A stretch of 64,000 nucleotides of DNA from the NCBI RefSeq assembly GCF_945957465.1, contig NZ_CAMFLC010000011.1, forward strand, positions 1-64,000, written 5' to 3'. Below are positions 1-64,000 of the stretch, one piece after another (within the stretch, counting starts at the first letter, position 1; each line of letters opens with the position of its first letter). Both the position numbers and the translations under genes were made by a program. The stretch comes from an uncultured Leifsonia sp. Lineage in GTDB: Bacteria; Actinomycetota; Actinomycetes; Actinomycetales; Microbacteriaceae. Below the pieces are notes generated by a model, which saw only the letters and a list, made by a program, of their open reading frames with translations, was not told where the DNA came from and ran no database searches.

Positions 1-2
1 AC

Positions 3-272
3 GACATCCCGTACTTCTACTCCGACCAATACGATCTGGGCATGGAGTATTCGGGCTATGCGCCGCTGGCGCGCGGAGCGGACGTGGTGTTCCGCGGTGA
101 CGTGGAGGCGCGGGAGTTCATCGCGTTCTGGGTGCGCGATGAGCGGGTGGTCGCCGGGATGAACGTGAACGTCTGGGACGTGCAGGAGCAGCTCCAGCGG
201 CTCATCCGTTCGACGGAGCCCGTCGACCGCGAGCGGCTCGCCGACGAGAGCGTCGACCTTGCCGCCCTCTGA
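3..272 (+). CDS. FAD-dependent ferredoxin reductase-like protein, C-terminal fragment
   Basis: The frame is open from the window edge and ends at TGA 270-272, so only about the last 89 codons are present. The residues DIPYFYSDQYDLGMEYSGYA are the hallmark of the reductase C-terminal domain that closes ferredoxin/rubredoxin reductases of the putidaredoxin-reductase type. This domain follows the FAD and NAD(P)H Rossmann domains, which lie outside the window. The expected role is electron transfer from NAD(P)H through FAD to a ferredoxin partner. The end overlaps the longest possible start of the following folP-like gene by 14 bp, so the two may be co-transcribed. Family assignment is good; the partner is unknown. 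Confidence 0.85.
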   Translation, partial: DIPYFYSDQYDLGMEYSGYAPLARGADVVFRGDVEAREFIAFWVRDERVVAGMNVNVWDVQEQLQRLIRSTEPVDRERLADESVDLAAL

Positions 273-1200
273 GATCTTCGAGAATCCCGGAACCGGCGTC
301 GCGATGTACCTCCCACCCCTCCGCATCCCCGTGCGAACCATCGGCGCCCGCACGTTCGACTTCTCCCGCCAGGTCGCCGTGATGGCGGTGGTGAACCGAA
401 CGCCGGACTCCTTCTTCGACCAGGGGCGCACCTTCGCGCTCGATGCAGCCGTCGCGGCCTGTTTCGACGCGGTGCGGGCCGGCGCCGACTGGGTGGACAT
501 CGGCGGCGCGCCGTTCGCGCCCGGCGCCCCGATCCCGGCCGCCGAGGAGGCCGCCCGTGTGGTGCCCGTGGTCACGCGGCTGCGCGCGGGCTCCGACGTG
601 GTCATCTCGGTCGACACGTTCCACGCGGCGGTGGCGCGCGACGCCATCGCAGCCGGTGCGACGGTCATCAACGACACGACGGGTCTCAGCGATCCCGACC
701 TGGCGCGCGTGGTCGCCGACAGCGACGCGACCCTCGTGCTCACGCACAGTCTCGCGAGTCCGCGCACCTTCTATCCGCGACCCTCGTACGACGACATCGC
801 AGCGGAGGTCGCGGCCTTCCTGCTCGAACGGGTCGAGCGGGCAGCGGCAGCAGGGGTGCCGGAGGAGCGGATCATCCTCGACCCCGGGCACGACCTCAAC
901 AAGAACACCCTGCAGTCGCTGGAGTTGACCCGCCGGCTGTCCGAGATCGCCGACCTCGGTTACCCCACGCTCGCCGCGGTCTCCAACAAGGATTTCATCG
1001 GCGAAACGCTCGACGCGCCGCGCACCGAGCGTCGGGACGGCTCGCTCGCCGCGGCCGTGGTCTCGATCGTCAACGGGGCGAGGATCATCCGCATGCACGA
1101 CGTCGCGGGATCGGTCGCCGCGGCCCGCATGACGGAGGCCATCCTCGGCCTCCGCTCGCCCGCCTACCTCAAGCACAACATGGGGGATGTGAATGCCTGA
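259..1200 (+). CDS. folP: Dihydropteroate synthase, FolP2-like paralogue
   Basis: The 313-residue protein has the TIM-barrel dihydropteroate synthase layout: MAVVNRTPDSFFDQG near residue 40, ADWVDIGG, SVDTF, VINDTTG, and a late SNKDFIGETL. The NRTPDSF and SNKD.(I/V)GETL motifs resemble the mycobacterial FolP2 group rather than canonical FolP1. In M. leprae and M. tuberculosis, FolP2 is reported not to behave as a classical DHPS, so pterin/pABA condensation should not be assumed. The ATG at 304 (MYLPPL) is an alternative start that removes the overlap with the upstream gene. It overlaps the downstream reductase by 8 bp. Both genes fit pterin/pyrimidine chemistry, so a shared transcript is likely. 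Confidence 0.88.
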   Translation: MPPSEIFENPGTGVAMYLPPLRIPVRTIGARTFDFSRQVAVMAVVNRTPDSFFDQGRTFALDAAVAACFDAVRAGADWVDIGGAPFAPGAPIPAAEEAARVVPVVTRLRAGSDVVISVDTFHAAVARDAIAAGATVINDTTGLSDPDLARVVADSDATLVLTHSLASPRTFYPRPSYDDIAAEVAAFLLERVERAAAAGVPEERIILDPGHDLNKNTLQSLELTRRLSEIADLGYPTLAAVSNKDFIGETLDAPRTERRDGSLAAAVVSIVNGARIIRMHDVAGSVAAARMTEAILGLRSPAYLKHNMGDVNA

Positions 1201-1948
1201 GGCCGCGATCGACGTGCTCTTCCCGCTCCCGGCGGAGGAGGGCATCGGTGACCAGCGGATCGCCGACTTGTACGCCGCCGACGCCGCCGCGACCTGGCTG
1301 CGGGTCAACTTCGTCTCCAGCATCGACGGTGCGGCCACCCGCCAGGGGCTCTCCGGCGGGCTGTCGGACGACGCGGACCGTCGTGTCTTCGAGATCCTGC
1401 GGCGCCTGTGCGACGTCGTGGTCGTGGGCGCGGGTACCGTGCGGGCCGAAGGCTACGGCGCGATGCGGGTCGATGAGGTGTCGCAGCGCGCCCGGCGCGA
1501 GAAGGGCATGACCGCTCACCCCGTCTTCGCCATCGTCTCGGCGAGCCTCGACCTCGACCCGGCGAGCCCGATCTTCCGCGACGCGCCGGAGCGGCCCATC
1601 ATCGTCACGACTCAGCTCTCTCGAGCGGACACCCGGGAGGCGCTCGCCGAGGTGGCCGACGTCGTGATCTGCGGCGAGGAGCGCGTCGAGCCGCACCGGC
1701 TGGTGGACGTGCTGGTCGCCCGTGGCCTGAACCGCATCCACTGCGAGGGCGGCCCGCACCTGTTCGGCGACCTGATCGCCGCCGGGGCCGTGGACGAGCT
1801 CTGCGTGACGATCGGCGCCACGCTGGAGGCCGGGGTCGCGTCCCGCATCTCCGCCGGAGCCGCGCCGATCCTCCCGGTCGGCATGCGGCTCGCCCACGTC
1901 CTCCGATCCGGCGACACCCTGCTGCTGCGCTACGTCAGGCGCGGATGA
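1193..1948 (+). CDS. Pyrimidine reductase (RibD C-terminal/DHFR-like) family protein
   Basis: This 251-residue protein has the RibD C-terminal fold typical of NADPH-dependent pyrimidinone reductases. Visible features are VNFVSSIDGAAT near residue 40, DVVVVGAGTVRAEGYG, IIVTTQL, and the late CEGGPHLFGDLIAAGAVDEL motif that forms part of the substrate and NADPH site. Actinobacteria often carry this gene beside the folP2-like gene, as here. A role in riboflavin- or folate-related reduction is plausible, but no substrate can be read from sequence. The start overlaps folP by 8 bp and the stop overlaps the next start by 4 bp (ATGA), which suggests translational coupling. Confidence 0.85.
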   Translation: MPEAAIDVLFPLPAEEGIGDQRIADLYAADAAATWLRVNFVSSIDGAATRQGLSGGLSDDADRRVFEILRRLCDVVVVGAGTVRAEGYGAMRVDEVSQRARREKGMTAHPVFAIVSASLDLDPASPIFRDAPERPIIVTTQLSRADTREALAEVADVVICGEERVEPHRLVDVLVARGLNRIHCEGGPHLFGDLIAAGAVDELCVTIGATLEAGVASRISAGAAPILPVGMRLAHVLRSGDTLLLRYVRRG

Positions 1949-2817
1949 CCGACCGCCTCGTCATCGACGTCGCGCTCGTCCGCCGGCTGGTCGACAGGCA
2001 GTTCCCCGCGTATCGCGCCCTGCCCATCCGGCCGGTGGAGCTGGACGGCTGGGACAACCACACGTTCCGGCTCGGCGACGAGCTGAGCGTGCGGCTGCCG
2101 AGCGCGCCCGGCTACCGCGAGCAGGTGGCGAAGGAGCACGAGTGGCTCCCGCGCCTCGCGCCGCACCTCCCGTTGCCGATCCCGGTGCCCGTCGCCCAGG
2201 GCGAGCCCGATGCGGAGTACCCGTTGCCGTGGTCGGTGTACCGCTGGCTGCCCGGAACGCCGCTGGCGCTGGCCGGCGCAGTGGACGAGCCGAGGCTGGC
2301 CGAAGACCTGGGGCTGTTCCTCACCGCGCTGCGGGAGGTCGATGCCCGCGGGGGTTCGCTCCCCGGCGCGCACAACTTCTTCCGCGGCGACCCGCCCGGC
2401 GTCTACCGCGACGAGGCGCTCGCCGCGATGCCCGCGGGAGCGCGCGACCTCGACCCGCGGCTCGCGCAAGCCATCTGGGCGTCGGCCGAGCAGTCGCGCT
2501 GGGCGGCGCCCCCGGTGTGGTTCCACGGGGATGCGGCCCCCGGCAACCTCCTGGTGCGCGACGGCCGATTGTCGGCCGTCATCGACTTCGGAACGTCCGG
2601 CGTCGGGGATCCCGCCTGCGACCTGGTGCCGGCGTGGACGATGTTCGACGGGGAGGCGCGCGCCGCGTTCCGCGACGCCGTCGCGCTAGATGAGGCGACC
2701 TGGGCACGGGCTCGCGGCTGGGCGCTCTGGAAGGCGCTCATCACCGTGCGCGACACCCCGGACGACCTCCCCGCCCGCCGAACCCTGGCGCGCCTCGCCG
2801 CCGACCCCGGCGCGTAG
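1945..2817 (+). CDS. Aminoglycoside phosphotransferase-family kinase
   Basis: The 290-residue protein is an APH/choline-kinase-fold enzyme. WDNHTFRLGDELSVRLP near residue 35 is the ATP-binding strand. WFHGDAAPGNLLV near residue 195 is the catalytic loop (Brenner motif HGDxxxxN), and VIDFGTSGVGDPACDL carries the metal-binding DFG-like aspartate. Such proteins phosphorylate small alcohols. Many chromosomal copies in actinobacteria are not resistance enzymes, and nothing here indicates a drug substrate. It begins with an ATGA overlap with the reductase gene and is the last gene before the repeat block at 2.8 kb. Confidence 0.88.
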   Translation: MTDRLVIDVALVRRLVDRQFPAYRALPIRPVELDGWDNHTFRLGDELSVRLPSAPGYREQVAKEHEWLPRLAPHLPLPIPVPVAQGEPDAEYPLPWSVYRWLPGTPLALAGAVDEPRLAEDLGLFLTALREVDARGGSLPGAHNFFRGDPPGVYRDEALAAMPAGARDLDPRLAQAIWASAEQSRWAAPPVWFHGDAAPGNLLVRDGRLSAVIDFGTSGVGDPACDLVPAWTMFDGEARAAFRDAVALDEATWARARGWALWKALITVRDTPDDLPARRTLARLAADPGA

Positions 2818-2821
2818 CGCG

Positions 2822-2988
2822 GCGCGCGAGGGGCGTGCGAGGGGCGTGCGAGGGGCGCGCGAGGGGTGCGCGAGGGGCGCGCGAGGGGCGTGCGAGGGGA
2901 GCGCGAGGGGCGCGCGAGGGGAGCGCGAGGGGCGCGAGGGGCGCGCGAGGGGAGCGCGAGGGGCGCGAGGGGCGCGCGAGGGGCGCCT
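2822..2988. repeat. About 10-bp GC-rich tandem repeat (GCGCGAGGGG-type)
   Basis: Immediately after the APH stop, the sequence is a near-continuous run of about 16 copies of GCGYGAGGGG, with occasional 8-bp or A-containing variants. Pieces of the same repeat also separate the hairpin units that follow. The frames across it encode only Arg/Gly/Ala-rich or Pro/Arg-rich monotony, so it is not read as coding. Confidence 0.9.
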
Positions 2989-3440
2989 AAACGCCCCTAA
3001 GCGGGCGCCATAAGGGCATCGACTCGCCCTTCGCAGATGAGGCGTGCGGAGGGGTGCGCGAAGGGCGTGCGAGGGGCGCCTAAATGCCCCCAAGCGGGCA
3101 CCATAAGGGCATCGACACGCCCTTCGCAGATGAGGTGCGCGAGGGGCGCGCGAAGGGCGTGCGAGTGCGCGCGAGAGGCGCGCGAAGGGCGTGCGAGGGG
3201 CGCCCAAGTGCCCCTAAGAGAGCTCCTTAAGGGCATCGACTCGCCCTTCGCACGCGCAGCGCGCGAAGGGTGCGCGAGGGGTGCGTAAGCGCCCCTAAAA
3301 CGGCCATTTATGGGCATCGACTCGCCCTTCGCACGTGAGGCGCGTGAGGGGCACGCGAGGGGCACGCGAGGGGCGCGCGAGGGGCGCGTAAGCGCCCGTA
3401 GGCGGGCCGGTTCGGGGCCTTGAGGCGCCCTTCGGCGGCA
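2988..3440. repeat. Five degenerate copies of a roughly 60-bp hairpin-bearing unit
   Basis: A unit reading CGCCTAARYGCCCC, a short spacer, then AAGGGCATCGACTCGCCCTT and CGCA recurs. Its hairpin portions lie at about 3012-3031, 3105-3124, 3229-3248, 3310-3330 and, most degenerate, 3411-3436. The core is an inverted repeat (AAGGGC/GCCCTT, 8-nt loop). The loop sequence ATCGACTC is kept in copies 1, 3 and 4, and copy 2 has ATCGACAC. Units are separated by GCGAGGGGCG repeats. The block sits between the convergent 3' ends of the APH and XPB genes. It could act as bidirectional terminators or a protein-binding array; no long T-run supports intrinsic termination. Confidence 0.85.
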
Positions 3441-3462
3441 GCACGCGAAGCGCCCGCAGCGG

Positions 3463-5106
3463 TCAGGCGGCAGCCAGGGTGTGCGCGTCGAGGATCGTGT
3501 ACGAGTAGCCCTGCTCGGCCAGGAAACGCTGACGGTTCTGCGCGAAGTCCTGGTCGACGGTGTCGCGTGACACCAGGGTGTAGAAGTTCGCGGACAGGCC
3601 CGACTGCTTGGGCCGCAGCAGCCGTCCGAGACGCTGGGCCTCCTCCTGACGCGACCCGTACGACCCGGAGACCTGGATGGCCACGGTCGCCTCGGGGAGG
3701 TCGACCGAGAAGTTCGCGACCTTGCTGACCACCAGGACCGGTGTCGTCCCGTCGCGGAACTCCTGGAACAGCCGTTCCCGCTCGTCCACGGGTGTGGCGC
3801 CCGTGAGCTGTGGAGCGCCGAGGGTTTCGGCGAGTTCGTCGATCTGGTCCAGGTATTGGCCGATCACCAGGATGCGCTCGCCCGCGTGCCGCTCGACCAG
3901 CTGCTGCACGACCTCCAGCTTGGCCGGGGCTGTGGCGGCCAGCCGGTACCGCTCGTCGTCGGCCGCCGCCGCATAGCTCAGCCGGTCGGACGCGGGGAGG
4001 TCGATGCGCACCTCGAAGCACGCGGCGGGGGAGATGAAGCCCTGCGACTCGATCTCCTTCCATGGTGCGTCGAACCGCTTGGGGCCGATCAGGCTGAAGA
4101 CGTCGCCCTCGCGGCCGTCCTCGCGCACCAGCGTGGCCGTGAGGCCCAGACGGCGCCGCGCCTGCAGCTCCGCCGTCAGCTTGAACACCGGCGCGGGAAG
4201 CAGATGTACCTCGTCGTACACGACCAGGCCCCAGTCCAGCGCGTCGAGCAGCGCGAGATGGGCATACTCGCCTTTCCGCTTGGCCGTCAGGATCTGGTAT
4301 GTCGCGATCGTGACCGGCTTGACCTCCTTCACCTGCCCGGAGTATTCGCCGATCTCCTCGGCGGTGAGGGAGGTGCGCTTGAGCAGTTCGTCGCGCCACT
4401 GCCGGGCCGACACCGTGTTGGTGACGAGGATGAGGGTGGTGGTCTTCGCGGTCGCCATCGCGCCGGCCCCCACCAGGGTCTTGCCCGCGCCGCACGGCAG
4501 CACGACGACCCCCGAGCCGCCGTCGAAGAAGTTGGAGACCGCCTTGCGCTGGTAGTCGCGCAGCGCCCAGCCGCTCTCGTCGAGCTCGATCGGGTGCGGT
4601 GTGCCGGGGGTGTAGCCGGCGAGGTCCTCTGCGGGCCAGCCGAGCTTCACGAGCTCCTGCTTGAGCTGCCCGCGTGCCCAGGCCTCCACCGTGAAGGTCG
4701 TCTCGTCGCGGCGCTCCACCAGCAGCGGGGCGATGCGCTTGGCGGTCGCGACCTCCAGCAGCACCGGCCGGTCGTGCGAGCGCAGCAGCAGCGTGCCGTC
4801 GTCGTCGCGTTCGATCACCAGCCGGCCGTAGCGCGCGACCGTCTCGGAGACGTCGACCGACACCGTCTGCGGGATGGGGAACTTCGAATACTTCTCCAGC
4901 GTGCCGAGCATGTCCTCGGCGCTGTGCCCGGCGGCTCGTGCGTTCCACAGCCCCAGGCGCGTGATCCGATAGGTGTGGATGTGCTCGGGCGCCCGCTCCA
5001 ACTCGGCGAAGACGGCGAGGTCGTGGCGGGCGTCCTCCGCCGCGGGGTGTGCGACCTCGAGCAGGACGGTGCGGTCGCTCTGGACGATCAGGGGGCCATC
5101 GGACAT
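3463..5106 (-). CDS. DNA repair helicase XPB (SF2)
   Basis: The 547-residue protein matches the bacterial XPB/Ssl2 group. It has an N-terminal damage-recognition-like region (about 1-180), Walker A PCGAGKT at 204-210, DEVH at 298-301, motif III GLTAT at 321-325, and a C-terminal helicase lobe ending in QRLGRLLRP. XPB is a 3'-5' ATP-dependent DNA translocase. Bacterial versions unwind DNA in vitro and are thought to act in repair. The gene lies 6 bp downstream of the helicase-associated gene at 5113-7080, so they form an operon. This pairing matches the M. tuberculosis Rv0861c-Rv0862c arrangement. The length is normal and all core motifs are intact. Confidence 0.95.
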   Translation of the reverse strand: MSDGPLIVQSDRTVLLEVAHPAAEDARHDLAVFAELERAPEHIHTYRITRLGLWNARAAGHSAEDMLGTLEKYSKFPIPQTVSVDVSETVARYGRLVIERDDDGTLLLRSHDRPVLLEVATAKRIAPLLVERRDETTFTVEAWARGQLKQELVKLGWPAEDLAGYTPGTPHPIELDESGWALRDYQRKAVSNFFDGGSGVVVLPCGAGKTLVGAGAMATAKTTTLILVTNTVSARQWRDELLKRTSLTAEEIGEYSGQVKEVKPVTIATYQILTAKRKGEYAHLALLDALDWGLVVYDEVHLLPAPVFKLTAELQARRRLGLTATLVREDGREGDVFSLIGPKRFDAPWKEIESQGFISPAACFEVRIDLPASDRLSYAAAADDERYRLAATAPAKLEVVQQLVERHAGERILVIGQYLDQIDELAETLGAPQLTGATPVDERERLFQEFRDGTTPVLVVSKVANFSVDLPEATVAIQVSGSYGSRQEEAQRLGRLLRPKQSGLSANFYTLVSRDTVDQDFAQNRQRFLAEQGYSYTILDAHTLAAA

Positions 5107-5112
5107 GACCGC

Positions 5113-7080
5113 TCAGTCTACGCTGCGCAGACCCTTGACGCTGGAGAGGGGCAGGGTCCGCTCGATGTCCGCAGCACGGTCCCGGCCGCGGAGCCGGCCG
5201 CCGCCGATGCCCGTCGGCTCGAGCAGATAGTCGACCAGCCGGCCGTCGGGCATCGCCACCTGGACGACGACCGTCTGTCGCCCGCGCACGGCCTGGTCGA
5301 GCTGGCGGGCGAGCCACTGCTCACCGGTGTCCTCGTCGGCGGTGTCCTCCAGTCGCAGTCGGGCGACCAGTTCGGCGGCGGTGTCTCGTACCTCCGCGGC
5401 CGGCCGGGCTGCGACGGTGCGGCGCTGCGGGGTCACCACGGCTCCGGAGGCGTCTTCGGCGACTACCGGATAGCGGGCGTCGCTCAGTGCCCAGTACACG
5501 ACGTCCCGGGGGAACCGGCTCGACAGCGTCGAGTCGTCCACGGGCTGCAGCCGCAGGGACGACAGCGCCTGGTCGACGGCGATGGTGCCGAGCAGGGTCG
5601 TGTCGTCGGAGTGCACCAGTCCGTGCCCGTCGGCCGCCGCCCGCACCCGGACCCGGCCGTGACGTGCGACCGCTTCGGAGATGAGGTAGTCGAGCGGCTG
5701 CGGCACCCCGGTGAGCGAGACGGACGCGAGGAAGTCATGGATGCTCGCCGCCGTCTCGCCGGACGTCACCGCGCGGTCGACCGAGGCGGCCGAGAACCGG
5801 AACGTCGAGGCCAGTGCGCGGCTCTCCAGGTCGGCCATCGTCCGCAGTCGAGACTCGACGTCCGGGGCGAGCGGACCGGGGGAGATCACCGTCAGGTCGT
5901 GCTGGAGGTAGACCTTCGAGACCTCGGCGGGGAACTGCGCCGCCATCGCGGCAGCGGCCGCGGTCGGCCCGGTTTCGAGCAGGGCCGCGCCCGCGCTGCT
6001 CGGCACGCGGCGCCCGGTGATCCCGAGCAGCTCGGCCTCGTCGACCCGTTCGGCGACGCGCCCCCGGGCGTCGGAGGCGGAAGCCGGGTAGAGCCACGCG
6101 ACGTGGGCGCCGAGGCTGTCGTCCCAGGGCGCGCGGGTGCGCGAGCCGAAGAGGGCCGTCAGGTCGGCGGGCAGGGCGTCGAGCCAGCCGGCCGCGAGCG
6201 CGCGCCACCGGTCGGCGGTCGTCGCGTGCTGCCAGCCCGCGGCTTCGGCGGTGGGCAGCCACACACCGTCGGCGACGGCGGCCAGGCCGGCGCGGGCGGC
6301 GACGGAGAGGACGGTCGGCACGACAGCGGGCTCGATCGCCAGCGCGTCTGCGAGCCGCTTGGCGGCCGGGAGGGCGAGACCGCCCTTCTGCAGCTCGCGC
6401 GCACCCTCGCGGGCGAGCTCGGCGAGCAGCTCCGAGACGCTCGCGACCGCCTCGAACGCCCGCTCGGCCGCCAGCCGGTCGACGGACGACGCGTCGGTCG
6501 TCGCGGGCCGGACGGCGGGAGGGGGAGTGTCGAGCACGGCGTCGGGGCGGGGGAGGCCGCTGCGGGCACCGGCGTGGAGCACGGCGGTGACGGCGTCGTA
6601 CGGTGCGACCGCCGGTGCCGGGGTGCCGGGGTTCGCCGGGGTGCCGTGGTTCGGGGACGCACCGGGGTTCGCCGGGGTGCCGGAGTTCGGGGACGCACCG
6701 GGCTCCGCCGTTGCGTCGGCGCTCACCGCATGGTCGGCGCTCACCGGGTGGAGGAGCAGCAGCGCGATGAGCGCACGGACGGCCCCGTCCACGTCGCGGG
6801 GGTCGGCGGCCGCCGTCGCCGGGTGAGCTCGCAGCTGTTCGGCGACCCACGCCGGCGTGTGCGGGCCGTCGGCGCGCCCGAGCACGACCAGCACGGCGAG
6901 CTGCAGCCGGTCGAGCGGGACGAGCGCACGCTGGACGGCCTCCGGGTCGAGCAGGGCCTCCGCGAGATCGAAGAAGTCGGAGACGCCCGATCGCCGCACG
7001 GGGCGCGCGCGCACTGCGGCGACGAGCTCATCGTCCGGCATCGCGCGGAGCCGCGCGGCCAGAGCGAGCGTCGTCGTCAT
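5113..7080 (-). CDS. Helicase-associated (helicase C-terminal-like) protein paired with XPB
   Basis: The 655-residue protein has no Walker A motif. It belongs by context and style to the actinobacterial helicase-associated family encoded directly upstream of XPB. The N-terminal half (MTTTLALAARLRAMPDDEL, then winged-helix-like segments) is followed by an Ala/Pro/Asn-rich low-complexity linker at about residues 120-150 that is repetitive at the DNA level (GGGGTTCGCCGGGGTGCCG near 6630-6690). The C-terminal part holds VYLQHDLTVISPGPL and a late basic GRLRGRDRAADIERTL stretch. It probably acts with XPB in DNA processing. The mechanism is unknown and the assignment is by synteny and motif style. 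Confidence 0.8.
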   Translation of the reverse strand: MTTTLALAARLRAMPDDELVAAVRARPVRRSGVSDFFDLAEALLDPEAVQRALVPLDRLQLAVLVVLGRADGPHTPAWVAEQLRAHPATAAADPRDVDGAVRALIALLLLHPVSADHAVSADATAEPGASPNSGTPANPGASPNHGTPANPGTPAPAVAPYDAVTAVLHAGARSGLPRPDAVLDTPPPAVRPATTDASSVDRLAAERAFEAVASVSELLAELAREGARELQKGGLALPAAKRLADALAIEPAVVPTVLSVAARAGLAAVADGVWLPTAEAAGWQHATTADRWRALAAGWLDALPADLTALFGSRTRAPWDDSLGAHVAWLYPASASDARGRVAERVDEAELLGITGRRVPSSAGAALLETGPTAAAAAMAAQFPAEVSKVYLQHDLTVISPGPLAPDVESRLRTMADLESRALASTFRFSAASVDRAVTSGETAASIHDFLASVSLTGVPQPLDYLISEAVARHGRVRVRAAADGHGLVHSDDTTLLGTIAVDQALSSLRLQPVDDSTLSSRFPRDVVYWALSDARYPVVAEDASGAVVTPQRRTVAARPAAEVRDTAAELVARLRLEDTADEDTGEQWLARQLDQAVRGRQTVVVQVAMPDGRLVDYLLEPTGIGGGRLRGRDRAADIERTLPLSSVKGLRSVD

Positions 7081-7102
7081 CGCGCCTGCCCGGCGAGCCG
7101 GC

Positions 7103-7429
7103 TCAGCGTCGGCCCTTGGGCCCGGTCTTCGGCGTGGCGGGCGGCGTGGCCGTGGCCTCCGCCGCCGCTTTGGCCGCTCTGCTCCGCTGCCGCCCGGCGA
7201 TGACGATCACCACGATGATGAGCACGAAGGCGATCGGGAACGCGATCAAGGGGAACAGGAAGACGGCCGGCCACAGCCCTTCGCCGGAGCCCTGTTCCGG
7301 CATCCCGCCCACCGCGGAGCCGATGAGCACGGCCGCGATGCAGACCAGGGAGACCACGACGAGGGCCGCGGCGATGTACGAGAGGGTCCGCTGAGCGCGC
7401 GAAACGGGTGGCGGGGTCTGCTGGGTCAC
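7103..7429 (-). CDS. Small two-helix membrane protein, function unknown
   Basis: This 108-residue protein has two clear hydrophobic helices: residues about 17-40 (YIAAALVVVSLVCIAAVLIG) and about 53-75 (WPAVFLFPLIAFPIAFVLII). A short basic, Ala/Pro/Lys-rich cytoplasmic tail ends in GPKGRR. No catalytic motif is visible. It lies 22 bp upstream of the helicase-associated gene on the same strand and may be first in that operon. Its start faces the cold-shock gene across a 56-bp divergent region. Confidence 0.7.
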   Translation of the reverse strand: MTQQTPPPVSRAQRTLSYIAAALVVVSLVCIAAVLIGSAVGGMPEQGSGEGLWPAVFLFPLIAFPIAFVLIIVVIVIAGRQRSRAAKAAAEATATPPATPKTGPKGRR

Positions 7430-7485
7430 GAAATCAAGGATAATTGAGGTTGGTCATTCGATCCCCCATGTGAAGTGAGGTTCCC

Positions 7486-7866
7486 ATGCCTACCGGCAAG
7501 GTCAAGTTCTACGACGAGGAGAAGGGCTTCGGCTTCATCAGCTCCGATGACGGCCAGGAGGTCTTCTTGCACGCCTCGGCGCTGCCCGCTGGTGCCGTGG
7601 TGAAGGCGGGATCGCGACTCGAGTTCGGCATCGCCGACGGCAAGCGCGGCGCGCAGGCGCTCTCGGTGCGCGTGCTGGAGGCGCCGCCCAGCCTGGTGAA
7701 GATGAAGCGCAAGTCGGCAGACGACATGGCGATCATCGTCGAAGACCTCGTGAAGCTCCTCGACGGCATCGGCGCCAACCTGCGCCGTGGCAAGTACCCG
7801 GACAAGGCGCACGGCGCCAAGATCGCGGCGGTGCTGCGCCGGGTTGCGGACGACCTGGATGCCTGA
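7486..7866 (+). CDS. Cold-shock domain protein, CspB-like with C-terminal extension
   Basis: Residues 1-67 form a cold-shock OB-fold with RNP1 (KGFGFIS) and RNP2 (VFLHASAL) motifs, which bind single-stranded nucleic acid. A C-terminal extension of about 60 residues (from VKMKRKSADDMAIIVEDLVKLL) makes it about twice the size of a classical CspA. This extended form is common in actinobacteria, for example mycobacterial CspB. It probably acts as an RNA chaperone in the cytoplasm. The start follows a GTGAGG ribosome-binding site. Its end overlaps the DUF3027 start by 8 bp. Confidence 0.92.
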   Translation: MPTGKVKFYDEEKGFGFISSDDGQEVFLHASALPAGAVVKAGSRLEFGIADGKRGAQALSVRVLEAPPSLVKMKRKSADDMAIIVEDLVKLLDGIGANLRRGKYPDKAHGAKIAAVLRRVADDLDA

Positions 7867-8866
7867 CGACCGCGCGACGGACGGAGCGTTCGGCGGCGAA
7901 GAGACCGTCGACGGCAACGCGCATGCCGAGACCGCGATCGGCGAAGCGGTGAGCGCCGGCGTCGTCGATGTGACGGGCGACGACGCGACGGGCGACGACG
8001 CGATCGGCGACGAGGCGAACGACGACGCACGCGCGAGCGAGCCGCGCACCGAGGAGGACCTCAGCGACCTCATCGCGGCCGTGCCGCTCGCACGTTCGGC
8101 GCTGCTCGAGATCACGCCCGAAAGCACCATCGGCGAGCCGCTCGGGCACGTCGTGGAGCCCGGCGGCGCCGTCTCCCTGCTGTTCGCCGCCACGCTCGCC
8201 GGCTACCCCGGCTGGCACTGGACCGTCACGGTCGGCCGCGCCGACGACGACGCCGAGCCGACCGTGCTGGAGGCCGAGCTGATGCCTGGCGACGATGCGC
8301 TCCTCGCTCCCGACTGGGTGCCGTGGTCCGAGCGTCTCGCCGAGTACCAGGCCGCCCAGGAGGCGCTCGCGGCCGAGGCCGACGAGACCGGCGCCGAGGG
8401 CGACGGTGAGGACGACGTCGATTCCGACGACGAAGGCGCGGACGACGAATACGACGACGATGACGACGACGAGGACGACGAGTCCGCGGAGCTCGACGAC
8501 GACCACGACATCCACGACCTCCACGGCGACGACGACCTCGACGGCGTCGACATCGACTCCGTCGACGTCGCCTTCGACGAGGACACCGATGTCGACTCGG
8601 AGCTCGACCTGGCTTCGGAGGAGGCCGCGGCACTGGCGGATGACGAGGTCGCGGCGGATGACGAGGTCGCGGCGGATGACGAGGTCGCGGCCGATGACGA
8701 GGTCACGGCTGAGGACGAGGTCACGGCAGACGAGGTCGATGGTGACGACAGCGACGACGACGCCGACGCGGAGATCGAGGCCGCCCAGGCTGACGACGGC
8801 GGGGCGGGCGACGCCTCAGCGGTGACGCCGGGCGCGGCTGATGCTGAGGTAGGCGAAGCCGAGTAG
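7859..8866 (+). CDS. DUF3027-family protein with long acidic repetitive tail
   Basis: The ATG at 7859 overlaps the end of the cold-shock gene and gives 335 residues. The recognisable domain (about 60-165) includes LARSALLEITPE, GYPGWHWTVTVGR and the diagnostic LAPDWVPWSERL. After about residue 175 the protein becomes an extremely Asp/Glu-rich tail with imperfect DDEVAA repeats. No enzymatic motif is seen. DUF3027 genes commonly sit next to cold-shock genes in actinobacteria, and function is unknown. The last 51 bp overlap the convergent DUF2530 gene, so the extreme C-terminus (GAADAEVGEAE) shares sequence with that gene. Confidence 0.85.
   Translation: MPDDRATDGAFGGEETVDGNAHAETAIGEAVSAGVVDVTGDDATGDDAIGDEANDDARASEPRTEEDLSDLIAAVPLARSALLEITPESTIGEPLGHVVEPGGAVSLLFAATLAGYPGWHWTVTVGRADDDAEPTVLEAELMPGDDALLAPDWVPWSERLAEYQAAQEALAAEADETGAEGDGEDDVDSDDEGADDEYDDDDDDEDDESAELDDDHDIHDLHGDDDLDGVDIDSVDVAFDEDTDVDSELDLASEEAAALADDEVAADDEVAADDEVAADDEVTAEDEVTADEVDGDDSDDDADAEIEAAQADDGGAGDASAVTPGAADAEVGEAE
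8639..8728 (+). repeat. Five 18-bp tandem repeats encoding (D/E)DEV(A/T)A
   Basis: Five consecutive 18-bp units (GATGACGAGGTCGCGGCG and variants) lie in the acidic tail of the DUF3027 protein. The first two are identical and the last two drift. The repeat preserves the reading frame, so copy-number change would lengthen or shorten the tail without a frameshift. Confidence 0.9.
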
Positions 8867-9061
8867 GCCGAGCGCGATCCCGACGATCACCGTCCCGATC
8901 CACCAGCCGCCTCCCGCGGCGGTGATCGGCGCGGCGAAGATGAGCGTCGGGATCAGCGCGAGCACCCAGATGCCGAGGCCGACGAGCACCGCCCGCCGGT
9001 CGTCCGTCGGAACGGGGACCGGATCGGGTCGGCGCTCGTCGTCACGCAGCCACAGCCGCAC
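8816..9061 (-). CDS. DUF2530-family membrane protein
   Basis: The 81-residue protein starts MRLWLRDDERRPDPVPVPTD. It has two transmembrane helices, about 25-45 (LVGLGIWVLALIPTLIF) and about 50-72 (GGWWIGTVIVGIALGLLGFA), and a basic tail SRARRHR. This matches the small actinobacterial DUF2530 proteins, whose function is unknown. It is convergent with the DUF3027 gene and shares 51 bp with it. It lies directly downstream of serC on the same strand (12-bp gap), so it is probably co-transcribed with serC. Confidence 0.82.
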   Translation of the reverse strand: MRLWLRDDERRPDPVPVPTDDRRAVLVGLGIWVLALIPTLIFAAPITAAGGGWWIGTVIVGIALGLLGFAYLSISRARRHR

Positions 9062-9073
9062 GGTCGGCCCCGA

Positions 9074-10216
<1,143 letters not shown>

Positions 10217-10318
10217 TCACGTGGCCGGCCGCCGTCGTGCGGGGCGGCGTCACCGGGCCGTCACCTGCAGCAAGTAGGCTCGTACGCGAGATTCGCGCGC
10301 CCGCACGTGGAGGGGTTC

Positions 10319-11008
10319 ATGACCGACCTGATCGACACGACCGAGATGTACCTTCGCACCATCCTGGAGCTGGAGGAGGACAACATCGTCCCGCTGCGCG
10401 CACGCATCTCCGAGCGGCTGGGGCACTCCGGACCGACCGTCTCGCAGACGGTCGGTCGGATGGAGCGCGACGGTCTCGTCGTCGTCTCGGGCGACCGCCA
10501 TCTCGAGCTCACCGACGACGGCCGCCGCAAGGCGGTGCACGTCATGCGCAAGCACCGTCTCGCCGAACGGCTGCTCAGCGACGTCATCGAACTCGAGTGG
10601 GAGTACGTGCACGAGGAGGCCTGCCGCTGGGAGCACGTGATGAGCGAGCAGGTGGAGCGCAAGCTGCTGACGATGCTCGGCCACCCCACCGAGTCGCCGT
10701 ACGGCAATCCCATTCCCGGACTCGGCGAGCTCGGGGCGCCCGATGCGGCCTCCACCGCGAACCTGGTCAACCTCGTCGACGTCGTCCGCGGCGGGGATTC
10801 CGAGGTGACTGCCAGGATCCGTCGCCTCGGCGAACCGGCGCAGGTCGATCCCGAACTGCTCCTGCAGCTGAAGCAAGCGGGTGTGTTTCCCGGGTCGACC
10901 GGCACTTTCTCTGCCGCCGGTTCGTACGTGTCCGTGCAGATCGACGGTTTCGAGACCGGCCTGGAACTGCCGAACGAACTCGCTGCGCACATCTTCGTCG
11001 ACGCTTGA
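10319..11008 (+). CDS. ideR: Iron-dependent repressor, DtxR/IdeR family
   Basis: The ATG at 10319 follows a strong GGAGG site and gives 229 residues. The N-terminal winged helix (MTDLIDTTEMYLRTILELEE, then SGPTVSQTVGRMERDGL as recognition helix) and the dimerisation/metal region (HRLAERLL, EACRWEHVMS, GNPIPG) closely follow mycobacterial IdeR and corynebacterial DtxR. A C-terminal SH3-like domain follows (about 150-229). The expected role is Fe2+-activated repression of iron uptake genes. A TAGGCT -10-like hexamer lies at 10275-10280. Cys101-type metal ligands of DtxR correspond to the EAC and the following EHVM segment, which are intact. Confidence 0.92.
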   Translation: MTDLIDTTEMYLRTILELEEDNIVPLRARISERLGHSGPTVSQTVGRMERDGLVVVSGDRHLELTDDGRRKAVHVMRKHRLAERLLSDVIELEWEYVHEEACRWEHVMSEQVERKLLTMLGHPTESPYGNPIPGLGELGAPDAASTANLVNLVDVVRGGDSEVTARIRRLGEPAQVDPELLLQLKQAGVFPGSTGTFSAAGSYVSVQIDGFETGLELPNELAAHIFVDA

Positions 11009-11046
11009 TCTCCGTTACCGATTTGTTAAAAAGCGCATTAAACAAT

Positions 11047-11075
11047 GTGACAAATCGCGGGTCGTCCCGTAGTCT
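11047..11075 (+). promoter_or_regulatory. Candidate promoter for the NlpC/P60 gene
   Basis: GTGACA (11047-11052) and TAGTCT (11070-11075) are separated by exactly 17 bp, a reasonable actinobacterial sigma-A-type arrangement. Transcription starting near 11082 would give a leader of about 150 nt before the TTG start at 11232. Confidence 0.45.
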
Positions 11076-11081
11076 CTAACG

Positions 11082-11231
11082 AGTCCGAACGGGCCAGAAG
11101 CCGGCCCATCAGGACCCCGACCGGGACGCTCCAAACCCCCCTTGAGCCCGTCTCCCGGCCGGTGAAGCCGAAAGCGAACGCATCGGACGGGGGCAGCTCC
11201 CTAGTGCTGCCGGAGCGCAGGAGGATGCACT
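11082..11231 (+). promoter_or_regulatory. Structured leader RNA upstream of the NlpC/P60 gene; possible riboswitch
   Basis: The about 150-nt leader contains several pairings. GGGCC/GGCCC occurs at 11091-11107. A closing stem CGCTCC (11127-11132) pairs with GGAGCG (11212-11217). Inside it is a hairpin GGCAGC/GCTGCC (11192-11211). The closing stem ends just before the ribosome-binding site AGGAGG (11219-11224), so folding could control translation. Actinobacterial NlpC/P60 and Rpf genes are often preceded by ydaO c-di-AMP riboswitches. The full ydaO conserved strings (GGGGTGAATC, CCCGACAGCTAAC) are not seen here, so the class is undetermined. Confidence 0.45.
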
Positions 11232-12161
11232 TTGGCACACTCTGGTACGCCCGATCCTGCTCAGGACCAGGCCCCTCAGGACCCGGACATCACCCCCTCG
11301 ACCTCGTCCACCCGGTCCACGGCACCCGATCTCGTCTCGCGACGGTCGCTGCGCACCGTGAAGGCCTCCTCTTCGGCGCCGCGTGCACCGAAGCGCCAGA
11401 CCCCTCCGTCGACCTCCGTCGCTGCCGCGACCGAGCAGTCCAAGCCGGCCGCGAAGAAGCGGAAGGGCGGTTGGGCTCTCAACGTCGCCGTCATGACCGT
11501 GGCGACCGGGATCATCGCCACGATGTCGATCCCGGCTTTCGCGTTCAATCCCGCCGGCGCGGAGTCGTCGGCGTTCGGCCCGAGCGCGGCCGACAGCATG
11601 AAGAAGGCGCAGGCGCAGTCCGTCGAGGTGAGCGGCGGGGTTGCCGAGTCCGCTGTCAGCCGCGATGCCGCCACGGCGACCAGCCAGCAGCAGCTCGACG
11701 CGCAGAAGGCCGCCGCCGCTGCGGAGGCCGCCCGCCAGCGCGCGGCCGTCTCGTTCGCGAGTTATGCCGCCTACAGCGGCCCGAGCGTCTCCGACTTCCT
11801 CGCCAACCCGCCCTACCCGAGCTTCAGCCTGTCGCAGGTCTTCTCGGTGGCGAAGCAGTACATCGGCACCCCGTACGTTTATGGAGGCGCGTCGCCCGCC
11901 GGCTTCGACTGCTCCGGTTACGTCATGTACGTGTACGCCCAGTTCGGCATCTCCCTGCCGCACTCGGTGTCGGGTCAGGCCGCGATGGGCAAGCGCATCT
12001 CGATCCAGGATGCTCAGCCCGGCGACATCGTCATCATGCCGGGCCACGACGGCTTCTATGCGGGCAACGGCAACATCATGGATGCGCCGGACTCCGGCCG
12101 CTCGATCTCGATCCGCCCGATCTGGACCAGCGACTTCTACATCGTCCGCCTGGGCATCTGA
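11232..12161 (+). CDS. NlpC/P60-family cell-wall endopeptidase (C40)
   Basis: Start TTG at 11232 follows AGGAGG with 7-nt spacing. The 309-residue protein has a long polar, basic N-terminal segment (about 1-78), one hydrophobic helix at about 80-104 (WALNVAVMTVATGIIATMSI) that acts as a late signal or anchor, and a short coiled Ala/Gln region. The catalytic NlpC/P60 domain is at about 205-309. Cys227 in FDCSGYV is the predicted nucleophile and His272 in GHDGFYAG the predicted base. Such enzymes cleave D-Glu-diaminoacid bonds in peptidoglycan outside the membrane. The structured leader suggests post-transcriptional control. Confidence 0.92.
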   Translation: MAHSGTPDPAQDQAPQDPDITPSTSSTRSTAPDLVSRRSLRTVKASSSAPRAPKRQTPPSTSVAAATEQSKPAAKKRKGGWALNVAVMTVATGIIATMSIPAFAFNPAGAESSAFGPSAADSMKKAQAQSVEVSGGVAESAVSRDAATATSQQQLDAQKAAAAAEAARQRAAVSFASYAAYSGPSVSDFLANPPYPSFSLSQVFSVAKQYIGTPYVYGGASPAGFDCSGYVMYVYAQFGISLPHSVSGQAAMGKRISIQDAQPGDIVIMPGHDGFYAGNGNIMDAPDSGRSISIRPIWTSDFYIVRLGI

Positions 12162-12185
12162 GCCGCGCGGGTTTCCGGTGCCCCA

Positions 12186-12248
12186 ACCCGCGGTGAACAC
12201 TGCGGGTCGCGCGTCCGGATCGGCGTGCCACGAATAGGTGGCGCGCCG
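12186..12248 (+). terminator. Two hairpins after the NlpC/P60 gene
   Basis: ACCCGC/GCGGGT (12186-12207) and a longer stem CGGCG-T-GCCAC/GTGGC-G-CGCCG (12221-12248, 6-nt loop, one G-U) lie in tandem 25-90 bp after the stop. There is no T-run, so they may mark transcript 3' ends or a Rho-dependent end rather than a classic intrinsic terminator. Confidence 0.45.
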
Positions 12249-12309
12249 ATTCTGCGTTACTCTGTTGCCCTGGCGCAGTGCCAGGCAGCCGTGCAGATCG
12301 GAGTTTCCG

Positions 12310-12552
12310 ATGGCCGAGTCGACCCGAGTGCGGTCACCGCAGGTGGCCACCGGGGTCGAGCGCGGCCTCCACGCGGAGCGTCGCGTGAGCCGTCTGCAGC
12401 CGCGCCGCGACTTCCTCGCCTGCCGCCACCATGTCGAGGCCTGCCACCGCCACCATGTGGTGTGCCGCCACCATGCCGCCGTCTTCCAGGGCGCTGTCCG
12501 TTCGGACAGTGCCCTTTTTGTTTGCCTCGCACACCCGAAAGGTCGCAGATGA
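12310..12552 (+). CDS. His/Cys-rich short reading frame overlapping the HNH gene start; possible leader peptide
   Basis: An 80-codon frame from ATG 12310 ends at TGA 12550-12552, overlapping the HNH start (ATGA at 12549). Its centre encodes three His-rich motifs, CRHH, CHRHH and CRHH (12421-12474), giving seven His codons within 18. A strong intrinsic terminator follows at once within the same frame. This is the layout expected of a transcription-attenuation leader, although the downstream gene is not an amino-acid biosynthesis gene. Alternatively the segment is non-coding RNA and the frame is fortuitous. No family is recognised. Confidence 0.35.
   Translation: MAESTRVRSPQVATGVERGLHAERRVSRLQPRRDFLACRHHVEACHRHHVVCRHHAAVFQGAVRSDSALFVCLAHPKGRR
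12488..12519 (+). terminator. Strong intrinsic terminator or attenuator upstream of the HNH gene
   Basis: GGGC-G-CTGTCCG pairs with CGGACAG-T-GCCC, giving about 12 bp with one G-T pair and a very tight loop. It is followed directly by TTTTTG. This is the clearest intrinsic terminator in the window. It lies only 30 bp before the HNH start codon, so it either ends a short upstream transcript or attenuates the HNH gene. Confidence 0.85.
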
Positions 12553-13046
12553 AGACACTGGTCCTCAACGCCGGCTACGAGCCCCTCGCGGTCGTCTCCT
12601 TCAAGCGCGCGATCGTGCTGGTCATGAATCAGAAGGCGACCGTGCTCGCGAGCGACGCGGATCACCCCGTCTGGAGCATCTCCGGCCGTTACGATCGCCC
12701 GTCGGTGATCCTGCTCACCCGCTACGTGCGCATCCCGCACGGCCGCGCGGTGCCGGTCTCCCGACGCGGGGTGCTGCGGCGGGACGGCCACCATTGCGGC
12801 TACTGCGGCAAGACGGCGACCACGATCGACCATGTCCTCCCGCGCTCCCGCGGAGGCGCCGACAGCTGGGAGAACCTCGTCGCCTGCTGCCTGCGCTGCA
12901 ACAACGTCAAGGGCGACCGGACCCCCGCCGAGATGGGCTGGACCCTCAAGCTCACCCCGCGCGCCCCGCACGACAGTTCGTGGGTGGTGCGCGGCGTCGA
13001 GGGCGGCCAAGAGGAGTGGCGCGACTACCTGGGGGTGGCCGCCTGA
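12549..13046 (+). CDS. HNH endonuclease family protein
   Basis: The 165-residue protein begins MKTLVLNAGYEPLAVVSFKR. It carries an HNH nuclease motif: CGYCGKTATTIDHVLPRSRG at about 81-100 and NLVACCLRCNNVKGDRTP at about 109-126, with paired CxxC zinc ligands and the catalytic His. This chromosomal HNH family is widespread in actinobacteria as a stand-alone gene. Its target is not known, so it need not be a mobile homing enzyme. The preceding terminator and His-rich frame suggest controlled expression. The start was chosen from the conserved N-terminus and the upstream GAAAGG. Confidence 0.88.
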   Translation: MKTLVLNAGYEPLAVVSFKRAIVLVMNQKATVLASDADHPVWSISGRYDRPSVILLTRYVRIPHGRAVPVSRRGVLRRDGHHCGYCGKTATTIDHVLPRSRGGADSWENLVACCLRCNNVKGDRTPAEMGWTLKLTPRAPHDSSWVVRGVEGGQEEWRDYLGVAA

Positions 13047-13099
13047 CGACGTGCGGCCGACGTGTTGCCGACGCGGCCTCTAGTAGGCTTGTCGGGCCA

Positions 13100-13174
13100 G
13101 CCTCTGTAGCTCAATGGAAGAGCAGTTCCGTCCTAAGGAAACGGTTGGGGGTTCGAGTCCCTCCAGGGGCACCA
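13100..13174 (+). tRNA. tRNA-Arg (anticodon CCU)
   Basis: A full cloverleaf is visible. The acceptor stem is GCCTCTG with CAGGGGC. The D arm contains AGCTCAATGGAAGAGC. The anticodon stem TTCC/GGAA closes the loop GTCCTAA, giving anticodon CCT. The T arm is GGGGG-TTCGAGT-CCCTC, followed by discriminator A and an encoded CCA. Position 32 is G, which is slightly unusual. tRNA-Arg(CCU) genes are common integration sites, and a defence-gene block begins just downstream. Confidence 0.93.
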
Positions 13175-13543
13175 TTGCAAGGATCAAACTAGTTGACCAG
13201 GTGGCAACTTCGACTTCTAGATGACGCTCACCGCCCCGGATTGACTTTGGCCGACATATGGCCGGCCGAGCCTCGCGCCATCCTCGGACTCAACCGGCTC
13301 GAGCAAGCGTCATCGCCGGCCACAACTAGCAGGGACTTGACCGCTCTGGGCGATCGAGATCGTCGTGATCGTCGGCGCCATCTTTTCAGGCGGCCGACGG
13401 GGGAGTGCCGAGCTGTACGGCGGTTCGGTTCTGATCGGTGCCGTGGCTTTACTTCTCAGGGTTGGCTGCGCAGTACGCTTCCGTCGCGGTTGACGCGTTT
13501 TCGAGACTCTCCCAATTCTGCCAAACTCACGGTGGAGGCAGCT
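13175..13543. other. Gene-poor interval between tRNA-Arg and the mrr gene, probable decayed DNA
   Basis: No intact gene is recognised. A frame from 13341 to the TGA at 13491-13493 (GTG at 13365) encodes two hydrophobic segments (WAIEIVVIVGAIF and SVLIGAVALLL), which could be the remnant of a small membrane protein. No second copy of the tRNA 3' end was noticed downstream, so an attachment-site pair is not shown. Confidence 0.5.
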
Positions 13544-14566
13544 TTGACCACTTGGGGTATACACAACGACACCGATATCGATTTGATCGGCGGCGGCTTC
13601 GTTTCGATCGGTTGGGACTTGCTCACGGATCTGCGTGAGTACGACGGCCGAGAGGCGCTCAAGATCGCGCTGCGCGAGGCCTACCCAGGCAGGAAGCCGG
13701 GATCGTACCCAGTCCAGGCGGGTGTGCTCTACTCGTTTTCACTAGACATGGCCGCAGGCGACGTGATCATCGCTCCCAATAAGAGCGACCGAACCGTGAA
13801 CATCGGAGTGGTGAGCGGCGACTACTATTTCGAGCGGTCAGCTTCCTTCCACAGGCACCGCCGACCCGTTCGGTGGCTGAAGACAGGCGTCAGCAGGGCG
13901 GTCTTCTCGTTGTCGGCACTGAACGAGATTGGCAGCGCCATCACACTCTTCCGGGTACGCAGGAACGCTGAAGAGTTCCGGGCGTACCTCGACTCCCGTT
14001 CGGAGGCGGAATTCGAGTCGACGACTGCATCCGAGCAGCAGGCTCCCGAGGTCGCGGCTGAACGCGCAGATGAGGCTGTCAATGCCGACCGGATTGATCA
14101 GTACACGCGGGACTTCATCACGAAGAGGCTTCTCACGGGTATCAGCGAGCGCGAGTTCGAAGAGCTCACTGGTGACATCATGCGGACTCTTGGGTACGAG
14201 GCTCGCGTGACACAGTTCTCTGGGGACGGCGGTGTGGACGTCATCGCACACCGCGACCCGTTCGGGCTCGAGCCGCCCATTGTGAAGATCCAGTGCAAGC
14301 ACAGCGCGAAGAGTATCGGCGGACCCGTCGTGGCGCAGCTCGTGGGGCGAATCGGCGCCACAGAAACTGGGCTGTTCGTCTCGCTGGGTACCTACACGTC
14401 TGATGCGATTGCCCAGGAGCGAAACAATCCCAGGCTGAGGCTGCTGACCGGAGACGAATTCATCGACTTGATCCTTCGGCACTACGACGACCTCCCTCGC
14501 CGGTGGAGGGAGGTAATCCCCCTCCGGCGCGTTTTCGTCGTGGACGAAGATCCTGCCATCGGCTAG
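13544..14566 (+). CDS. Mrr-type restriction endonuclease with N-terminal sensor domain
   Basis: TTG at 13544 follows a strong GGTGGAGG site and gives 340 residues starting (M)TTWGIHND. An upstream in-frame extension to 13193 encodes implausible Arg-rich sequence and was rejected. Residues about 1-150 resemble the N-terminal domain found on many Mrr proteins (GGFVSIGWDLLTDLRE, VQAGVLYSFSLDMAAGDVII). The C-terminal Mrr_cat domain (about 200-320) has the PD-(D/E)xK core: GDGGVDVIAHRD near 228-239 and IVKIQCKH near 246-253. Mrr enzymes cut modified DNA. The gene lies 43 bp before the Wadjet operon on the same strand and may share its transcript. Confidence 0.85.
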   Translation: MTTWGIHNDTDIDLIGGGFVSIGWDLLTDLREYDGREALKIALREAYPGRKPGSYPVQAGVLYSFSLDMAAGDVIIAPNKSDRTVNIGVVSGDYYFERSASFHRHRRPVRWLKTGVSRAVFSLSALNEIGSAITLFRVRRNAEEFRAYLDSRSEAEFESTTASEQQAPEVAAERADEAVNADRIDQYTRDFITKRLLTGISEREFEELTGDIMRTLGYEARVTQFSGDGGVDVIAHRDPFGLEPPIVKIQCKHSAKSIGGPVVAQLVGRIGATETGLFVSLGTYTSDAIAQERNNPRLRLLTGDEFIDLILRHYDDLPRRWREVIPLRRVFVVDEDPAIG

Positions 14567-14609
14567 AGGAATCGTCCGAGCTGACCGCTTTCATTGGGGG
14601 ACGATTCGC

Positions 14610-16232
14610 GTGTCGCCACATCGTGATAGACAACTCGGTATGAATCCCGACTCGCTGCCGAGCGAGTTCGGCGTGTTCAGTCATCTGAACGCGCCGAACG
14701 CCGAACTTTACCGGAAGGTGCTCGGCGCGTTCGTGGTGGCGAAGGAACGCTTCCAGGTGCACCTGCGCCCGGACGATGTGCTGGCGCAGCTCCGGCGCTC
14801 GGCCGGGAAGGAGGAGAGCGTCCCGACGATCGAGGCGGCGACGGCAGCGCTCGACTCGCTTGTGGAGTGGGGCAATCTCGTTGCGACTCCGGACACGGGG
14901 AGGGTGGTCCATGTCGAGGACTTCTATTCGAAGCGGCAGCTCTTCCAACTGAGCAGGGCGGGTGACGCCGCCGAATTGGCGTTGCAGCGGTTCGATGACG
15001 CGTTGGGGAGGCGCGGATCGTTGCAGACGGTCGCGCTCGAGGACATCGCGGCGACGCTGGGACAGTTCCTTGCGCTCATCGGTGCTGAGGAGCTGGACGT
15101 CGCGGTCATTCAGACGAGCCTCACCGCTCTGACGACGCGCTTCACCGAGCTTGCCGAGAACGCCAGCGCGTTCATGGGGTCTCTGCAGCGGACGATCGAT
15201 CTCACCGACACCGATGAGGATGCGTTCGTCGCCTACAAGTCGCGACTGGTTGAGTACCTGGAGCGGTTCATCCGCGACCTGACCGTGCGCGGGCCCCAGA
15301 TCGCGTCGATGCTCAACGACGCTGATCCCGCCCTGGTTGAGCGTGCGCTGCGAGCACTTGCGGACAGAGACTCCGGTGACGCGCCGGCGCTCGACGGCGA
15401 CACCGCCCAACAGGCTGACCGTTACCTGTCGGTGTGGACGAACCGATGGGAGGGGCTCAACGGATGGTTCCTCTCCGACGGGCGCCGCGATAGTCAGGCG
15501 AAGCTGTTGCGGATGGCGGCGCTCGCTGCGATTCCGACGCTCCTGAATGCGGTTCAGGCGGTGCACGCCCGCCGGTCCGGCCGCTCGGATCGTTCCACTG
15601 ACTACCTGCGGCTGGCGCTGTGGTTTCAGGAGGCTCCGACCGATGAAGACCGTCATCGACTCGCGCGTGCGGCCTTCGGTCTCTATTCGGCCCGGCACCT
15701 GACCGTCGATCCGGAGACGTGGCAGCGGTGGAACGAGGATCAGTCGTGGTCAGGGGCGCCGTGGGCGGACGCTCCGCCGGTAGAGATCTCCCCGCAGCTT
15801 CGGCGCACCGGCAGTTACGAGCGCAAGGGGCGCCCCAACCAAGTCATCGACCGCTCTGCGGAGCGTGCGCTGCTCGCTCTGCGCGTGCGCCAGGAGGCGG
15901 AGCAGATCGCGCTGGCCCGGCGGCGGCTCACGACGAACGGGGAGGTCGCGCTGAGCGAACTGGCGGGCCTCGACCGCACGGCGTTCGGCTTGTTCCTCTC
16001 TCTGCTCGGGGATGCGCTCGTGGCGAAGAAGCCCGGTGAGCGGACGGTGAGCACCGCCTCCACCGACGGCATGATGCACATCGAACTCACGCAACTCGAC
16101 TCGAGCGAGCTGGTGGCCCTGCAAACGGCTTCGGGCACATTGTGCGGGCCCGATCACCGGGTCAGAATCACCGACCTCAGCCAGCTGAACACGGATCAGC
16201 TCGCCTCGGCAGCGCTCGAGGAGGCGTCGTGA
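14610..16232 (+). CDS. jetA: Wadjet anti-plasmid system subunit JetA (TIGR02677-like, kleisin)
   Basis: GTG at 14610 follows GGGGGA; ATG at 14640 is an in-frame alternative without a clear site. The 540-residue protein has the family start FGVFSHLNAPNAELYRKVLG. The long helical middle and C-terminal part (ERALLALRVRQEAEQIALARR) match the TIGR02677 family. In Wadjet complexes JetA is the kleisin-like linker of the SMC-type JetC dimer. The gene order and the 4-nt overlaps with the next three genes identify a complete type II Wadjet operon. The complex recognises and cleaves closed-circular plasmids by loop extrusion. Confidence 0.9.
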   Translation: MSPHRDRQLGMNPDSLPSEFGVFSHLNAPNAELYRKVLGAFVVAKERFQVHLRPDDVLAQLRRSAGKEESVPTIEAATAALDSLVEWGNLVATPDTGRVVHVEDFYSKRQLFQLSRAGDAAELALQRFDDALGRRGSLQTVALEDIAATLGQFLALIGAEELDVAVIQTSLTALTTRFTELAENASAFMGSLQRTIDLTDTDEDAFVAYKSRLVEYLERFIRDLTVRGPQIASMLNDADPALVERALRALADRDSGDAPALDGDTAQQADRYLSVWTNRWEGLNGWFLSDGRRDSQAKLLRMAALAAIPTLLNAVQAVHARRSGRSDRSTDYLRLALWFQEAPTDEDRHRLARAAFGLYSARHLTVDPETWQRWNEDQSWSGAPWADAPPVEISPQLRRTGSYERKGRPNQVIDRSAERALLALRVRQEAEQIALARRRLTTNGEVALSELAGLDRTAFGLFLSLLGDALVAKKPGERTVSTASTDGMMHIELTQLDSSELVALQTASGTLCGPDHRVRITDLSQLNTDQLASAALEEAS

Positions 16233-17401
16233 GCGCCACGAGCATCGATGACAGGCAGCGCGCGGCGCGGGTGCTGCTGCGCCATCCCCTCATCCGTTCC
16301 GCGGACGCGGAGCGGTTCCGGCTGGTCCGCCGGTACGCGGGTGAGCTGGCCGAGTGGTTCGAGATCAACACCGGCTGGGCGCTGCACCGGGACAGCGAAG
16401 TCGTCCGGCTCGACCGTGAGCCGGCGATCGATACCGATGCGACGCATCCTTTCGCGACGAAGTCGTCCGCAGCTCCGTTCTCGAGGCGACGTTATGTCTT
16501 GTTGATGCTGTGTCTCTCGGTGCTGGAGCGCAGCGACAGTCAGATCGCCCTGGGCCGCCTGGCGGAGCAGGCGATCCTGGCGGGGAGCGCCGACGAGCTG
16601 GTGTCGGGCGGATTCTCGTTCGGGCTGACCAGCCGGGAGGAGCGCGGTGACCTGGTCGCTGCTGTCCAGATGCTCCTGCACTGGGGAGTGCTCACGAAGG
16701 TAGCCGGCGACGAACAGGACTTCGTCCGCGAGACCGGCGATGCCCTCTACGACGTCTCCCGTCGTGTTCTATCCCAGCTGCTGGTGACCCGCCGTGGCCC
16801 CTCCACGGTTAAAGGGGCGACGCTCGACGAAAGATTGCGCGGGATGCGTGACCGCGGAACTGCTCCGACGGACGATCTGCGCAACCTTCGACTGCGGCAA
16901 AGCCTGACCCGGCGGCTGCTCGATGATCCAGTGCTCTATTTCGCCGAACTCTCCGACGAAGAGAACGCCTACCTCCGCAGCCAGCGCGCCGCGATCTGCC
17001 GACGCATCACCGAACTGACCGGGCTGGTCGCGGAGCTCCGCGAGGAGGGCCTCGCGATGGTGGACTTCGACGACGACCTCAGCGATGTGCGGATGCCCGA
17101 GAAGGGCACCGAGGGCCATGTGACCCTGCTCATCGCCGAACACCTCGCACGCTCGGGTGAGACTGAACACGACGTGGACAGCCTTGTCGCCGCTGTGCGG
17201 GACTGGGCTCCCGCCTTCGCCAAGTACTGGCGGGCGGGCGCGCGGGAGCCGGCCGCTGCACCTGAGCTGGTGGAGGTCGCGCTCACGCGACTTGCGGCCC
17301 TCCGGCTTGTGGCCCGCGACGAAAAGACCGTCGTGGCGCTCCCTGCTCTCAGCCGCTTCGCCGTTGCCGAACCCACCATTCTGGGAGACCCGAAATCGTG
17401 A
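16229..17401 (+). CDS. jetB: Wadjet subunit JetB (TIGR02678-like, KITE/winged-helix)
   Basis: GTG at 16229 overlaps the jetA stop (GTGA) and gives 390 residues. The start SATSIDDRQRAARVLLRHPL, the segment RLVRRYAGELAEWF near 30-43, and DREPAIDTDATHPF are typical of the TIGR02678 family. JetB is the KITE-like winged-helix partner that binds the kleisin JetA, in the way MukE or ScpB partners do in SMC complexes. The length is normal for the family and no truncation is seen. The stop overlaps jetC by 4 nt. Confidence 0.9.
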   Translation: MSATSIDDRQRAARVLLRHPLIRSADAERFRLVRRYAGELAEWFEINTGWALHRDSEVVRLDREPAIDTDATHPFATKSSAAPFSRRRYVLLMLCLSVLERSDSQIALGRLAEQAILAGSADELVSGGFSFGLTSREERGDLVAAVQMLLHWGVLTKVAGDEQDFVRETGDALYDVSRRVLSQLLVTRRGPSTVKGATLDERLRGMRDRGTAPTDDLRNLRLRQSLTRRLLDDPVLYFAELSDEENAYLRSQRAAICRRITELTGLVAELREEGLAMVDFDDDLSDVRMPEKGTEGHVTLLIAEHLARSGETEHDVDSLVAAVRDWAPAFAKYWRAGAREPAAAPELVEVALTRLAALRLVARDEKTVVALPALSRFAVAEPTILGDPKS

Positions 17402-20400
17402 CCATCGAAACAACTGCCCTCGCGTCCGACGTGTCTTCCGGACTCCCTTCGCCGACCAGCGTGCGTTGGCAGCCCCTCCGGCTGGGCATCGTCGACCTCT
17501 TCTACTACGAGAACGAAGTGTTCCCGTTCGTCGACGGCCGCTTGCTCCTGCGCGGTAACAACGGCGCTGGTAAGTCGAAGGTCTTGGCGCTGACGCTGCC
17601 GTTGCTGTTCGACGGCGATTTGTCGCCCCAACGTGTCGAGCCGGATGGTGACCGGCAGAAGCGCATGGAGCTGAACCTCCTGCTCGGTGACGAACACCCG
17701 AACAATGAGCGCGTCGGGTACAGCTGGCTGGAATTCGGCCGCCTCGACGACGACGGTGAGCCGCACTTCACGACGATCGGGCTGGGGTTGAAGGCTGCGA
17801 GAGGTCGCGCCATCACCAAGCACTGGTTCTTCGTGACGGATCAGCGTGTCGGTGACCAGTTGCACCTCATCGACAAGGGACGACTGGTGCTCGGCAGGGA
17901 TCGGCTGGCCTCCGCTCTGGAGGACTCCGGGCGCGTCTATGACAGTAAGGCCGAGTACCGGCATGCGGTCGATCAGCGCCTGTTCGGGCTGGGGGAGCGT
18001 CGGTACGCGGAGCTGATCGAGTTGCTGCTTCAGATTCGCGCTCCTCAGCTGTCGAAGAAGCCGAGCGAAGCGGCACTGTCGGAGGCGCTCACCCGCGCGC
18101 TCACCCCGGTCGGTGACGACGTGATCAAGTCGGTGGCCGACGGGTTGCGATCGCTGGATGAGGAGCGCGATCAGGTCAAGCAGCTCATCGCCGACCAGAA
18201 GGCGGTGCACGGATTCCTCGATCACTATCGCGAGTACGCCAGGGTGATGCTGAAGCGTCAGGCGGAGGCGCCGCGCAAGGACCAGGCTGAGTACGAACGC
18301 TACGGTCGCGCGATCATCGAGACGACGGCCGAACTCGACACGTTGCAGCGAACGTTGGCGGAGCTGGGTGCTCAGCTCGCCGTGATGCGTGCGGAACGCG
18401 TTGAGCTCGAGGGGGAACGCGAAGCATTGCGCGACAGCGAAAACGCCGAGAGCGAGCGTTTGCTGGAGATGGCCGAAAGGGCAGCCCACGAAGCGGACGA
18501 GCGCGAAGATCGGGCAAACGACGCGAAGAAGCGGGCCGACGATCGCCTGGAGGCCGCTCGAGCCGAGGCCGGCGCCGACAACGATCGCGCCGACCAGGCC
18601 CGCCGTACCGCGCTGGAGGCGATCACTGCCGCGGCTGACGCTGCCGGGAGGGCCGGAATCGCGCATCGTCACGACGCGTTGCTCGACACTCCGAGCGAGC
18701 AGATGGAGGCTGCCGTCGCCGCCGATCGAGCGGCGACCGGAGCTGAAATCGGCCGCAAGCGCGAAGGGGTCACCCGTGTAACAGCCCTGCTCGACGCCGT
18801 TGTGAGTGCGGAGGCAGCCGTGGGACAGGCTGCACTGAGGGAGGCTGAAGCCGAAAGTCGCCGCGCGGATGCCATGGAAGAACGCGTCGCTGCCGACGCT
18901 GCGGTCGATGACGCGGTCGATGCCTATCTCTCCGACGTCGAGATCGCCCTGGCCGCGCTGACCGAGTTGTCGATTTCGGACGCTGCTTTCGAGGATTTCA
19001 CTGACTGGGTCAGGCTTCGCGCCGGTGAGAACCCAGCGGCGATGGCGCTTCGCTTATCGGCTGACGGGGTACTGGACGATTTGCGCGGTCAGCGTGCCTC
19101 CAAGACGCTGCAACTGGAGGAGCTTGCGCGTCGCATCCTCGACCTCCAGACGGAGATCGATGCTCTCCAAAACGGTGAATCCGTTGAGCCTGACATGGCG
19201 CCCACGCGCGCTGCAGCACCGGGAGAGTCGATCCCGCTCTGGCGGGCAGTGAGCTTCCGGGACGATCTCGACGAGGCCGCCCGAGCCGGAATCGAGGCAG
19301 GGCTGGAGGGGAGCGGATTGCTCACCGCAGCGGTCGTCTCCGATGGATCGGTTCGACGCGTCGACGACGGACAACTCATCCTGCTTGCGACCGACGTTCC
19401 CGTGTCGGGTCGCACCCTCGCGGATGTGCTCATCGCCGAGCCGCCGGCCGGCACTGCCGTCATGGAGTCGACCATCACGGGGGTCCTTCGCGGTATTGCC
19501 CTCAGCGAAGCTCCCGACGACGATCCCGCACCGGTGTGGGTGGGCACATCCGGCCGGTACCGTCTCGGATCGGCGTATGGTGCCTGGTCGGCGGACTCCG
19601 CCCGGTTCATCGGCGAGAGCGCTCGAGCGGCGGCTCGCGAACAACGGTTGCGTCAGGCGCGAGCCCAACTCGACCAACTCGCCAGCGAAGAATCCGACCT
19701 GCACAGGCTTCTCGCGACAATTGCCGAGCGCGTGGCGACCGTCGAGCGGGAGCGAGGAGCGGTGCCGTATCCGCACGCGCTCCAGAACGCAGATGATGCT
19801 GCGCGCTCCGCGGCCGAACGCGTCCGGCAGCGTGAGGCCGAACTCGTCAAGGCGCGGGAGTCGGCATCTGTCGCGGCAAGGCGCGCCCGGTCTGCGGTGG
19901 AGGAGCTTCGTGCCGATGCGGAGGTTCTCGGGTTACCGGCCGCAGTGGAGGGTATCCGGGCGCTCGGCATCGCCCTGTCCTCGTACGAGCGGCTCGTCGA
20001 GGGTGCTTGGAATAGCCTCTCTCGTGTTGCCGACGCGCTAAGGGTGTTGGTGCGCTCGAGCGAACAACTGCGTCAGGCTCAGGGGGATGCCGAACGTGCG
20101 TCCGAAGAGAAGGAAGCGGCCGTCACCGAGCTGATCGTGAAACGGGCGCACGCCGACGGGTTGCGGGTCTCCGTCGGGACCGACGTGGAGCATCACCGCG
20201 AACGCGTAGCGGTGAATGCTGCCAGAACGAAGCAGGTGGACCGGGAGCTTTCTCGGCTCAGCCGCGAGGAGAAGAACCTCGGCGAGATCCGGGGTGGGCT
20301 AAGCGAGAAGCTCAACGGCATGCGCTCAGACCAGGAACGAAGCCACGAAGCCCGGGTGGAGGCCGTCGACGCGCTGCGCCGCACCACAATGCTGGGGTTG

Positions 20401-21510
20401 GCGCGCGTCGCCGAGCTGGAAGCCGAAGAACCGGAGGGAATGGACGAGTGGGCCGTCACCTCCGGCGTGCGGTTCGCGCGTGCTCTCGACGCCGAGCTCG
20501 CGAGTGTCGACGCGTCGATCGAGCGTTACAACCGGCTGCTCTCGCAGGTCCATAGCGAGTTCACCGACCTCCAGCGTTCGCTGGGTCGTCACGGTCACGA
20601 GGCGGCGTACATCCCGAGCGACGACGGTGTGCGGGTCGTCGTGTCGATCTCGGGCCGTGAGCTGCTCCTCGTCGACCTCGCCGTCCAGTTGGGCGATCGG
20701 ATCGAAGAGCACGAGCGCTTGCTCAACGCGAAAGAGCGCGAGATCATACAGACCCACCTCGTCGCCGAGGTCGGCGCCCAGCTGTCCGAGTTGATCGGTG
20801 AGGCCGACCACCAGAGCGTTCAGCTGAACAACGAATTGCGCACCCGCCCCACCTCGACCGGCATGACACTACGCGTGCTGTGGAAGCCACGCTCGGATGG
20901 TCCGGCGGGGCTGACTGATGCGCGACGGATCCTCGGCACGACCGCAGATGTCTGGGGCGAAGACGACCGCACCGCCCTCGGCGCGTTCCTGCAGGCGCGG
21001 ATCGCGGAAGTCCGCGACGCGGATGAGGCCGGCAACTGGTACGACCATCTCGGCGAAGCGCTCGACTACCGTCGCTGGCACCGTTTCACGGTCGAGCGGC
21101 AGCAGGGCGGAAAGTGGAAGCCCGCGACGGGGCCCGCATCCGGCGGGGAGCGTGTGCTGGCAGCGAGCATTCCGCTCTTTGCCGCGGCGTCATCGCACTA
21201 TCGAACAGCAGCGAATCCGTATGCGCCGCGTCTCATCATGCTCGACGAAGCGTTCGCCGGCGTTGATGACAGCGCGCGGGCCGATTGTCTCGGTCTGCTG
21301 GCGGAGTTCGACCTGGACGTCGTGATGACGAGCGAGCGCGAGTGGGGATGCTACCCGGAGGTGCCAGGACTTTCGATCGCTCAGCTCACTCGCTTCGACG
21401 GTGCGAACGCGGTGCATGTGCAGCGTTGGCGCTGGGACGGCCGCAAGCGCACGGAGGTCGCTGAATGTGACGTGGTCGCCGACGCCGCCCGCGCGGGCGA
21501 ACTCTGGTGA
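17398..21510 (+). CDS. jetC: Wadjet SMC-like ATPase JetC (TIGR02680-like)
   Basis: The 1,370-residue protein has the ABC/SMC head split by a long coiled coil. Walker A GNNGAGKS is at 53-60. Glu/Ala/Arg-rich coiled coil runs about 270-540 and 720-1000, around a hinge-like globular region (about 560-700, with AVVSDGSVRRVDDG). The ABC signature SGGERVLAA is near 1248, and Walker B RLIMLDEAFAGVDD near 1275-1290. JetC powers DNA loop extrusion that lets the complex sense circular plasmid size before cleavage by JetD. The GTG start overlaps jetB by 4 nt. All nucleotide-binding motifs are intact, so the system looks functional. Confidence 0.93.
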   Translation: MTIETTALASDVSSGLPSPTSVRWQPLRLGIVDLFYYENEVFPFVDGRLLLRGNNGAGKSKVLALTLPLLFDGDLSPQRVEPDGDRQKRMELNLLLGDEHPNNERVGYSWLEFGRLDDDGEPHFTTIGLGLKAARGRAITKHWFFVTDQRVGDQLHLIDKGRLVLGRDRLASALEDSGRVYDSKAEYRHAVDQRLFGLGERRYAELIELLLQIRAPQLSKKPSEAALSEALTRALTPVGDDVIKSVADGLRSLDEERDQVKQLIADQKAVHGFLDHYREYARVMLKRQAEAPRKDQAEYERYGRAIIETTAELDTLQRTLAELGAQLAVMRAERVELEGEREALRDSENAESERLLEMAERAAHEADEREDRANDAKKRADDRLEAARAEAGADNDRADQARRTALEAITAAADAAGRAGIAHRHDALLDTPSEQMEAAVAADRAATGAEIGRKREGVTRVTALLDAVVSAEAAVGQAALREAEAESRRADAMEERVAADAAVDDAVDAYLSDVEIALAALTELSISDAAFEDFTDWVRLRAGENPAAMALRLSADGVLDDLRGQRASKTLQLEELARRILDLQTEIDALQNGESVEPDMAPTRAAAPGESIPLWRAVSFRDDLDEAARAGIEAGLEGSGLLTAAVVSDGSVRRVDDGQLILLATDVPVSGRTLADVLIAEPPAGTAVMESTITGVLRGIALSEAPDDDPAPVWVGTSGRYRLGSAYGAWSADSARFIGESARAAAREQRLRQARAQLDQLASEESDLHRLLATIAERVATVERERGAVPYPHALQNADDAARSAAERVRQREAELVKARESASVAARRARSAVEELRADAEVLGLPAAVEGIRALGIALSSYERLVEGAWNSLSRVADALRVLVRSSEQLRQAQGDAERASEEKEAAVTELIVKRAHADGLRVSVGTDVEHHRERVAVNAARTKQVDRELSRLSREEKNLGEIRGGLSEKLNGMRSDQERSHEARVEAVDALRRTTMLGLARVAELEAEEPEGMDEWAVTSGVRFARALDAELASVDASIERYNRLLSQVHSEFTDLQRSLGRHGHEAAYIPSDDGVRVVVSISGRELLLVDLAVQLGDRIEEHERLLNAKEREIIQTHLVAEVGAQLSELIGEADHQSVQLNNELRTRPTSTGMTLRVLWKPRSDGPAGLTDARRILGTTADVWGEDDRTALGAFLQARIAEVRDADEAGNWYDHLGEALDYRRWHRFTVERQQGGKWKPATGPASGGERVLAASIPLFAAASSHYRTAANPYAPRLIMLDEAFAGVDDSARADCLGLLAEFDLDVVMTSEREWGCYPEVPGLSIAQLTRFDGANAVHVQRWRWDGRKRTEVAECDVVADAARAGELW

Positions 21511-22751
21511 GCGAAGACGGCGCGCAGCTCGCTCAGCTTCGACGGATCCTGGGCACTCCGGACACCGCCTGGTTGCTCTCTCGCTTGCGGGCCCGCCTCG
21601 AGCAGAGGGGCATTCTTGCCGGGACCGTGACGAAGCAGGCGGCGACCACTGCGGAGCGGGTCGCAGCCTCCAGGTTTTTCGGCAAGCCCGTTCGCTCGGG
21701 CTCGAGCGCAACGGTCTCGCTCGAGGCGCTCGACGCGCTACTGCGGCGGGGAGCGTGGCCGGAGGGCCTGGAATCTGCCGTCATCGCCCTCACGGGTCCG
21801 GTTGTCGGCCCGGAGGTCCGACGGGCCGAGCGCGAAGCCTGGCTGGAAGCCGCCGCCACACTCCGCCAGGTGACAGCCGTTCACCCTGACCTGGCGGAGT
21901 GGACAGACCAAGCAGGGCGCACAGGGGCATTGAAACGCGCTGTCCGGACAACGGCTGAAGCGCGCCGTCTAGCGGCCCAGCTCGTGACGCTTGCCAGCGC
22001 TCTTCCAACGGAAGGAGAGGTACTCGGCGTGCTCGCCGCGCGACTCTTCGGGGATGCGCACGCGCTGGACTCGAAGACGACGCTCGGCGCACTGGCGGTC
22101 GGGCTAGCTGCGGCGATCGGCGGCAGCCCCAGCCCTTCGAGCGCACACGATCGACGGGAGGCGTGGCTCTCCTGCGGCGTCGTTGTGGACGAGCTTTCAT
22201 CGACGGTCATCGCTCTCGGGCTTCCGGGCGGCGCCACGTCGCCGACGGCCCGAGCGCTCGCCGCACTGTCGGAGTCGGGCCAGCCGGCGGTCTTGACCTA
22301 TCGCCAGCTCGCCGTCGACGACATCGGCACCTGTCCGCAGGTCGTCTGGGTGTGCGAGAACCCTGCGGTGGTCGCATCTGCGGCAGTCCGTTTCGGGGCG
22401 GCCGCACCAGCGCTGGTGTGCGTCAACGGACAGCCGGGGGCTGCGGTCGTCCGCTTGCTTACGCGACTGCTCGAAGGCGGTTCGAGCCTTCGATATCACG
22501 GGGACTTCGACGCGGGCGGGATCTCGATCGCTCGCACGTTGGCACGTCGGGTGCCCTGGTTGCCCTGGCGCTTCGACGAAGAGCACTACCGTGCTGCGTG
22601 CGCCTCTGGAGAGACGTTCTCGGCGTTCACGGGAACGGTGGGGGAGACCCCCTGGGATCCGGGTCTGACAGCCGCGATGGACGAACTCCGTTTCCGCGTC
22701 GAAGAGGAGTCGGTTCTGCGGGAGCTCTTGGGAGATCTCGCTGCGGGGTGA
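21507..22751 (+). CDS. jetD: Wadjet nuclease subunit JetD (TIGR02679-like, Toprim)
   Basis: GTG at 21507 overlaps jetC by 4 nt. The 414-residue protein has an N-terminal DNA-binding-like region (LLSRLRARLEQRGIL). Its C-terminal Toprim domain has WVCENPAVV near residues 282-290, which supplies the catalytic glutamate, and YHGDFDAGG near 330-338, which supplies the DxD metal-binding pair. JetD is the topoisomerase VI-like nuclease that cuts plasmid DNA after JetABC engagement. The gene is the last of the operon. The next gene (22871-23470) is convergent, 119 bp away. Confidence 0.92.
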   Translation: MSEDGAQLAQLRRILGTPDTAWLLSRLRARLEQRGILAGTVTKQAATTAERVAASRFFGKPVRSGSSATVSLEALDALLRRGAWPEGLESAVIALTGPVVGPEVRRAEREAWLEAAATLRQVTAVHPDLAEWTDQAGRTGALKRAVRTTAEARRLAAQLVTLASALPTEGEVLGVLAARLFGDAHALDSKTTLGALAVGLAAAIGGSPSPSSAHDRREAWLSCGVVVDELSSTVIALGLPGGATSPTARALAALSESGQPAVLTYRQLAVDDIGTCPQVVWVCENPAVVASAAVRFGAAAPALVCVNGQPGAAVVRLLTRLLEGGSSLRYHGDFDAGGISIARTLARRVPWLPWRFDEEHYRAACASGETFSAFTGTVGETPWDPGLTAAMDELRFRVEEESVLRELLGDLAAG

Positions 22752-22870
22752 CTCGGAAGCGATGCACATGCTCGCACTCTGGCGGAGTGGATGGGGAAGT
22801 GCAGACAAACTCTGTCCGCCAACCGATTTTCGATTGCGATCCGTCGAACGAACGCAAACGTCGCGTTGAG

Positions 22871-23470
22871 TCAGGGTGTCTTGGGATTCAGCTCGACGTC
22901 CGGAAGCAGCGTCGTCGGGTAGTCCGCTCGATGCGCGACGGCGCGTTCGACGAGCGCGTAGACGCGGTCGTTCAGCGCATCGCCGGGGTAGTAGGACGAA
23001 AAGATTGATTCGGCCTCGTCGGCACTCTCGATGTCGAGTTCGGTGACGAGGCTGACAATGTCGGCCGTGTCGCGTCCAGGCCGGCTCATCGCGGCTCGGA
23101 GCTTCATGGCGAGGAGCGCGTCAGCCGGCGCGACCTCGACGAGGATGCCATCGCGGTCGTACAGCGGTCGCCAGTTCACGGACTTGCCCCAGTCTGGGAA
23201 GAACTGGGACGCATTCGCGTTCAGCCAATCGGTCGGCCAATCCCGCTCGATCGCGATGCGTTCTGCGATGGGAAGGAGCGCGTCGTGGGGGTCAAGCCGC
23301 GCATCGACATCGACTGTTCGCCGGCGGTCCACATGGGAGAGCGCGAGCGCGGCACCGCCGACGATGCTGATCCGGACGGGCCCGATGTTGGCGCTATATA
23401 CACGTTCGATGAGGTCGTTGAGTGCTTCGATCAGTGAGCCACGATCGAGCTGCGGGCTCGGATCAGACAC
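22871..23470 (-). CDS. Nucleotidyltransferase-fold toxin (DUF6036/AbiEii-like)
   Basis: The 199-residue protein has a minimal nucleotidyltransferase signature: ISIVGGAALAL near residues 34-44 followed by RTVDVDARL with its DxD pair near 51-59. A C-terminal segment LLAMKLRAAMSRPGRDTADIV matches the conserved K...R.RDxxDI pattern of this toxin-like group. The upstream XRE gene overlaps it by 8 bp, which is the order antitoxin then toxin. Family members in such pairs modify tRNA ends or other targets; the target here is unknown. Confidence 0.75.
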   Translation of the reverse strand: MSDPSPQLDRGSLIEALNDLIERVYSANIGPVRISIVGGAALALSHVDRRRTVDVDARLDPHDALLPIAERIAIERDWPTDWLNANASQFFPDWGKSVNWRPLYDRDGILVEVAPADALLAMKLRAAMSRPGRDTADIVSLVTELDIESADEAESIFSSYYPGDALNDRVYALVERAVAHRADYPTTLLPDVELNPKTP

Positions 23471-24038
23471 TGGCCAGCGTTCCTTCCTCGATCAGGACAC
23501 CGCGTTCGAGGAACTCCGGCGGCACTTGGGAAATGTCTGGCGCATCGTCCAGCGGATGCAGATGCGGGGCCCGCAGCTCTGCGTTGTCGGTGATCGCGTG
23601 GCTCGTCCAGGCCGCTTCGGGCAAACGCGCCTGATGAAGCCGGTAAGCGACTACTCCGGACAGGGCGGCGTCCCACTCTCGACTACCGGTGCTCTCCGGC
23701 TCAGCGACCACCAGCGCGGCGACGACCAAGGGCGCTTCCTTGGCAAGTCCATCGGAGAAGTCGAGAAGGGCCCGGAACGCGCCGTCTCTGCTGTCTTCGT
23801 GGAGCGCGGTCGCGATTCTCGCCGCCGTTTCGACCGCGCTTGGGTGCGTCGTCGGGATGAGAAGCAGGCGGTGCTGCGCGGCGCGCGCGAGGTGCGCTGC
23901 AGACGCGACGCCGGTGTCTCGCCTGCCACGTTCGACGCCCGAGACGATCGGTTGGTAGGTGTCCGCGCGGTCCGCGATTTCGGCCTGACTGAATCCTGCG
24001 GCTCTGCGCGCCGCCCGGATGAGATCCGCGAATGCCAT
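23463..24038 (-). CDS. XRE-family antitoxin/repressor of the nucleotidyltransferase pair
   Basis: ATG at 24038 was chosen because GGAGGTGAG lies just upstream; an in-frame ATG at 24059 has no site. The 191-residue protein begins MAFADLIRAARRAAGFSQAE, an HTH_3 domain (about 1-60: GFSQAEIADRADTYQPIVSG). It continues with a C-terminal region of about 130 residues that probably contacts the partner. It is the first gene of the two-gene cassette. A near-perfect inverted repeat sits about 20 bp upstream and is the likely autoregulatory operator. Confidence 0.8.
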   Translation of the reverse strand: MAFADLIRAARRAAGFSQAEIADRADTYQPIVSGVERGRRDTGVASAAHLARAAQHRLLLIPTTHPSAVETAARIATALHEDSRDGAFRALLDFSDGLAKEAPLVVAALVVAEPESTGSREWDAALSGVVAYRLHQARLPEAAWTSHAITDNAELRAPHLHPLDDAPDISQVPPEFLERGVLIEEGTLASV

Positions 24039-24059
24039 GCCACTCACCTCCGATCCCAT

Positions 24060-24079
24060 TTATACTCAATTCAGTATAA
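24060..24079. promoter_or_regulatory. Palindromic operator/promoter of the toxin-antitoxin cassette
   Basis: TTATACT-C-AATT-C-AGTATAA is a 20-bp inverted repeat with only two mismatched centre-flanking positions. It is AT-rich in a GC-rich neighbourhood and contains -10-like TATACT and TATAAA on the gene strand. It lies 21 bp upstream of the antitoxin ATG, as expected for XRE autoregulation. Confidence 0.75.
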
Positions 24080-24233
24080 CTCCAGCTTGCGCCAATGGGC
24101 GACTCAATCGCTCCAGAGCGTCCCCGCTCTCCCCCAAGACGCGCTCGTTGAGCCGGCGCTCGTACCTGGAGATGGCGACTGTCCTACCATCCCGTCCGGT
24201 CGCGATTCGAAGGACCATGGTCCCGCGGATCAT
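24066..24233 (-). CDS. Short reading frame upstream of the toxin-antitoxin cassette, possible remnant
   Basis: A 55-codon minus-strand frame begins MIRGTMVLRIATGRDG and ends VILN inside the operator palindrome. The amino-acid composition is protein-like, and AGGAGG lies 2 nt before the ATG, which is too close to be ideal. It could be the 3' remnant of a larger gene displaced when the cassette arrived. No family is recognised. Confidence 0.25.
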   Translation of the reverse strand: MIRGTMVLRIATGRDGRTVAISRYERRLNERVLGESGDALERLSRPLAQAGVILN

Positions 24234-24309
24234 CGCCTCCTACGCTGCATGATTGTCCGGGGTGTTCGATCAATCGGGCTCGCCCTGCGGATGGAAGGGG
24301 CCGGAACTC

Positions 24310-25014
24310 ATGAAGCGGTTGCCTGTTCAGGTCGTTCTCGGGGCACTTGTGCTGGCCGCGGGGGTCCTCCTGCTGCTCGAAGCTCTCGGCGTGATCGTCA
24401 CGCCGGTCTTGTGGGCGCTGGTGCTGGTGGCTGCTGGCGTGACGTTCGGGTTCGTGTTCTTCGCGGAGCGACGGTCCTGGTGGGCGGCCATCCCGAGTGC
24501 TGCGCTGATCGGCGCAGCGATCGTCACGCTCATGGATCTCGACCCGCGCGGGCTCGGCCAGTGGACCGCGGTGCCGATGCTCGGCGTGCTCAGTTTGGGC
24601 TTCTGGGCCATCTATCTGCGCGATCGACGTCACTGGTGGGCGCTGATCCCGGGCGGAATCCTGCTGACGCTCTCGATCGTCACCGCCCTGGCCGGCACGG
24701 TGGGCGGTGCGGGAACGGGTGTGGCCTTCCTGTTGGGGGCGGCCCTCACCTTCGTCCTGGTCGCCGTGCTCCCGGGAGGAACGTCCCCGCGCTGGTGGGC
24801 CTGGATCCCGGCCGGTGTGCTGGCTCTGGCAGCGGTCGCGGTGCTCGCCAGCGTGGCGGAATGGTTCGCGCTGGTGAACGTGCTCTGGCCGATCGCCGTG
24901 ATCGGGGCGGGGGCGTTCCTGATCGGGCGGGCGGTCCGGCGGCGGAGGCGACCCGGGGACGGCGCCGATGCCGGGTCCGGCGCGACGTCGCCCGGGACCG
25001 CGGATCGTTCGTGA
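24310..25014 (+). CDS. Eight-helix membrane protein with internal W-x-x-IP repeats
   Basis: ATG at 24310 (MKRLPVQVVLGAL) follows AAGGGG at suitable spacing; an earlier in-frame start would add a polar stretch. The 234-residue protein is almost wholly hydrophobic, with about eight helices. Three helix pairs begin with a repeated WWA(A/L/W)IP motif after short Arg-rich loops (ERRSWWAAIP, DRRHWWALIP, SPRWWAWIP), which suggests internal duplication. The C-terminal tail is basic (RAVRRRRRPGD). It resembles small uncharacterised actinobacterial membrane proteins. No transport motif is visible. Confidence 0.75.
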   Translation: MKRLPVQVVLGALVLAAGVLLLLEALGVIVTPVLWALVLVAAGVTFGFVFFAERRSWWAAIPSAALIGAAIVTLMDLDPRGLGQWTAVPMLGVLSLGFWAIYLRDRRHWWALIPGGILLTLSIVTALAGTVGGAGTGVAFLLGAALTFVLVAVLPGGTSPRWWAWIPAGVLALAAVAVLASVAEWFALVNVLWPIAVIGAGAFLIGRAVRRRRRPGDGADAGSGATSPGTADRS

Positions 25015-25036
25015 GCGCAGATCGTTCGTGAGCGCA
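25003..25036 (+). repeat. Two tandem 17-bp repeats spanning a stop codon
   Basis: GATCGTTCGTGAGCGCA occurs twice in perfect tandem, with a degenerate third copy starting at 25037. The first copy contains the stop codon of the membrane-protein gene. Confidence 0.9.
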
Positions 25037-25328
25037 GACCGCTCCTGACGATCGCGAATCGCTCGCGCTCCGCATACACGGCGGAGGTGTCCCATTCGTG
25101 GACGCCCCGGCAGACGCCGGACCGGTCGGGGGCGACCCAGAGCGTGGACACATGCCGGGGAAGCCGACGCACAGTGACGTGTTCAGGGTGCTTTCGACCT
25201 CGAAGAGTCGATGTGCGCGCCCCCGGATGAACCGCAGACGGAACCCGACGATGAGGACGCAGGGGCCACGCGGCAGCACCGGGCCGCGGCCCGGCTCGCG
25301 GCCACTCGCGGTCGCCGGCGGGGCCGCC
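25037..25328. other. Intergenic stretch with no recognised gene
   Basis: Short frames exist on both strands, but none has convincing composition, ribosome-binding site or family motif. It separates the membrane-protein gene from the convergent GyrI-like gene. Confidence 0.5.
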
Positions 25329-25817
25329 TCACCGCGTCGACGTCGGGGCGTGCGGGTCGTCGGCTACCGGCCAGCTGATCTGTGTGCGCCAGCGGGCCGG
25401 GTCGGGTTCCGCGCCCGGATCGGAGAGATAGGACTCCCACATCGCCTCGCCCGGCGTGAGGTCGTGGTCGCGGAAGTACCGCTGCACGTCTGCATACGCC
25501 TCCTGGAGGGTGTCGTAGGAACCGACGTGGATCGCTTCGACGATCCGTCCACCCGGGAGGACGCCGGGGACGACCGAGCCGGACGGTTCGATCGGTTGCG
25601 ATGCGGGGAACCCGGCCTCGACGTCGACCGTGTCGGTCGGCATCCCGTAGTACTTGCCGAAGGGTGGTCCGGCCGGGTGCCGGCCCTGCGTGGTCAGCGC
25701 GGCCATGGTGTCGTGGAAGGCTCGCGAGAAGAACGCCGGGAGCTCGTCCATCCGCACCCGCTCGCGGACCACAGCGGACGGCTGCTCGGTGCGCTCGGAA
25801 ATCGAGATCGTGGTCAT
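25329..25817 (-). CDS. GyrI-like effector-binding domain protein
   Basis: ATG at 25817 (MTTISISERTEQPSAVVRER) gives a 162-residue stand-alone GyrI-like domain. The longer upstream frame is Arg/Ala-rich and was rejected. Diagnostic features are PFGKYYGMP near 58-66, GRIVEAIHVGSYDTLQEAY near 92-110, and the closing WESYLSDP....DPARWRTQISWPV pattern of AraC-type effector-binding proteins. Such domains bind hydrophobic or amphipathic small molecules. No DNA-binding domain is present. It is convergent with the upstream plus-strand membrane gene. Confidence 0.88.
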   Translation of the reverse strand: MTTISISERTEQPSAVVRERVRMDELPAFFSRAFHDTMAALTTQGRHPAGPPFGKYYGMPTDTVDVEAGFPASQPIEPSGSVVPGVLPGGRIVEAIHVGSYDTLQEAYADVQRYFRDHDLTPGEAMWESYLSDPGAEPDPARWRTQISWPVADDPHAPTSTR

Positions 25818-25936
25818 GACGTCAGTGTGGAGGCGCTCGCGTTCGGGCAGCAGGGCCGAAAGACCCTCATCGGCCGAAGCGCCGGCTACTAGGCTGACCG
25901 TCGCCGGCCGACGTGCGCCGAGCCAGGGGGTCACTG

Positions 25937-26623
25937 ATGAACGCACCGGGATCGCAGCGGCAGCGCGTGCCTCTGTGGGCGCCCTGCTATGGCGCCTCAT
26001 TCGCGGAGGCCTTCGTGCGCTTCTGGAAGAAGTACGCACGCTTCGATGGGCGAGCCAGTCGAAGCGAGTACTGGTGGTGGGCGTTGGTGGGTGCGCTGGT
26101 CCCTCTCGTCCTGTACGGGATCGTGCTGCTCGGCGCGGTGGTCGGATCGTCCAGCGATGCGGAGGGGAGCCTCACGCCGGGGCCCGGGATCGCCGTCGGC
26201 ACCGTTCTGCTCGTCGCATGGTGGTTCGCGACGCTGATCCCCGGTCTCGCGCTCGCGGCGCGCCGCTTGCACGACGTCGATCTGAGCGGTCTGCTGCTGC
26301 TTCTGCTGCTCATCCCGAGCCTGGGCGGATTCGCGATCTTCGTGTTGACCCTTCTTCCCCCGAACCCGCGTGGAGCCCGCTTCGACCGCCCGGACAACGA
26401 GGTGCCGGGGTACACGGTGATCGTCCCCGGCGCGGGCGCCGTGCCGCGGGATTACGGCTGGCCTCCTGCGCCGCCGCTCCCTTACGCGGGTCCGGCCGGC
26501 GGCCAGCCCCTCTACGCAGCGCCCCCGGAGCCGCGAGCGCCCGGGACGTCGCCCGAGCAGCCACCCGGCGAGCCTCCGGCTCAGCCTCCCGTGCCTCCCC
26601 AGAGTCCGCCCCCCGAGGGGTAG
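25937..26623 (+). CDS. DUF805-family membrane protein with Pro-rich tail
   Basis: ATG at 25937 follows AGGGGG. The 228-residue protein has the DUF805 core: SFAEAFVRFWKKYARFDGRA and SRSEYWWWALV near 25-55, then about four transmembrane helices, ARRLHDVDLSGLLLLL near 107-122, and NPRGARFD. After about residue 165 the tail is rich in Pro, Gly and Ala. Function is unknown. A TAGGCT -10-like hexamer is at 25890-25895. The last 43 bp overlap the convergent P-type ATPase gene. Confidence 0.88.
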   Translation: MNAPGSQRQRVPLWAPCYGASFAEAFVRFWKKYARFDGRASRSEYWWWALVGALVPLVLYGIVLLGAVVGSSSDAEGSLTPGPGIAVGTVLLVAWWFATLIPGLALAARRLHDVDLSGLLLLLLLIPSLGGFAIFVLTLLPPNPRGARFDRPDNEVPGYTVIVPGAGAVPRDYGWPPAPPLPYAGPAGGQPLYAAPPEPRAPGTSPEQPPGEPPAQPPVPPQSPPPEG

Positions 26624-28950
26624 CCGCGGCTCAGCACCGATGTGACCGACTCGACGAGCACGATCCCGACGATCGAGAATCCGGCGACCAGAAACCACGC
26701 CGGGGGCGACAGTTCGACGAAGACCAGGAAGCGGCGGAGCAACGGGAGTGTGAACACGGCCGCCAGCCCCGTGACCATTGCGGCGAGCACCAGGAGTCTG
26801 CGCAGATCGAAAGGCCGTGAGACGACAGCGAGCACCCACAGGGCGACGACCCCGAGGATCAATGTCGACCCCGTCCGAAGTTCCGCTTCGTCCAGCGCGG
26901 CCGTCGTCGCGGACCACGAGTACGCGAAGATCACCAGGGCGATGATGCACCCGACCGGAACGGCGAAACGGAGAGAGCGCGTCAGAAAGCCGCGCCGGTA
27001 CGGCCGGAGGTTCGGGAGAAGGGCGAGGAAGAACGACGGCAGCCCGATCGTCAACCCGTCGATGACGGACAGCTGCCGCGGAAGGAACGGGAAGGCGAGC
27101 AGGAAGGCGCCGAACACGAAGGCGAGTACGGCCGCGTAGACGGTCTTGGCCAGGAAGAGCATCGAGACCCGTTCGATGTTCGCCATGACCCGCCGCCCTT
27201 CGGCGACCGCCGCCGGGAGCTCGGCGAATCGCCCGTCGAGCAGCACCATGCGGGCGATCGCCTTCGTCGCGGCCGTGCCGGAGGACATCGCGATCCCGAT
27301 GTGGGCCTGTTTGAGCGCCGGGATGTCGTTCACGCCGTCGCCCGTCACCGCCACCGTGCGGCCGGCGGCTTGCAGGGCGGCCACGATGTCGCGCTTGCGG
27401 TCGGGGGTGACCCGGCCGATCACGACCTGCTCGTCCACGACCTCGACCAAGCGACGCGGGTCGTCGGGGAGGTCGCCCGCGTCGAAGCCCGCATGCCCGC
27501 CGAGCCCGACCTCCGCGGCGATGGCCGCCGCCGTGCGGGGGTCGTCGCCCGAGAGCACACGGATGTCGACGCCCTCACGTGCGAAGAACGAGAGGGTCTG
27601 CGCGGCGTCCTCTCGCACGCGTTCGCGGAACGTCACGACCGCGACAGGGCGTCTCGACGGTGGAAGCCCGTCGTCGCTGCGCAACGGGGCGTCGGCGTGC
27701 GCGAGCACCAGGACTCGCCGGCCGCCCGCGGTCGACGACCGCACCGTCTCGTCGAGTCGGCGATCGGGGAAGAGAACCTCCGCTGCGCCGAGGATCCAGG
27801 TGCCGGGGGCCGACCGGCCGCTCAAGGACACACCGCTCCACTTCCGCGTGGACGAGAACGGTATCCGCCCCGTGGGCACGGCGTCCGCCGGTGCGGGATA
27901 CCGTTCCACGAGGGCACGTGCCGTCGCGTTCGCGTCGGCGGCCGAGCCGAACCAGCCGAGGGCCTCACGCCAGCCGTGCGGGAGCTGCGAGGCGGGACGC
28001 AGGGGGAGCTCCGTGTCGAGGCGGATGTCGCCCTCGGTCAGCGTCCCGGTCTTGTCGAAGCAGATCACGTCGACGCGCGCCAGGACTTCGACCGCGGCGA
28101 GTTCTTGGACGAGCACGTGCCGGCGGGCGAGCCGCACCGCACCGACCGCGAAGGCGATGCTCGTCATCAGTACCAGGCCCAGCGGGATCATGGCCACCAC
28201 GGCAGCGATGGTGTAGACGGCGGCGTCGCGCCACTCCTCCCCACGGAACACGGTCGACCAGCCGCCGAGTGCGACCACCTGCGCGTTGAAGACCAGGATC
28301 GCGAGGGGGCCGATCGCCCAGGCCACCCAGCGCAGCACCGTCTGGACTCCCGAGTGCAACTCGCTCGACACCAGCGAGAACCGGCGTGCCTGAGCCGCCA
28401 GCCCGTTGGCGAAGGTCTCGGCACCGACCCGTACGATCTGCGCCCTGCCCTCGCCTCCGACGATCACGGACCCACCGAGCAGCGCCTCACCGGCAGGCTT
28501 GTCCACCGGGTCGGATTCGCCGGTCAGCAGCGACTCGTCGACTTGCAGACCGTCCGACACGACGACTCGCGCATCCGCGGCCACTCGGTCCCCGACCCGC
28601 AGCACGAGCAGGTCGTCGATGACGACATCGTCCGCGTCCAGTGCGACCTCCCGCCCGTCCCTGACGGCGCGAACCGATGACGCCGTCGGAAGCGCGAGCC
28701 GGTCGAGCGTGACCTTCGCGTGCACCTCCTGCCACGTGCCGATGATCAGGTTCGCGAGGGCCGAGAGACCGAACAGGGCGTCCTGCCAGTCGCCGATCAC
28801 GAGCAGCACGGCGAAGCAGCCGCCGATGATCGCGTTGAACAGCGTCAGCACGTTGGCGCGCACGATACCGGCGAGGCTGCGGCTCGTCCTCGGCCGGTAC
28901 CGGTTGCTCCGGCCCGCCGCCGTACGCCCGGCGACGTCGGCGCTCGACAA
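26581..28950 (-). CDS. P-type cation ATPase, CtpE-like (HAD-IC family)
   Basis: The protein has at least 789 residues and the P-type order. Helices 1-2 lie at about 30-75. The actuator motif TGES is at 143-146. The helix-4 motif is MIPLGLVLMTS at 254-264; many relatives have an IPEGL core, so the Leu is notable. The phosphorylation site DKTGT is at 299-303, the hinge TGDGVND is near 535-545, and six C-terminal helices follow. The pattern resembles M. tuberculosis CtpE, which is linked to calcium transport; the ion here is not proven. TTG at 28950 is the listed start, but family members begin (M)TGLSSADV, which points to a non-standard CTG at 28957-28959. Confidence 0.85.
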   Translation of the reverse strand: MSSADVAGRTAAGRSNRYRPRTSRSLAGIVRANVLTLFNAIIGGCFAVLLVIGDWQDALFGLSALANLIIGTWQEVHAKVTLDRLALPTASSVRAVRDGREVALDADDVVIDDLLVLRVGDRVAADARVVVSDGLQVDESLLTGESDPVDKPAGEALLGGSVIVGGEGRAQIVRVGAETFANGLAAQARRFSLVSSELHSGVQTVLRWVAWAIGPLAILVFNAQVVALGGWSTVFRGEEWRDAAVYTIAAVVAMIPLGLVLMTSIAFAVGAVRLARRHVLVQELAAVEVLARVDVICFDKTGTLTEGDIRLDTELPLRPASQLPHGWREALGWFGSAADANATARALVERYPAPADAVPTGRIPFSSTRKWSGVSLSGRSAPGTWILGAAEVLFPDRRLDETVRSSTAGGRRVLVLAHADAPLRSDDGLPPSRRPVAVVTFRERVREDAAQTLSFFAREGVDIRVLSGDDPRTAAAIAAEVGLGGHAGFDAGDLPDDPRRLVEVVDEQVVIGRVTPDRKRDIVAALQAAGRTVAVTGDGVNDIPALKQAHIGIAMSSGTAATKAIARMVLLDGRFAELPAAVAEGRRVMANIERVSMLFLAKTVYAAVLAFVFGAFLLAFPFLPRQLSVIDGLTIGLPSFFLALLPNLRPYRRGFLTRSLRFAVPVGCIIALVIFAYSWSATTAALDEAELRTGSTLILGVVALWVLAVVSRPFDLRRLLVLAAMVTGLAAVFTLPLLRRFLVFVELSPPAWFLVAGFSIVGIVLVESVTSVLSRGYPSGGGLWGGTGG

Positions 28951-29186
28951 CCCCGTCAGGACGGCGCACCTCCGCGGTCCGATTCGGCCGTGCTCCGGAC
29001 CGAAGACGTTTCACACTCCATGCGCACACACTGCCGCCACGTGGCTGGGAGACCCGGGCCGAAAGTCACGCGGGCCCGGCTCGTCCGTCGCGGCCCGGCG
29101 GATCGAGGGCGATCCGGTCCCTGTGGACAGGGAGGTGATCTGAGCCGGCGGGCTCGGTTGATGACCGCCGTCGTTAGTGTGGTCGC

Positions 29187-29552
29187 ATGGCTCAACTGAC
29201 CCGTGATGGTTCCGACGCCGTGATCACACTCTCGACGTTCGAGAAGATCGAAGGACTGCTCGCCTCGACTCGCTTCCCGCTCGCCCACGTCGCGTCCGTG
29301 CAGGTGCTGGACGACGCCCACCAACAGATCAAAGGATGGGGAAGCGACTTCAAGATCGCCGGGCGATATGTCCCCAACACGACCGCCGTTGGAACCTTCC
29401 GAAACGGGGAGGACGGCGGGGTCACACTCGCTCTCGTGCACTCCGACACGCCCCGTGGGCTTCAGATCGAGTTGGCGGGGGAGCCTTATCGCCGCGTTGT
29501 GATCGGGCTCGCCGATCCGGAAGCCGTGAAGGCTCAGGTCTTCGGCGAGTAG
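29187..29552 (+). CDS. Conserved-looking small protein, function unknown
   Basis: The 121-residue soluble protein (MAQLTRDGSDAVITLSTFEK) alternates beta-prone segments such as FPLAHVASVQVLDDA, GGVTLALVHS and RRVVIGLADPEAVKAQV, ending in a likely helix. The pattern is compatible with a bacterial PH-like or similar small beta fold, but that is inference only. It has its own start after a GTGTGG-rich leader, and is flanked by the divergent ATPase and the convergent DUF2075 gene. Confidence 0.65.
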   Translation: MAQLTRDGSDAVITLSTFEKIEGLLASTRFPLAHVASVQVLDDAHQQIKGWGSDFKIAGRYVPNTTAVGTFRNGEDGGVTLALVHSDTPRGLQIELAGEPYRRVVIGLADPEAVKAQVFGE

Positions 29553-29652
29553 GGCCGTTCCGATCGGCACGCGCTGGGATGGTTGGTCTCGGCTTTCCCC
29601 TTATCGCTGCTCCGCACGTTGGGGCGTTCGAGTTGGGTCAGGCCGTTGCGGC

Positions 29653-31371
29653 TCAGATGGCGTTGGAGAAATAGGGCCGCAGGTACCGCCGCAGCTCGGG
29701 ATCGCACACGTAGACGTAGGTGCCGCTGATGCCGCGCGTGAGGAGCACCCCGTAGATGTTCGTCACGTATTCGAGGATGTCGGTGTCGGTGTACTCGATG
29801 CCCCGACGCTTGTTGTTCTCCATGCCCTTGGTGTCGAAGTAGTTGGAGCGATCGAACCAGAGGCGGCGGTCAGTGGAATCGAAGCGAAGGTCAGGCCCGA
29901 TGATGACACCGGCGTAGTTGAGGTCGTACCCCTGGATGGTGTGGATTGAACCGACCTCCGAGAGTGACGCGGGCGACGACACCCAGTCGGTTTGCGTGCC
30001 GTTCCAGCGCATACGAATACCGTCGAGCTCGATGTCGTACGCGTCGCGATCCTTCTTGCTCACCCACTTCCAGGCGTAGCCGGCAACCAGTCGGGCGAGA
30101 CCCGTCTCCGCATCGCGGTGCTCGATCTCCCTGCGCATCGTTCCGAGGTCGTCGAAGAACCGAAGGTCATAGCCGGGAAAGGCTCTGGCCGTGGTGCCTT
30201 CACCGCGGAGGACACTGCGCACGTAAGACGTGTAGTCGTCGCCGGCTCGCACGCGCAGTTGGGACCGCAGCGGAAAGTAGCGATATGCAGATTTCGCGCT
30301 CTCGACCAGGGCCTTGACCACAGGTGCAGGTAGGTCGGCTGGACGCACACTCTGGGCGGGGTCAACGAGAAGGATCTGATGAGTACTTCGGGCGCGCACC
30401 CAATCGAGCTGTGTGCGTTCGTCGTCGTCGTGCCCGAACAGAGCCGCGTTGATGGTGGCGAAGGCGGCGTTCAACGGGCCAGCGGGCTGGTTGGCGCGGT
30501 GGTTGAGGCGGTGCGCTTCGTCCACGACGAGGAGGTCGAAGTGCTCGCTCGACTTGCCCACTTCGAACGGAGTGAGGACCGACACGTGCTTGAGGCCAGG
30601 CGTGCGCGCGAAGACCTTCTGAAGGGTGGCGCGGAGCGATTGTTGCGGGACAGCGAGCCCGATCCGAAAATCGGCCAGCAGTGCCGCGTTCTCGGGTACG
30701 AAGAACTCGGCAAACACCGTCTCCACGTCGGGGTCATCCTGCAATGATGCAGTCGCGATATCTCGTAGGAGCTTGATGAGGTACACGGCGACGACGGTCT
30801 TGCCGGTACCGGGGTCGCCTTGAACAACGATCGGCTCGGATGATCCGATCTGGATGTCATCGAAGAGCGCTTCGAGGACGTTCTCGACTGCGACGGCCTG
30901 GTCGAGTGAGAGCGCCTTGAACGGCGAGAATTTGAAGAGGTCGCTGTTGATAATCTCCGGGACGGTGCGCTCGAAGAGCCCCCGCTCCCGGAGCTCATCG
31001 AAGATCTGATCGAAGTGCGCTTGGTAACGCTCTCGGTCGTAGTAGGCCGCATCCCTAATGCCCGCTACGACGTTGACCACCTCGTATCGGCCATCACCCG
31101 CGAACATCCGGATGAGATACGACTCAAGGTCTAAGCAAGCCGATTTGTTGAACTCGTCGTGCATGACGACCCGAACGGAAGTGAGCGCATCCTTGCGGCG
31201 GTCGCCGCCGTGCTGCCGCATCCTCGAGACCAGGCTGAGCGTCTCGCCCACATAGACCTGGTGTTTACCGTCCATGACGTAGACCACCGGCCAGTTCTTC
31301 AGTCGGGGGTCCACGACTTCGTCGAGAGCGCTGCCCGAACGGTCGAAGGGGACTATGTCAAAGCCGGTCAT
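29653..31371 (-). CDS. GIY-YIG/DUF2075 helicase-like protein, probable defence factor
   Basis: ATG at 31371 (MTGFDIVPFDRSG) gives 572 residues; the longer upstream frame belongs to the overlapping MazG-like gene region. Residues about 28-95 form a GIY-YIG-like domain (VVYVMDGKHQVYVGETLSLV, RMRQH). The DUF2075 P-loop ATPase region starts with Walker A GDPGTGKT at 185-192. LLVVDEAHRLNHRANQ follows near 295-310, then later helicase-like motifs (IHTIQGYDLNYAGVIIGPDL; VLLTRGISGTYVYV). This family recurs with MazG-like enzymes in phage-defence neighbourhoods. The gene overlaps the upstream MazG-like gene by 14 bp. Its substrate is unknown. Confidence 0.85.
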   Translation of the reverse strand: MTGFDIVPFDRSGSALDEVVDPRLKNWPVVYVMDGKHQVYVGETLSLVSRMRQHGGDRRKDALTSVRVVMHDEFNKSACLDLESYLIRMFAGDGRYEVVNVVAGIRDAAYYDRERYQAHFDQIFDELRERGLFERTVPEIINSDLFKFSPFKALSLDQAVAVENVLEALFDDIQIGSSEPIVVQGDPGTGKTVVAVYLIKLLRDIATASLQDDPDVETVFAEFFVPENAALLADFRIGLAVPQQSLRATLQKVFARTPGLKHVSVLTPFEVGKSSEHFDLLVVDEAHRLNHRANQPAGPLNAAFATINAALFGHDDDERTQLDWVRARSTHQILLVDPAQSVRPADLPAPVVKALVESAKSAYRYFPLRSQLRVRAGDDYTSYVRSVLRGEGTTARAFPGYDLRFFDDLGTMRREIEHRDAETGLARLVAGYAWKWVSKKDRDAYDIELDGIRMRWNGTQTDWVSSPASLSEVGSIHTIQGYDLNYAGVIIGPDLRFDSTDRRLWFDRSNYFDTKGMENNKRRGIEYTDTDILEYVTNIYGVLLTRGISGTYVYVCDPELRRYLRPYFSNAI

Positions 31372-31678
31372 ACTTGGTGCTCCGGCCGCGCGACTTATCA
31401 ACCGGGTACTTGGCTTGGGTTCGGGCGAGTTTGTCCAGGACGATCCGGTCGGGATCCTCACCGAGCCTGTCCGCGAGCAGCAGGCAATAGGTGAGGACGT
31501 CGGCGAGTTCCTCACGCACGCGTTCCGGGTCACCGTCCGGGCTCCACTGGAAGCACTCCAAAAGCTCACCCGCCTCAATGGAGACGCTCTTCGCGAGGTT
31601 CTCGGCGGAGTGGAACTGCGCCCAATCCCGTTCCGCCACGAAGGCGCGCAGCGCTGCCAGCACAGACTCGTTCGTCAC
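31358..31678 (-). CDS. MazG-like nucleotide pyrophosphohydrolase
   Basis: This 106-residue all-helical enzyme has the MazG fold metal-binding pattern: FHSAENLAKSVSIEAGELLE near 22-41 (ExxE helix) and REELADVLTYCLLLAD near 54-69 (second metal helix). Single-domain MazG-like enzymes hydrolyse (d)NTPs to monophosphates. It is the first gene of a two-gene minus-strand operon and overlaps the DUF2075 gene by 14 bp. A role in nucleotide depletion or signalling during phage infection is possible but inferred. Confidence 0.9.
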   Translation of the reverse strand: MTNESVLAALRAFVAERDWAQFHSAENLAKSVSIEAGELLECFQWSPDGDPERVREELADVLTYCLLLADRLGEDPDRIVLDKLARTQAKYPVDKSRGRSTKYDRL

Positions 31679-31907
31679 AGGGCCACGCTAGCAATCCTCC
31701 GGGTCGCAGCGGGCCCTTGGCCTGTTTCTCTCAAGCGAGCTACGGGGGCGGCTACCTCCGCGCCCGCGTCGAGAGAGCAAGACCCTCCGCGATACAGATT
31801 CAGCCGCTTTGGCTGCCCTTAGGGCTGGCATTGAGTGGCCGCTGCCCCATAACGCGTATCGCGGAAGAATGAATGCATTTCGGTATGCTGCCATTCGAGG
31901 GGGCCGC

Positions 31908-32783
31908 GTGACTAGGTTTTTCGGAACGCCTGACGGTGTGCTTGAAGGACACTGGTTTGCCTCCCGCGAGGCTCTGCGTGCCGCAGGCGTCCACGCGGGC
32001 ATTTCCGGAACGAAGGCTGACGGAGCAGACTCCATCGTAGTTTCGGGAGGTTATGTCGATGACGAAGACTTCGGTGACTACATCATCTATACCGGGCACG
32101 GTGGACGGGATCAGCGGACGGGTCGGCAGATCAAGGACCAGTCGCCCGACGCCCCCGGCAACGCCGGGCTCATCACTAGCTGGCTCGAAGGCCTGCCAGT
32201 CAGAGTGACCAGAGGGTCAAACAAGGATTCGTCTTTTGCTCCCGACTCGGGCTATCTATATGCAGGCCTCTTCACTGTGACTGGACACTGGCCCCAGGCG
32301 GGCGCGGATGGTTTCGTGATTCAGCGATTCCGACTTGATGCGCTAGACGGAAATTACGATCACGAGGCTGGCGGTGTCCTCGAAGCGGATCCCTCCTTCT
32401 CAACCACGACCATTTCGCGACGCATTCGGGACTCGGCCGCGGTTCGTCGAGTGAAACGACTGTACGACGACTCGTGTCAGATCTGCGGAACGCGAATCAT
32501 TGGATCGCAAGGGCGCAGCTACTCGGAAGGAGCGCACGTTCGCCCGCTGGGTCGCCCGCACCTCGGCCCCGACACGGAGTCCAATTTGCTGTGTCTTTGT
32601 CCCAACCATCACACTCAACTGGACATTGGCGGCATTGTCATCATGGATGACATGCGCGTGATTACGGTGGATGGCGTCGAGGCTGGAAAGCTAACCTTCC
32701 GCGGCTCGCATCGGCTCGATCCACCCAACCTGAGTTATCAGCGAACGCTGTGGGTTACGGCTCGAGGTTCAGGAGCGGGGTAA
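31908..32783 (+). CDS. SRA (YDG)-HNH modification-dependent restriction endonuclease
   Basis: GTG at 31908 follows GAGGGGG and places FFGTPDGVLEGHWFASREAL at the N-terminus, as in relatives; ATG at 31869 is a weaker alternative. The 291-residue protein has an SRA domain (about 20-150: GADSIVVSGGYVDDEDFGD, IIYTGHGGRDQ, GLPVRVTRG, GYLYAGLF) that flips and reads 5-methylcytosine-type bases. An HNH nuclease follows (about 185-245: CQICG, EGAHVRPLGRPHLG, NLLCLCPNHHTQLD). The arrangement matches type IV, modification-dependent enzymes such as the SRA-HNH family. It is transcribed divergently from the MazG/DUF2075 operon. Confidence 0.9.
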   Translation: MTRFFGTPDGVLEGHWFASREALRAAGVHAGISGTKADGADSIVVSGGYVDDEDFGDYIIYTGHGGRDQRTGRQIKDQSPDAPGNAGLITSWLEGLPVRVTRGSNKDSSFAPDSGYLYAGLFTVTGHWPQAGADGFVIQRFRLDALDGNYDHEAGGVLEADPSFSTTTISRRIRDSAAVRRVKRLYDDSCQICGTRIIGSQGRSYSEGAHVRPLGRPHLGPDTESNLLCLCPNHHTQLDIGGIVIMDDMRVITVDGVEAGKLTFRGSHRLDPPNLSYQRTLWVTARGSGAG

Positions 32784-33378
32784 CGGGGTGACAGCTTGTG
32801 GTCGCGCTCGCAAGGCATGAAGGCATCAAGTGGAGTCGTCTTTCACGTCGTGCGGAACCAGCACGGCGGCATTGCGTCGGGTCGGCGTGAAGGCCAGCAG
32901 ATTATGTTTCGGATTTAGCCGAATCCATAAGGACATCCCTGACGGAGCCGCATCGATAGAGCTCTGCGGTCTCGGCTGGCTGGGGCAGTGAACGAGGCGG
33001 CGTGGATGGGTCCATGCCCGGACAGGCATACGGACCATCGACACCACGGAACCCGCGGTGTCCTACCCCCAATTTGGGGGCCTCCACGGCAACCGAGCCA
33101 GCGATCAAACACCCTGCGATTCGGCCTGGATCAGGGGAAATGAAGCCGAACCCGCCCGCGACCTGATCCTGAGAACCCGTCACGTTCTTGTTGCGCGGTC
33201 GGACAGCGCGGGCGTATCTTCAGCCTCGGCGAAACGGGGGTCTCGCACTTCACCCGGTAGCCATTCAACAGGTTTCAAGACACGGTTTTTCGGGCGCCTC
33301 CAACGGCCGCGTGTTTTTCCGACGCAGACGTTCCAGATGGTCGTGGTACCGCGCAGCGACGGCTTTTGGGGGTGCCAC
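32784..33378. other. Non-coding interval before the giant gene
   Basis: No convincing gene was found in these 595 bp. A perfect inverted repeat CCCCC-AATTT-GGGGG lies at 33066-33080. TTGCGC, an 18-bp gap and TATCTT end at about 33219 and form a weak promoter candidate for the giant gene. The segment from there to 33378 would be a leader of about 160 nt; no known riboswitch is recognised. Confidence 0.5.
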
Positions 33379-36300
33379 GTGTCCCGGCTTTCGAATGGAC
33401 GTGACGTCCGCGACGCCGGGACCGAGCGCGCTCCGGAGGCCGGTCGCGCTAGTCGTGGGGATTCACCGCTGAGGCTGTGGCACCGGGCCGTGTGGATGCC
33501 CGTGGCGATGCTCGCGGCGGTCGCGTTGGCCGTGTCGCAGGCGGCCGTTCTCGGGGTTTCCGGGGCAGCGGTCGCGGCTGATTCGCCCAGCGTGAGCGCG
33601 CACTCCACGACGCAGCAGCTGCGGCTGGTGCCGCTTGCCGGGCCCCCGTACGCGGTCGTCCGGACGACCACGGTCACCGTGCCGGGGACGCCGGTCCAGC
33701 CGCCGGTTCCGGGCCAGCCGACGACTCAGGTTCGGCGAGTCATGAAGGTCGATCCGAAGCTGCTCGCGGCGATCGTGGCGGCAGCGGCGGCGGAGCTCGC
33801 GCGGCAGCGGAGCGCGGCAGCGAGCACCACGACGACGGCACCGCGGACTACGCCGACGCCGGGCGGGACCAATTGCGTCAGCAGTGGGAGCACGCCGAGC
33901 TCGGCGCCGTCGCAGGCGCCGACATCCACCAGCGGGAACGGGACCGTTACCAGCTCGACCAGCACGTCGACCTCGAGCAGCACCCTGACCTGCGGGCCGG
34001 GCACGACCGGGCCGACGCAGCTGGGCGGCAGCACGTCGACTCCGACGCCGACGTCCTCGCCGACGCCGACGCCGACTCCCACGCCGACGCCGACTCCCAC
34101 GCCTACACCGCCCCCGACTCCCACGCCCACCCCGACCCCGGCGCCGACGGACACATCGGCCCCGGTGTCGAACGACGCCGGCGCGGCGACGGGCGTCATC
34201 CTCGGCTCGCGTGGACTGTCGCGCGCGCCGTCCACGGTGACGCTCGCGTCGCTCGGCGTCGCGACGGCCCTGCCCGCGGATGCCGCGGCACCCGCCGACA
34301 CCACCGCGGGAGCCACGAGCGCTCCGGCGGACTCCGGTGCCTCGACCGACCCGAGCACGGCGACGAATACGACGAGCCCGGCCCCCGCGCCGGCGACGGA
34401 TGCGACGCCCACCCCGGCCCCGACCTCCGATCCCGTTCCGGCCGCGACCGACCCGGCCACCACCGCCGCTCCGGCAACCACCACCCCGACCACGACGGAT
34501 CCAACGACCCCCTCGACCACAGACCCCGCGGCCACCGCTCCGGCGACGACTGCCGCAGCACCGACCGACCCGGCCACCAGCTCCACCGACCCGGCCACCG
34601 CATCCACGTCGGCCCCCGCCAGCGCATCCGCTCCGGCGACCTTCGCGGCCCTCGCCGCCCCGGCGGCGACGCCGGCGCAGTGGACGTACGCACCCGATGC
34701 GGGCACGTCCGCACACACCATCTCGGTGCGCGTCGACGGCACCGACCTCGTCGTGACCGACAACGGCGTCGAGACGCGGCGGGCGCTGGCCGACCTGACG
34801 GCGCTCAGCGTGACGACGGTCGGCGGGCAGGTGATCGCGATCACGTTCGACACGTCGGCCGGTCCGATCACGGTTCCCGTCACGTACGCGGGCACGGGCG
34901 CCGACCTGCTGAAGGTGATCGGCGACCAGCTGCAGTGGACCGTCGGAGCGGCGGGCGCGGGCAGCGTCAGCGGCTCCGGCCTCGCATCTCTCGACTACAC
35001 GGGGGCGGCGACCATCACGGCGGCGGGCAGTGGCAGCACGCTCCGCGGGCCGGGCAGCGACACCGCCTGGACCGTCGACGGCGCCGACGCGGGAGCGGTC
35101 GCCGGTCAGCAGTTCAGCGGCTTCGCGAACCTGGACGGTGCGGCGGGCAACAAGGACACCTTCACGTTCGAGCACGGCGGCAGCATCAGCGGCACGGTCG
35201 ACGGCGGCAGCAGCGGCTTCGACAGCCTCGTGCTCCACGGTGTCAGCGGCCAGGTGGTCAGCACGCCGAGCGGCGCCCACTCCGGCGCGATCACCTTCGA
35301 GGGACACACGATCTCGTATGCGGGGCTGGAGCCGATCACGGTCACCGGCACCGCCGACCTCGTGGTCACCGGCAACACGGCGAACGACACGTTGCAGGTC
35401 GGACCGGGCACCGGCGGCCAGCTCACGGTGTCGAGCCTGATCGGCGCGATGGAGTCGGTGTCGTTCACGGCCCCGACCGGGTCGCTGAAGATCGTCGACA
35501 CGGCGAGCGGGGTGACCGTGGTCGTGATCGGCGACCTGATCCTCGCCGGCGCGAACCTCGAGATCGACGCACCGACGATCGTCGTCGACTCCGGCGTGAC
35601 CATCGACACCCGCAGTGCGGGAGGCACGGGCACCGTGACCCTCGCCGCGGCGGACACGCAGACCGGCGCCTCGCCCGCGACGGCATCCGTGACGATCGAC
35701 GGGGCGACCATCCACGCGAAGACGATCGACCTGGAGGCGACAGCGTCGCAGACGCCCGGCGCGGGATCCATCCCGGGCATCAACACGGTCAGCGCCTCAT
35801 CGGCGGCGACCGTCGCGGTGCTCGGCGCGTCGCTGCTCGACGCGACCGGCGATGTCACGCTGCGCAGCTCGTCCACGATGCAGGCGGACGTCACGTCGAG
35901 CGGCACGGGCGCCAGCACGAACGTGGATGCGGCCGTCGCGACCGCGGACATCGACAGCACCGCGATCACCCACGTGTCGGACGCCTCCGCCGTCTCCGCC
36001 GGCGGCGTGCTGATGGTGGTCGCCAAGAACCAGACACAGGTCACCACGACCGGCGACGCGACAGCGGCGACGGCGGGAGCCGGGATCGCCGTCTCGCACG
36101 TGACGACGAACACGGCGGCGTACATCGACACGCACAGCAGCAGCGGAGTGAACGCCGGGAGCCTGGTCGTCGCGGCCGACTCCGACACCACCGCGGTGAC
36201 CATCGCCAAGGCGAGCCCGGGCGGCTCGACCGGCAACAACGCCAGCCCCAGCGACAGCACATCCACCGCGTCGCACCCGGGCGGCTACGCGAACGCCCCC

Positions 36301-39300
36301 GGAGGCGCGATCCTCGTCGCCGGCGCGCTGGCGTTCACGGACGTGTCGCAGCAGACCACCGCGTACATCGCGCCGGTCGGCGGCGGACTGGTCATCGCGG
36401 TCTCCGGCAGCAGCGGCCCGACCGCGGGCTCGGCTCCGATCTCGGTGCACGCCGGATCGTCCGGCACGGCCACCAGCGCGGCCGACGGCAGCGGGGTGGG
36501 CGGCAGCTCGGCCGGTGTCGGCACGGCGGTCGCGGTGACCGTGGCCGGGGTCGACACCTCGTCGTACGTGGGCAACGTCACGCTCGACGCACCGAACGCC
36601 CCGACGCCGGCGACCGTGTCCATCGACGCCACGGCGCAGCAGCCGACGACCGGGACGGCGAACACCTACGGGGCGACCTCGACCTCCGGAGCCGGCGGGT
36701 CCGCGAGCGTCGGGGTGGCCGGGTCGCTCGCGGTCAACGTCGTCACGCTGAACACGCGTGCCGGCGTCGCACCGGGCGGCGCGGTCGACGTCGGCGGGTC
36801 GAACGTCACGATCGGCGCACGGTCCAACAACGCGAACAACGCGCAGGCGCTGCCGGGGACGGTGTCCGGCACGACGGTCGGCATCGGCGCGGCGGTCGCG
36901 TTGAACATCGTCAACGACTCCACGTCGGCGGGCCTCCAGAACGGGGCGGTGCTGAGCGGGGCAAACGATCTGACGCTCGCCTCGAGCGCGAGCTCGCCGG
37001 CGACCACGGAGGCGCACGGCGGAGCGGCCTCCCCGGACATCGCCATCGCCCCGGTCATCGCGATCACCACCTCCAACATCACGACGACCGCACTCGTCGG
37101 GACGGGCACGCCGCTGGTGCTCACCGGCACGTTCACGGCGACGGCCACCCAGCAGGCTCCGGTCTCGACGACGGCGACCGGCGAAGTGGATGCGTCTGGT
37201 GCGGCCGTCGGCATCGCCATCGCGCTGACCTTCGCGAACCACCTGGTGCAGGCGACGACGCTGCGGGATGTGACCGCGACGGGCGACGTGTCCTTCACGG
37301 CGACGGGAGCGTCGTCGACCACGACGACCGCGTCGGCCTCCGCATCCGGAGCACCGAGCGACGGCGCGCAGGCGACGCCGTCGGCGCAGGCCACGGACGC
37401 GCGCACCTTCGCCGACAACGCGGCCCCGACCACGGGCGGCGCGCTGCCGGGCGGCGGCGGAGGCAGCGGCGGAGCGACCCCGCCGCAGCCGAGCACCCCG
37501 GCGGGCATGGTGACCGCCGCCGCTGCGCTGGCCCTGACCATCCACACGGCGTCGGCCGACGCGTCCGTCACCGGGGTCGCGATCACCGCGGGCAACGTCA
37601 GCCTGCGCGCCACCCTCAACGACTCGGCGACCTCGACCGCCACCGGGACCCCGGCGAACCGCGGCCCACCGAGCACCGCCACCATCGCCGCAGCAATCGC
37701 CCTCACCCTGGCCGACGCAACCGTCCGTGCGAACGTCGGCCCGCAGACCACCATCCACGCGAAGTCCCTCGCCCTCTTCGCAGGAGTGAACCCCAGCAAC
37801 GCCGCCGGGGTCACCGACAGCACTGATCGCTTCACCACCACCGCGACGGCAGGCGCCGGCGGCGGCGGGACACTCGGAGTCGCCGGAGCGGTGGCCGTGT
37901 CCACCGTTGTCCTGACGACGACCGCCTCCCTCAGCGGCACCGCCATCACCGTGAACCTCTCCGGTGCGAGCGCGGACCTCATCGCCGCAGCATCCTCCGA
38001 CGTGGCCACCACCACCTCCGCCCTGATGGCCGACAGCGGATCCGGGACACCGACCACCGGGATCGGCGCGGCCTCCGCGGTCGGCATCGTGAACGACACG
38101 ACGGATGCGTCGCTCGGCGACGGCACGGTCGTCACCGGGGCGCGCGACATCCGGTTCACCGCCGATGCGCAGGACGCGCTCAGCGTCGTCGCGAAGGGCG
38201 GCGCCGCAGCCGCGAACGTCGCGGTGGCGCCGTACGCGGCGGTCGCGGTCTCCGACATCAGCACGAGCGCGGGGCTGGGCACCGGGACGCTGCTCGCGCT
38301 GAGCGGGACCCTCACGCTCGCGGCGACCCAGAAGGCCACGGCGGCGACCTCCGCGACCGGAGCCGTCGCAGGCGGTTCGGGCGCGGTCGGCCTCGGGCTC
38401 GCACTCACCCTGGCAACGCACACCGCGGTCGCGACCGCCGCACGGTCGGTCACGGCCGGCGGGGGGATCGGGCTGAGCGCCTCCGGGATCAGCGTCACGG
38501 CGGCGGCATCCACCGCGTCGTCCGCAGGCGCACCGCAGAACCCGGCCGACTCCGGCCAGGGCGCGGGCGGCGGCGCCGCAGGCTCGGGCGTCGACGACCA
38601 GGTGGCGGGGGCGCGATCGAACGCCGACGGGCTCGCGGCCGGCACCGGGGCGAACGGGTCCGGTTCGACGGCGACGCCCAGCGCGTCCACCTCCGACGGG
38701 AAGATCAACGTCGCGGCGGCGGTCGCGGTCATCGTCGCGAACACCGTCGCGCGCGCGACGATCGTCGGCACGGGAGTGGTCCTCACTGCGACCGGGCCGG
38801 TCACCATCGCGTCCGCGGCGAACACGGACGCGGGCACCACCGCAGACGGCTCGGCCGCGCACGGCGGCACCGCGACGATCGGCGCGGCGGTCGCGATCAC
38901 GCTGGCCAACACGACGAACGAGGCGCTCGTCCCGGTCGGGGACACCGTCGCCGCGTCGGCGCTCACCGTGTCGGCGACCGTCGCCGACGACGCGGGCGAT
39001 CACACCTCGACCATCGGCGCACAGGCGACGAGCGGAGCCGGGGCTCCCGACGCGAAGGTGTCGGTGGCCGGGTCGTTCGCGCTCGCCGTCGTCAACGCCT
39101 CCACGCTCGCCCGGGCCGCCGGGACCGTGACGCTCACGGGAGGCGGCCTGACGATCAGCGCCGGATCGAGCCTTTCCGCCACCGTCGCGGCCGACCCGAC
39201 CGACGGCTCGGGCGTGGCCTCGGGCACCGTGGGCGTGGGGGCGTCGGTCGGGCTCGACCTGGTCACCGCATCCACTCGGGCGGAGATCGCCGACGGCGGC

Positions 39301-42300
39301 ACCGTGACCGGCGCGGCGACGGTGACCCTCACGGCGACGGCGGGCAGCACGGTGACGGCCGAGGCGAAGATGGGAGCCGCCGGCGGCCAGGTCGCCGTGG
39401 TGCCCGCGGTCGCCGTCACCCTCGCGACGCTCACGACGGCGGCACGGATCGGGACGGGGGCCGCCGCGCTCGTCACGACCGGAGCGGTGCTCGTGTCGGC
39501 GACGCAGACCGCGGTCGCGACGTCCACCGCGGGCGCCACGGCCGTCGGTGCGGGAACGGCCGGGGTCGGCATCGGCCTCGCCCTGGTGATCGTGAACGAC
39601 ACGGCGACCGCGACGACCGCCCGCTCGATCACGGCCGGCGGCGCGATCCTACTCACGGCGTCCGGCGCGGACACGAGCACGGCGACCGCCACGGCCTCGG
39701 CGGGCGGCGCGCCCGAGAACGCAGCCGCAGGCTCCGGCGGCGGAGGCGGTGGCGGAGCGGGCTCGGGAGTCGACGACCAGGTGGCCGCGCAACGGAGCAA
39801 CGCGTCCGCGGTCTCGACCGCCAACGGAGGAGCGGGAGCGGGATCGACGGCGACGCCGAGCGCATCCACCTCCGACGGGAAGGTCAACGCGGCCGCGGCC
39901 GTCGCCGTCGCCGTGGCGACCACCGCCTCCCGTGCGACGCTCGAAGGGACGGGACTGACGCTCACGTCCGGCGGGCTCGTCACCATCGCATCGTCGGCGA
40001 ACACCGACGCGTCGACCTCCGCCGACGGGTCGGCCTCGCAGGGGACGGATGCGACGATCGGCGCCGCCGTCGCCGTGACGCTGGCGGACGCGACGAACAC
40101 GGCGACGCTGCCGGCCGGCGACACGGTGGCAGCACACGCGCTGACCGTGTCGGCGACGGAGACGGCAAACGGCGCGGACACGACGTCCGCCTACGGAGCC
40201 CATGCCGTATCGGGCGCGGGCGGCGGAAAGGTCTCGGTCGCGGGATCGCTCGCCCTGGCGATCGTGAACCAGACGACCGGCGCCCTCCTGGCCGGGGCGG
40301 CGCACCTCACCGGCGGCGACCTGACGCTGACGGCAGGATCGGCGGCGACGACGACGGCAGCCGCGCTGCCCTCGGCGGCCGGCGTCAGCTCCACGAACCT
40401 CGGCGTCGGTGCGTCGGTCGCGCTGGCGATCGTCACCGACACGACGACGGCGACCATCGACGACGGCGCCGCACTCACCGGCGCGGCCGGTGCGAGCCTC
40501 ACGGCGACGGCGACGGATGCGGCCACGACGGAGGCCCGGATGGGCGCAGCCGGCGGCAAGGTCGACGTCGCGCCCGCGGTCGCGGTCACCCTCGCGACGG
40601 TGACGACCGCGGTTCGGGTCGGTGTCGCGGGAGGCGGCGGTGCGATCGCGGTGAGCGGCGCCTTCGCGGCGACCGCGACGCAGGTCGCGACGGCCGGCTC
40701 CACCGCGGGCGCCGTCGTCGCGGGCGGCTCGACGGCGGCCGTCGGCATCGCACTGGCACTCGCCATCGCAACCGATTCCGTGCTCGCGTCCACCGCCCGC
40801 TCGCTGACCGCCGGGACCCTGACCCTCGCTGCCGCGGGGACCAGCAGCTCGAACGCGAACTCGACGGCCAGCGCATCCGGCGCTCCCGAGAACGGCGTGA
40901 CCGCCGGCGGCTCGGGAGGCGGCGGCGCAGGCGACGGCGTCGACCAGCAGGTCGCGGCTCAGCGGAGCAACGCGGATGCGACGGCCGCGGCCAACGGCGG
41001 AGCGACGTCGGGCACGACGAGCACGCCGAGCGCGTCCACCTCCGACGGCTCGGTCAACGCGGCGGCGGCGGTCGCCATCGTGCTCGCGAGCACGACATCC
41101 CGGGCCACGGTGGTCGGCAGCGGGGCGGTGCTGAGCTCGGGCGGAGCCGTCACCCTGTCGTCGTCGGCGAACACCGATGCGGCGACCACGGCCGACGGTT
41201 CGGCGTCGCAGGGCACGACGGCGACGATCGGCGCGGCGGTCGCGGTCACGCTCGCGAACGTGACCAACGAGGCGGTGCTGCCGGTCGGAGACACCATCGA
41301 CGCGCGTTCTCTCACCCTCAGCGCGACGGTGACCCCCGATGGCGCAGACACCGGTTCGAGCATCGGGGCCCAGGCGACCTCCGGCGCAGGCGGCGGAAAG
41401 GTCTCGGTCGCCGGGTCGCTCGCGCTCGCCATCGTCAATCAGCGCACGAACGCCGAGCTCACCGGGAACGTCGCGCTCAGCGGAGGCGACCTCGCCCTGA
41501 CGGCCGTGTCGAACCTGGCGACGACCGCCACGGCGCAGCCGACCGCGGGCGGCGTCTCCTCCACCGGCGTGGGGGTGGGCGCATCGGTCGCGCTGGCGAT
41601 CGTCACCGATACGACGAGCGCAGCCATCGACGATGCCGCGGCCGTCACCGGCGCGGCCGACCTGACCATGGTCGCGACAGCCGCGGATGCGGCCGCGACC
41701 GAGGCGAGGATGGGCGCGGCCGGCGGGAAAGTCGACGTCGCACCGGCCGTCGCCGTGACCCTGGCGACGGTGACCACGACGGCCCGCGTCGGAACCGGCG
41801 CGGCACTCACCGTCAGCGGCGCGTTCGCCGCAACGGCCACACAGCGGGCGACCGCGACGTCCGTCGCCGGGGCCGTGGTGACCGGCGGCTCGACGGCCGC
41901 GGTCGGCATCGGGCTGGCGCTGACGCTGGCGACCGACGCGGTCAGCGCGCGCACCGCCCGCTCGATCACCGCCGGGACCACGCTCACGCTGAACGCATCC
42001 GGGATCTCCGGGTCGTCGGCGTCGGCGACGGCGTCCGCCTCAGGCGCGCCGGAGAACGGGGCGACCGGGTCGGGCAGCGGCGGCGGAGGCGGCGCGGGCG
42101 ACGGCGTCGACCAGCAGGTCGCAGCGCAGCGGAGCAACGCCGACGCGACCGCTGCGGCGAACGGCGGTTCGGGATCGGGCACGACCAGCACCCCGAGCGC
42201 GTCGACCTCCGACGGCAAAGTCAACGCCGCCGCAGCGGTCGCGATCGACCTGGCGACCACCGGCTCGCGTGCGACGGTGGAGGGGACGGGCGTGGCGCTC

Positions 42301-45300
42301 ACGGCCGGTGGGCTGGTGACGCTGTCGTCGTCGGCCAACACGGATGCGGCGACGACGGCGGACGGATCGGCGTCGCAGGGTGCGACGGCGACGATCGGCG
42401 CGGCGGTCGCGATCACGCTGGCGAACGTGACCAACCAGGCGCTGCTGCCCGCCGGGGACACGGTTCACGCGCACGCGCTCACGGTGTCGGCGACGGAGAC
42501 CGCGGACGGCACGGATACGACCTCCACGTATGGCGCACAGGCGACGTCGGGCGCCGGCGGCGGGAAGATCTCGGTGGCCGGGTCCCTGGCGCTGGCGGTG
42601 GTCAACCAGACGACGACGGCGGAGCTCGCGGGCGGGGTGGTCCTCACCGGGGGCGACGCGCTTGTCACCGCCGCGAGCATCGCCGCATCCACGGTGAAGG
42701 CCGAGCCGACCGCCGGCGGCGTGACCTCGACGAGCGTCGGAGTGGGCGCGTCGGTGGCGCTGAACCTGATCACGGACACGACGACCGCGGTGCTGGACGA
42801 CGGGATCACCCTGACCGGGGCGGCGAACGTGACGCTGGCATCCACGGCGACCGACACGGCGACGACCGAGGCGAAGATGGGCGCGGCGGGCGGCACGGTC
42901 GATGTCGCACCGGCGATTGCCGTCACACTGTCGAACGTGACGACCACCTCGCGGGTGGGGACCACCGGTGGAGGTCTCGCCCTGTCGGGCGCGTTCTCCG
43001 GGACGGCGACCCAGGTCGCGAGCGCCTCCACGACCGCGGGCGCGGTCGTCTCGGGCGGAACGACGGCGGCCGTCGGTGTCGGGCTGGCGCTGACGATCGC
43101 GAACCACACGGTTACGGCCACGACGGCCCGCTCGATCACCGCGGGCACGACGCTGACTTTGACGGCGTCGGGGGTGAGCTCGTCGGATGCGTCGGCGAGC
43201 GCGTCGGCGTCGGGTGCTCCGGAGAACGGGGCGACCGGGTCGGGCAGCGGGGGTGGCGGCGGAGCCGGTGACGGCGTCGATCAGCAGGTCGCGGCGCAGC
43301 GGAGCAACGCCGACGCGACCTCGACCGCGAACGGCGGCAAGACGTCTGGTGCTGCGTCGACGCCGAGTGCATCCACATCCGACGGCAAGGTGAACGTCGC
43401 GGCGGCGATCGCTCTGGACCTGGCGACCACGGTCTCGCAGGCGACGATCGTGGGCACGGGTCTCACGTTGGCCGCGGGCGGGCTCGTGACCCTCGCATCC
43501 TCGGCGAACACGGACGCGGGCACCACCGCCGACGGCTCCGCGTCGCAGGGGGCGACGGCGACGATCGGTGCGGCGGTCGCGATCACGCTGGCGAACGTGA
43601 CGAACCAGGCGCTGCTGCCGACCGGGGACACCGTTCACGCGCACGCGTTGACCGTGTCGGCGACCGAGACGGTGAACGGCGCCGATGTCACCTCGACCTA
43701 CGGAGCGCAGGCGACCTCCGGCGCGGGCGGCGGGAAGATCTCGGTCGCAGGGTCCCTGGCGCTGGCGGTGGTGAACCAGACGACCACGGCGGAGCTGGCC
43801 GGGAACGTCGTCCTGACCGGCGGCGACCTGACCGTCACCGCCGCGAGCGCGGCGACATCGACCGTGAAGGCTGAGCCGACCGCGGGCGGCGTGACCTCGA
43901 CGAACGTCGGCGTGGGCGCCTCCGTCGCCCTGAACCTGATCACCGATACGACGACCGCCGTCCTGGATGACGGGATCAGCGTGACCGGAGCGGCGAACGT
44001 GACCCTCGCTTCCAGCGCTGCGGATGCGGCGACCACCGAGGCGAAGATGGGCGCGGCGGGCGGCAAGGTCGACATCGCCCCGGCGGTCGCGGTCACCTTG
44101 TCGAACGTAACGACAACGGCGACGGTCGGGACGCTCGGCGCCGGGCTGAGCCTGACGGGATCCTTCGCCGGGACGGCGACCCAGGTGGCGAGCGCCTCCA
44201 CGACCGCGGGTGCGGTCGTCTCCGGTGGGTCGACGGCCGCCGTCGGAGTCGGGCTGGCGCTCACGATCGCGAACCACACCGTGACGGCGACGACCGCGCG
44301 GAGCATCACGGCCGGTGGCGACCTCAGCCTTCGAGCGTCGGGGGTGAGCTCGTCGGATGCGTCGGCGAGCGCGTCCGCGTCCGGTGCTCCCGAGAACGGC
44401 GCGACCGGGTCGGGCAGTGGTGGTGGCGGCGGAGCCGGTGACGGCGTGGATCAGCAGGTCAAGACGCAGCGAGACAACGCGGATGCGACCTCGGCGGCGA
44501 ACGGCGGCACGACCTCCGGGGCGGCCACGACGCCGAGCGCATCCACCTCCGACGGCAAGGTGAACGTCGCAGCGGCCATTGCCCTCGACCTCGCTACGAC
44601 CGTGTCGCAGGCGACGATCGTCGGCACGGGTCTCACGCTGACCGCGGGCGGACTCGTGACGCTGGCGTCGTCGGCGAACACGGATGCGGCGACCACCGCG
44701 GACGGCTCCGCGTCGCAAGGCGCAACCGCGACGATCGGCGCAGCCGTCGCGATCACCCTCGCGAACGTGACCGACCAGGCGCTGCTGCCGACCGATGACA
44801 CCGTGCACGCCAAGGCTCTCACCGTGTCCGCGACCGAGACGGTGAACGGCGCCGACGTCACCTCGACCTACGGCGCGCAGGCGACCTCGGGCGCGGGCGG
44901 CGGGAAGATCTCCGTCGCCGGGTCCCTGGCGCTGGCGGTGGTCAACCAGACGACCACCGCGGAGCTGGCGGGGAATGTGGTGCTCACCGGCGGGGATGCG
45001 AGCATCGTCGCGGCGAGCAGTGCGGCATCGACGGTCAAGGCTGAACCGACCGCGGGCGGCGTGACCTCGACAAGTATCGGCGTCGGCGCATCCGTCGCCC
45101 TCAACCTCATCACCGACACCACCACGGCCACGCTCGATGACGGTATCAGCCTCACCGGCGCCGCCAACGTGGCCCTGGAGTCCACCGCGACCGACACGGC
45201 CACGACCGAGGCGAAGATGGGCGCCGCGGGCGGCAAAGTCGACATCGCGCCCGCCGTCGCGGTGACCCTGTCCAACGTGACGACGACCTCCCGGGTTGGG

Positions 45301-48300
45301 ACCACCGGTGGGGGGCTCACGCTGTCGGGTGCGTTCTCCGGGACAGCGACCCAGGTCGCGAGCGCCTCCACGACCGCGGGCGCGGTCGTCTCCGGTGGGT
45401 CGACGGCGGCGGTCGGTGTGGGGCTGGCGCTGACGATCGCGAACCACACCGTCACCGCCACGACCGCACGCAGCATCACCGCCGGTACGACGCTGACGTT
45501 GACGGCGTCGGGGGTCAGCGGGTCGTCGGCGTCGGCCGCCGCATCCGCGTCGGGTGCTCCGGAGAACGGTGCGACCGGGTCGGGCAGTGGCGGTGGCGGC
45601 GGTGCGGGTGACGGCGTGGATCAGCAGGTCGCGGCGCAGCGGAGCAACGCCGACGCGACGTCGGCCGCGAATGGCGGCAAGACCTCCGGTGCGGCGACGA
45701 CGCCGAGCGCATCCACCTCCGATGGCAAGGTGAACGTCGCGGCGGCGATCGCTCTGGATCTGGCGACGACTGTGTCGCAGGCGACGGTCGTCGGCACCGG
45801 TCTCACGCTGACCGCGGGGGGACTCGTGACACTCGCATCCTCGGCGAACACGGACGCGGCCACCACCGCCGACGGGTCGGCGTCGCAAGGAGCGACAGCG
45901 ACCATCGGCGCGGCGGTTGCCATCACACTCGCGAACGTGACGAACCAGGCGCTGCTGCCGACCGGCGACACCGTGCGCGCGAAGGCGCTGACGGTCTCCG
46001 CAACGGAGACCGTGAACGGCGCCGACGTCACCTCGACCTACGGCGCCGAGGCGACCTCCGGCGCGGGTGGCGGCAAGATCTCGGTCGCCGGGTCCCTGGC
46101 GCTCGCGGTGGTGAACCAGACGACGACGGCGGAGCTCGCGGGCGGGGTGGTCCTCACTGGGGGCGACGCGCTTGTCACCGCCGCGAGTAACGCCGCATCC
46201 ACCGTGAAGGCCGAGCCGACCGCGGGCGGCGTGACCTCGACGAACGTCGGCGTGGGCGCATCCGTCGCGCTGAACCTGATCACGGATACGACCACCGCGG
46301 TGCTGGATGACGGGATCAGCCTGACGGGCGCCGCCGACGTCACGCTGACCGCGACGGCGGGGGATGCGGCGGTCACCGAGGCGAAGATGGGCGCGGCGGG
46401 CGGCAAGGTCGACATCGCCCCGGCGGTCGCGGTGACGCTGTCGAACGTCACGACGACCGCCAAGGTCGGAACCCTCGGCGCAGGGCTCGGCCTGACCGGC
46501 TCCTTCTCCGGGATGGCGACGCAGGTGGCGAGCGCCTCCTCGACGGCCGGAGCGGTCGTCTCGGGTGGGTCGACGGCCGCGGTCGGCGTCGGACTGGCGC
46601 TGACGATCGCGAACCACGCCGTCACCGCCACGACCGCACGCAGCATCACTGCGAGCGGCGGCATCGCCCTGGTCGCCTCCGGCATCAGCGGGTCGTCGGC
46701 CGGCGCCAGCGCGTCGGCGTCGGGTGCTCCGGAGAACGGGGCGACCGGGTCCGGCAGCGGGGGTGGCGGCGGAGCCGGTGACGGCGTCGATCAGCAGGTC
46801 AAGACGCAGCGCGACAACGCGGACGCGACCTCGGCCGCGAACGGCGGCAAAACTTCCGGGGCGGCCACGACGCCGAGCGCGTCCACCTCCGACGGCAAGG
46901 TGAACGTCGCAGCGGCCATCGCTCTCGATGTCGCGACCACGATCTCGCAGGCGACCATCGTCGGCACCGGCCTCGCTCTGACCGCCGGCGGCGAGGTCAC
47001 CCTCGCTTCCAGCGCGAACACCGACGCGACCACGACCGCGGACGGCTCCGCGTCGCAGGGTGCGACGGCGACGATCGGCGCGGCGGTGGCGATCACTCTG
47101 GCGAACGTGACGAACCAGGCGCTGCTGCCGGCCGGGGACACCGTGCACGCGAAGGCGCTGACGGTCTCCGCCACCGTGACGGCGAACGGCGCGGATGCGA
47201 TCGCCACCTACGGCGCCGAGGCGACCTCCGGTGCGGGCGGCGGGAAGATCTCGGTCGCCGGGTCCCTGGCGCTGGCGGTGGTCAACCAGACGACCACGGC
47301 CGAGCTGGCCGGGAACGTCGTGCTGACCGGCGGCGACGCGACGATCATCGCCGCAAGCAACGCGGCATCCACCGTGAAGGCCGAGCCCACGCCGGGCGGC
47401 GTGACGGCCACGAACGTCGGTGTCGGGGCGTCGGTCGCCCTGAACCTGATCACCGACACGACCACCGCAGTCCTCGACGACGGCATCAGCCTGACGGGCG
47501 CCACCGACGTCACGCTCAGCGCGACGGCGGGGGATGCAGCGGTCACCGAGGCCAAGATGGGCGCGGCGGGTGGCAAGGTCGATGTCGCCCCTGCGGTCGC
47601 GGTGACGCTGTCGAACGTCACGACGACCGCGAAGGTCGGGACGCTCGGCACCGGTCTCGCCCTGTCGGGCGCGTTCTCCGGGACGGCGACCCAGGTCGCC
47701 AGTGCTTCCACGACCGCGGGTGCGGTCGTCTCCGGTGGGTCGACGGCGGCGGTCGGTGTGGGGCTGGCGCTGACGATCGCGAACCACACCGTGACGGCGA
47801 CGACGGCGCGGAGTATCTCGGCCGGTACGACGCTCACGTTGACGGCGTCGGGCATCAGCGGGTCGTCGGCGTCGGCGAGCGCGTCGGCGTCGGGTGCTCC
47901 GGAGAACGGGGCGACCGGGTCGGGCAGCGGGGGTGGCGGCGGAGCCGGTGACGGCGTCGATCAGCAGGTCGCGGCGCAGCGGAGCAACGCCGACGCGACC
48001 TCGACCGCGAACGGCGGCAAGACGTCTGGTGCTGCGTCGACGCCGAGTGCATCCACATCCGACGGCAAGGTGAACGTCGCGGCGGCGATCGCTCTGGACC
48101 TGGCGACCACGGTCTCGCAGGCGACGATCGTGGGCACGGGTCTCACGTTGGCCGCGGGCGGGCTCGTGACCCTCGCATCCTCGGCGAACACGGACGCGGG
48201 CACCACCGCCGACGGCTCCGCGTCGCAGGGGGCGACGGCGACGATCGGTGCGGCGGTCGCGATCACGCTGGCGAACGTGACGAACCAGGCGCTGCTGCCG

Positions 48301-51300
48301 ACCGGGGACACCGTTCACGCGCACGCGTTGACCGTGTCGGCGACCGAGACGGTGAACGGCGCCGATGTCACCTCGACCTACGGAGCGCAGGCGACCTCCG
48401 GTGCGGGCGGCGGCAAGATCTCCGTCGCCGGGTCCCTGGCGCTGGCGGTGGTCAACCAGACGACCACGGCCGAGTTGGCCGGGAATGTCGTGCTGACCGG
48501 CGGCGACGCGACGATCACCGCCGCAAGCAACGCCGCATCCACCGTGAAGGCCGAGCCCACGCCGGGCGGCGTCACCGCCACGAACGTCGGCGTCGGCGCA
48601 TCCGTCGCCCTGAACCTCATCACCGACACCACTACGGCCACGCTCGATGACGGCATCAGCCTCACCGGCGCCGCCGACGTCACCCTGACCGCGACGGCGG
48701 GGGACGCGGCCGTCACCGAGGCCAAGATGGGCGCGGCGGGCGGCAAGGTCGACATCGCCCCCGCGGTCGCCGTCACCCTGTCGAACGTCACGACCTCGGC
48801 CCGGCTGGGCGTCCTGGGCTCGGCGATCGTCCTCACCGGATCGTTCTCGGCGAGCGCGGCGCAGGTCGCCGGTGCCGCCTCGACGGCCGGAGCCGTCGTC
48901 TCCGGCGGCACGACGGCCGCGGTCGGCGTCGGACTGGCGCTGACGATCGCGAACCACACCGTCACCGCCACGACCGCACGCAGCATCACCGCGGGCGGCG
49001 ACGTCGCCCTGGTCGCCTCCGGAATCAGCGGCTCGTCCGCGTCGGCCGCCGCATCCGCGTCGGGTGCTCCGGAGAACGGTGCGACCGGGTCCGGCAGCGG
49101 CGGAGGCGGCGGCGCCGGTGACGGGGTCGATCAGCAGGTCAAGACGCAGCGCGACAACGCGGATGCGACCTCGACGGCGAACGGCGGCAAAACCTCCGGT
49201 GCTGCGTCGACGCCGAGCGCATCCACCTCCGACGGCAAGGTCAACGTCGCCGCAGCGGTCGGTATCGACCTCGCCACGATCGTCGCCCGCGCCACCCTGG
49301 AGCGCACCGGCCTGGACCTCACCGCCGGCGGACTCGTCACCCTTGCCTCGCGCGCGAACACCGACGCGGCCAGTGCGGCCGACGGCTCCGCGTCGCACGG
49401 GGCGACCGCCACGATCGGCGCCGGGGTCGCCATCACCCTGGCGAATGTCACCGACCAGGCGATCCTGCCGGTCGGCGACACGATCCACGCGCACGCCCTC
49501 ACCGTCTCGGCGACGGTGACTCCCAACGGGGCGGACACCACCTCCACCTACGGTGCGCAGGCCGTCTCGGGCGCCGGGCAGGGCAAGATCTCGGTCGCCG
49601 GATCCGTCGCCCTTGCGATCGTGAACCAGGCGACGCTCGCCGAGCTCTCGGGCACCGTGACGCTGACCGGAGGGGATGTCGCGGTCACCGCGGCCAGCAA
49701 CGCGACCTCCACCGTCAGCGCCGAGCCCACCCCCGGCGGGGTGACCGCCACGAACGTCGGCGTCGGCGCCTCCGTCGCCCTCAACCTCATCACCGACACC
49801 ACCGTGGCACTCCTCGATGACGGCATCGCGGTGATCGGGGCCCACGACTTCGCGCTGAGCGCCACCGCGGGGGACATCGCGACCACCGACGCGAAGATGG
49901 GCGCCGCCGGCGGAAAGGTCGACGTCTCGCCGGCCATCGCCGTCACGATCTCGAACGTCCGGACCAGCGCGAGCATCGGCACCCTCGCCGCGAACGGCAC
50001 GATCGTGCTGACCGGCTCGTTCTCCGCGATCGCGCGCCAGACGGCGGGCGCCACCACGAGCGCCGGGTCCGTGGCGACGGGCGGCTCCAGCGCCTCCATC
50101 GGCGTCGGGCTCGCCCTCACCCTCGTCACCCACACCGTCACGTCCACCACCGGCCGCAACATCACGGCGGCGGGTGGCATCGCTTTCGGCGCCTTCGGCT
50201 CGTCGGTCGACGGCGCGACCGCGAGCGCCTCGGCCAGCGGCGCCCCGCAGCAGGGCGACGCCGGAGCGCCGTCGGGAGGCGTCGACGGGCAGGCGCAGAA
50301 GGAGCGCGACAATGCGATCGGCACCGACACGGCGAACGGCGGTTCGGGATCGACGGCCAGCGCCAGCCCGTCGGCCGCCAGCTCCGACGGCAAGGTCTCG
50401 GTGGCCGCCGCCATCGCGGTGAACATCGCCGACGTCACCGCGACCTCCACCCTTCCGGACGGCCTGGCCCTCACCGCGGGCGGCGTCGTCAGCCTGAAGA
50501 GCTCGGAGAACGTCGACGGCGCGGTGAAGGCCGACGGCACCGCCGTCAAGGCGGCGAACGTGGGCGTCGGCGCCGCCGTCGCGCTCAACCTCGTCCACAT
50601 CACCAACCGCTCGTTCCTCGGCCAGCGCACGCGCGTCACCGGCAACGGCTTGCAGGTGCAGGCGACGATGACCGCGCTCGGCGCCGACTCCACCCACACG
50701 TTCACAGTCGAGGCGGATGCCGGGGCCGGCTCGAAGAAGATCGGCGTCGCCGGCGCGCTCGCGCTGAACATCGTCACCGACACGACCGAGGCGTTCATCC
50801 CGGGCACCGCGACGGTGGCCGCCGGGACGGGCGACGTCGCGTTCATCGCGGAGAACCTCCGCTCCGACTCGGCGAAGGCGCTCGCCGACGCGTCGATCGG
50901 CGGCGGGGGCACCGTCGGAGTCGGCGCGTCCATCGCCATCAACGTGCTCACGACGAACGTGACCCGGGCCGAGGTCGAGGACGGCGCCGTCCTCACCGGA
51001 GGCCGCGCCGTGACCCTGAGCGCCACCTCCGCCGATCCGGTCGTCAACCAGGTCACGGCGGGTTCCGCCGGGTCGTCGGTCGCGGTCAGCCCGGCCGTCG
51101 GCATCAACATCGTCACGCCCGTCACCACGGCGCGGCTCGGCACGCCGAGCGCTGCCGGAACCCCGGCCGCAGGCGGGCTCACCGCCGCCGGCGCCGTGCT
51201 GATCACGGCGACGCACACGGGCTCGGCGTCGATCACCGGCGACGCGAAGGCGGCGAGCAGCAGCGTGGCCGTCGGCGCGATCATCGCGGTGAACGTCCTC

Positions 51301-54300
51301 CTCGTCACCACCACCGCGGCCACCGCGCGCAACATCGCCGGCGCCTCCGTCATCCTCACCGCGACGACCACCACCTCCGGAAGCGCCGACGTCACGGCGA
51401 GCGCGCAGGGCACCACACCCGGCACCGGGGGCAGCGCCGACGGCCAGTCGAAGGATGCGGTGCAGAACACCCCGAGCACCAGCGGCAACGAGGGTCTGCT
51501 GCCGACCGGTAGTTCCTCCGCGGGCGGCGCGGTCGGCGGCGCGAACACCGAATCGAGCGGCCAGTCCGGCCAGTCCTCGGGCCAGGGCGTCGGCGTGGGC
51601 GCCGCGGTCAGCGTGAACGTGGTCACCGACACCAACACCGCGAGCGTCGCCGCGGGCCTGACCATCACGGCGGCGGGCGCGATCGGCGTCAGCGCCGTCA
51701 ACTCGACGGATGCGCTCGCCAAGGCGGTCGGGACCTCCACCGCGATCAACAGCAACAACATCGGCGCGGGCATCGCGCTCAACGTCGCCACGGTGACCAA
51801 CGCGGGCTCGATCGGCGCCGGTGCGACCATCGCCGGCGGCAGCATCCTGGTCCAGGGCATCACGGCGGCCGGTGCGGAGAACGACTTCACGGTCTGGGGC
51901 ATCTCGGCGGCGGGCGGCGCCGGGGATGTCGGCGTGGCCGGCTCGGTCGGCGTGCAGGTGCTCACGCTCGCGAACACGGCCGTGGTCGGCGCCGGATCGC
52001 GTCTCGCCGCGGCCGGCGCGCTCGTCCTCGCGGCGAGCGACCCGATGGGTCTGCAGTCCATCGCCGGTGCGGGCGGACTGTCGCTCGACGGGTCCGGCGT
52101 CGGCGCGGCGATCGTCGTCAACGTGCTCGCGGTCAGCACGCTCGCCCACATCGACTCCAGCGCCCAGCAGCCGACCGTCATCGACGCCGGCGGCGCCATC
52201 TCGCTGAGCGCGACGGCCTCGATCGTCCCGCTCGGCATCAGCCTCATCCCGGCCGTGCAGCTGCCGGATGTGAGCGGCGTCGCCGTCGCGGGCGGTGCGG
52301 GCACCAGCGGGGTCGCGGTCGGCGGCGCCTTCGTCATCGACGTCTTCGACCTGACCACGCAGGCCTACATCGCCGACCACGCGTCGATCAACCAGACCAT
52401 CGCCTCCTCGCCCGGCCAGTCGATCACGATCGCCGCCTCCGACGACGTCCGGCTGTTCGAGCTCGCCGGCTCGCTGGGACTGAGCCTCGGCAGTGTCGGC
52501 GTCGGGATCAGCGTCATCGTCGGAGTCATCAACAAGGATGTGCGGGCCTACCTCGGCTCGTCGGTGAACGCCACGGTCGGCGGAGGCGTCAGCCTGCGGG
52601 CGACCGACCCGGAGAGCTACACCGAGATCGCGATCGGCGCGGCGGCCTCGCAGAGCGCCGGAGTCACCGGGTCGATCATCGTGCTCGTGCTGAACCCGGG
52701 CTCGAGCGCGCCGGGAACGCGCGCCTACATCGACGGCGGCGCGGGACGCTCCACGACGGTACACGCGGGCGGCGACGTCACCGTTCTCGCCTCCGACGAC
52801 GGCGGCTCGTTCCGCCTGTACGCCGGGCAGATCAGCGTCGGCGGCTCGGCGGGTGTCGGGATCTCGTCGGCGGTGCTCTCGCGCAGCAGCATCGTGGACG
52901 CCTACATCGCCGCGGGCGACGACATCTGGGCGCACGGGGCGACCGGGCTGACCATCGGCGCCACGCAGAGCGCGAGCATCGAGCTGATCGCCGTCGGCGG
53001 CTCGGTCGGCGGCTCCGCCGGCGTCGCGGGCTCGGCGACGGTGGATGTGCTGAACCACACCACGCACGCCCACATCGACCGCGGTGTCACCGTCAACGGC
53101 GTCAACACCGGCGCCTCCGCGACCGAGGGCGTCGCCCTGTACGCGACCGACACGACCACCATCCGCGGCATCGCCGGGCAGCTCGCCGTCGGCGGCTCCG
53201 CCGGAGTCGGAGCGGGCGCGGACGTGGAGGTGCTGAGCAAGGACACCCAGGCCTGGATCGCCCCGCAGGTGCTCGTGGCGGCGAACGGCTCGGTGACCGT
53301 CGACGCCACCTCGAAGGAGGACGTCACCTCGATCTCGGCCGGCGCCTCCGCAGGCGGGGCCGTCGGCGTCGCACTCAACGCGGCGGTGCCGGTCTTCACC
53401 ATCGTGACCGAGGCGTTCGTCGGCGAGGTGTGCACGGCCGGGACGATCACGGCCGCCGCCTGCGCGACCTCCCGCACCACCATCCTGGCCGGCGGCAGCG
53501 CCCGCATCGCGGCGAACGAGCAGCTCACCCTGAGCGTCATCGCGGGCAGCCTGGCGATCGGCGGGGAGGTGGGCGTCGGGGCCTCCGCCGCGGTCCCCGT
53601 GGTGACCAAGACGACGACAGCCTTCATCGGCGACAACTCGATCGTGAACGCGCTGGGCAACGGCGCGGGCATCACGACGGGCACCGGAGGCTTCACCGTC
53701 ACGGCCGTCGACACCCGGTTCACGCCGGCCACGGCGATCGAAGCGGACGGTCGCACGATCGACCTCGGCTACGCGCACGGCTTCACCGAGGGCCAGCAGG
53801 TGCTGTACGACAACGGCGGCGGCGCCTCCATCGGCGGCCTCACCCAGGGCGGCGTCTACTACGTCCACGTGATCTCGGCGCACGAGGTGCAGCTGTCGGC
53901 CACGCAGGGCGGCGCGATCATCGCGCTGACGCAGCCGGTGCGCGGCGGCGAATCGCAGCGCATCCTCCCGACGGACCGGGCCGCGGCGCCGGTCGCGGCC
54001 GGTCAGTACTTCACCCCGTCGCTGGACGTGTCGGGCAACGTGATCACGCTGCCCTACGACCTGACCCTCGCCACCGGCGATCCGGTCGTCTACCGGGCGG
54101 GCGGCGGCACCGCCATCGGGGGACTGGTGGACGGGCGCACCTACTACGCCATCGTCACCGGCCCGCACTCGTTTGAGCTCGCCGCCACAGCCTGCCAGGC
54201 CGACCCGTCCGGCAGCACCTGCAGCGGCGCCGTCCAGACGCCGATCACGCTCGACGCGGCGACCGCCGGAGCCGACCGCGCCCACAGCATCCTCCGCCAG

Positions 54301-57300
54301 GGCGACCAGCCTCCGGGCGACGCAGCGTCGGTGACCGGCATCAGCGTCGTGACGCCGAACACCGTCGCCGGTTTCCGCGGGGTCGCGGTCACGGCGAACA
54401 ACAGCGACACCATCGGCGGCTACGGTGTCGCGGCCGGCTTCGGCACGGTCGGGGTCTCGGTCAGCGGCAGCGTCAACATCGTCACGGCGAACACCTCCGC
54501 CTCGATCGGGCGGATCGCCCAAGTCAACACCGGCAACGCCGGTGCGTCGTCGGCGCAGAGCGTGATCGTCGGCGCGGGCAACGCCTTCCAGCTCCTCATG
54601 GTCGCCGCCTCCGTCGCCGCCGGAGCGGTCGGCGTCGGCGCCAACGCCGCGGTCGGCATCGTCACGGTCAACACGGACAGCACCATCGGCGCGGGAGCGG
54701 TGGTGGATGCGGCGCGCGACGTGATCGTCTCCGCCACGGCCTCCGACCGGGTCACCGCCGTGGCCGCAGCCGCCGCGGGCGGAGCCGTAGGGGTCGCCGG
54801 TGTCGCGGCCGTGATCGTGCTCGCGCTGCACACCTACGCCGACACCGGCGCCGGGGTGACCGTCGTCGCCGGCAACAACGTCCTGATCGCGGCGCACGAT
54901 GCCTCGAAGCTGACCGTGGTCTCCGGTGGTCTCGCCGTCGGCGCCGTCGGCGTCGGCATCGGCGTGGCGGTCACCTCCCTCAGCAAGGACACCCGGGCGT
55001 TCGTCGGCGCGGGCAGCTCCGTCGACGCGCTCGCGCAGCAGCCCGGCGTCGCGCTCGCGGGCGTCTTCGACGGAACGGTCGGCGCCACCGGGTTCGGGGT
55101 GCTCCCGGCCTTCCACGGCCTGGCCGTGCAGGCCGGCTCGAGCGAGAACGTGTTCGGGATGGCCGTCACGGCCGGCGGCGGATTCGTCGGGGTGGCCGGA
55201 GCGCTCAACGTCACGCTGGTGCACACGACGACGCTCGCCTTCATCGACAGCAACGCGCTGAACCGCACGCGCATCGACCTCCTGCCCGGCGCCGGCTCCC
55301 TCCAATCGATCAACGTCTCGGCGGCGGACCTGGTGACCACCTTCACCATCGGCGGCGGCCTCGCGGCAGGTTTCGTCGGTGTCGCCGGCGGCATCGACAT
55401 CGGCGTGGCCGACGTCACGGCTCAGGCCTACATCGGGTCGTACGCCACCGTGCACGCGGCGAAGGACGTCTCGTTCTTCGCGCTGACGAGCAAGCAGATC
55501 CAGACCTACGCGATCAGCGTCGGGGGCGGGTTCGTCGGCGCGGCCGGCTCCGTCTCGGTCTGGGGCGTCGGCACCCAGCCGACCGGGTCGTACAACGAGG
55601 GGAGCTACGGCACCGACAGGGGCACCTGGTCGGGCTCGACCGCCTACAAGCAGGGGGACGTCGTCACCGGCTCCGACGGCAAGCGCTATGGCGCCACGAG
55701 CAACAACACCGGCGTGAACCCGGTCGGCGACGCGAGCGGCACCTGGGAGGGCTCGACCGACTCCCTGAACACCTCCTCGAGCAGCCCGGATGCGGCGACG
55801 GAGGCGGGCGGCCACGCCAACGGCGCCGGGCAGGGCGGCTTCCAGGGCATCCTCGACGGCACCGCGAACATGCACAACACCTCCGACAACACCAACGGCC
55901 GGATGCAGCCCTCGCTGGTCGCGGCCAACCAGACGGTGCACGCAGCGGCACCCGGCTCGAACATCGTCAGCAGCGAGTTCAGCAACAGCGTCGCCGCCGG
56001 GACCGTGGCCACGATCGGCGCGAACACGGTCATCGTCATCGGCGGCGGCCTGAACGTCGGCGCGGCCGAGGACCTCGGCTTCGCCGGCGTCGCGGGAACG
56101 GCCGCGGGCGGGGCCGTCGCGGTCGGCGGGTCCATCCTGATCGCGCGGATCACCAGCAACGTCGAGGCGTCGATCCAGACCGGCGTCAGCGTCACCGCAG
56201 GCGGGGGCGTCCGGGTCGCCACCGCACTCACCGAGACGGACGACGGCCTCGGCTTCGCCGGCGTCGGCGGCCTGGTTGCCGTGTTCGGCCAGGTCGTGCT
56301 GATCACCAGCCACGCCACGCAGAACGCGCACATCGACTCCGGCGCGGTCATCCCGACCGCCGGCGGTGTCGTCGACGTCGAGGCGCTCGCCACCCGCACC
56401 GTCTCGCCGCTCTCGATCGGCGGCTCGATCGGCGCCGTGGCCGCCGGAGCCTCCGTCGCCGTGGCGACCATCGACGGCGACACCACGGCCACCATCGGGA
56501 ACGTCGCGATCGGCTCGCTGGCCCCGGCCGGCGGCATCGTCGAGCGGGCGCAGTCGACCATCGTGGCGCCGGTGCAGGCGTACTCGGTCGCGGCGGGGAT
56601 CGGCGGCGGCATCTCGGGCGCCGTGGCGGTGGCCACGATCGACGGAGCCACGTCCGCGGCCTACAGCGGGCACGCCACCCTGAGCGGCGGCGCGTCCATC
56701 TCGGCGGTGGGAGTGAACACCCCGACCACCTCCACGCTGAGCGTCGCCACCGGCGCGATCACCTCCGGGATCAACGTCGCCCGGGCGATCACGAACCGCA
56801 CGACGACGGCGCGGTTCGCCGGCGGGTCGAGCGTCTCCGCGGGAGGCGCGGTGACGGTGAGCGCCGCATCCACCAACCACGCGAGCGCCCAGACCCCGAG
56901 TGCGGCGCTCAGCCTGATCGGCTTCAGCCTCCTGCTGCCCATCGCGACGGTCACCGGAGCCACCGAGGCGCACCTGGACGGCGTGGTCAGCGCCTCCGGA
57001 TCCATCACGGTCGCCGCGAGCGGCCAGAACCAGGCGATCGCCGACGCGTTCGTCGTCACGGTCAGCCTGCTCGGCGGCGGCCAGGGCGTCAGCGCTCTCG
57101 CCTCGGTCACCCAGGCCGCTGATGTGCTCGCGAGCGTCGGCTCGACCGCGAGCCTCAGCAGCGTCGGCGCGGTGTCGGTCACCGCGACCATCGTCTCGGA
57201 CGGCAGCCACGGCGACTACGCGAAGGCGACCGTCACCAGCGGCGGCGGCGGGCTCATCAGCGCCGGCGCGTTCGTCGCGAGCGCGCTGCTGGCGGGCGCC

Positions 57301-60300
57301 ACGACGGCCGAACTGCGCGCCCCGGTCCTCGCCTCCGGCTCCGTGCTCGTGAAGGCGGCGGGGGACAGCACGGCCGACGCCTCCAGCACGAGCGCCGGCC
57401 TCGGGCTCCTCACCGTCACGCTCGCGCTCGTCGACGCGGAGGTCCAGTCGACCGCCGGTGTCGTGGCCATCGCGACCGGCGGCAGCCTCACCTCCAACGG
57501 CACCGTGCAGGTCGTCGCCACCGGTGCGAACAGCGCGACGACCCGCACCGATGCCGCCAGCATCGGTCTGTACGCGGGAGCGGCGAACGCCTCCACCGCG
57601 CTGGTCGCCGACGAGACCCGCGCCGAACTGGCCGACTCCGTCCACAGCCAGGGACTCTCGGTCACCGCGGATGCGACCAGCGCCGCGACCGCGACCTCCG
57701 CGGTGGTCTCCATCGGGCTGATCACCGCGTCGTACGGCGACACGGTCGCGAAGGTGACCTCGTCGGCGGGCGTCCAGGCGCTGGTCGACTCCACCGCCAC
57801 GACCGTCGACGCCGGGGCGGGTGCGGTGCTCGTCCACGCCGGTTCGGCGAACAGCGCCACCTCGACGCCGACCCGGACCTCCGGTGGCGGCATCGCGCTC
57901 CTCGGGCTGTCGCCCGTCGCGAACGTCGCGGCCGCCACCACCGCGCAGTTCGACGGCGGCACCACGACCTCCGGCGCCTTCACCGTCTCGGCGAGCGGCC
58001 ACAACACGGCGAAGGCCACCGCGGATGTCAGCAACTTCAGCATCGGCGGCGTCACCGGCGTGGTCGTGCTCGCCGACATCGCGCCGAGCGCCACGATCGC
58101 CGCCGGTGTCGGCGCCGGCGCGCGCATCACGGCGGCCGGCCAGTTCACCGTCTCGGCGCTCAATCCGGGCGGCAACAGTGCGGACGCGGAGGCGAGCAGC
58201 ACCGCGGGCGGCGTCATCGCGGCCGGCGTCTTCTTCACCGGCGCGACGATCGGCGCGCCGGTGTCGGCCACGATGAACGGCTCGCTGCTCGCGTCGACCG
58301 GCGCCACCGTCTCGGCGGCGGCGACAAGCGTCGTCACCGCCCTGGCGAACTCGCTGAACATCAGCCTGGCCGGAATCACCGCGGCCCTGGTGGATGCCGA
58401 ACTGCTCGCCTCGGCGGGCGTCACCGCCCACTACGGCACCGGAGCACTGGCCACCAGCGGCGACGGCGCCGTCACGGCCACCGCGGCGAACACCGTCACC
58501 GCGACGACGGACACGGCGTCCGGCGGGGTGTTCGAGTTCGGGATCAGCGTGCCGACCGGGCGAATCGCCGCAGCGACGTCGGCGGGCTTCGGGGGCGTCC
58601 TCACGCTGGCGACCGGGCTGACCGTGCAGTCGACCGCGACCAACACCGTCTCGACGACCGCCGGAGCGCGCAGCTACGGCGCGATCGCCGCGACCACCTC
58701 GTCGCCGCTCGCGACCATCACCAGCGCGGTCGTCACCACCGCCGCCATCGAGCAGAGCGCGCTGCTGAACGCTCCGAGCGCGGCCGTCGTCGTCCTCGCG
58801 AGCGCGACCGGGACGACGACGGCGAAGGGCGGATCCGTCAACGGCGGCCTCGGCACGGTGTCGTCCGCGCGGCCGGCTGCGACCGACCAGGCGCAGACGT
58901 TCGCGACGATGCTCGGAGCCGCCCACGGCGCGACCGCGACGACTCCCGGCGCCCGCTCGATCACCGTGCAATCCAGCACCGTGGACACCACGACGGCCCT
59001 GATCAGCGACACCAGCGGAGCGGGCGTCGCGATCTCCGACGCCGGCGCGACGGCCACGACCCAGACCACCGCCGAGACCGACTTCGGGTCGGCGAACGCG
59101 CCGATCGTCACCGTCGGCGACATCACCATCGGGGTCGCCTCCAACCCGGTGTCGATCTCGTCCGCGCTCAGCGACTCGGTGGGCATCCTGCTCAACATCG
59201 ACTCCAACAACGCGACGGTCGTCAACTCGCCGACCGTCACCCTCCTGGTGAACAAGAGCGCACGCATCTACGCCGGCGGCACCGTCACGCTGAGCGCGCA
59301 GCAGAACACGACAGCACCGCCCAGCCTCAACCACAGCGACTTCGACGGCGCCACCGGCGTGGACGTCGGCAGCAACACGATCACGTTCACCGCCCCGCAC
59401 TCGTTCACCACCGGCGGCACGGTGACCTACACGACCAACGGCGGCACCCCGGTCGGCGGTCTCACGAACAACGCGCAGTACAACGTCATCGTGGTGAACC
59501 AGAACGCGATCCAGCTCGGCTCGCTGTTCGACGCCGCCACCATCGACCCGGCGACCGACGCCATCCAGTTCGGCACCGGGACGGGAGCCGACTTCGTCCC
59601 GCTCCGCCACAACCTGCACGAGGGCGACCTCGTCACCTACATCGTGCCGAGCGGCAGCACCGCTGTCCCCGGACTCGTGTCGGGCCGTCAGTACCGCGTC
59701 CACGTGATCGACGACTCCGACATCCAACTGTTCGACCCGTCCACCCCGACCGGAGCGGTCACCGCCACCGGCTCGAACGTCACAGGCGGCGACACGATCA
59801 CCGCGGGGAACAGCTACAGCGACGGTCAGGCCGTCACCTACACGAACGGCAACGCGCTCCAGTCGTTCACCACCGACCAGGTCGAAGTGGCGGTCGACGG
59901 CAGCTTCAAGCCGATCATCTCCGGCAACCCGCCGGCGCTCACCTACGTGGACGACAACACCATCACGATCCCGAACAACGGCTTCACCACCGGCCAGGCG
60001 GTCGTCTACGAGGGGGCGACCGACCCGATCGGCGGCCTCGTCAACGGCGCCACCTACTACGTGATCAGGCTCAACGGCAACCAGATCCGCCTCGCCGCGA
60101 ACCTGTGCGACGCCACCGGCACCTGCGTCGACGGCAGCAACAACCCCATCCCGGTGACCCCCATCGCGCTCACCCCGGACCGTTCGGATGCGGGACGCGC
60201 GGTCATCCACCGCTTCTTCACCCCGGGTCAGCAGCCGATCACCGGACTCGAGGACGGCGGCCGGTACTACATCGTCGGGGCGACTTCCACCGGCTTCCAG

Positions 60301-63300
60301 CTCGCCACCACCCCGGGCGGCACGGCGATCGCTCTCGACGGGACCGGGATCACCGGACCCGGGACGTTCACCCCGGCCCCCGTCGACCTCGGTGCGGGCG
60401 GAGGCGGCAGCCAGCAGCTCGTCATCGACCTGACCAGCGTCGGATCGGGCACCCAGACCCTCTCCGCGGTCGGGATCACCGGCAGCACCGCCGGCGGCGG
60501 CCAGCTCTCCACCGCGACCGTCAACGGCTCCGGCGGCGGCATCATCAGCTCGGGCCACGCCAACACGTCCGCGACCGAGGCCGCCGCGGTCACGGTCACC
60601 ATCGACGAAGGCGCGACGATCACCGCCGGCGGCTCGATCGTCCTCACCACCGCCTCCAACGCCGGGGTCAGCGCCGACTCGGCCAACGGCGGCGGCGGCC
60701 TGGTCGCCATCGGCAGCGCCGCGGCCCAGTCGAGCACCACCACCACGACCACCGTCACGATCGCCTCGGGCACCGCGCTCACCGCCGGCGCCGACGTGAC
60801 GATCGACCCGCTCACCTTCGGCCAGGCCACAGCGCTCTCGCAGTCGCACGCGGGCGGCCTCGGCTCCGGCGTCAGCTCGTACGCCGGGGCGACCCTCACC
60901 ATCAGCACGGTGACCACGGTCGCCGGCACCATCCTGGCCGGGAACGACATCGCCGTGACGGCCCACACGGCGGCGAACGGCAACGTCAGCACGAACGCGG
61001 AAGGCGGCGGCCTCGGAGTCTCCGCACACGCCGGCACCTGCGGCGGCCCGCAGTGCGACCTCAACATCGGCATCACCACGACGGTCGACCTGAAGCCCTT
61101 CGCGCACCTCACCGCCGACAACGTGAACGTCACGGCGAGCGTCGACAGCGTGTTCGCGCACAACAACTCGCACACGCACGCGAAGGCGCTCGGTGCCGCG
61201 TCCGACGCCCAAGCGGATGTCTACCTCACCAGCAACACGCTCGTGCACCTCGAGCACGACGTGAAGATCGTCGGCTACGAGTCGGTCACGCTGGTCGCCG
61301 TCAACGACACGATCACCCTGATCGCCTCCTCGGATGCCCACTGCGGCTGCCTCGGCGGCGACACCAACTCGACCTCGAACATCAGCTACAACGGCACCTC
61401 CACCGTCACCGCGGACCTCGGCTCGGTCATCCGCACCGCGGTCCTCGAGGTCGACGCGCTCGAGAACCTCACCGGCTGGAGCCGCCCGACCGACTCCGAC
61501 GGCGCGGCGTTCGACGGCGGCGGCAGCCACGGCGGCACCAACGAGAACGCGCAACGCCTGATCCAATGGCACGCGACCGTCTACCTGCACGCCGCCGACC
61601 CGCAACTCGTGGTGGACGAGACCGGCCGGATCGTGAAGCTCTACGGCGTCGTCGTGAAGGACGACCTGGGCAACACGTACGGCCTGGGCTCCCTCATCCC
61701 GGCCGGCCGCATCATCGACGTACAGGACATCGTCAACGCCGGGGGAGCGCACGCCACCTTCTACGCGAACGTCGTCGGCTCGCAGGCGGGCGGCAGCGCG
61801 CCGCAGGGTTCGATCGTCGGCACCGACGGCAGGTTCATCGTCCAGAACACATTCGACTTCGTGAAACTGTACAACTCGTCCAGCCGTTCCATGACCGTGC
61901 ACGCGATCACGGTCGCGAACCTCACCGCGGTGGCCGCGACCGTCGACATCACGACCGAGATCAGCTCCGGGTTCCTGTTCACGATCGGCGCGCCGATCTT
62001 CGTCCCGACGGCCGTCGACATCGAGAACTACGTGGTCTCCGGCAACGGCACCGACCAGCTCGTCCTCGACGGCGTCATCGCGAACCCGATCGGGTCGACC
62101 CGCATCGACAACCAGCACGGCGACATCCTCGCCGGGCCCGACCGGCCGGCCGTCATCACCAACACGCTCGTCATCCTCGCCGACGACGGCACCATCGGCC
62201 TGCTGGACGCATCCACCGGTGTGCGGGTGCCCATCCCGGTCTACCTCGTGCAGAGCGACTACCTGGTCGACGACGTCGACCCGACCCGGTTCGTCTCGCT
62301 GATCGCGGACGCGCGGGTGGATGTCGTGCTCGACATCACGTCCATCCTGCGAGGGCCGCCGAGCGCGTTCACGCCGACGCTGCCGCTCATCCACGCCGGA
62401 CGCGACATCGACATCGTCCTCGGCGACAGTCTGCAGGGCGACGGCGTGCCCGCGTTCGGGGCGAACGCCATCCAGGTCAACGACCAGCAGACTCCCGCGC
62501 TCTCGGGGCTGTACCAGCTGTTCTTCCACCCCGACAACGGTGTCTTCGGGTACAGCGACCCGGTGCTGGTCGCCTTCGGCACGGACAACACCCCGTTCCC
62601 GAGCACCTACGTGTTCTCCGACCTCAGCGCCGGCCGGAACATCGGAGTGCGGCACACCGCGACCGGCGCGACCGTCGTCATCGTCGCCCACACCGACGTG
62701 GATGCGACGTTCACGGGCATCGAGCTGCCCATCCCGTTCTCGACCAGCGACGGCATCGGCGAGATCGACCTCTCCACCGACGGCTCGATCACCGACACCG
62801 AGACCATCGGCGATCTGCGGGTCGGCACCATCACCTCCACCGGCGGGGATGTGACGCTCATCGCCCCCGACCTCGGTGCCTCCATCTTCGACGTCGGCGC
62901 GGCCGACGACACCGCGCCGCGCGTCACGGGCAACACCATCACGCTGCTCGCTCCGACCGGCGGCATCGGCTTCGTCTCGCCGACCGTGAACTACCTCGAG
63001 CTGCGCTCCTCCAACGCCGCACGCGGACACGTCTACGCGCTCGCGCTGCACGGCATCTACCTGGCGCAGACCTCCGGCGCGCTCTACGTCGGCCTCGTCG
63101 ACTCGCTCACCGGGGATGTGGCACTCATCGCCGACGACGGCTCCATCCAGAACGATGTGGACGGCACCACCGCCGAGGTCATCGGCACGAACATCGACCT
63201 GATCGCGCACAACGGCTCGATCGGCACGGCGTCCGGCACCGGCGCCTCCGACCTGAAGGTCGCCACCGACGCCCTGCACGGCGGCCGGCTCTTCGCCCTC

Positions 63301-64000
63301 ACCGACCGAACCTCCGCCCTTCCGGCCGGAAGCGCGCCCAACGGCGACATCTACGTCACCCAGACGGCCGGCGCCCTCCGCGTGCTCAGCGCCGAGTCGC
63401 AGTTCGGCGACGTGCGCCTGACCGTCCCGTTCGCCACCGGACGCACCGACGCCGACCTCGAGCTGCTCGGCGCGGGCAGCACGCTGGACGGGGCGATCAC
63501 CCTCGCCGAGGGCCGGATCGTCGCCCTCGGAGACGTCACCCTGCGCATCGGCGACAACCTCGACACCGCCGTCACCAGCCTCATCCAGGGCGCGACGGTC
63601 ACCATCCAGGGGGAGTACCTGCAGAACCCGCTCGCCCCGGTCGGGTCGACCATGCACTTCGCGGGCACGGTCACCGGGCACCCCACGAACGTCTTCGGCG
63701 GCAACGGCGTCGACACCTACCTCTTCGACCACACCTTCCTCGGCGGGCAGACGAACGTCTACGGCGGAGCGACCGCGACCGCGGCGGCCACCGGATCCGA
63801 CGGCAACGACGTGTTCGTGGTCGACCACCTGCAGACCATGACCGGCACCCACCTCGACACCACGACGGATCCGTACGCCGGGCTGCCCGTGCGCGACACC
63901 CTCCTCCTCGACGGCCAGACCGGCAGCAACAGCTACACGGTCGACACCTGGGGCGGCGCCGACGCCCTCGACCACGACTACGTGCTCAACGTGCTGAACT
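33379..64000 (+). CDS. Giant secreted beta-repeat surface protein, incomplete at the window edge
   Basis: One plus-strand frame runs from GTG 33379 (after TTTTGGGGGTG) to the window end with no stop noticed, giving at least 10,207 codons; ATG 33337 and 33496 are alternative starts. A signal peptide is at about residues 30-67 (MPVAMLAAVALAVSQAAVLG, cleavage near AVAA|DS). Pro/Thr/Ala stalks follow (about 219-435). A beta module (about 435-660) includes ATITAAGSGSTLRGPGSD and AGLEPI. Tandem 390-codon repeats extend to about residue 6,010, then degenerate V(G/A)VGA-type modules, GGL..G..YY modules, and a long beta-rich region with RTX-like GGNGVDTYL near 10,107. It is Ala/Thr/Gly-rich with few Cys, like giant adhesins or biofilm matrix proteins. 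Attachment signals lie beyond the window. Exact function unknown. Confidence 0.88.
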   Translation, partial: MSRLSNGRDVRDAGTERAPEAGRASRGDSPLRLWHRAVWMPVAMLAAVALAVSQAAVLGVSGAAVAADSPSVSAHSTTQQLRLVPLAGPPYAVVRTTTVTVPGTPVQPPVPGQPTTQVRRVMKVDPKLLAAIVAAAAAELARQRSAAASTTTTAPRTTPTPGGTNCVSSGSTPSSAPSQAPTSTSGNGTVTSSTSTSTSSSTLTCGPGTTGPTQLGGSTSTPTPTSSPTPTPTPTPTPTPTPTPPPTPTPTPTPAPTDTSAPVSNDAGAATGVILGSRGLSRAPSTVTLASLGVATALPADAAAPADTTAGATSAPADSGASTDPSTATNTTSPAPAPATDATPTPAPTSDPVPAATDPATTAAPATTTPTTTDPTTPSTTDPAATAPATTAAAPTDPATSSTDPATASTSAPASASAPATFAALAAPAATPAQWTYAPDAGTSAHTISVRVDGTDLVVTDNGVETRRALADLTALSVTTVGGQVIAITFDTSAGPITVPVTYAGTGADLLKVIGDQLQWTVGAAGAGSVSGSGLASLDYTGAATITAAGSGSTLRGPGSDTAWTVDGADAGAVAGQQFSGFANLDGAAGNKDTFTFEHGGSISGTVDGGSSGFDSLVLHGVSGQVVSTPSGAHSGAITFEGHTISYAGLEPITVTGTADLVVTGNTANDTLQVGPGTGGQLTVSSLIGAMESVSFTAPTGSLKIVDTASGVTVVVIGDLILAGANLEIDAPTIVVDSGVTIDTRSAGGTGTVTLAAADTQTGASPATASVTIDGATIHAKTIDLEATASQTPGAGSIPGINTVSASSAATVAVLGASLLDATGDVTLRSSSTMQADVTSSGTGASTNVDAAVATADIDSTAITHVSDASAVSAGGVLMVVAKNQTQVTTTGDATAATAGAGIAVSHVTTNTAAYIDTHSSSGVNAGSLVVAADSDTTAVTIAKASPGGSTGNNASPSDSTSTASHPGGYANAPGGAILVAGALAFTDVSQQTTAYIAPVGGGLVIAVSGSSGPTAGSAPISVHAGSSGTATSAADGSGVGGSSAGVGTAVAVTVAGVDTSSYVGNVTLDAPNAPTPATVSIDATAQQPTTGTANTYGATSTSGAGGSASVGVAGSLAVNVVTLNTRAGVAPGGAVDVGGSNVTIGARSNNANNAQALPGTVSGTTVGIGAAVALNIVNDSTSAGLQNGAVLSGANDLTLASSASSPATTEAHGGAASPDIAIAPVIAITTSNITTTALVGTGTPLVLTGTFTATATQQAPVSTTATGEVDASGAAVGIAIALTFANHLVQATTLRDVTATGDVSFTATGASSTTTTASASASGAPSDGAQATPSAQATDARTFADNAAPTTGGALPGGGGGSGGATPPQPSTPAGMVTAAAALALTIHTASADASVTGVAITAGNVSLRATLNDSATSTATGTPANRGPPSTATIAAAIALTLADATVRANVGPQTTIHAKSLALFAGVNPSNAAGVTDSTDRFTTTATAGAGGGGTLGVAGAVAVSTVVLTTTASLSGTAITVNLSGASADLIAAASSDVATTTSALMADSGSGTPTTGIGAASAVGIVNDTTDASLGDGTVVTGARDIRFTADAQDALSVVAKGGAAAANVAVAPYAAVAVSDISTSAGLGTGTLLALSGTLTLAATQKATAATSATGAVAGGSGAVGLGLALTLATHTAVATAARSVTAGGGIGLSASGISVTAAASTASSAGAPQNPADSGQGAGGGAAGSGVDDQVAGARSNADGLAAGTGANGSGSTATPSASTSDGKINVAAAVAVIVANTVARATIVGTGVVLTATGPVTIASAANTDAGTTADGSAAHGGTATIGAAVAITLANTTNEALVPVGDTVAASALTVSATVADDAGDHTSTIGAQATSGAGAPDAKVSVAGSFALAVVNASTLARAAGTVTLTGGGLTISAGSSLSATVAADPTDGSGVASGTVGVGASVGLDLVTASTRAEIADGGTVTGAATVTLTATAGSTVTAEAKMGAAGGQVAVVPAVAVTLATLTTAARIGTGAAALVTTGAVLVSATQTAVATSTAGATAVGAGTAGVGIGLALVIVNDTATATTARSITAGGAILLTASGADTSTATATASAGGAPENAAAGSGGGGGGGAGSGVDDQVAAQRSNASAVSTANGGAGAGSTATPSASTSDGKVNAAAAVAVAVATTASRATLEGTGLTLTSGGLVTIASSANTDASTSADGSASQGTDATIGAAVAVTLADATNTATLPAGDTVAAHALTVSATETANGADTTSAYGAHAVSGAGGGKVSVAGSLALAIVNQTTGALLAGAAHLTGGDLTLTAGSAATTTAAALPSAAGVSSTNLGVGASVALAIVTDTTTATIDDGAALTGAAGASLTATATDAATTEARMGAAGGKVDVAPAVAVTLATVTTAVRVGVAGGGGAIAVSGAFAATATQVATAGSTAGAVVAGGSTAAVGIALALAIATDSVLASTARSLTAGTLTLAAAGTSSSNANSTASASGAPENGVTAGGSGGGGAGDGVDQQVAAQRSNADATAAANGGATSGTTSTPSASTSDGSVNAAAAVAIVLASTTSRATVVGSGAVLSSGGAVTLSSSANTDAATTADGSASQGTTATIGAAVAVTLANVTNEAVLPVGDTIDARSLTLSATVTPDGADTGSSIGAQATSGAGGGKVSVAGSLALAIVNQRTNAELTGNVALSGGDLALTAVSNLATTATAQPTAGGVSSTGVGVGASVALAIVTDTTSAAIDDAAAVTGAADLTMVATAADAAATEARMGAAGGKVDVAPAVAVTLATVTTTARVGTGAALTVSGAFAATATQRATATSVAGAVVTGGSTAAVGIGLALTLATDAVSARTARSITAGTTLTLNASGISGSSASATASASGAPENGATGSGSGGGGGAGDGVDQQVAAQRSNADATAAANGGSGSGTTSTPSASTSDGKVNAAAAVAIDLATTGSRATVEGTGVALTAGGLVTLSSSANTDAATTADGSASQGATATIGAAVAITLANVTNQALLPAGDTVHAHALTVSATETADGTDTTSTYGAQATSGAGGGKISVAGSLALAVVNQTTTAELAGGVVLTGGDALVTAASIAASTVKAEPTAGGVTSTSVGVGASVALNLITDTTTAVLDDGITLTGAANVTLASTATDTATTEAKMGAAGGTVDVAPAIAVTLSNVTTTSRVGTTGGGLALSGAFSGTATQVASASTTAGAVVSGGTTAAVGVGLALTIANHTVTATTARSITAGTTLTLTASGVSSSDASASASASGAPENGATGSGSGGGGGAGDGVDQQVAAQRSNADATSTANGGKTSGAASTPSASTSDGKVNVAAAIALDLATTVSQATIVGTGLTLAAGGLVTLASSANTDAGTTADGSASQGATATIGAAVAITLANVTNQALLPTGDTVHAHALTVSATETVNGADVTSTYGAQATSGAGGGKISVAGSLALAVVNQTTTAELAGNVVLTGGDLTVTAASAATSTVKAEPTAGGVTSTNVGVGASVALNLITDTTTAVLDDGISVTGAANVTLASSAADAATTEAKMGAAGGKVDIAPAVAVTLSNVTTTATVGTLGAGLSLTGSFAGTATQVASASTTAGAVVSGGSTAAVGVGLALTIANHTVTATTARSITAGGDLSLRASGVSSSDASASASASGAPENGATGSGSGGGGGAGDGVDQQVKTQRDNADATSAANGGTTSGAATTPSASTSDGKVNVAAAIALDLATTVSQATIVGTGLTLTAGGLVTLASSANTDAATTADGSASQGATATIGAAVAITLANVTDQALLPTDDTVHAKALTVSATETVNGADVTSTYGAQATSGAGGGKISVAGSLALAVVNQTTTAELAGNVVLTGGDASIVAASSAASTVKAEPTAGGVTSTSIGVGASVALNLITDTTTATLDDGISLTGAANVALESTATDTATTEAKMGAAGGKVDIAPAVAVTLSNVTTTSRVGTTGGGLTLSGAFSGTATQVASASTTAGAVVSGGSTAAVGVGLALTIANHTVTATTARSITAGTTLTLTASGVSGSSASAAASASGAPENGATGSGSGGGGGAGDGVDQQVAAQRSNADATSAANGGKTSGAATTPSASTSDGKVNVAAAIALDLATTVSQATVVGTGLTLTAGGLVTLASSANTDAATTADGSASQGATATIGAAVAITLANVTNQALLPTGDTVRAKALTVSATETVNGADVTSTYGAEATSGAGGGKISVAGSLALAVVNQTTTAELAGGVVLTGGDALVTAASNAASTVKAEPTAGGVTSTNVGVGASVALNLITDTTTAVLDDGISLTGAADVTLTATAGDAAVTEAKMGAAGGKVDIAPAVAVTLSNVTTTAKVGTLGAGLGLTGSFSGMATQVASASSTAGAVVSGGSTAAVGVGLALTIANHAVTATTARSITASGGIALVASGISGSSAGASASASGAPENGATGSGSGGGGGAGDGVDQQVKTQRDNADATSAANGGKTSGAATTPSASTSDGKVNVAAAIALDVATTISQATIVGTGLALTAGGEVTLASSANTDATTTADGSASQGATATIGAAVAITLANVTNQALLPAGDTVHAKALTVSATVTANGADAIATYGAEATSGAGGGKISVAGSLALAVVNQTTTAELAGNVVLTGGDATIIAASNAASTVKAEPTPGGVTATNVGVGASVALNLITDTTTAVLDDGISLTGATDVTLSATAGDAAVTEAKMGAAGGKVDVAPAVAVTLSNVTTTAKVGTLGTGLALSGAFSGTATQVASASTTAGAVVSGGSTAAVGVGLALTIANHTVTATTARSISAGTTLTLTASGISGSSASASASASGAPENGATGSGSGGGGGAGDGVDQQVAAQRSNADATSTANGGKTSGAASTPSASTSDGKVNVAAAIALDLATTVSQATIVGTGLTLAAGGLVTLASSANTDAGTTADGSASQGATATIGAAVAITLANVTNQALLPTGDTVHAHALTVSATETVNGADVTSTYGAQATSGAGGGKISVAGSLALAVVNQTTTAELAGNVVLTGGDATITAASNAASTVKAEPTPGGVTATNVGVGASVALNLITDTTTATLDDGISLTGAADVTLTATAGDAAVTEAKMGAAGGKVDIAPAVAVTLSNVTTSARLGVLGSAIVLTGSFSASAAQVAGAASTAGAVVSGGTTAAVGVGLALTIANHTVTATTARSITAGGDVALVASGISGSSASAAASASGAPENGATGSGSGGGGGAGDGVDQQVKTQRDNADATSTANGGKTSGAASTPSASTSDGKVNVAAAVGIDLATIVARATLERTGLDLTAGGLVTLASRANTDAASAADGSASHGATATIGAGVAITLANVTDQAILPVGDTIHAHALTVSATVTPNGADTTSTYGAQAVSGAGQGKISVAGSVALAIVNQATLAELSGTVTLTGGDVAVTAASNATSTVSAEPTPGGVTATNVGVGASVALNLITDTTVALLDDGIAVIGAHDFALSATAGDIATTDAKMGAAGGKVDVSPAIAVTISNVRTSASIGTLAANGTIVLTGSFSAIARQTAGATTSAGSVATGGSSASIGVGLALTLVTHTVTSTTGRNITAAGGIAFGAFGSSVDGATASASASGAPQQGDAGAPSGGVDGQAQKERDNAIGTDTANGGSGSTASASPSAASSDGKVSVAAAIAVNIADVTATSTLPDGLALTAGGVVSLKSSENVDGAVKADGTAVKAANVGVGAAVALNLVHITNRSFLGQRTRVTGNGLQVQATMTALGADSTHTFTVEADAGAGSKKIGVAGALALNIVTDTTEAFIPGTATVAAGTGDVAFIAENLRSDSAKALADASIGGGGTVGVGASIAINVLTTNVTRAEVEDGAVLTGGRAVTLSATSADPVVNQVTAGSAGSSVAVSPAVGINIVTPVTTARLGTPSAAGTPAAGGLTAAGAVLITATHTGSASITGDAKAASSSVAVGAIIAVNVLLVTTTAATARNIAGASVILTATTTTSGSADVTASAQGTTPGTGGSADGQSKDAVQNTPSTSGNEGLLPTGSSSAGGAVGGANTESSGQSGQSSGQGVGVGAAVSVNVVTDTNTASVAAGLTITAAGAIGVSAVNSTDALAKAVGTSTAINSNNIGAGIALNVATVTNAGSIGAGATIAGGSILVQGITAAGAENDFTVWGISAAGGAGDVGVAGSVGVQVLTLANTAVVGAGSRLAAAGALVLAASDPMGLQSIAGAGGLSLDGSGVGAAIVVNVLAVSTLAHIDSSAQQPTVIDAGGAISLSATASIVPLGISLIPAVQLPDVSGVAVAGGAGTSGVAVGGAFVIDVFDLTTQAYIADHASINQTIASSPGQSITIAASDDVRLFELAGSLGLSLGSVGVGISVIVGVINKDVRAYLGSSVNATVGGGVSLRATDPESYTEIAIGAAASQSAGVTGSIIVLVLNPGSSAPGTRAYIDGGAGRSTTVHAGGDVTVLASDDGGSFRLYAGQISVGGSAGVGISSAVLSRSSIVDAYIAAGDDIWAHGATGLTIGATQSASIELIAVGGSVGGSAGVAGSATVDVLNHTTHAHIDRGVTVNGVNTGASATEGVALYATDTTTIRGIAGQLAVGGSAGVGAGADVEVLSKDTQAWIAPQVLVAANGSVTVDATSKEDVTSISAGASAGGAVGVALNAAVPVFTIVTEAFVGEVCTAGTITAAACATSRTTILAGGSARIAANEQLTLSVIAGSLAIGGEVGVGASAAVPVVTKTTTAFIGDNSIVNALGNGAGITTGTGGFTVTAVDTRFTPATAIEADGRTIDLGYAHGFTEGQQVLYDNGGGASIGGLTQGGVYYVHVISAHEVQLSATQGGAIIALTQPVRGGESQRILPTDRAAAPVAAGQYFTPSLDVSGNVITLPYDLTLATGDPVVYRAGGGTAIGGLVDGRTYYAIVTGPHSFELAATACQADPSGSTCSGAVQTPITLDAATAGADRAHSILRQGDQPPGDAASVTGISVVTPNTVAGFRGVAVTANNSDTIGGYGVAAGFGTVGVSVSGSVNIVTANTSASIGRIAQVNTGNAGASSAQSVIVGAGNAFQLLMVAASVAAGAVGVGANAAVGIVTVNTDSTIGAGAVVDAARDVIVSATASDRVTAVAAAAAGGAVGVAGVAAVIVLALHTYADTGAGVTVVAGNNVLIAAHDASKLTVVSGGLAVGAVGVGIGVAVTSLSKDTRAFVGAGSSVDALAQQPGVALAGVFDGTVGATGFGVLPAFHGLAVQAGSSENVFGMAVTAGGGFVGVAGALNVTLVHTTTLAFIDSNALNRTRIDLLPGAGSLQSINVSAADLVTTFTIGGGLAAGFVGVAGGIDIGVADVTAQAYIGSYATVHAAKDVSFFALTSKQIQTYAISVGGGFVGAAGSVSVWGVGTQPTGSYNEGSYGTDRGTWSGSTAYKQGDVVTGSDGKRYGATSNNTGVNPVGDASGTWEGSTDSLNTSSSSPDAATEAGGHANGAGQGGFQGILDGTANMHNTSDNTNGRMQPSLVAANQTVHAAAPGSNIVSSEFSNSVAAGTVATIGANTVIVIGGGLNVGAAEDLGFAGVAGTAAGGAVAVGGSILIARITSNVEASIQTGVSVTAGGGVRVATALTETDDGLGFAGVGGLVAVFGQVVLITSHATQNAHIDSGAVIPTAGGVVDVEALATRTVSPLSIGGSIGAVAAGASVAVATIDGDTTATIGNVAIGSLAPAGGIVERAQSTIVAPVQAYSVAAGIGGGISGAVAVATIDGATSAAYSGHATLSGGASISAVGVNTPTTSTLSVATGAITSGINVARAITNRTTTARFAGGSSVSAGGAVTVSAASTNHASAQTPSAALSLIGFSLLLPIATVTGATEAHLDGVVSASGSITVAASGQNQAIADAFVVTVSLLGGGQGVSALASVTQAADVLASVGSTASLSSVGAVSVTATIVSDGSHGDYAKATVTSGGGGLISAGAFVASALLAGATTAELRAPVLASGSVLVKAAGDSTADASSTSAGLGLLTVTLALVDAEVQSTAGVVAIATGGSLTSNGTVQVVATGANSATTRTDAASIGLYAGAANASTALVADETRAELADSVHSQGLSVTADATSAATATSAVVSIGLITASYGDTVAKVTSSAGVQALVDSTATTVDAGAGAVLVHAGSANSATSTPTRTSGGGIALLGLSPVANVAAATTAQFDGGTTTSGAFTVSASGHNTAKATADVSNFSIGGVTGVVVLADIAPSATIAAGVGAGARITAAGQFTVSALNPGGNSADAEASSTAGGVIAAGVFFTGATIGAPVSATMNGSLLASTGATVSAAATSVVTALANSLNISLAGITAALVDAELLASAGVTAHYGTGALATSGDGAVTATAANTVTATTDTASGGVFEFGISVPTGRIAAATSAGFGGVLTLATGLTVQSTATNTVSTTAGARSYGAIAATTSSPLATITSAVVTTAAIEQSALLNAPSAAVVVLASATGTTTAKGGSVNGGLGTVSSARPAATDQAQTFATMLGAAHGATATTPGARSITVQSSTVDTTTALISDTSGAGVAISDAGATATTQTTAETDFGSANAPIVTVGDITIGVASNPVSISSALSDSVGILLNIDSNNATVVNSPTVTLLVNKSARIYAGGTVTLSAQQNTTAPPSLNHSDFDGATGVDVGSNTITFTAPHSFTTGGTVTYTTNGGTPVGGLTNNAQYNVIVVNQNAIQLGSLFDAATIDPATDAIQFGTGTGADFVPLRHNLHEGDLVTYIVPSGSTAVPGLVSGRQYRVHVIDDSDIQLFDPSTPTGAVTATGSNVTGGDTITAGNSYSDGQAVTYTNGNALQSFTTDQVEVAVDGSFKPIISGNPPALTYVDDNTITIPNNGFTTGQAVVYEGATDPIGGLVNGATYYVIRLNGNQIRLAANLCDATGTCVDGSNNPIPVTPIALTPDRSDAGRAVIHRFFTPGQQPITGLEDGGRYYIVGATSTGFQLATTPGGTAIALDGTGITGPGTFTPAPVDLGAGGGGSQQLVIDLTSVGSGTQTLSAVGITGSTAGGGQLSTATVNGSGGGIISSGHANTSATEAAAVTVTIDEGATITAGGSIVLTTASNAGVSADSANGGGGLVAIGSAAAQSSTTTTTTVTIASGTALTAGADVTIDPLTFGQATALSQSHAGGLGSGVSSYAGATLTISTVTTVAGTILAGNDIAVTAHTAANGNVSTNAEGGGLGVSAHAGTCGGPQCDLNIGITTTVDLKPFAHLTADNVNVTASVDSVFAHNNSHTHAKALGAASDAQADVYLTSNTLVHLEHDVKIVGYESVTLVAVNDTITLIASSDAHCGCLGGDTNSTSNISYNGTSTVTADLGSVIRTAVLEVDALENLTGWSRPTDSDGAAFDGGGSHGGTNENAQRLIQWHATVYLHAADPQLVVDETGRIVKLYGVVVKDDLGNTYGLGSLIPAGRIIDVQDIVNAGGAHATFYANVVGSQAGGSAPQGSIVGTDGRFIVQNTFDFVKLYNSSSRSMTVHAITVANLTAVAATVDITTEISSGFLFTIGAPIFVPTAVDIENYVVSGNGTDQLVLDGVIANPIGSTRIDNQHGDILAGPDRPAVITNTLVILADDGTIGLLDASTGVRVPIPVYLVQSDYLVDDVDPTRFVSLIADARVDVVLDITSILRGPPSAFTPTLPLIHAGRDIDIVLGDSLQGDGVPAFGANAIQVNDQQTPALSGLYQLFFHPDNGVFGYSDPVLVAFGTDNTPFPSTYVFSDLSAGRNIGVRHTATGATVVIVAHTDVDATFTGIELPIPFSTSDGIGEIDLSTDGSITDTETIGDLRVGTITSTGGDVTLIAPDLGASIFDVGAADDTAPRVTGNTITLLAPTGGIGFVSPTVNYLELRSSNAARGHVYALALHGIYLAQTSGALYVGLVDSLTGDVALIADDGSIQNDVDGTTAEVIGTNIDLIAHNGSIGTASGTGASDLKVATDALHGGRLFALTDRTSALPAGSAPNGDIYVTQTAGALRVLSAESQFGDVRLTVPFATGRTDADLELLGAGSTLDGAITLAEGRIVALGDVTLRIGDNLDTAVTSLIQGATVTIQGEYLQNPLAPVGSTMHFAGTVTGHPTNVFGGNGVDTYLFDHTFLGGQTNVYGGATATAAATGSDGNDVFVVDHLQTMTGTHLDTTTDPYAGLPVRDTLLLDGQTGSNSYTVDTWGGADALDHDYVLNVLN
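34027..34680 (+). repeat. Pro/Thr/Ala-rich stalk-encoding region of the giant gene
   Basis: Dinucleotide-like coding repeats produce TPTPTP runs (34033-34160). After a short non-repetitive segment there is a second Ala/Pro/Thr/Asp-rich stretch (34282-34680). Such segments usually form extended, often glycosylated stalks between a secretion signal and a folded region. Confidence 0.85.
43189..43721 (+). repeat. 533-bp block identical to 47869-48401
   Basis: Line-by-line comparison shows no difference over 533 bp between this block and the one 4,680 bp (four repeat units) downstream, whereas sequence on both sides diverges at once. The block spans the Gly/Ser linker and most of the first two modules of a unit. 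Confidence 0.93.
47869..48401 (+). repeat. 533-bp block identical to 43189-43721
   Basis: Second copy of the identical block. Boundaries are set by the first mismatches: T/G at 43188 versus 47868, and C/T at 43722 versus 48402. Confidence 0.93.
53746..54180 (+). other. Pair of GGL-x-x-G-x-x-YY modules in the giant protein
   Basis: Two successive modules follow the pattern hydrophobic-GF.EGQ.V.Y..GG..IGGL..G..YYV.V.....QL. The first has IGGLTQGGVYYVHVI and the second IGGLVDGRTYYAIVT. The same module recurs several times near 59.3-60.4 kb. They are unlike the 390-codon repeat and resemble small beta-sandwich domains. Confidence 0.75.
59341..60370 (+). other. Cluster of GGL-x-x-G-x-x-YY modules in the giant protein
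   Basis: At least four further modules are visible: VGGLTNNAQYNVIVV, VPGLVSGRQYRVHVI, IGGLVNGATYYVIRL, and ITGLEDGGRYYIVGA. They share turns with D(L/P)VTY or Q(A/P)V.Y before the GGL motif. The cluster lies between the V(G/A)VGA modules and the C-terminal part of the window. Confidence 0.75.

Follow-up and report, generated by a model that had tools for sequence, protein, structure and literature searches.

A Conserved Giant Reading Frame of an Uncultured Leifsonia sp. Likely Encodes a Cell-Wall-Anchored Beta-Solenoid Fibre of About 1 MDa

Introduction

Can a bacterial reading frame of more than 10,000 codons be a single, genuine gene and, if so, what would its product do? The question is raised by a 64,000-bp stretch of DNA from an uncultured Leifsonia sp., referred to here as the window, which corresponds to positions 1–64000 of contig C11 in a 4.06-Mb assembly of 112 contigs.

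The Giant Reading Frame

A sequence-only reading of this DNA had described an unbroken frame of >10,200 codons from position 33379, rich in Ala, Thr, Gly and Val. Both parts of that description stand. A stop scan of the frame at 33058–63999 (plus strand) found no stops across 10,314 codons, orthologous giant frames exist and show pN<pS, and the translation of 33058–63999 consists of 19.2% Ala, 14.3% Thr, 13.9% Gly and 10.1% Val. Following the contig downstream, a step that the same reading had proposed, closed the frame: the next 18,664 bases, which contain no N, place its stop at C11 65404–65406. The giant gene is thus confirmed as real and unbroken in this actinobacterium. Initiation at GTG 33379 yields a protein of 10,675 aa with a computed mass of 1,005,626 Da (1.006 MDa) and a pI of 4.3, and initiation at 33058, where the open frame has its earliest GTG, yields 10,782 aa. 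A run of five Gs, six bases 5′ of GTG 33379, is a possible ribosome site. The gene and the features of its product are as follows.

33379–64000, plus strand: giant open reading frame, running on to a stop that ends at C11 65406 (stop scan, extended contig, orthologous frames)
33379–33579, plus strand: long N-terminal extension with a hydrophobic, signal-peptide-like segment, MPVAMLAAVALAVSQAAVLGVSGAAVAA (read from the translation)
33874–33993, plus strand: pair of cysteines near the N-terminus (aa 273 and aa 312), with the pattern NC...CGPGT
34000–34737, plus strand: Pro/Thr/Ser-rich, low-complexity linker, poorly conserved, with tandem repeats at 34033–34149
34678–36177, plus strand: N-terminal module, aa 541–1040, with a predicted beta-solenoid fold
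38446–50151, plus strand: ten units of ~390 aa with a sub-periodicity of 53–56 aa (direct repeats, autocorrelation, unit HMM, AlphaFold)
53194–53355, inside 51958–54957, plus strand: best LktA_tand_53 (NCBIfam NF012206) repeat (profile search)
53695–54357, plus strand: two small inserted modules (alignment A3)
59305–60357, plus strand: second set of inserted modules of similar look (seen in the translation only)
63697–63714, plus strand: GGNGVD, the sole RTX-like motif inside the window (motif scan)

One explanation for so long a frame is an assembly artefact, in which separate genes were stitched together or a repeat array was inflated. The assembly is indeed a draft of 112 contigs, and an exact 533-bp repeat occurs on the contig at 43189 and 47869 (copies 4,680 bp apart), so that the copy number of the array is uncertain, while the openness of the frame is unaffected. 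Collinear open orthologues, four of them in one-contig genomes, nonetheless make an artefact exceedingly improbable, as do the 64–89% DNA identities of whole units within the array, although one 300-base stretch reaches 97%. An error of assembly would likely affect only the number of array copies.

The opposite strand also carries a long open frame, at 42040–63999 (minus strand), of >7,300 codons within the window. Its 7,787 open codons exceed those of 20 of 20 codon-shuffled controls (maximum, 5,143), and an estimate from stop spacing gave P of about 0.03. This antisense frame was rejected as a gene, since its openness tracks GC3 across relatives: antisense stops number zero or one in four relatives with a GC3 of 0.95–0.97, four in the present gene, seven in G349 and 12–41 in the other seven.

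Architecture of the Encoded Protein

The signal peptide of the earlier reading is visible, by eye, as the hydrophobic segment of the translation, and similar segments, likewise judged by eye, occur in all eight other uninterrupted, collinear homologues. The NC...CGPGT cysteine pair is present in nine of nine uninterrupted collinear giants, including the present one. A stalk had been claimed as well, and a Pro/Thr-rich stretch does lie at 34033–34149; the linker block from 34258 has a mean identity of 0.20 and gaps of 0.38 in a nine-sequence alignment. Within the N-terminal module, the model of aa 724–1040 appears to resemble two-partner-secretion (TPS) domains, with a Foldseek match that is not significant. 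No TPS family was among the Pfam/NCBIfam matches to E 1 for the 11 members of alignment A2. The N-terminal search at E ≤ 1 recognised no binding domain in the member from this genome, and gave weak CBM_X2 and choice_anch_D matches in single other members.

The repeat arrays that had been claimed correspond to the array of ten ~1,170-bp units. Autocorrelation of the giant protein gave periods of 390 and 53–56 residues, together with a lag of 2, as beta strands would give. A beta-solenoid fold is predicted for the 390-aa unit (AlphaFold model of one unit), as it is for the N-terminal module. With a unit HMM, 12–15 near-complete units were found in each of the nine uninterrupted giants, and this variation in number accounts for part of the difference in their length. 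Five central units of the present protein are 86–92% identical to a reference unit, whereas the closest unit of G129 is 83% identical, which suggests that units have been homogenised within the species.

Domain scans were applied to ten pieces of the giant, outside the repeat-unit stretch at 41158–49257. On the piece at 51958–54957, NF012206 matched four stretches with 86.2 bits (cut-off, 50). Over all ten pieces, it gave one match above the cut-off, four below it and none in the remaining five, and at E ≤ 0.001 it matched all 12 sequences of alignment A3 (47.6 bits for the member from this genome). Cysteine pairs at aa 6792/6802 and 7046/7055 lie within or near the inserted modules at 53695–54357. 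Searches of PDB sequences with alignments A1–A4 returned no match at E ≤ 0.01, and one chance-level match was obtained with A2 at E ≤ 10.

The RTX-like motif of the earlier reading proved too sparse to carry meaning: GGxGxD occurs as three isolated matches in 10,782 codons, one of them within the window, and no RTX family matched the ten pieces at E ≤ 0.01. An RTX adhesin was rejected on these grounds and for the absence of GGxGxDxUx nonapeptide arrays.

Wall Anchoring and Export

An anchor had been expected past position 64,000, and a sorting tail beginning with LAATG was found there, at C11 65263–65403. It consists of LAATGSS, a hydrophobic span (LLLLLGLGLLVGVA) and a basic end (RRDR...). 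The claim of a giant surface-type protein is likewise borne out. A like tail is present in 11 of 11 collinear members (the present one counted) and in G298; among these 12, the motif is LAXTG in nine, IAATG in one and LAxSG in two. An anchor HMM gave no match in the ten scanned pieces at E ≤ 0.01. The remote giants are G076, G095, G693, G782, G649, G781, G427 and G881, and C-terminal ends were covered for the first three. G076 and G095 end without LAXTG, and G693 has IASTG ahead of a hydrophobic span, a possible variant of the sorting motif. HExGH-type motifs, suggestive of metallopeptidase modules, were observed in G649 and, at both ends, in G693.

Class E sortases are housekeeping enzymes in actinobacteria. 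The single PF04203 sortase match found in the present genome, on contig C94, is of this class (NF033747, 237.8 bits; cut-off, 160). A class E sortase scored above the cut-off in 14 of 14 giant-bearing genomes searched and in one of 14 controls, a co-occurrence that lends weak support to anchoring because of the housekeeping role of the enzyme. According to PMC5148588, class E sortases recognise LAXTG.

Partner genes for export and anchoring had also been placed past 64,000, and this expectation found no support: no sortase or secretion family was found among 11 downstream ORFs (DNA polymerase IV and ten others, with seven small predicted ORFs outside the search). A serine-rich repeat protein exported by an accessory SecA2 was rejected, since no second SecA_DEAD gene was found in any of five genomes, the SecA gene of the present genome lying in two pieces at contig ends. 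A DsbA/thioredoxin-like ORF is located at C11 81160–82068 (minus strand), 16 kb downstream of the giant with its spaced cysteine pairs.

Relatives and Sequence Constraint

With an 814-aa C-terminal query, matches were found in 15 of 398 genomes and nine of 85 genera of the family sample, the present genome included, and in one of 28 genomes of the genus sample, which was the present one. The order sample gave eight of 396 genomes, again including this one. In the phylum sample, searched with alignment A4, two of 396 matched: the present genome and an 11,695-codon frame from another family. Two of the relatives, G129 from Diaminobutyricibacter (now Leifsonia) tongyongensis and G083 from Humibacter sp. 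RRB41, belong to the Microbacteriaceae, in line with the actinobacterial origin that had been claimed.

Measured from stop to stop, the frames of eight relatives are uninterrupted and 9,646–11,108 aa long; four of these relatives have one-contig genomes. Two others, each likewise in a one-contig genome, are interrupted but still collinear: G250 has one break, and G055 has two, with a shifted stretch in between. G298 holds the C-terminal part only, split across two contigs, and G133 gave a weak match in the family sample. A remote relative in interrupted frames was seen at 8508–38452 of the Rhodococcus antarcticus plasmid NZ_CP110618.1; it fills over half of the 54.9-kb circular plasmid and is annotated as a “hypothetical protein”, an example of the generic names under which databases may hold such proteins.

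Near-full-length blastp alignments to the present protein, spanning 9,682–10,912 columns, showed identities of 68% (G129), 61% (G083), 56% (G151), 48% (G349) and 41–42% (G204, G380, G291 and G152). Mean identity per 150-residue block in the nine-sequence alignment is ~50% along the body, with lower values at the N-terminal end and linker, in the C-terminal tail and at aa 4451–5200, where the present protein has extra repeat units. The dN/dS ratios of seven pairs (Nei–Gojobori) were 0.12, 0.18, 0.25, 0.26, 0.35, 0.45 and 0.54; these pairs share genomes and hence are not independent, two of them cover 5,933 and 7,001 codons owing to an interrupted partner, and codon bias may have depressed dS, an effect that would raise the ratios. 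In all seven pairs, pN was below pS in each quarter of the aligned part, and the third codon position was the most divergent.

Such constraint bears on whether the gene is silent or decaying, that is, rarely expressed, in the course of being lost and kept open partly by high-GC codons. Its presence in one of 28 genus genomes, the frameshifts in two of ten collinear relatives, its position in a variable region and the high GC3, which lengthens the antisense frame too in this genome and four relatives, would all suit decay. That account is very unlikely, given that all seven pairs have pN<pS in each quarter and that nine collinear genes of 9.6–11.1 kaa, the present one included, are open. Moreover, relatives with a GC3 near 0.89–0.91 keep an open sense frame alongside 7–41 stops in the antisense frame.

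Constraint along the body, and conservation of the inserted modules and cysteine pairs, also count against a structural surface coat or biofilm-matrix protein, in which an acidic solenoid layer or mesh would be held by the sortase link without acting as an adhesin. The Ala/Thr/Gly-rich composition, the pI of 4.3 and the great length would fit a coat, as would the failure to recognise a binding domain in the ten scanned pieces or in the N-terminal member from this genome. On balance, a coat or matrix role is considered unlikely.

Proposed Function and Mechanism

With a probability of about 0.72, the gene product is an acidic, cell-wall-anchored beta-solenoid fibre of ~1 MDa that is exported by Sec, joined to the wall by sortase and likely serves as an adhesin. 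The giant chain would leave the cell by the ordinary Sec route and fold outside the membrane, beginning at the N-terminal module. A class E sortase would then cut at LAATG and join the chain to peptidoglycan, leaving the N-terminal end to point outward on an extended fibre with a length in the region of 0.2 µm. Repeat units are gained and lost, and fibre length would change with them. The most likely job of the fibre is to adhere to surfaces, to polymers or to other cells.

A more speculative proposal, held tentatively and with considerable doubt, is that of a filamentous-haemagglutinin-type exoprotein re-tooled for one membrane, in which a TPS-like cap starts a beta-helix of ~10,000 residues and sortase E, rather than a TpsB pore, retains it. 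If true, the TPS module would serve primarily as a starting point for beta-helix folding and only secondarily as a pore signal.

Comparison with Known Giant Surface Proteins

LktA_tand_53 proteins (“tandem repeat-containing filamentous protein”) have a repeat model in common with the giant, above the cut-off in 51958–54957. The founding protein of this group is Gram-negative and smaller, and the giant gives no indication of toxin activity. From the TPS adhesins filamentous haemagglutinin (FHA), HxuA and EtpA, the giant differs in having a sortase tail and no TPS sequence-family match; it is about three times as long as FHA, and the Microbacteriaceae are monoderm. Mobiluncus mulieris, an actinobacterium, likewise has a giant adhesin, which is described as 7,651 residues long with 51 repeat Ig-like domains and cross-links, as opposed to the predicted solenoid of the present protein.

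The staphylococcal fibronectin-binding proteins Embp and Ebh are, according to PMC7587433 and PMC11573180, likewise repeat-built, Gram-positive surface proteins of ~1 MDa; the repeats of Embp are described in the former as alpha-helical bundles, in contrast to the beta structure of the modelled parts of the giant. Giant1–5 of Apilactobacillus are also very large surface proteins, with an N-terminal beta-solenoid in Giant1–4, according to PMC12863079. They differ in their size of 3,000–8,000 aa, in the alpha-helical repeat rods of Giant1–3, and in an SH3b-like C-terminus without a predicted transmembrane domain. Literature on LAXTG giants of Microbacteriaceae was absent among the matches listed, which shows little.

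Giant bacterial genes are described as strain-specific in PMC11573180, which cites earlier work. The present megadalton protein is collinear in five genera, across which its size and anchor are retained, and a sixth genus has a split copy. Collinear giants make the export, folding and wall anchoring of a 1-MDa chain in a monoderm directly testable, and offer a test case for whether a beta-helix of the haemagglutinin type requires an outer membrane.

Genomic Locus and History

The distance from the tRNA-Arg to the DNA polymerase IV gene is 53 kb in the present genome, where the giant and defence genes occupy the gap, versus 3.7 kb in G010, a sister genome. In the stretches examined of the other two sister genomes, no tRNA-Arg was seen. 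No exact copies of it of at least 13 bp were found elsewhere on the contig, which leaves an attachment-site repeat unsupported. Locus comparison revealed shared neighbours of the giant within other genera. For instance, in the four species of genus g58 (G204, G152, G291 and G380), the giant is flanked by a dnaK-grpE-dnaJ-hspR set on one side and by clpB on the other (gene identities from a family search in G204 only).

Trees of the giant and of rpoB have seven of eight splits in common. Recent horizontal gain as the sole explanation was rejected, for the locus is variable and yet the two trees agree to this extent. The data are compatible both with an early transfer and with old descent in which the gene was often lost and relocated; because of the shared splits, descent with many losses fits equally well.

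Downstream of the tRNA-Arg, the region at 13100–33000 has a GC content of 62–71% and is, judging by its gene families, a probable defence island adjoining the giant gene. Family searches identified the following.

13193–14566: Mrr-type nuclease
29653–31578: Schlafen-type helicase
31809–32783: SRA-HNH nuclease

Between the first two, at 14610–22751, four genes match TIGR02677/02678/02680/02679 and are named JetA2-JetB2-JetC2-JetD2 by PADLOC; near the tRNA-Arg, they make up a predicted Wadjet type II system. Elsewhere in the window, at 2821–3388, short GC-rich tandem repeats with periods of 11 bp and about 80–124 bp lie between predicted genes.
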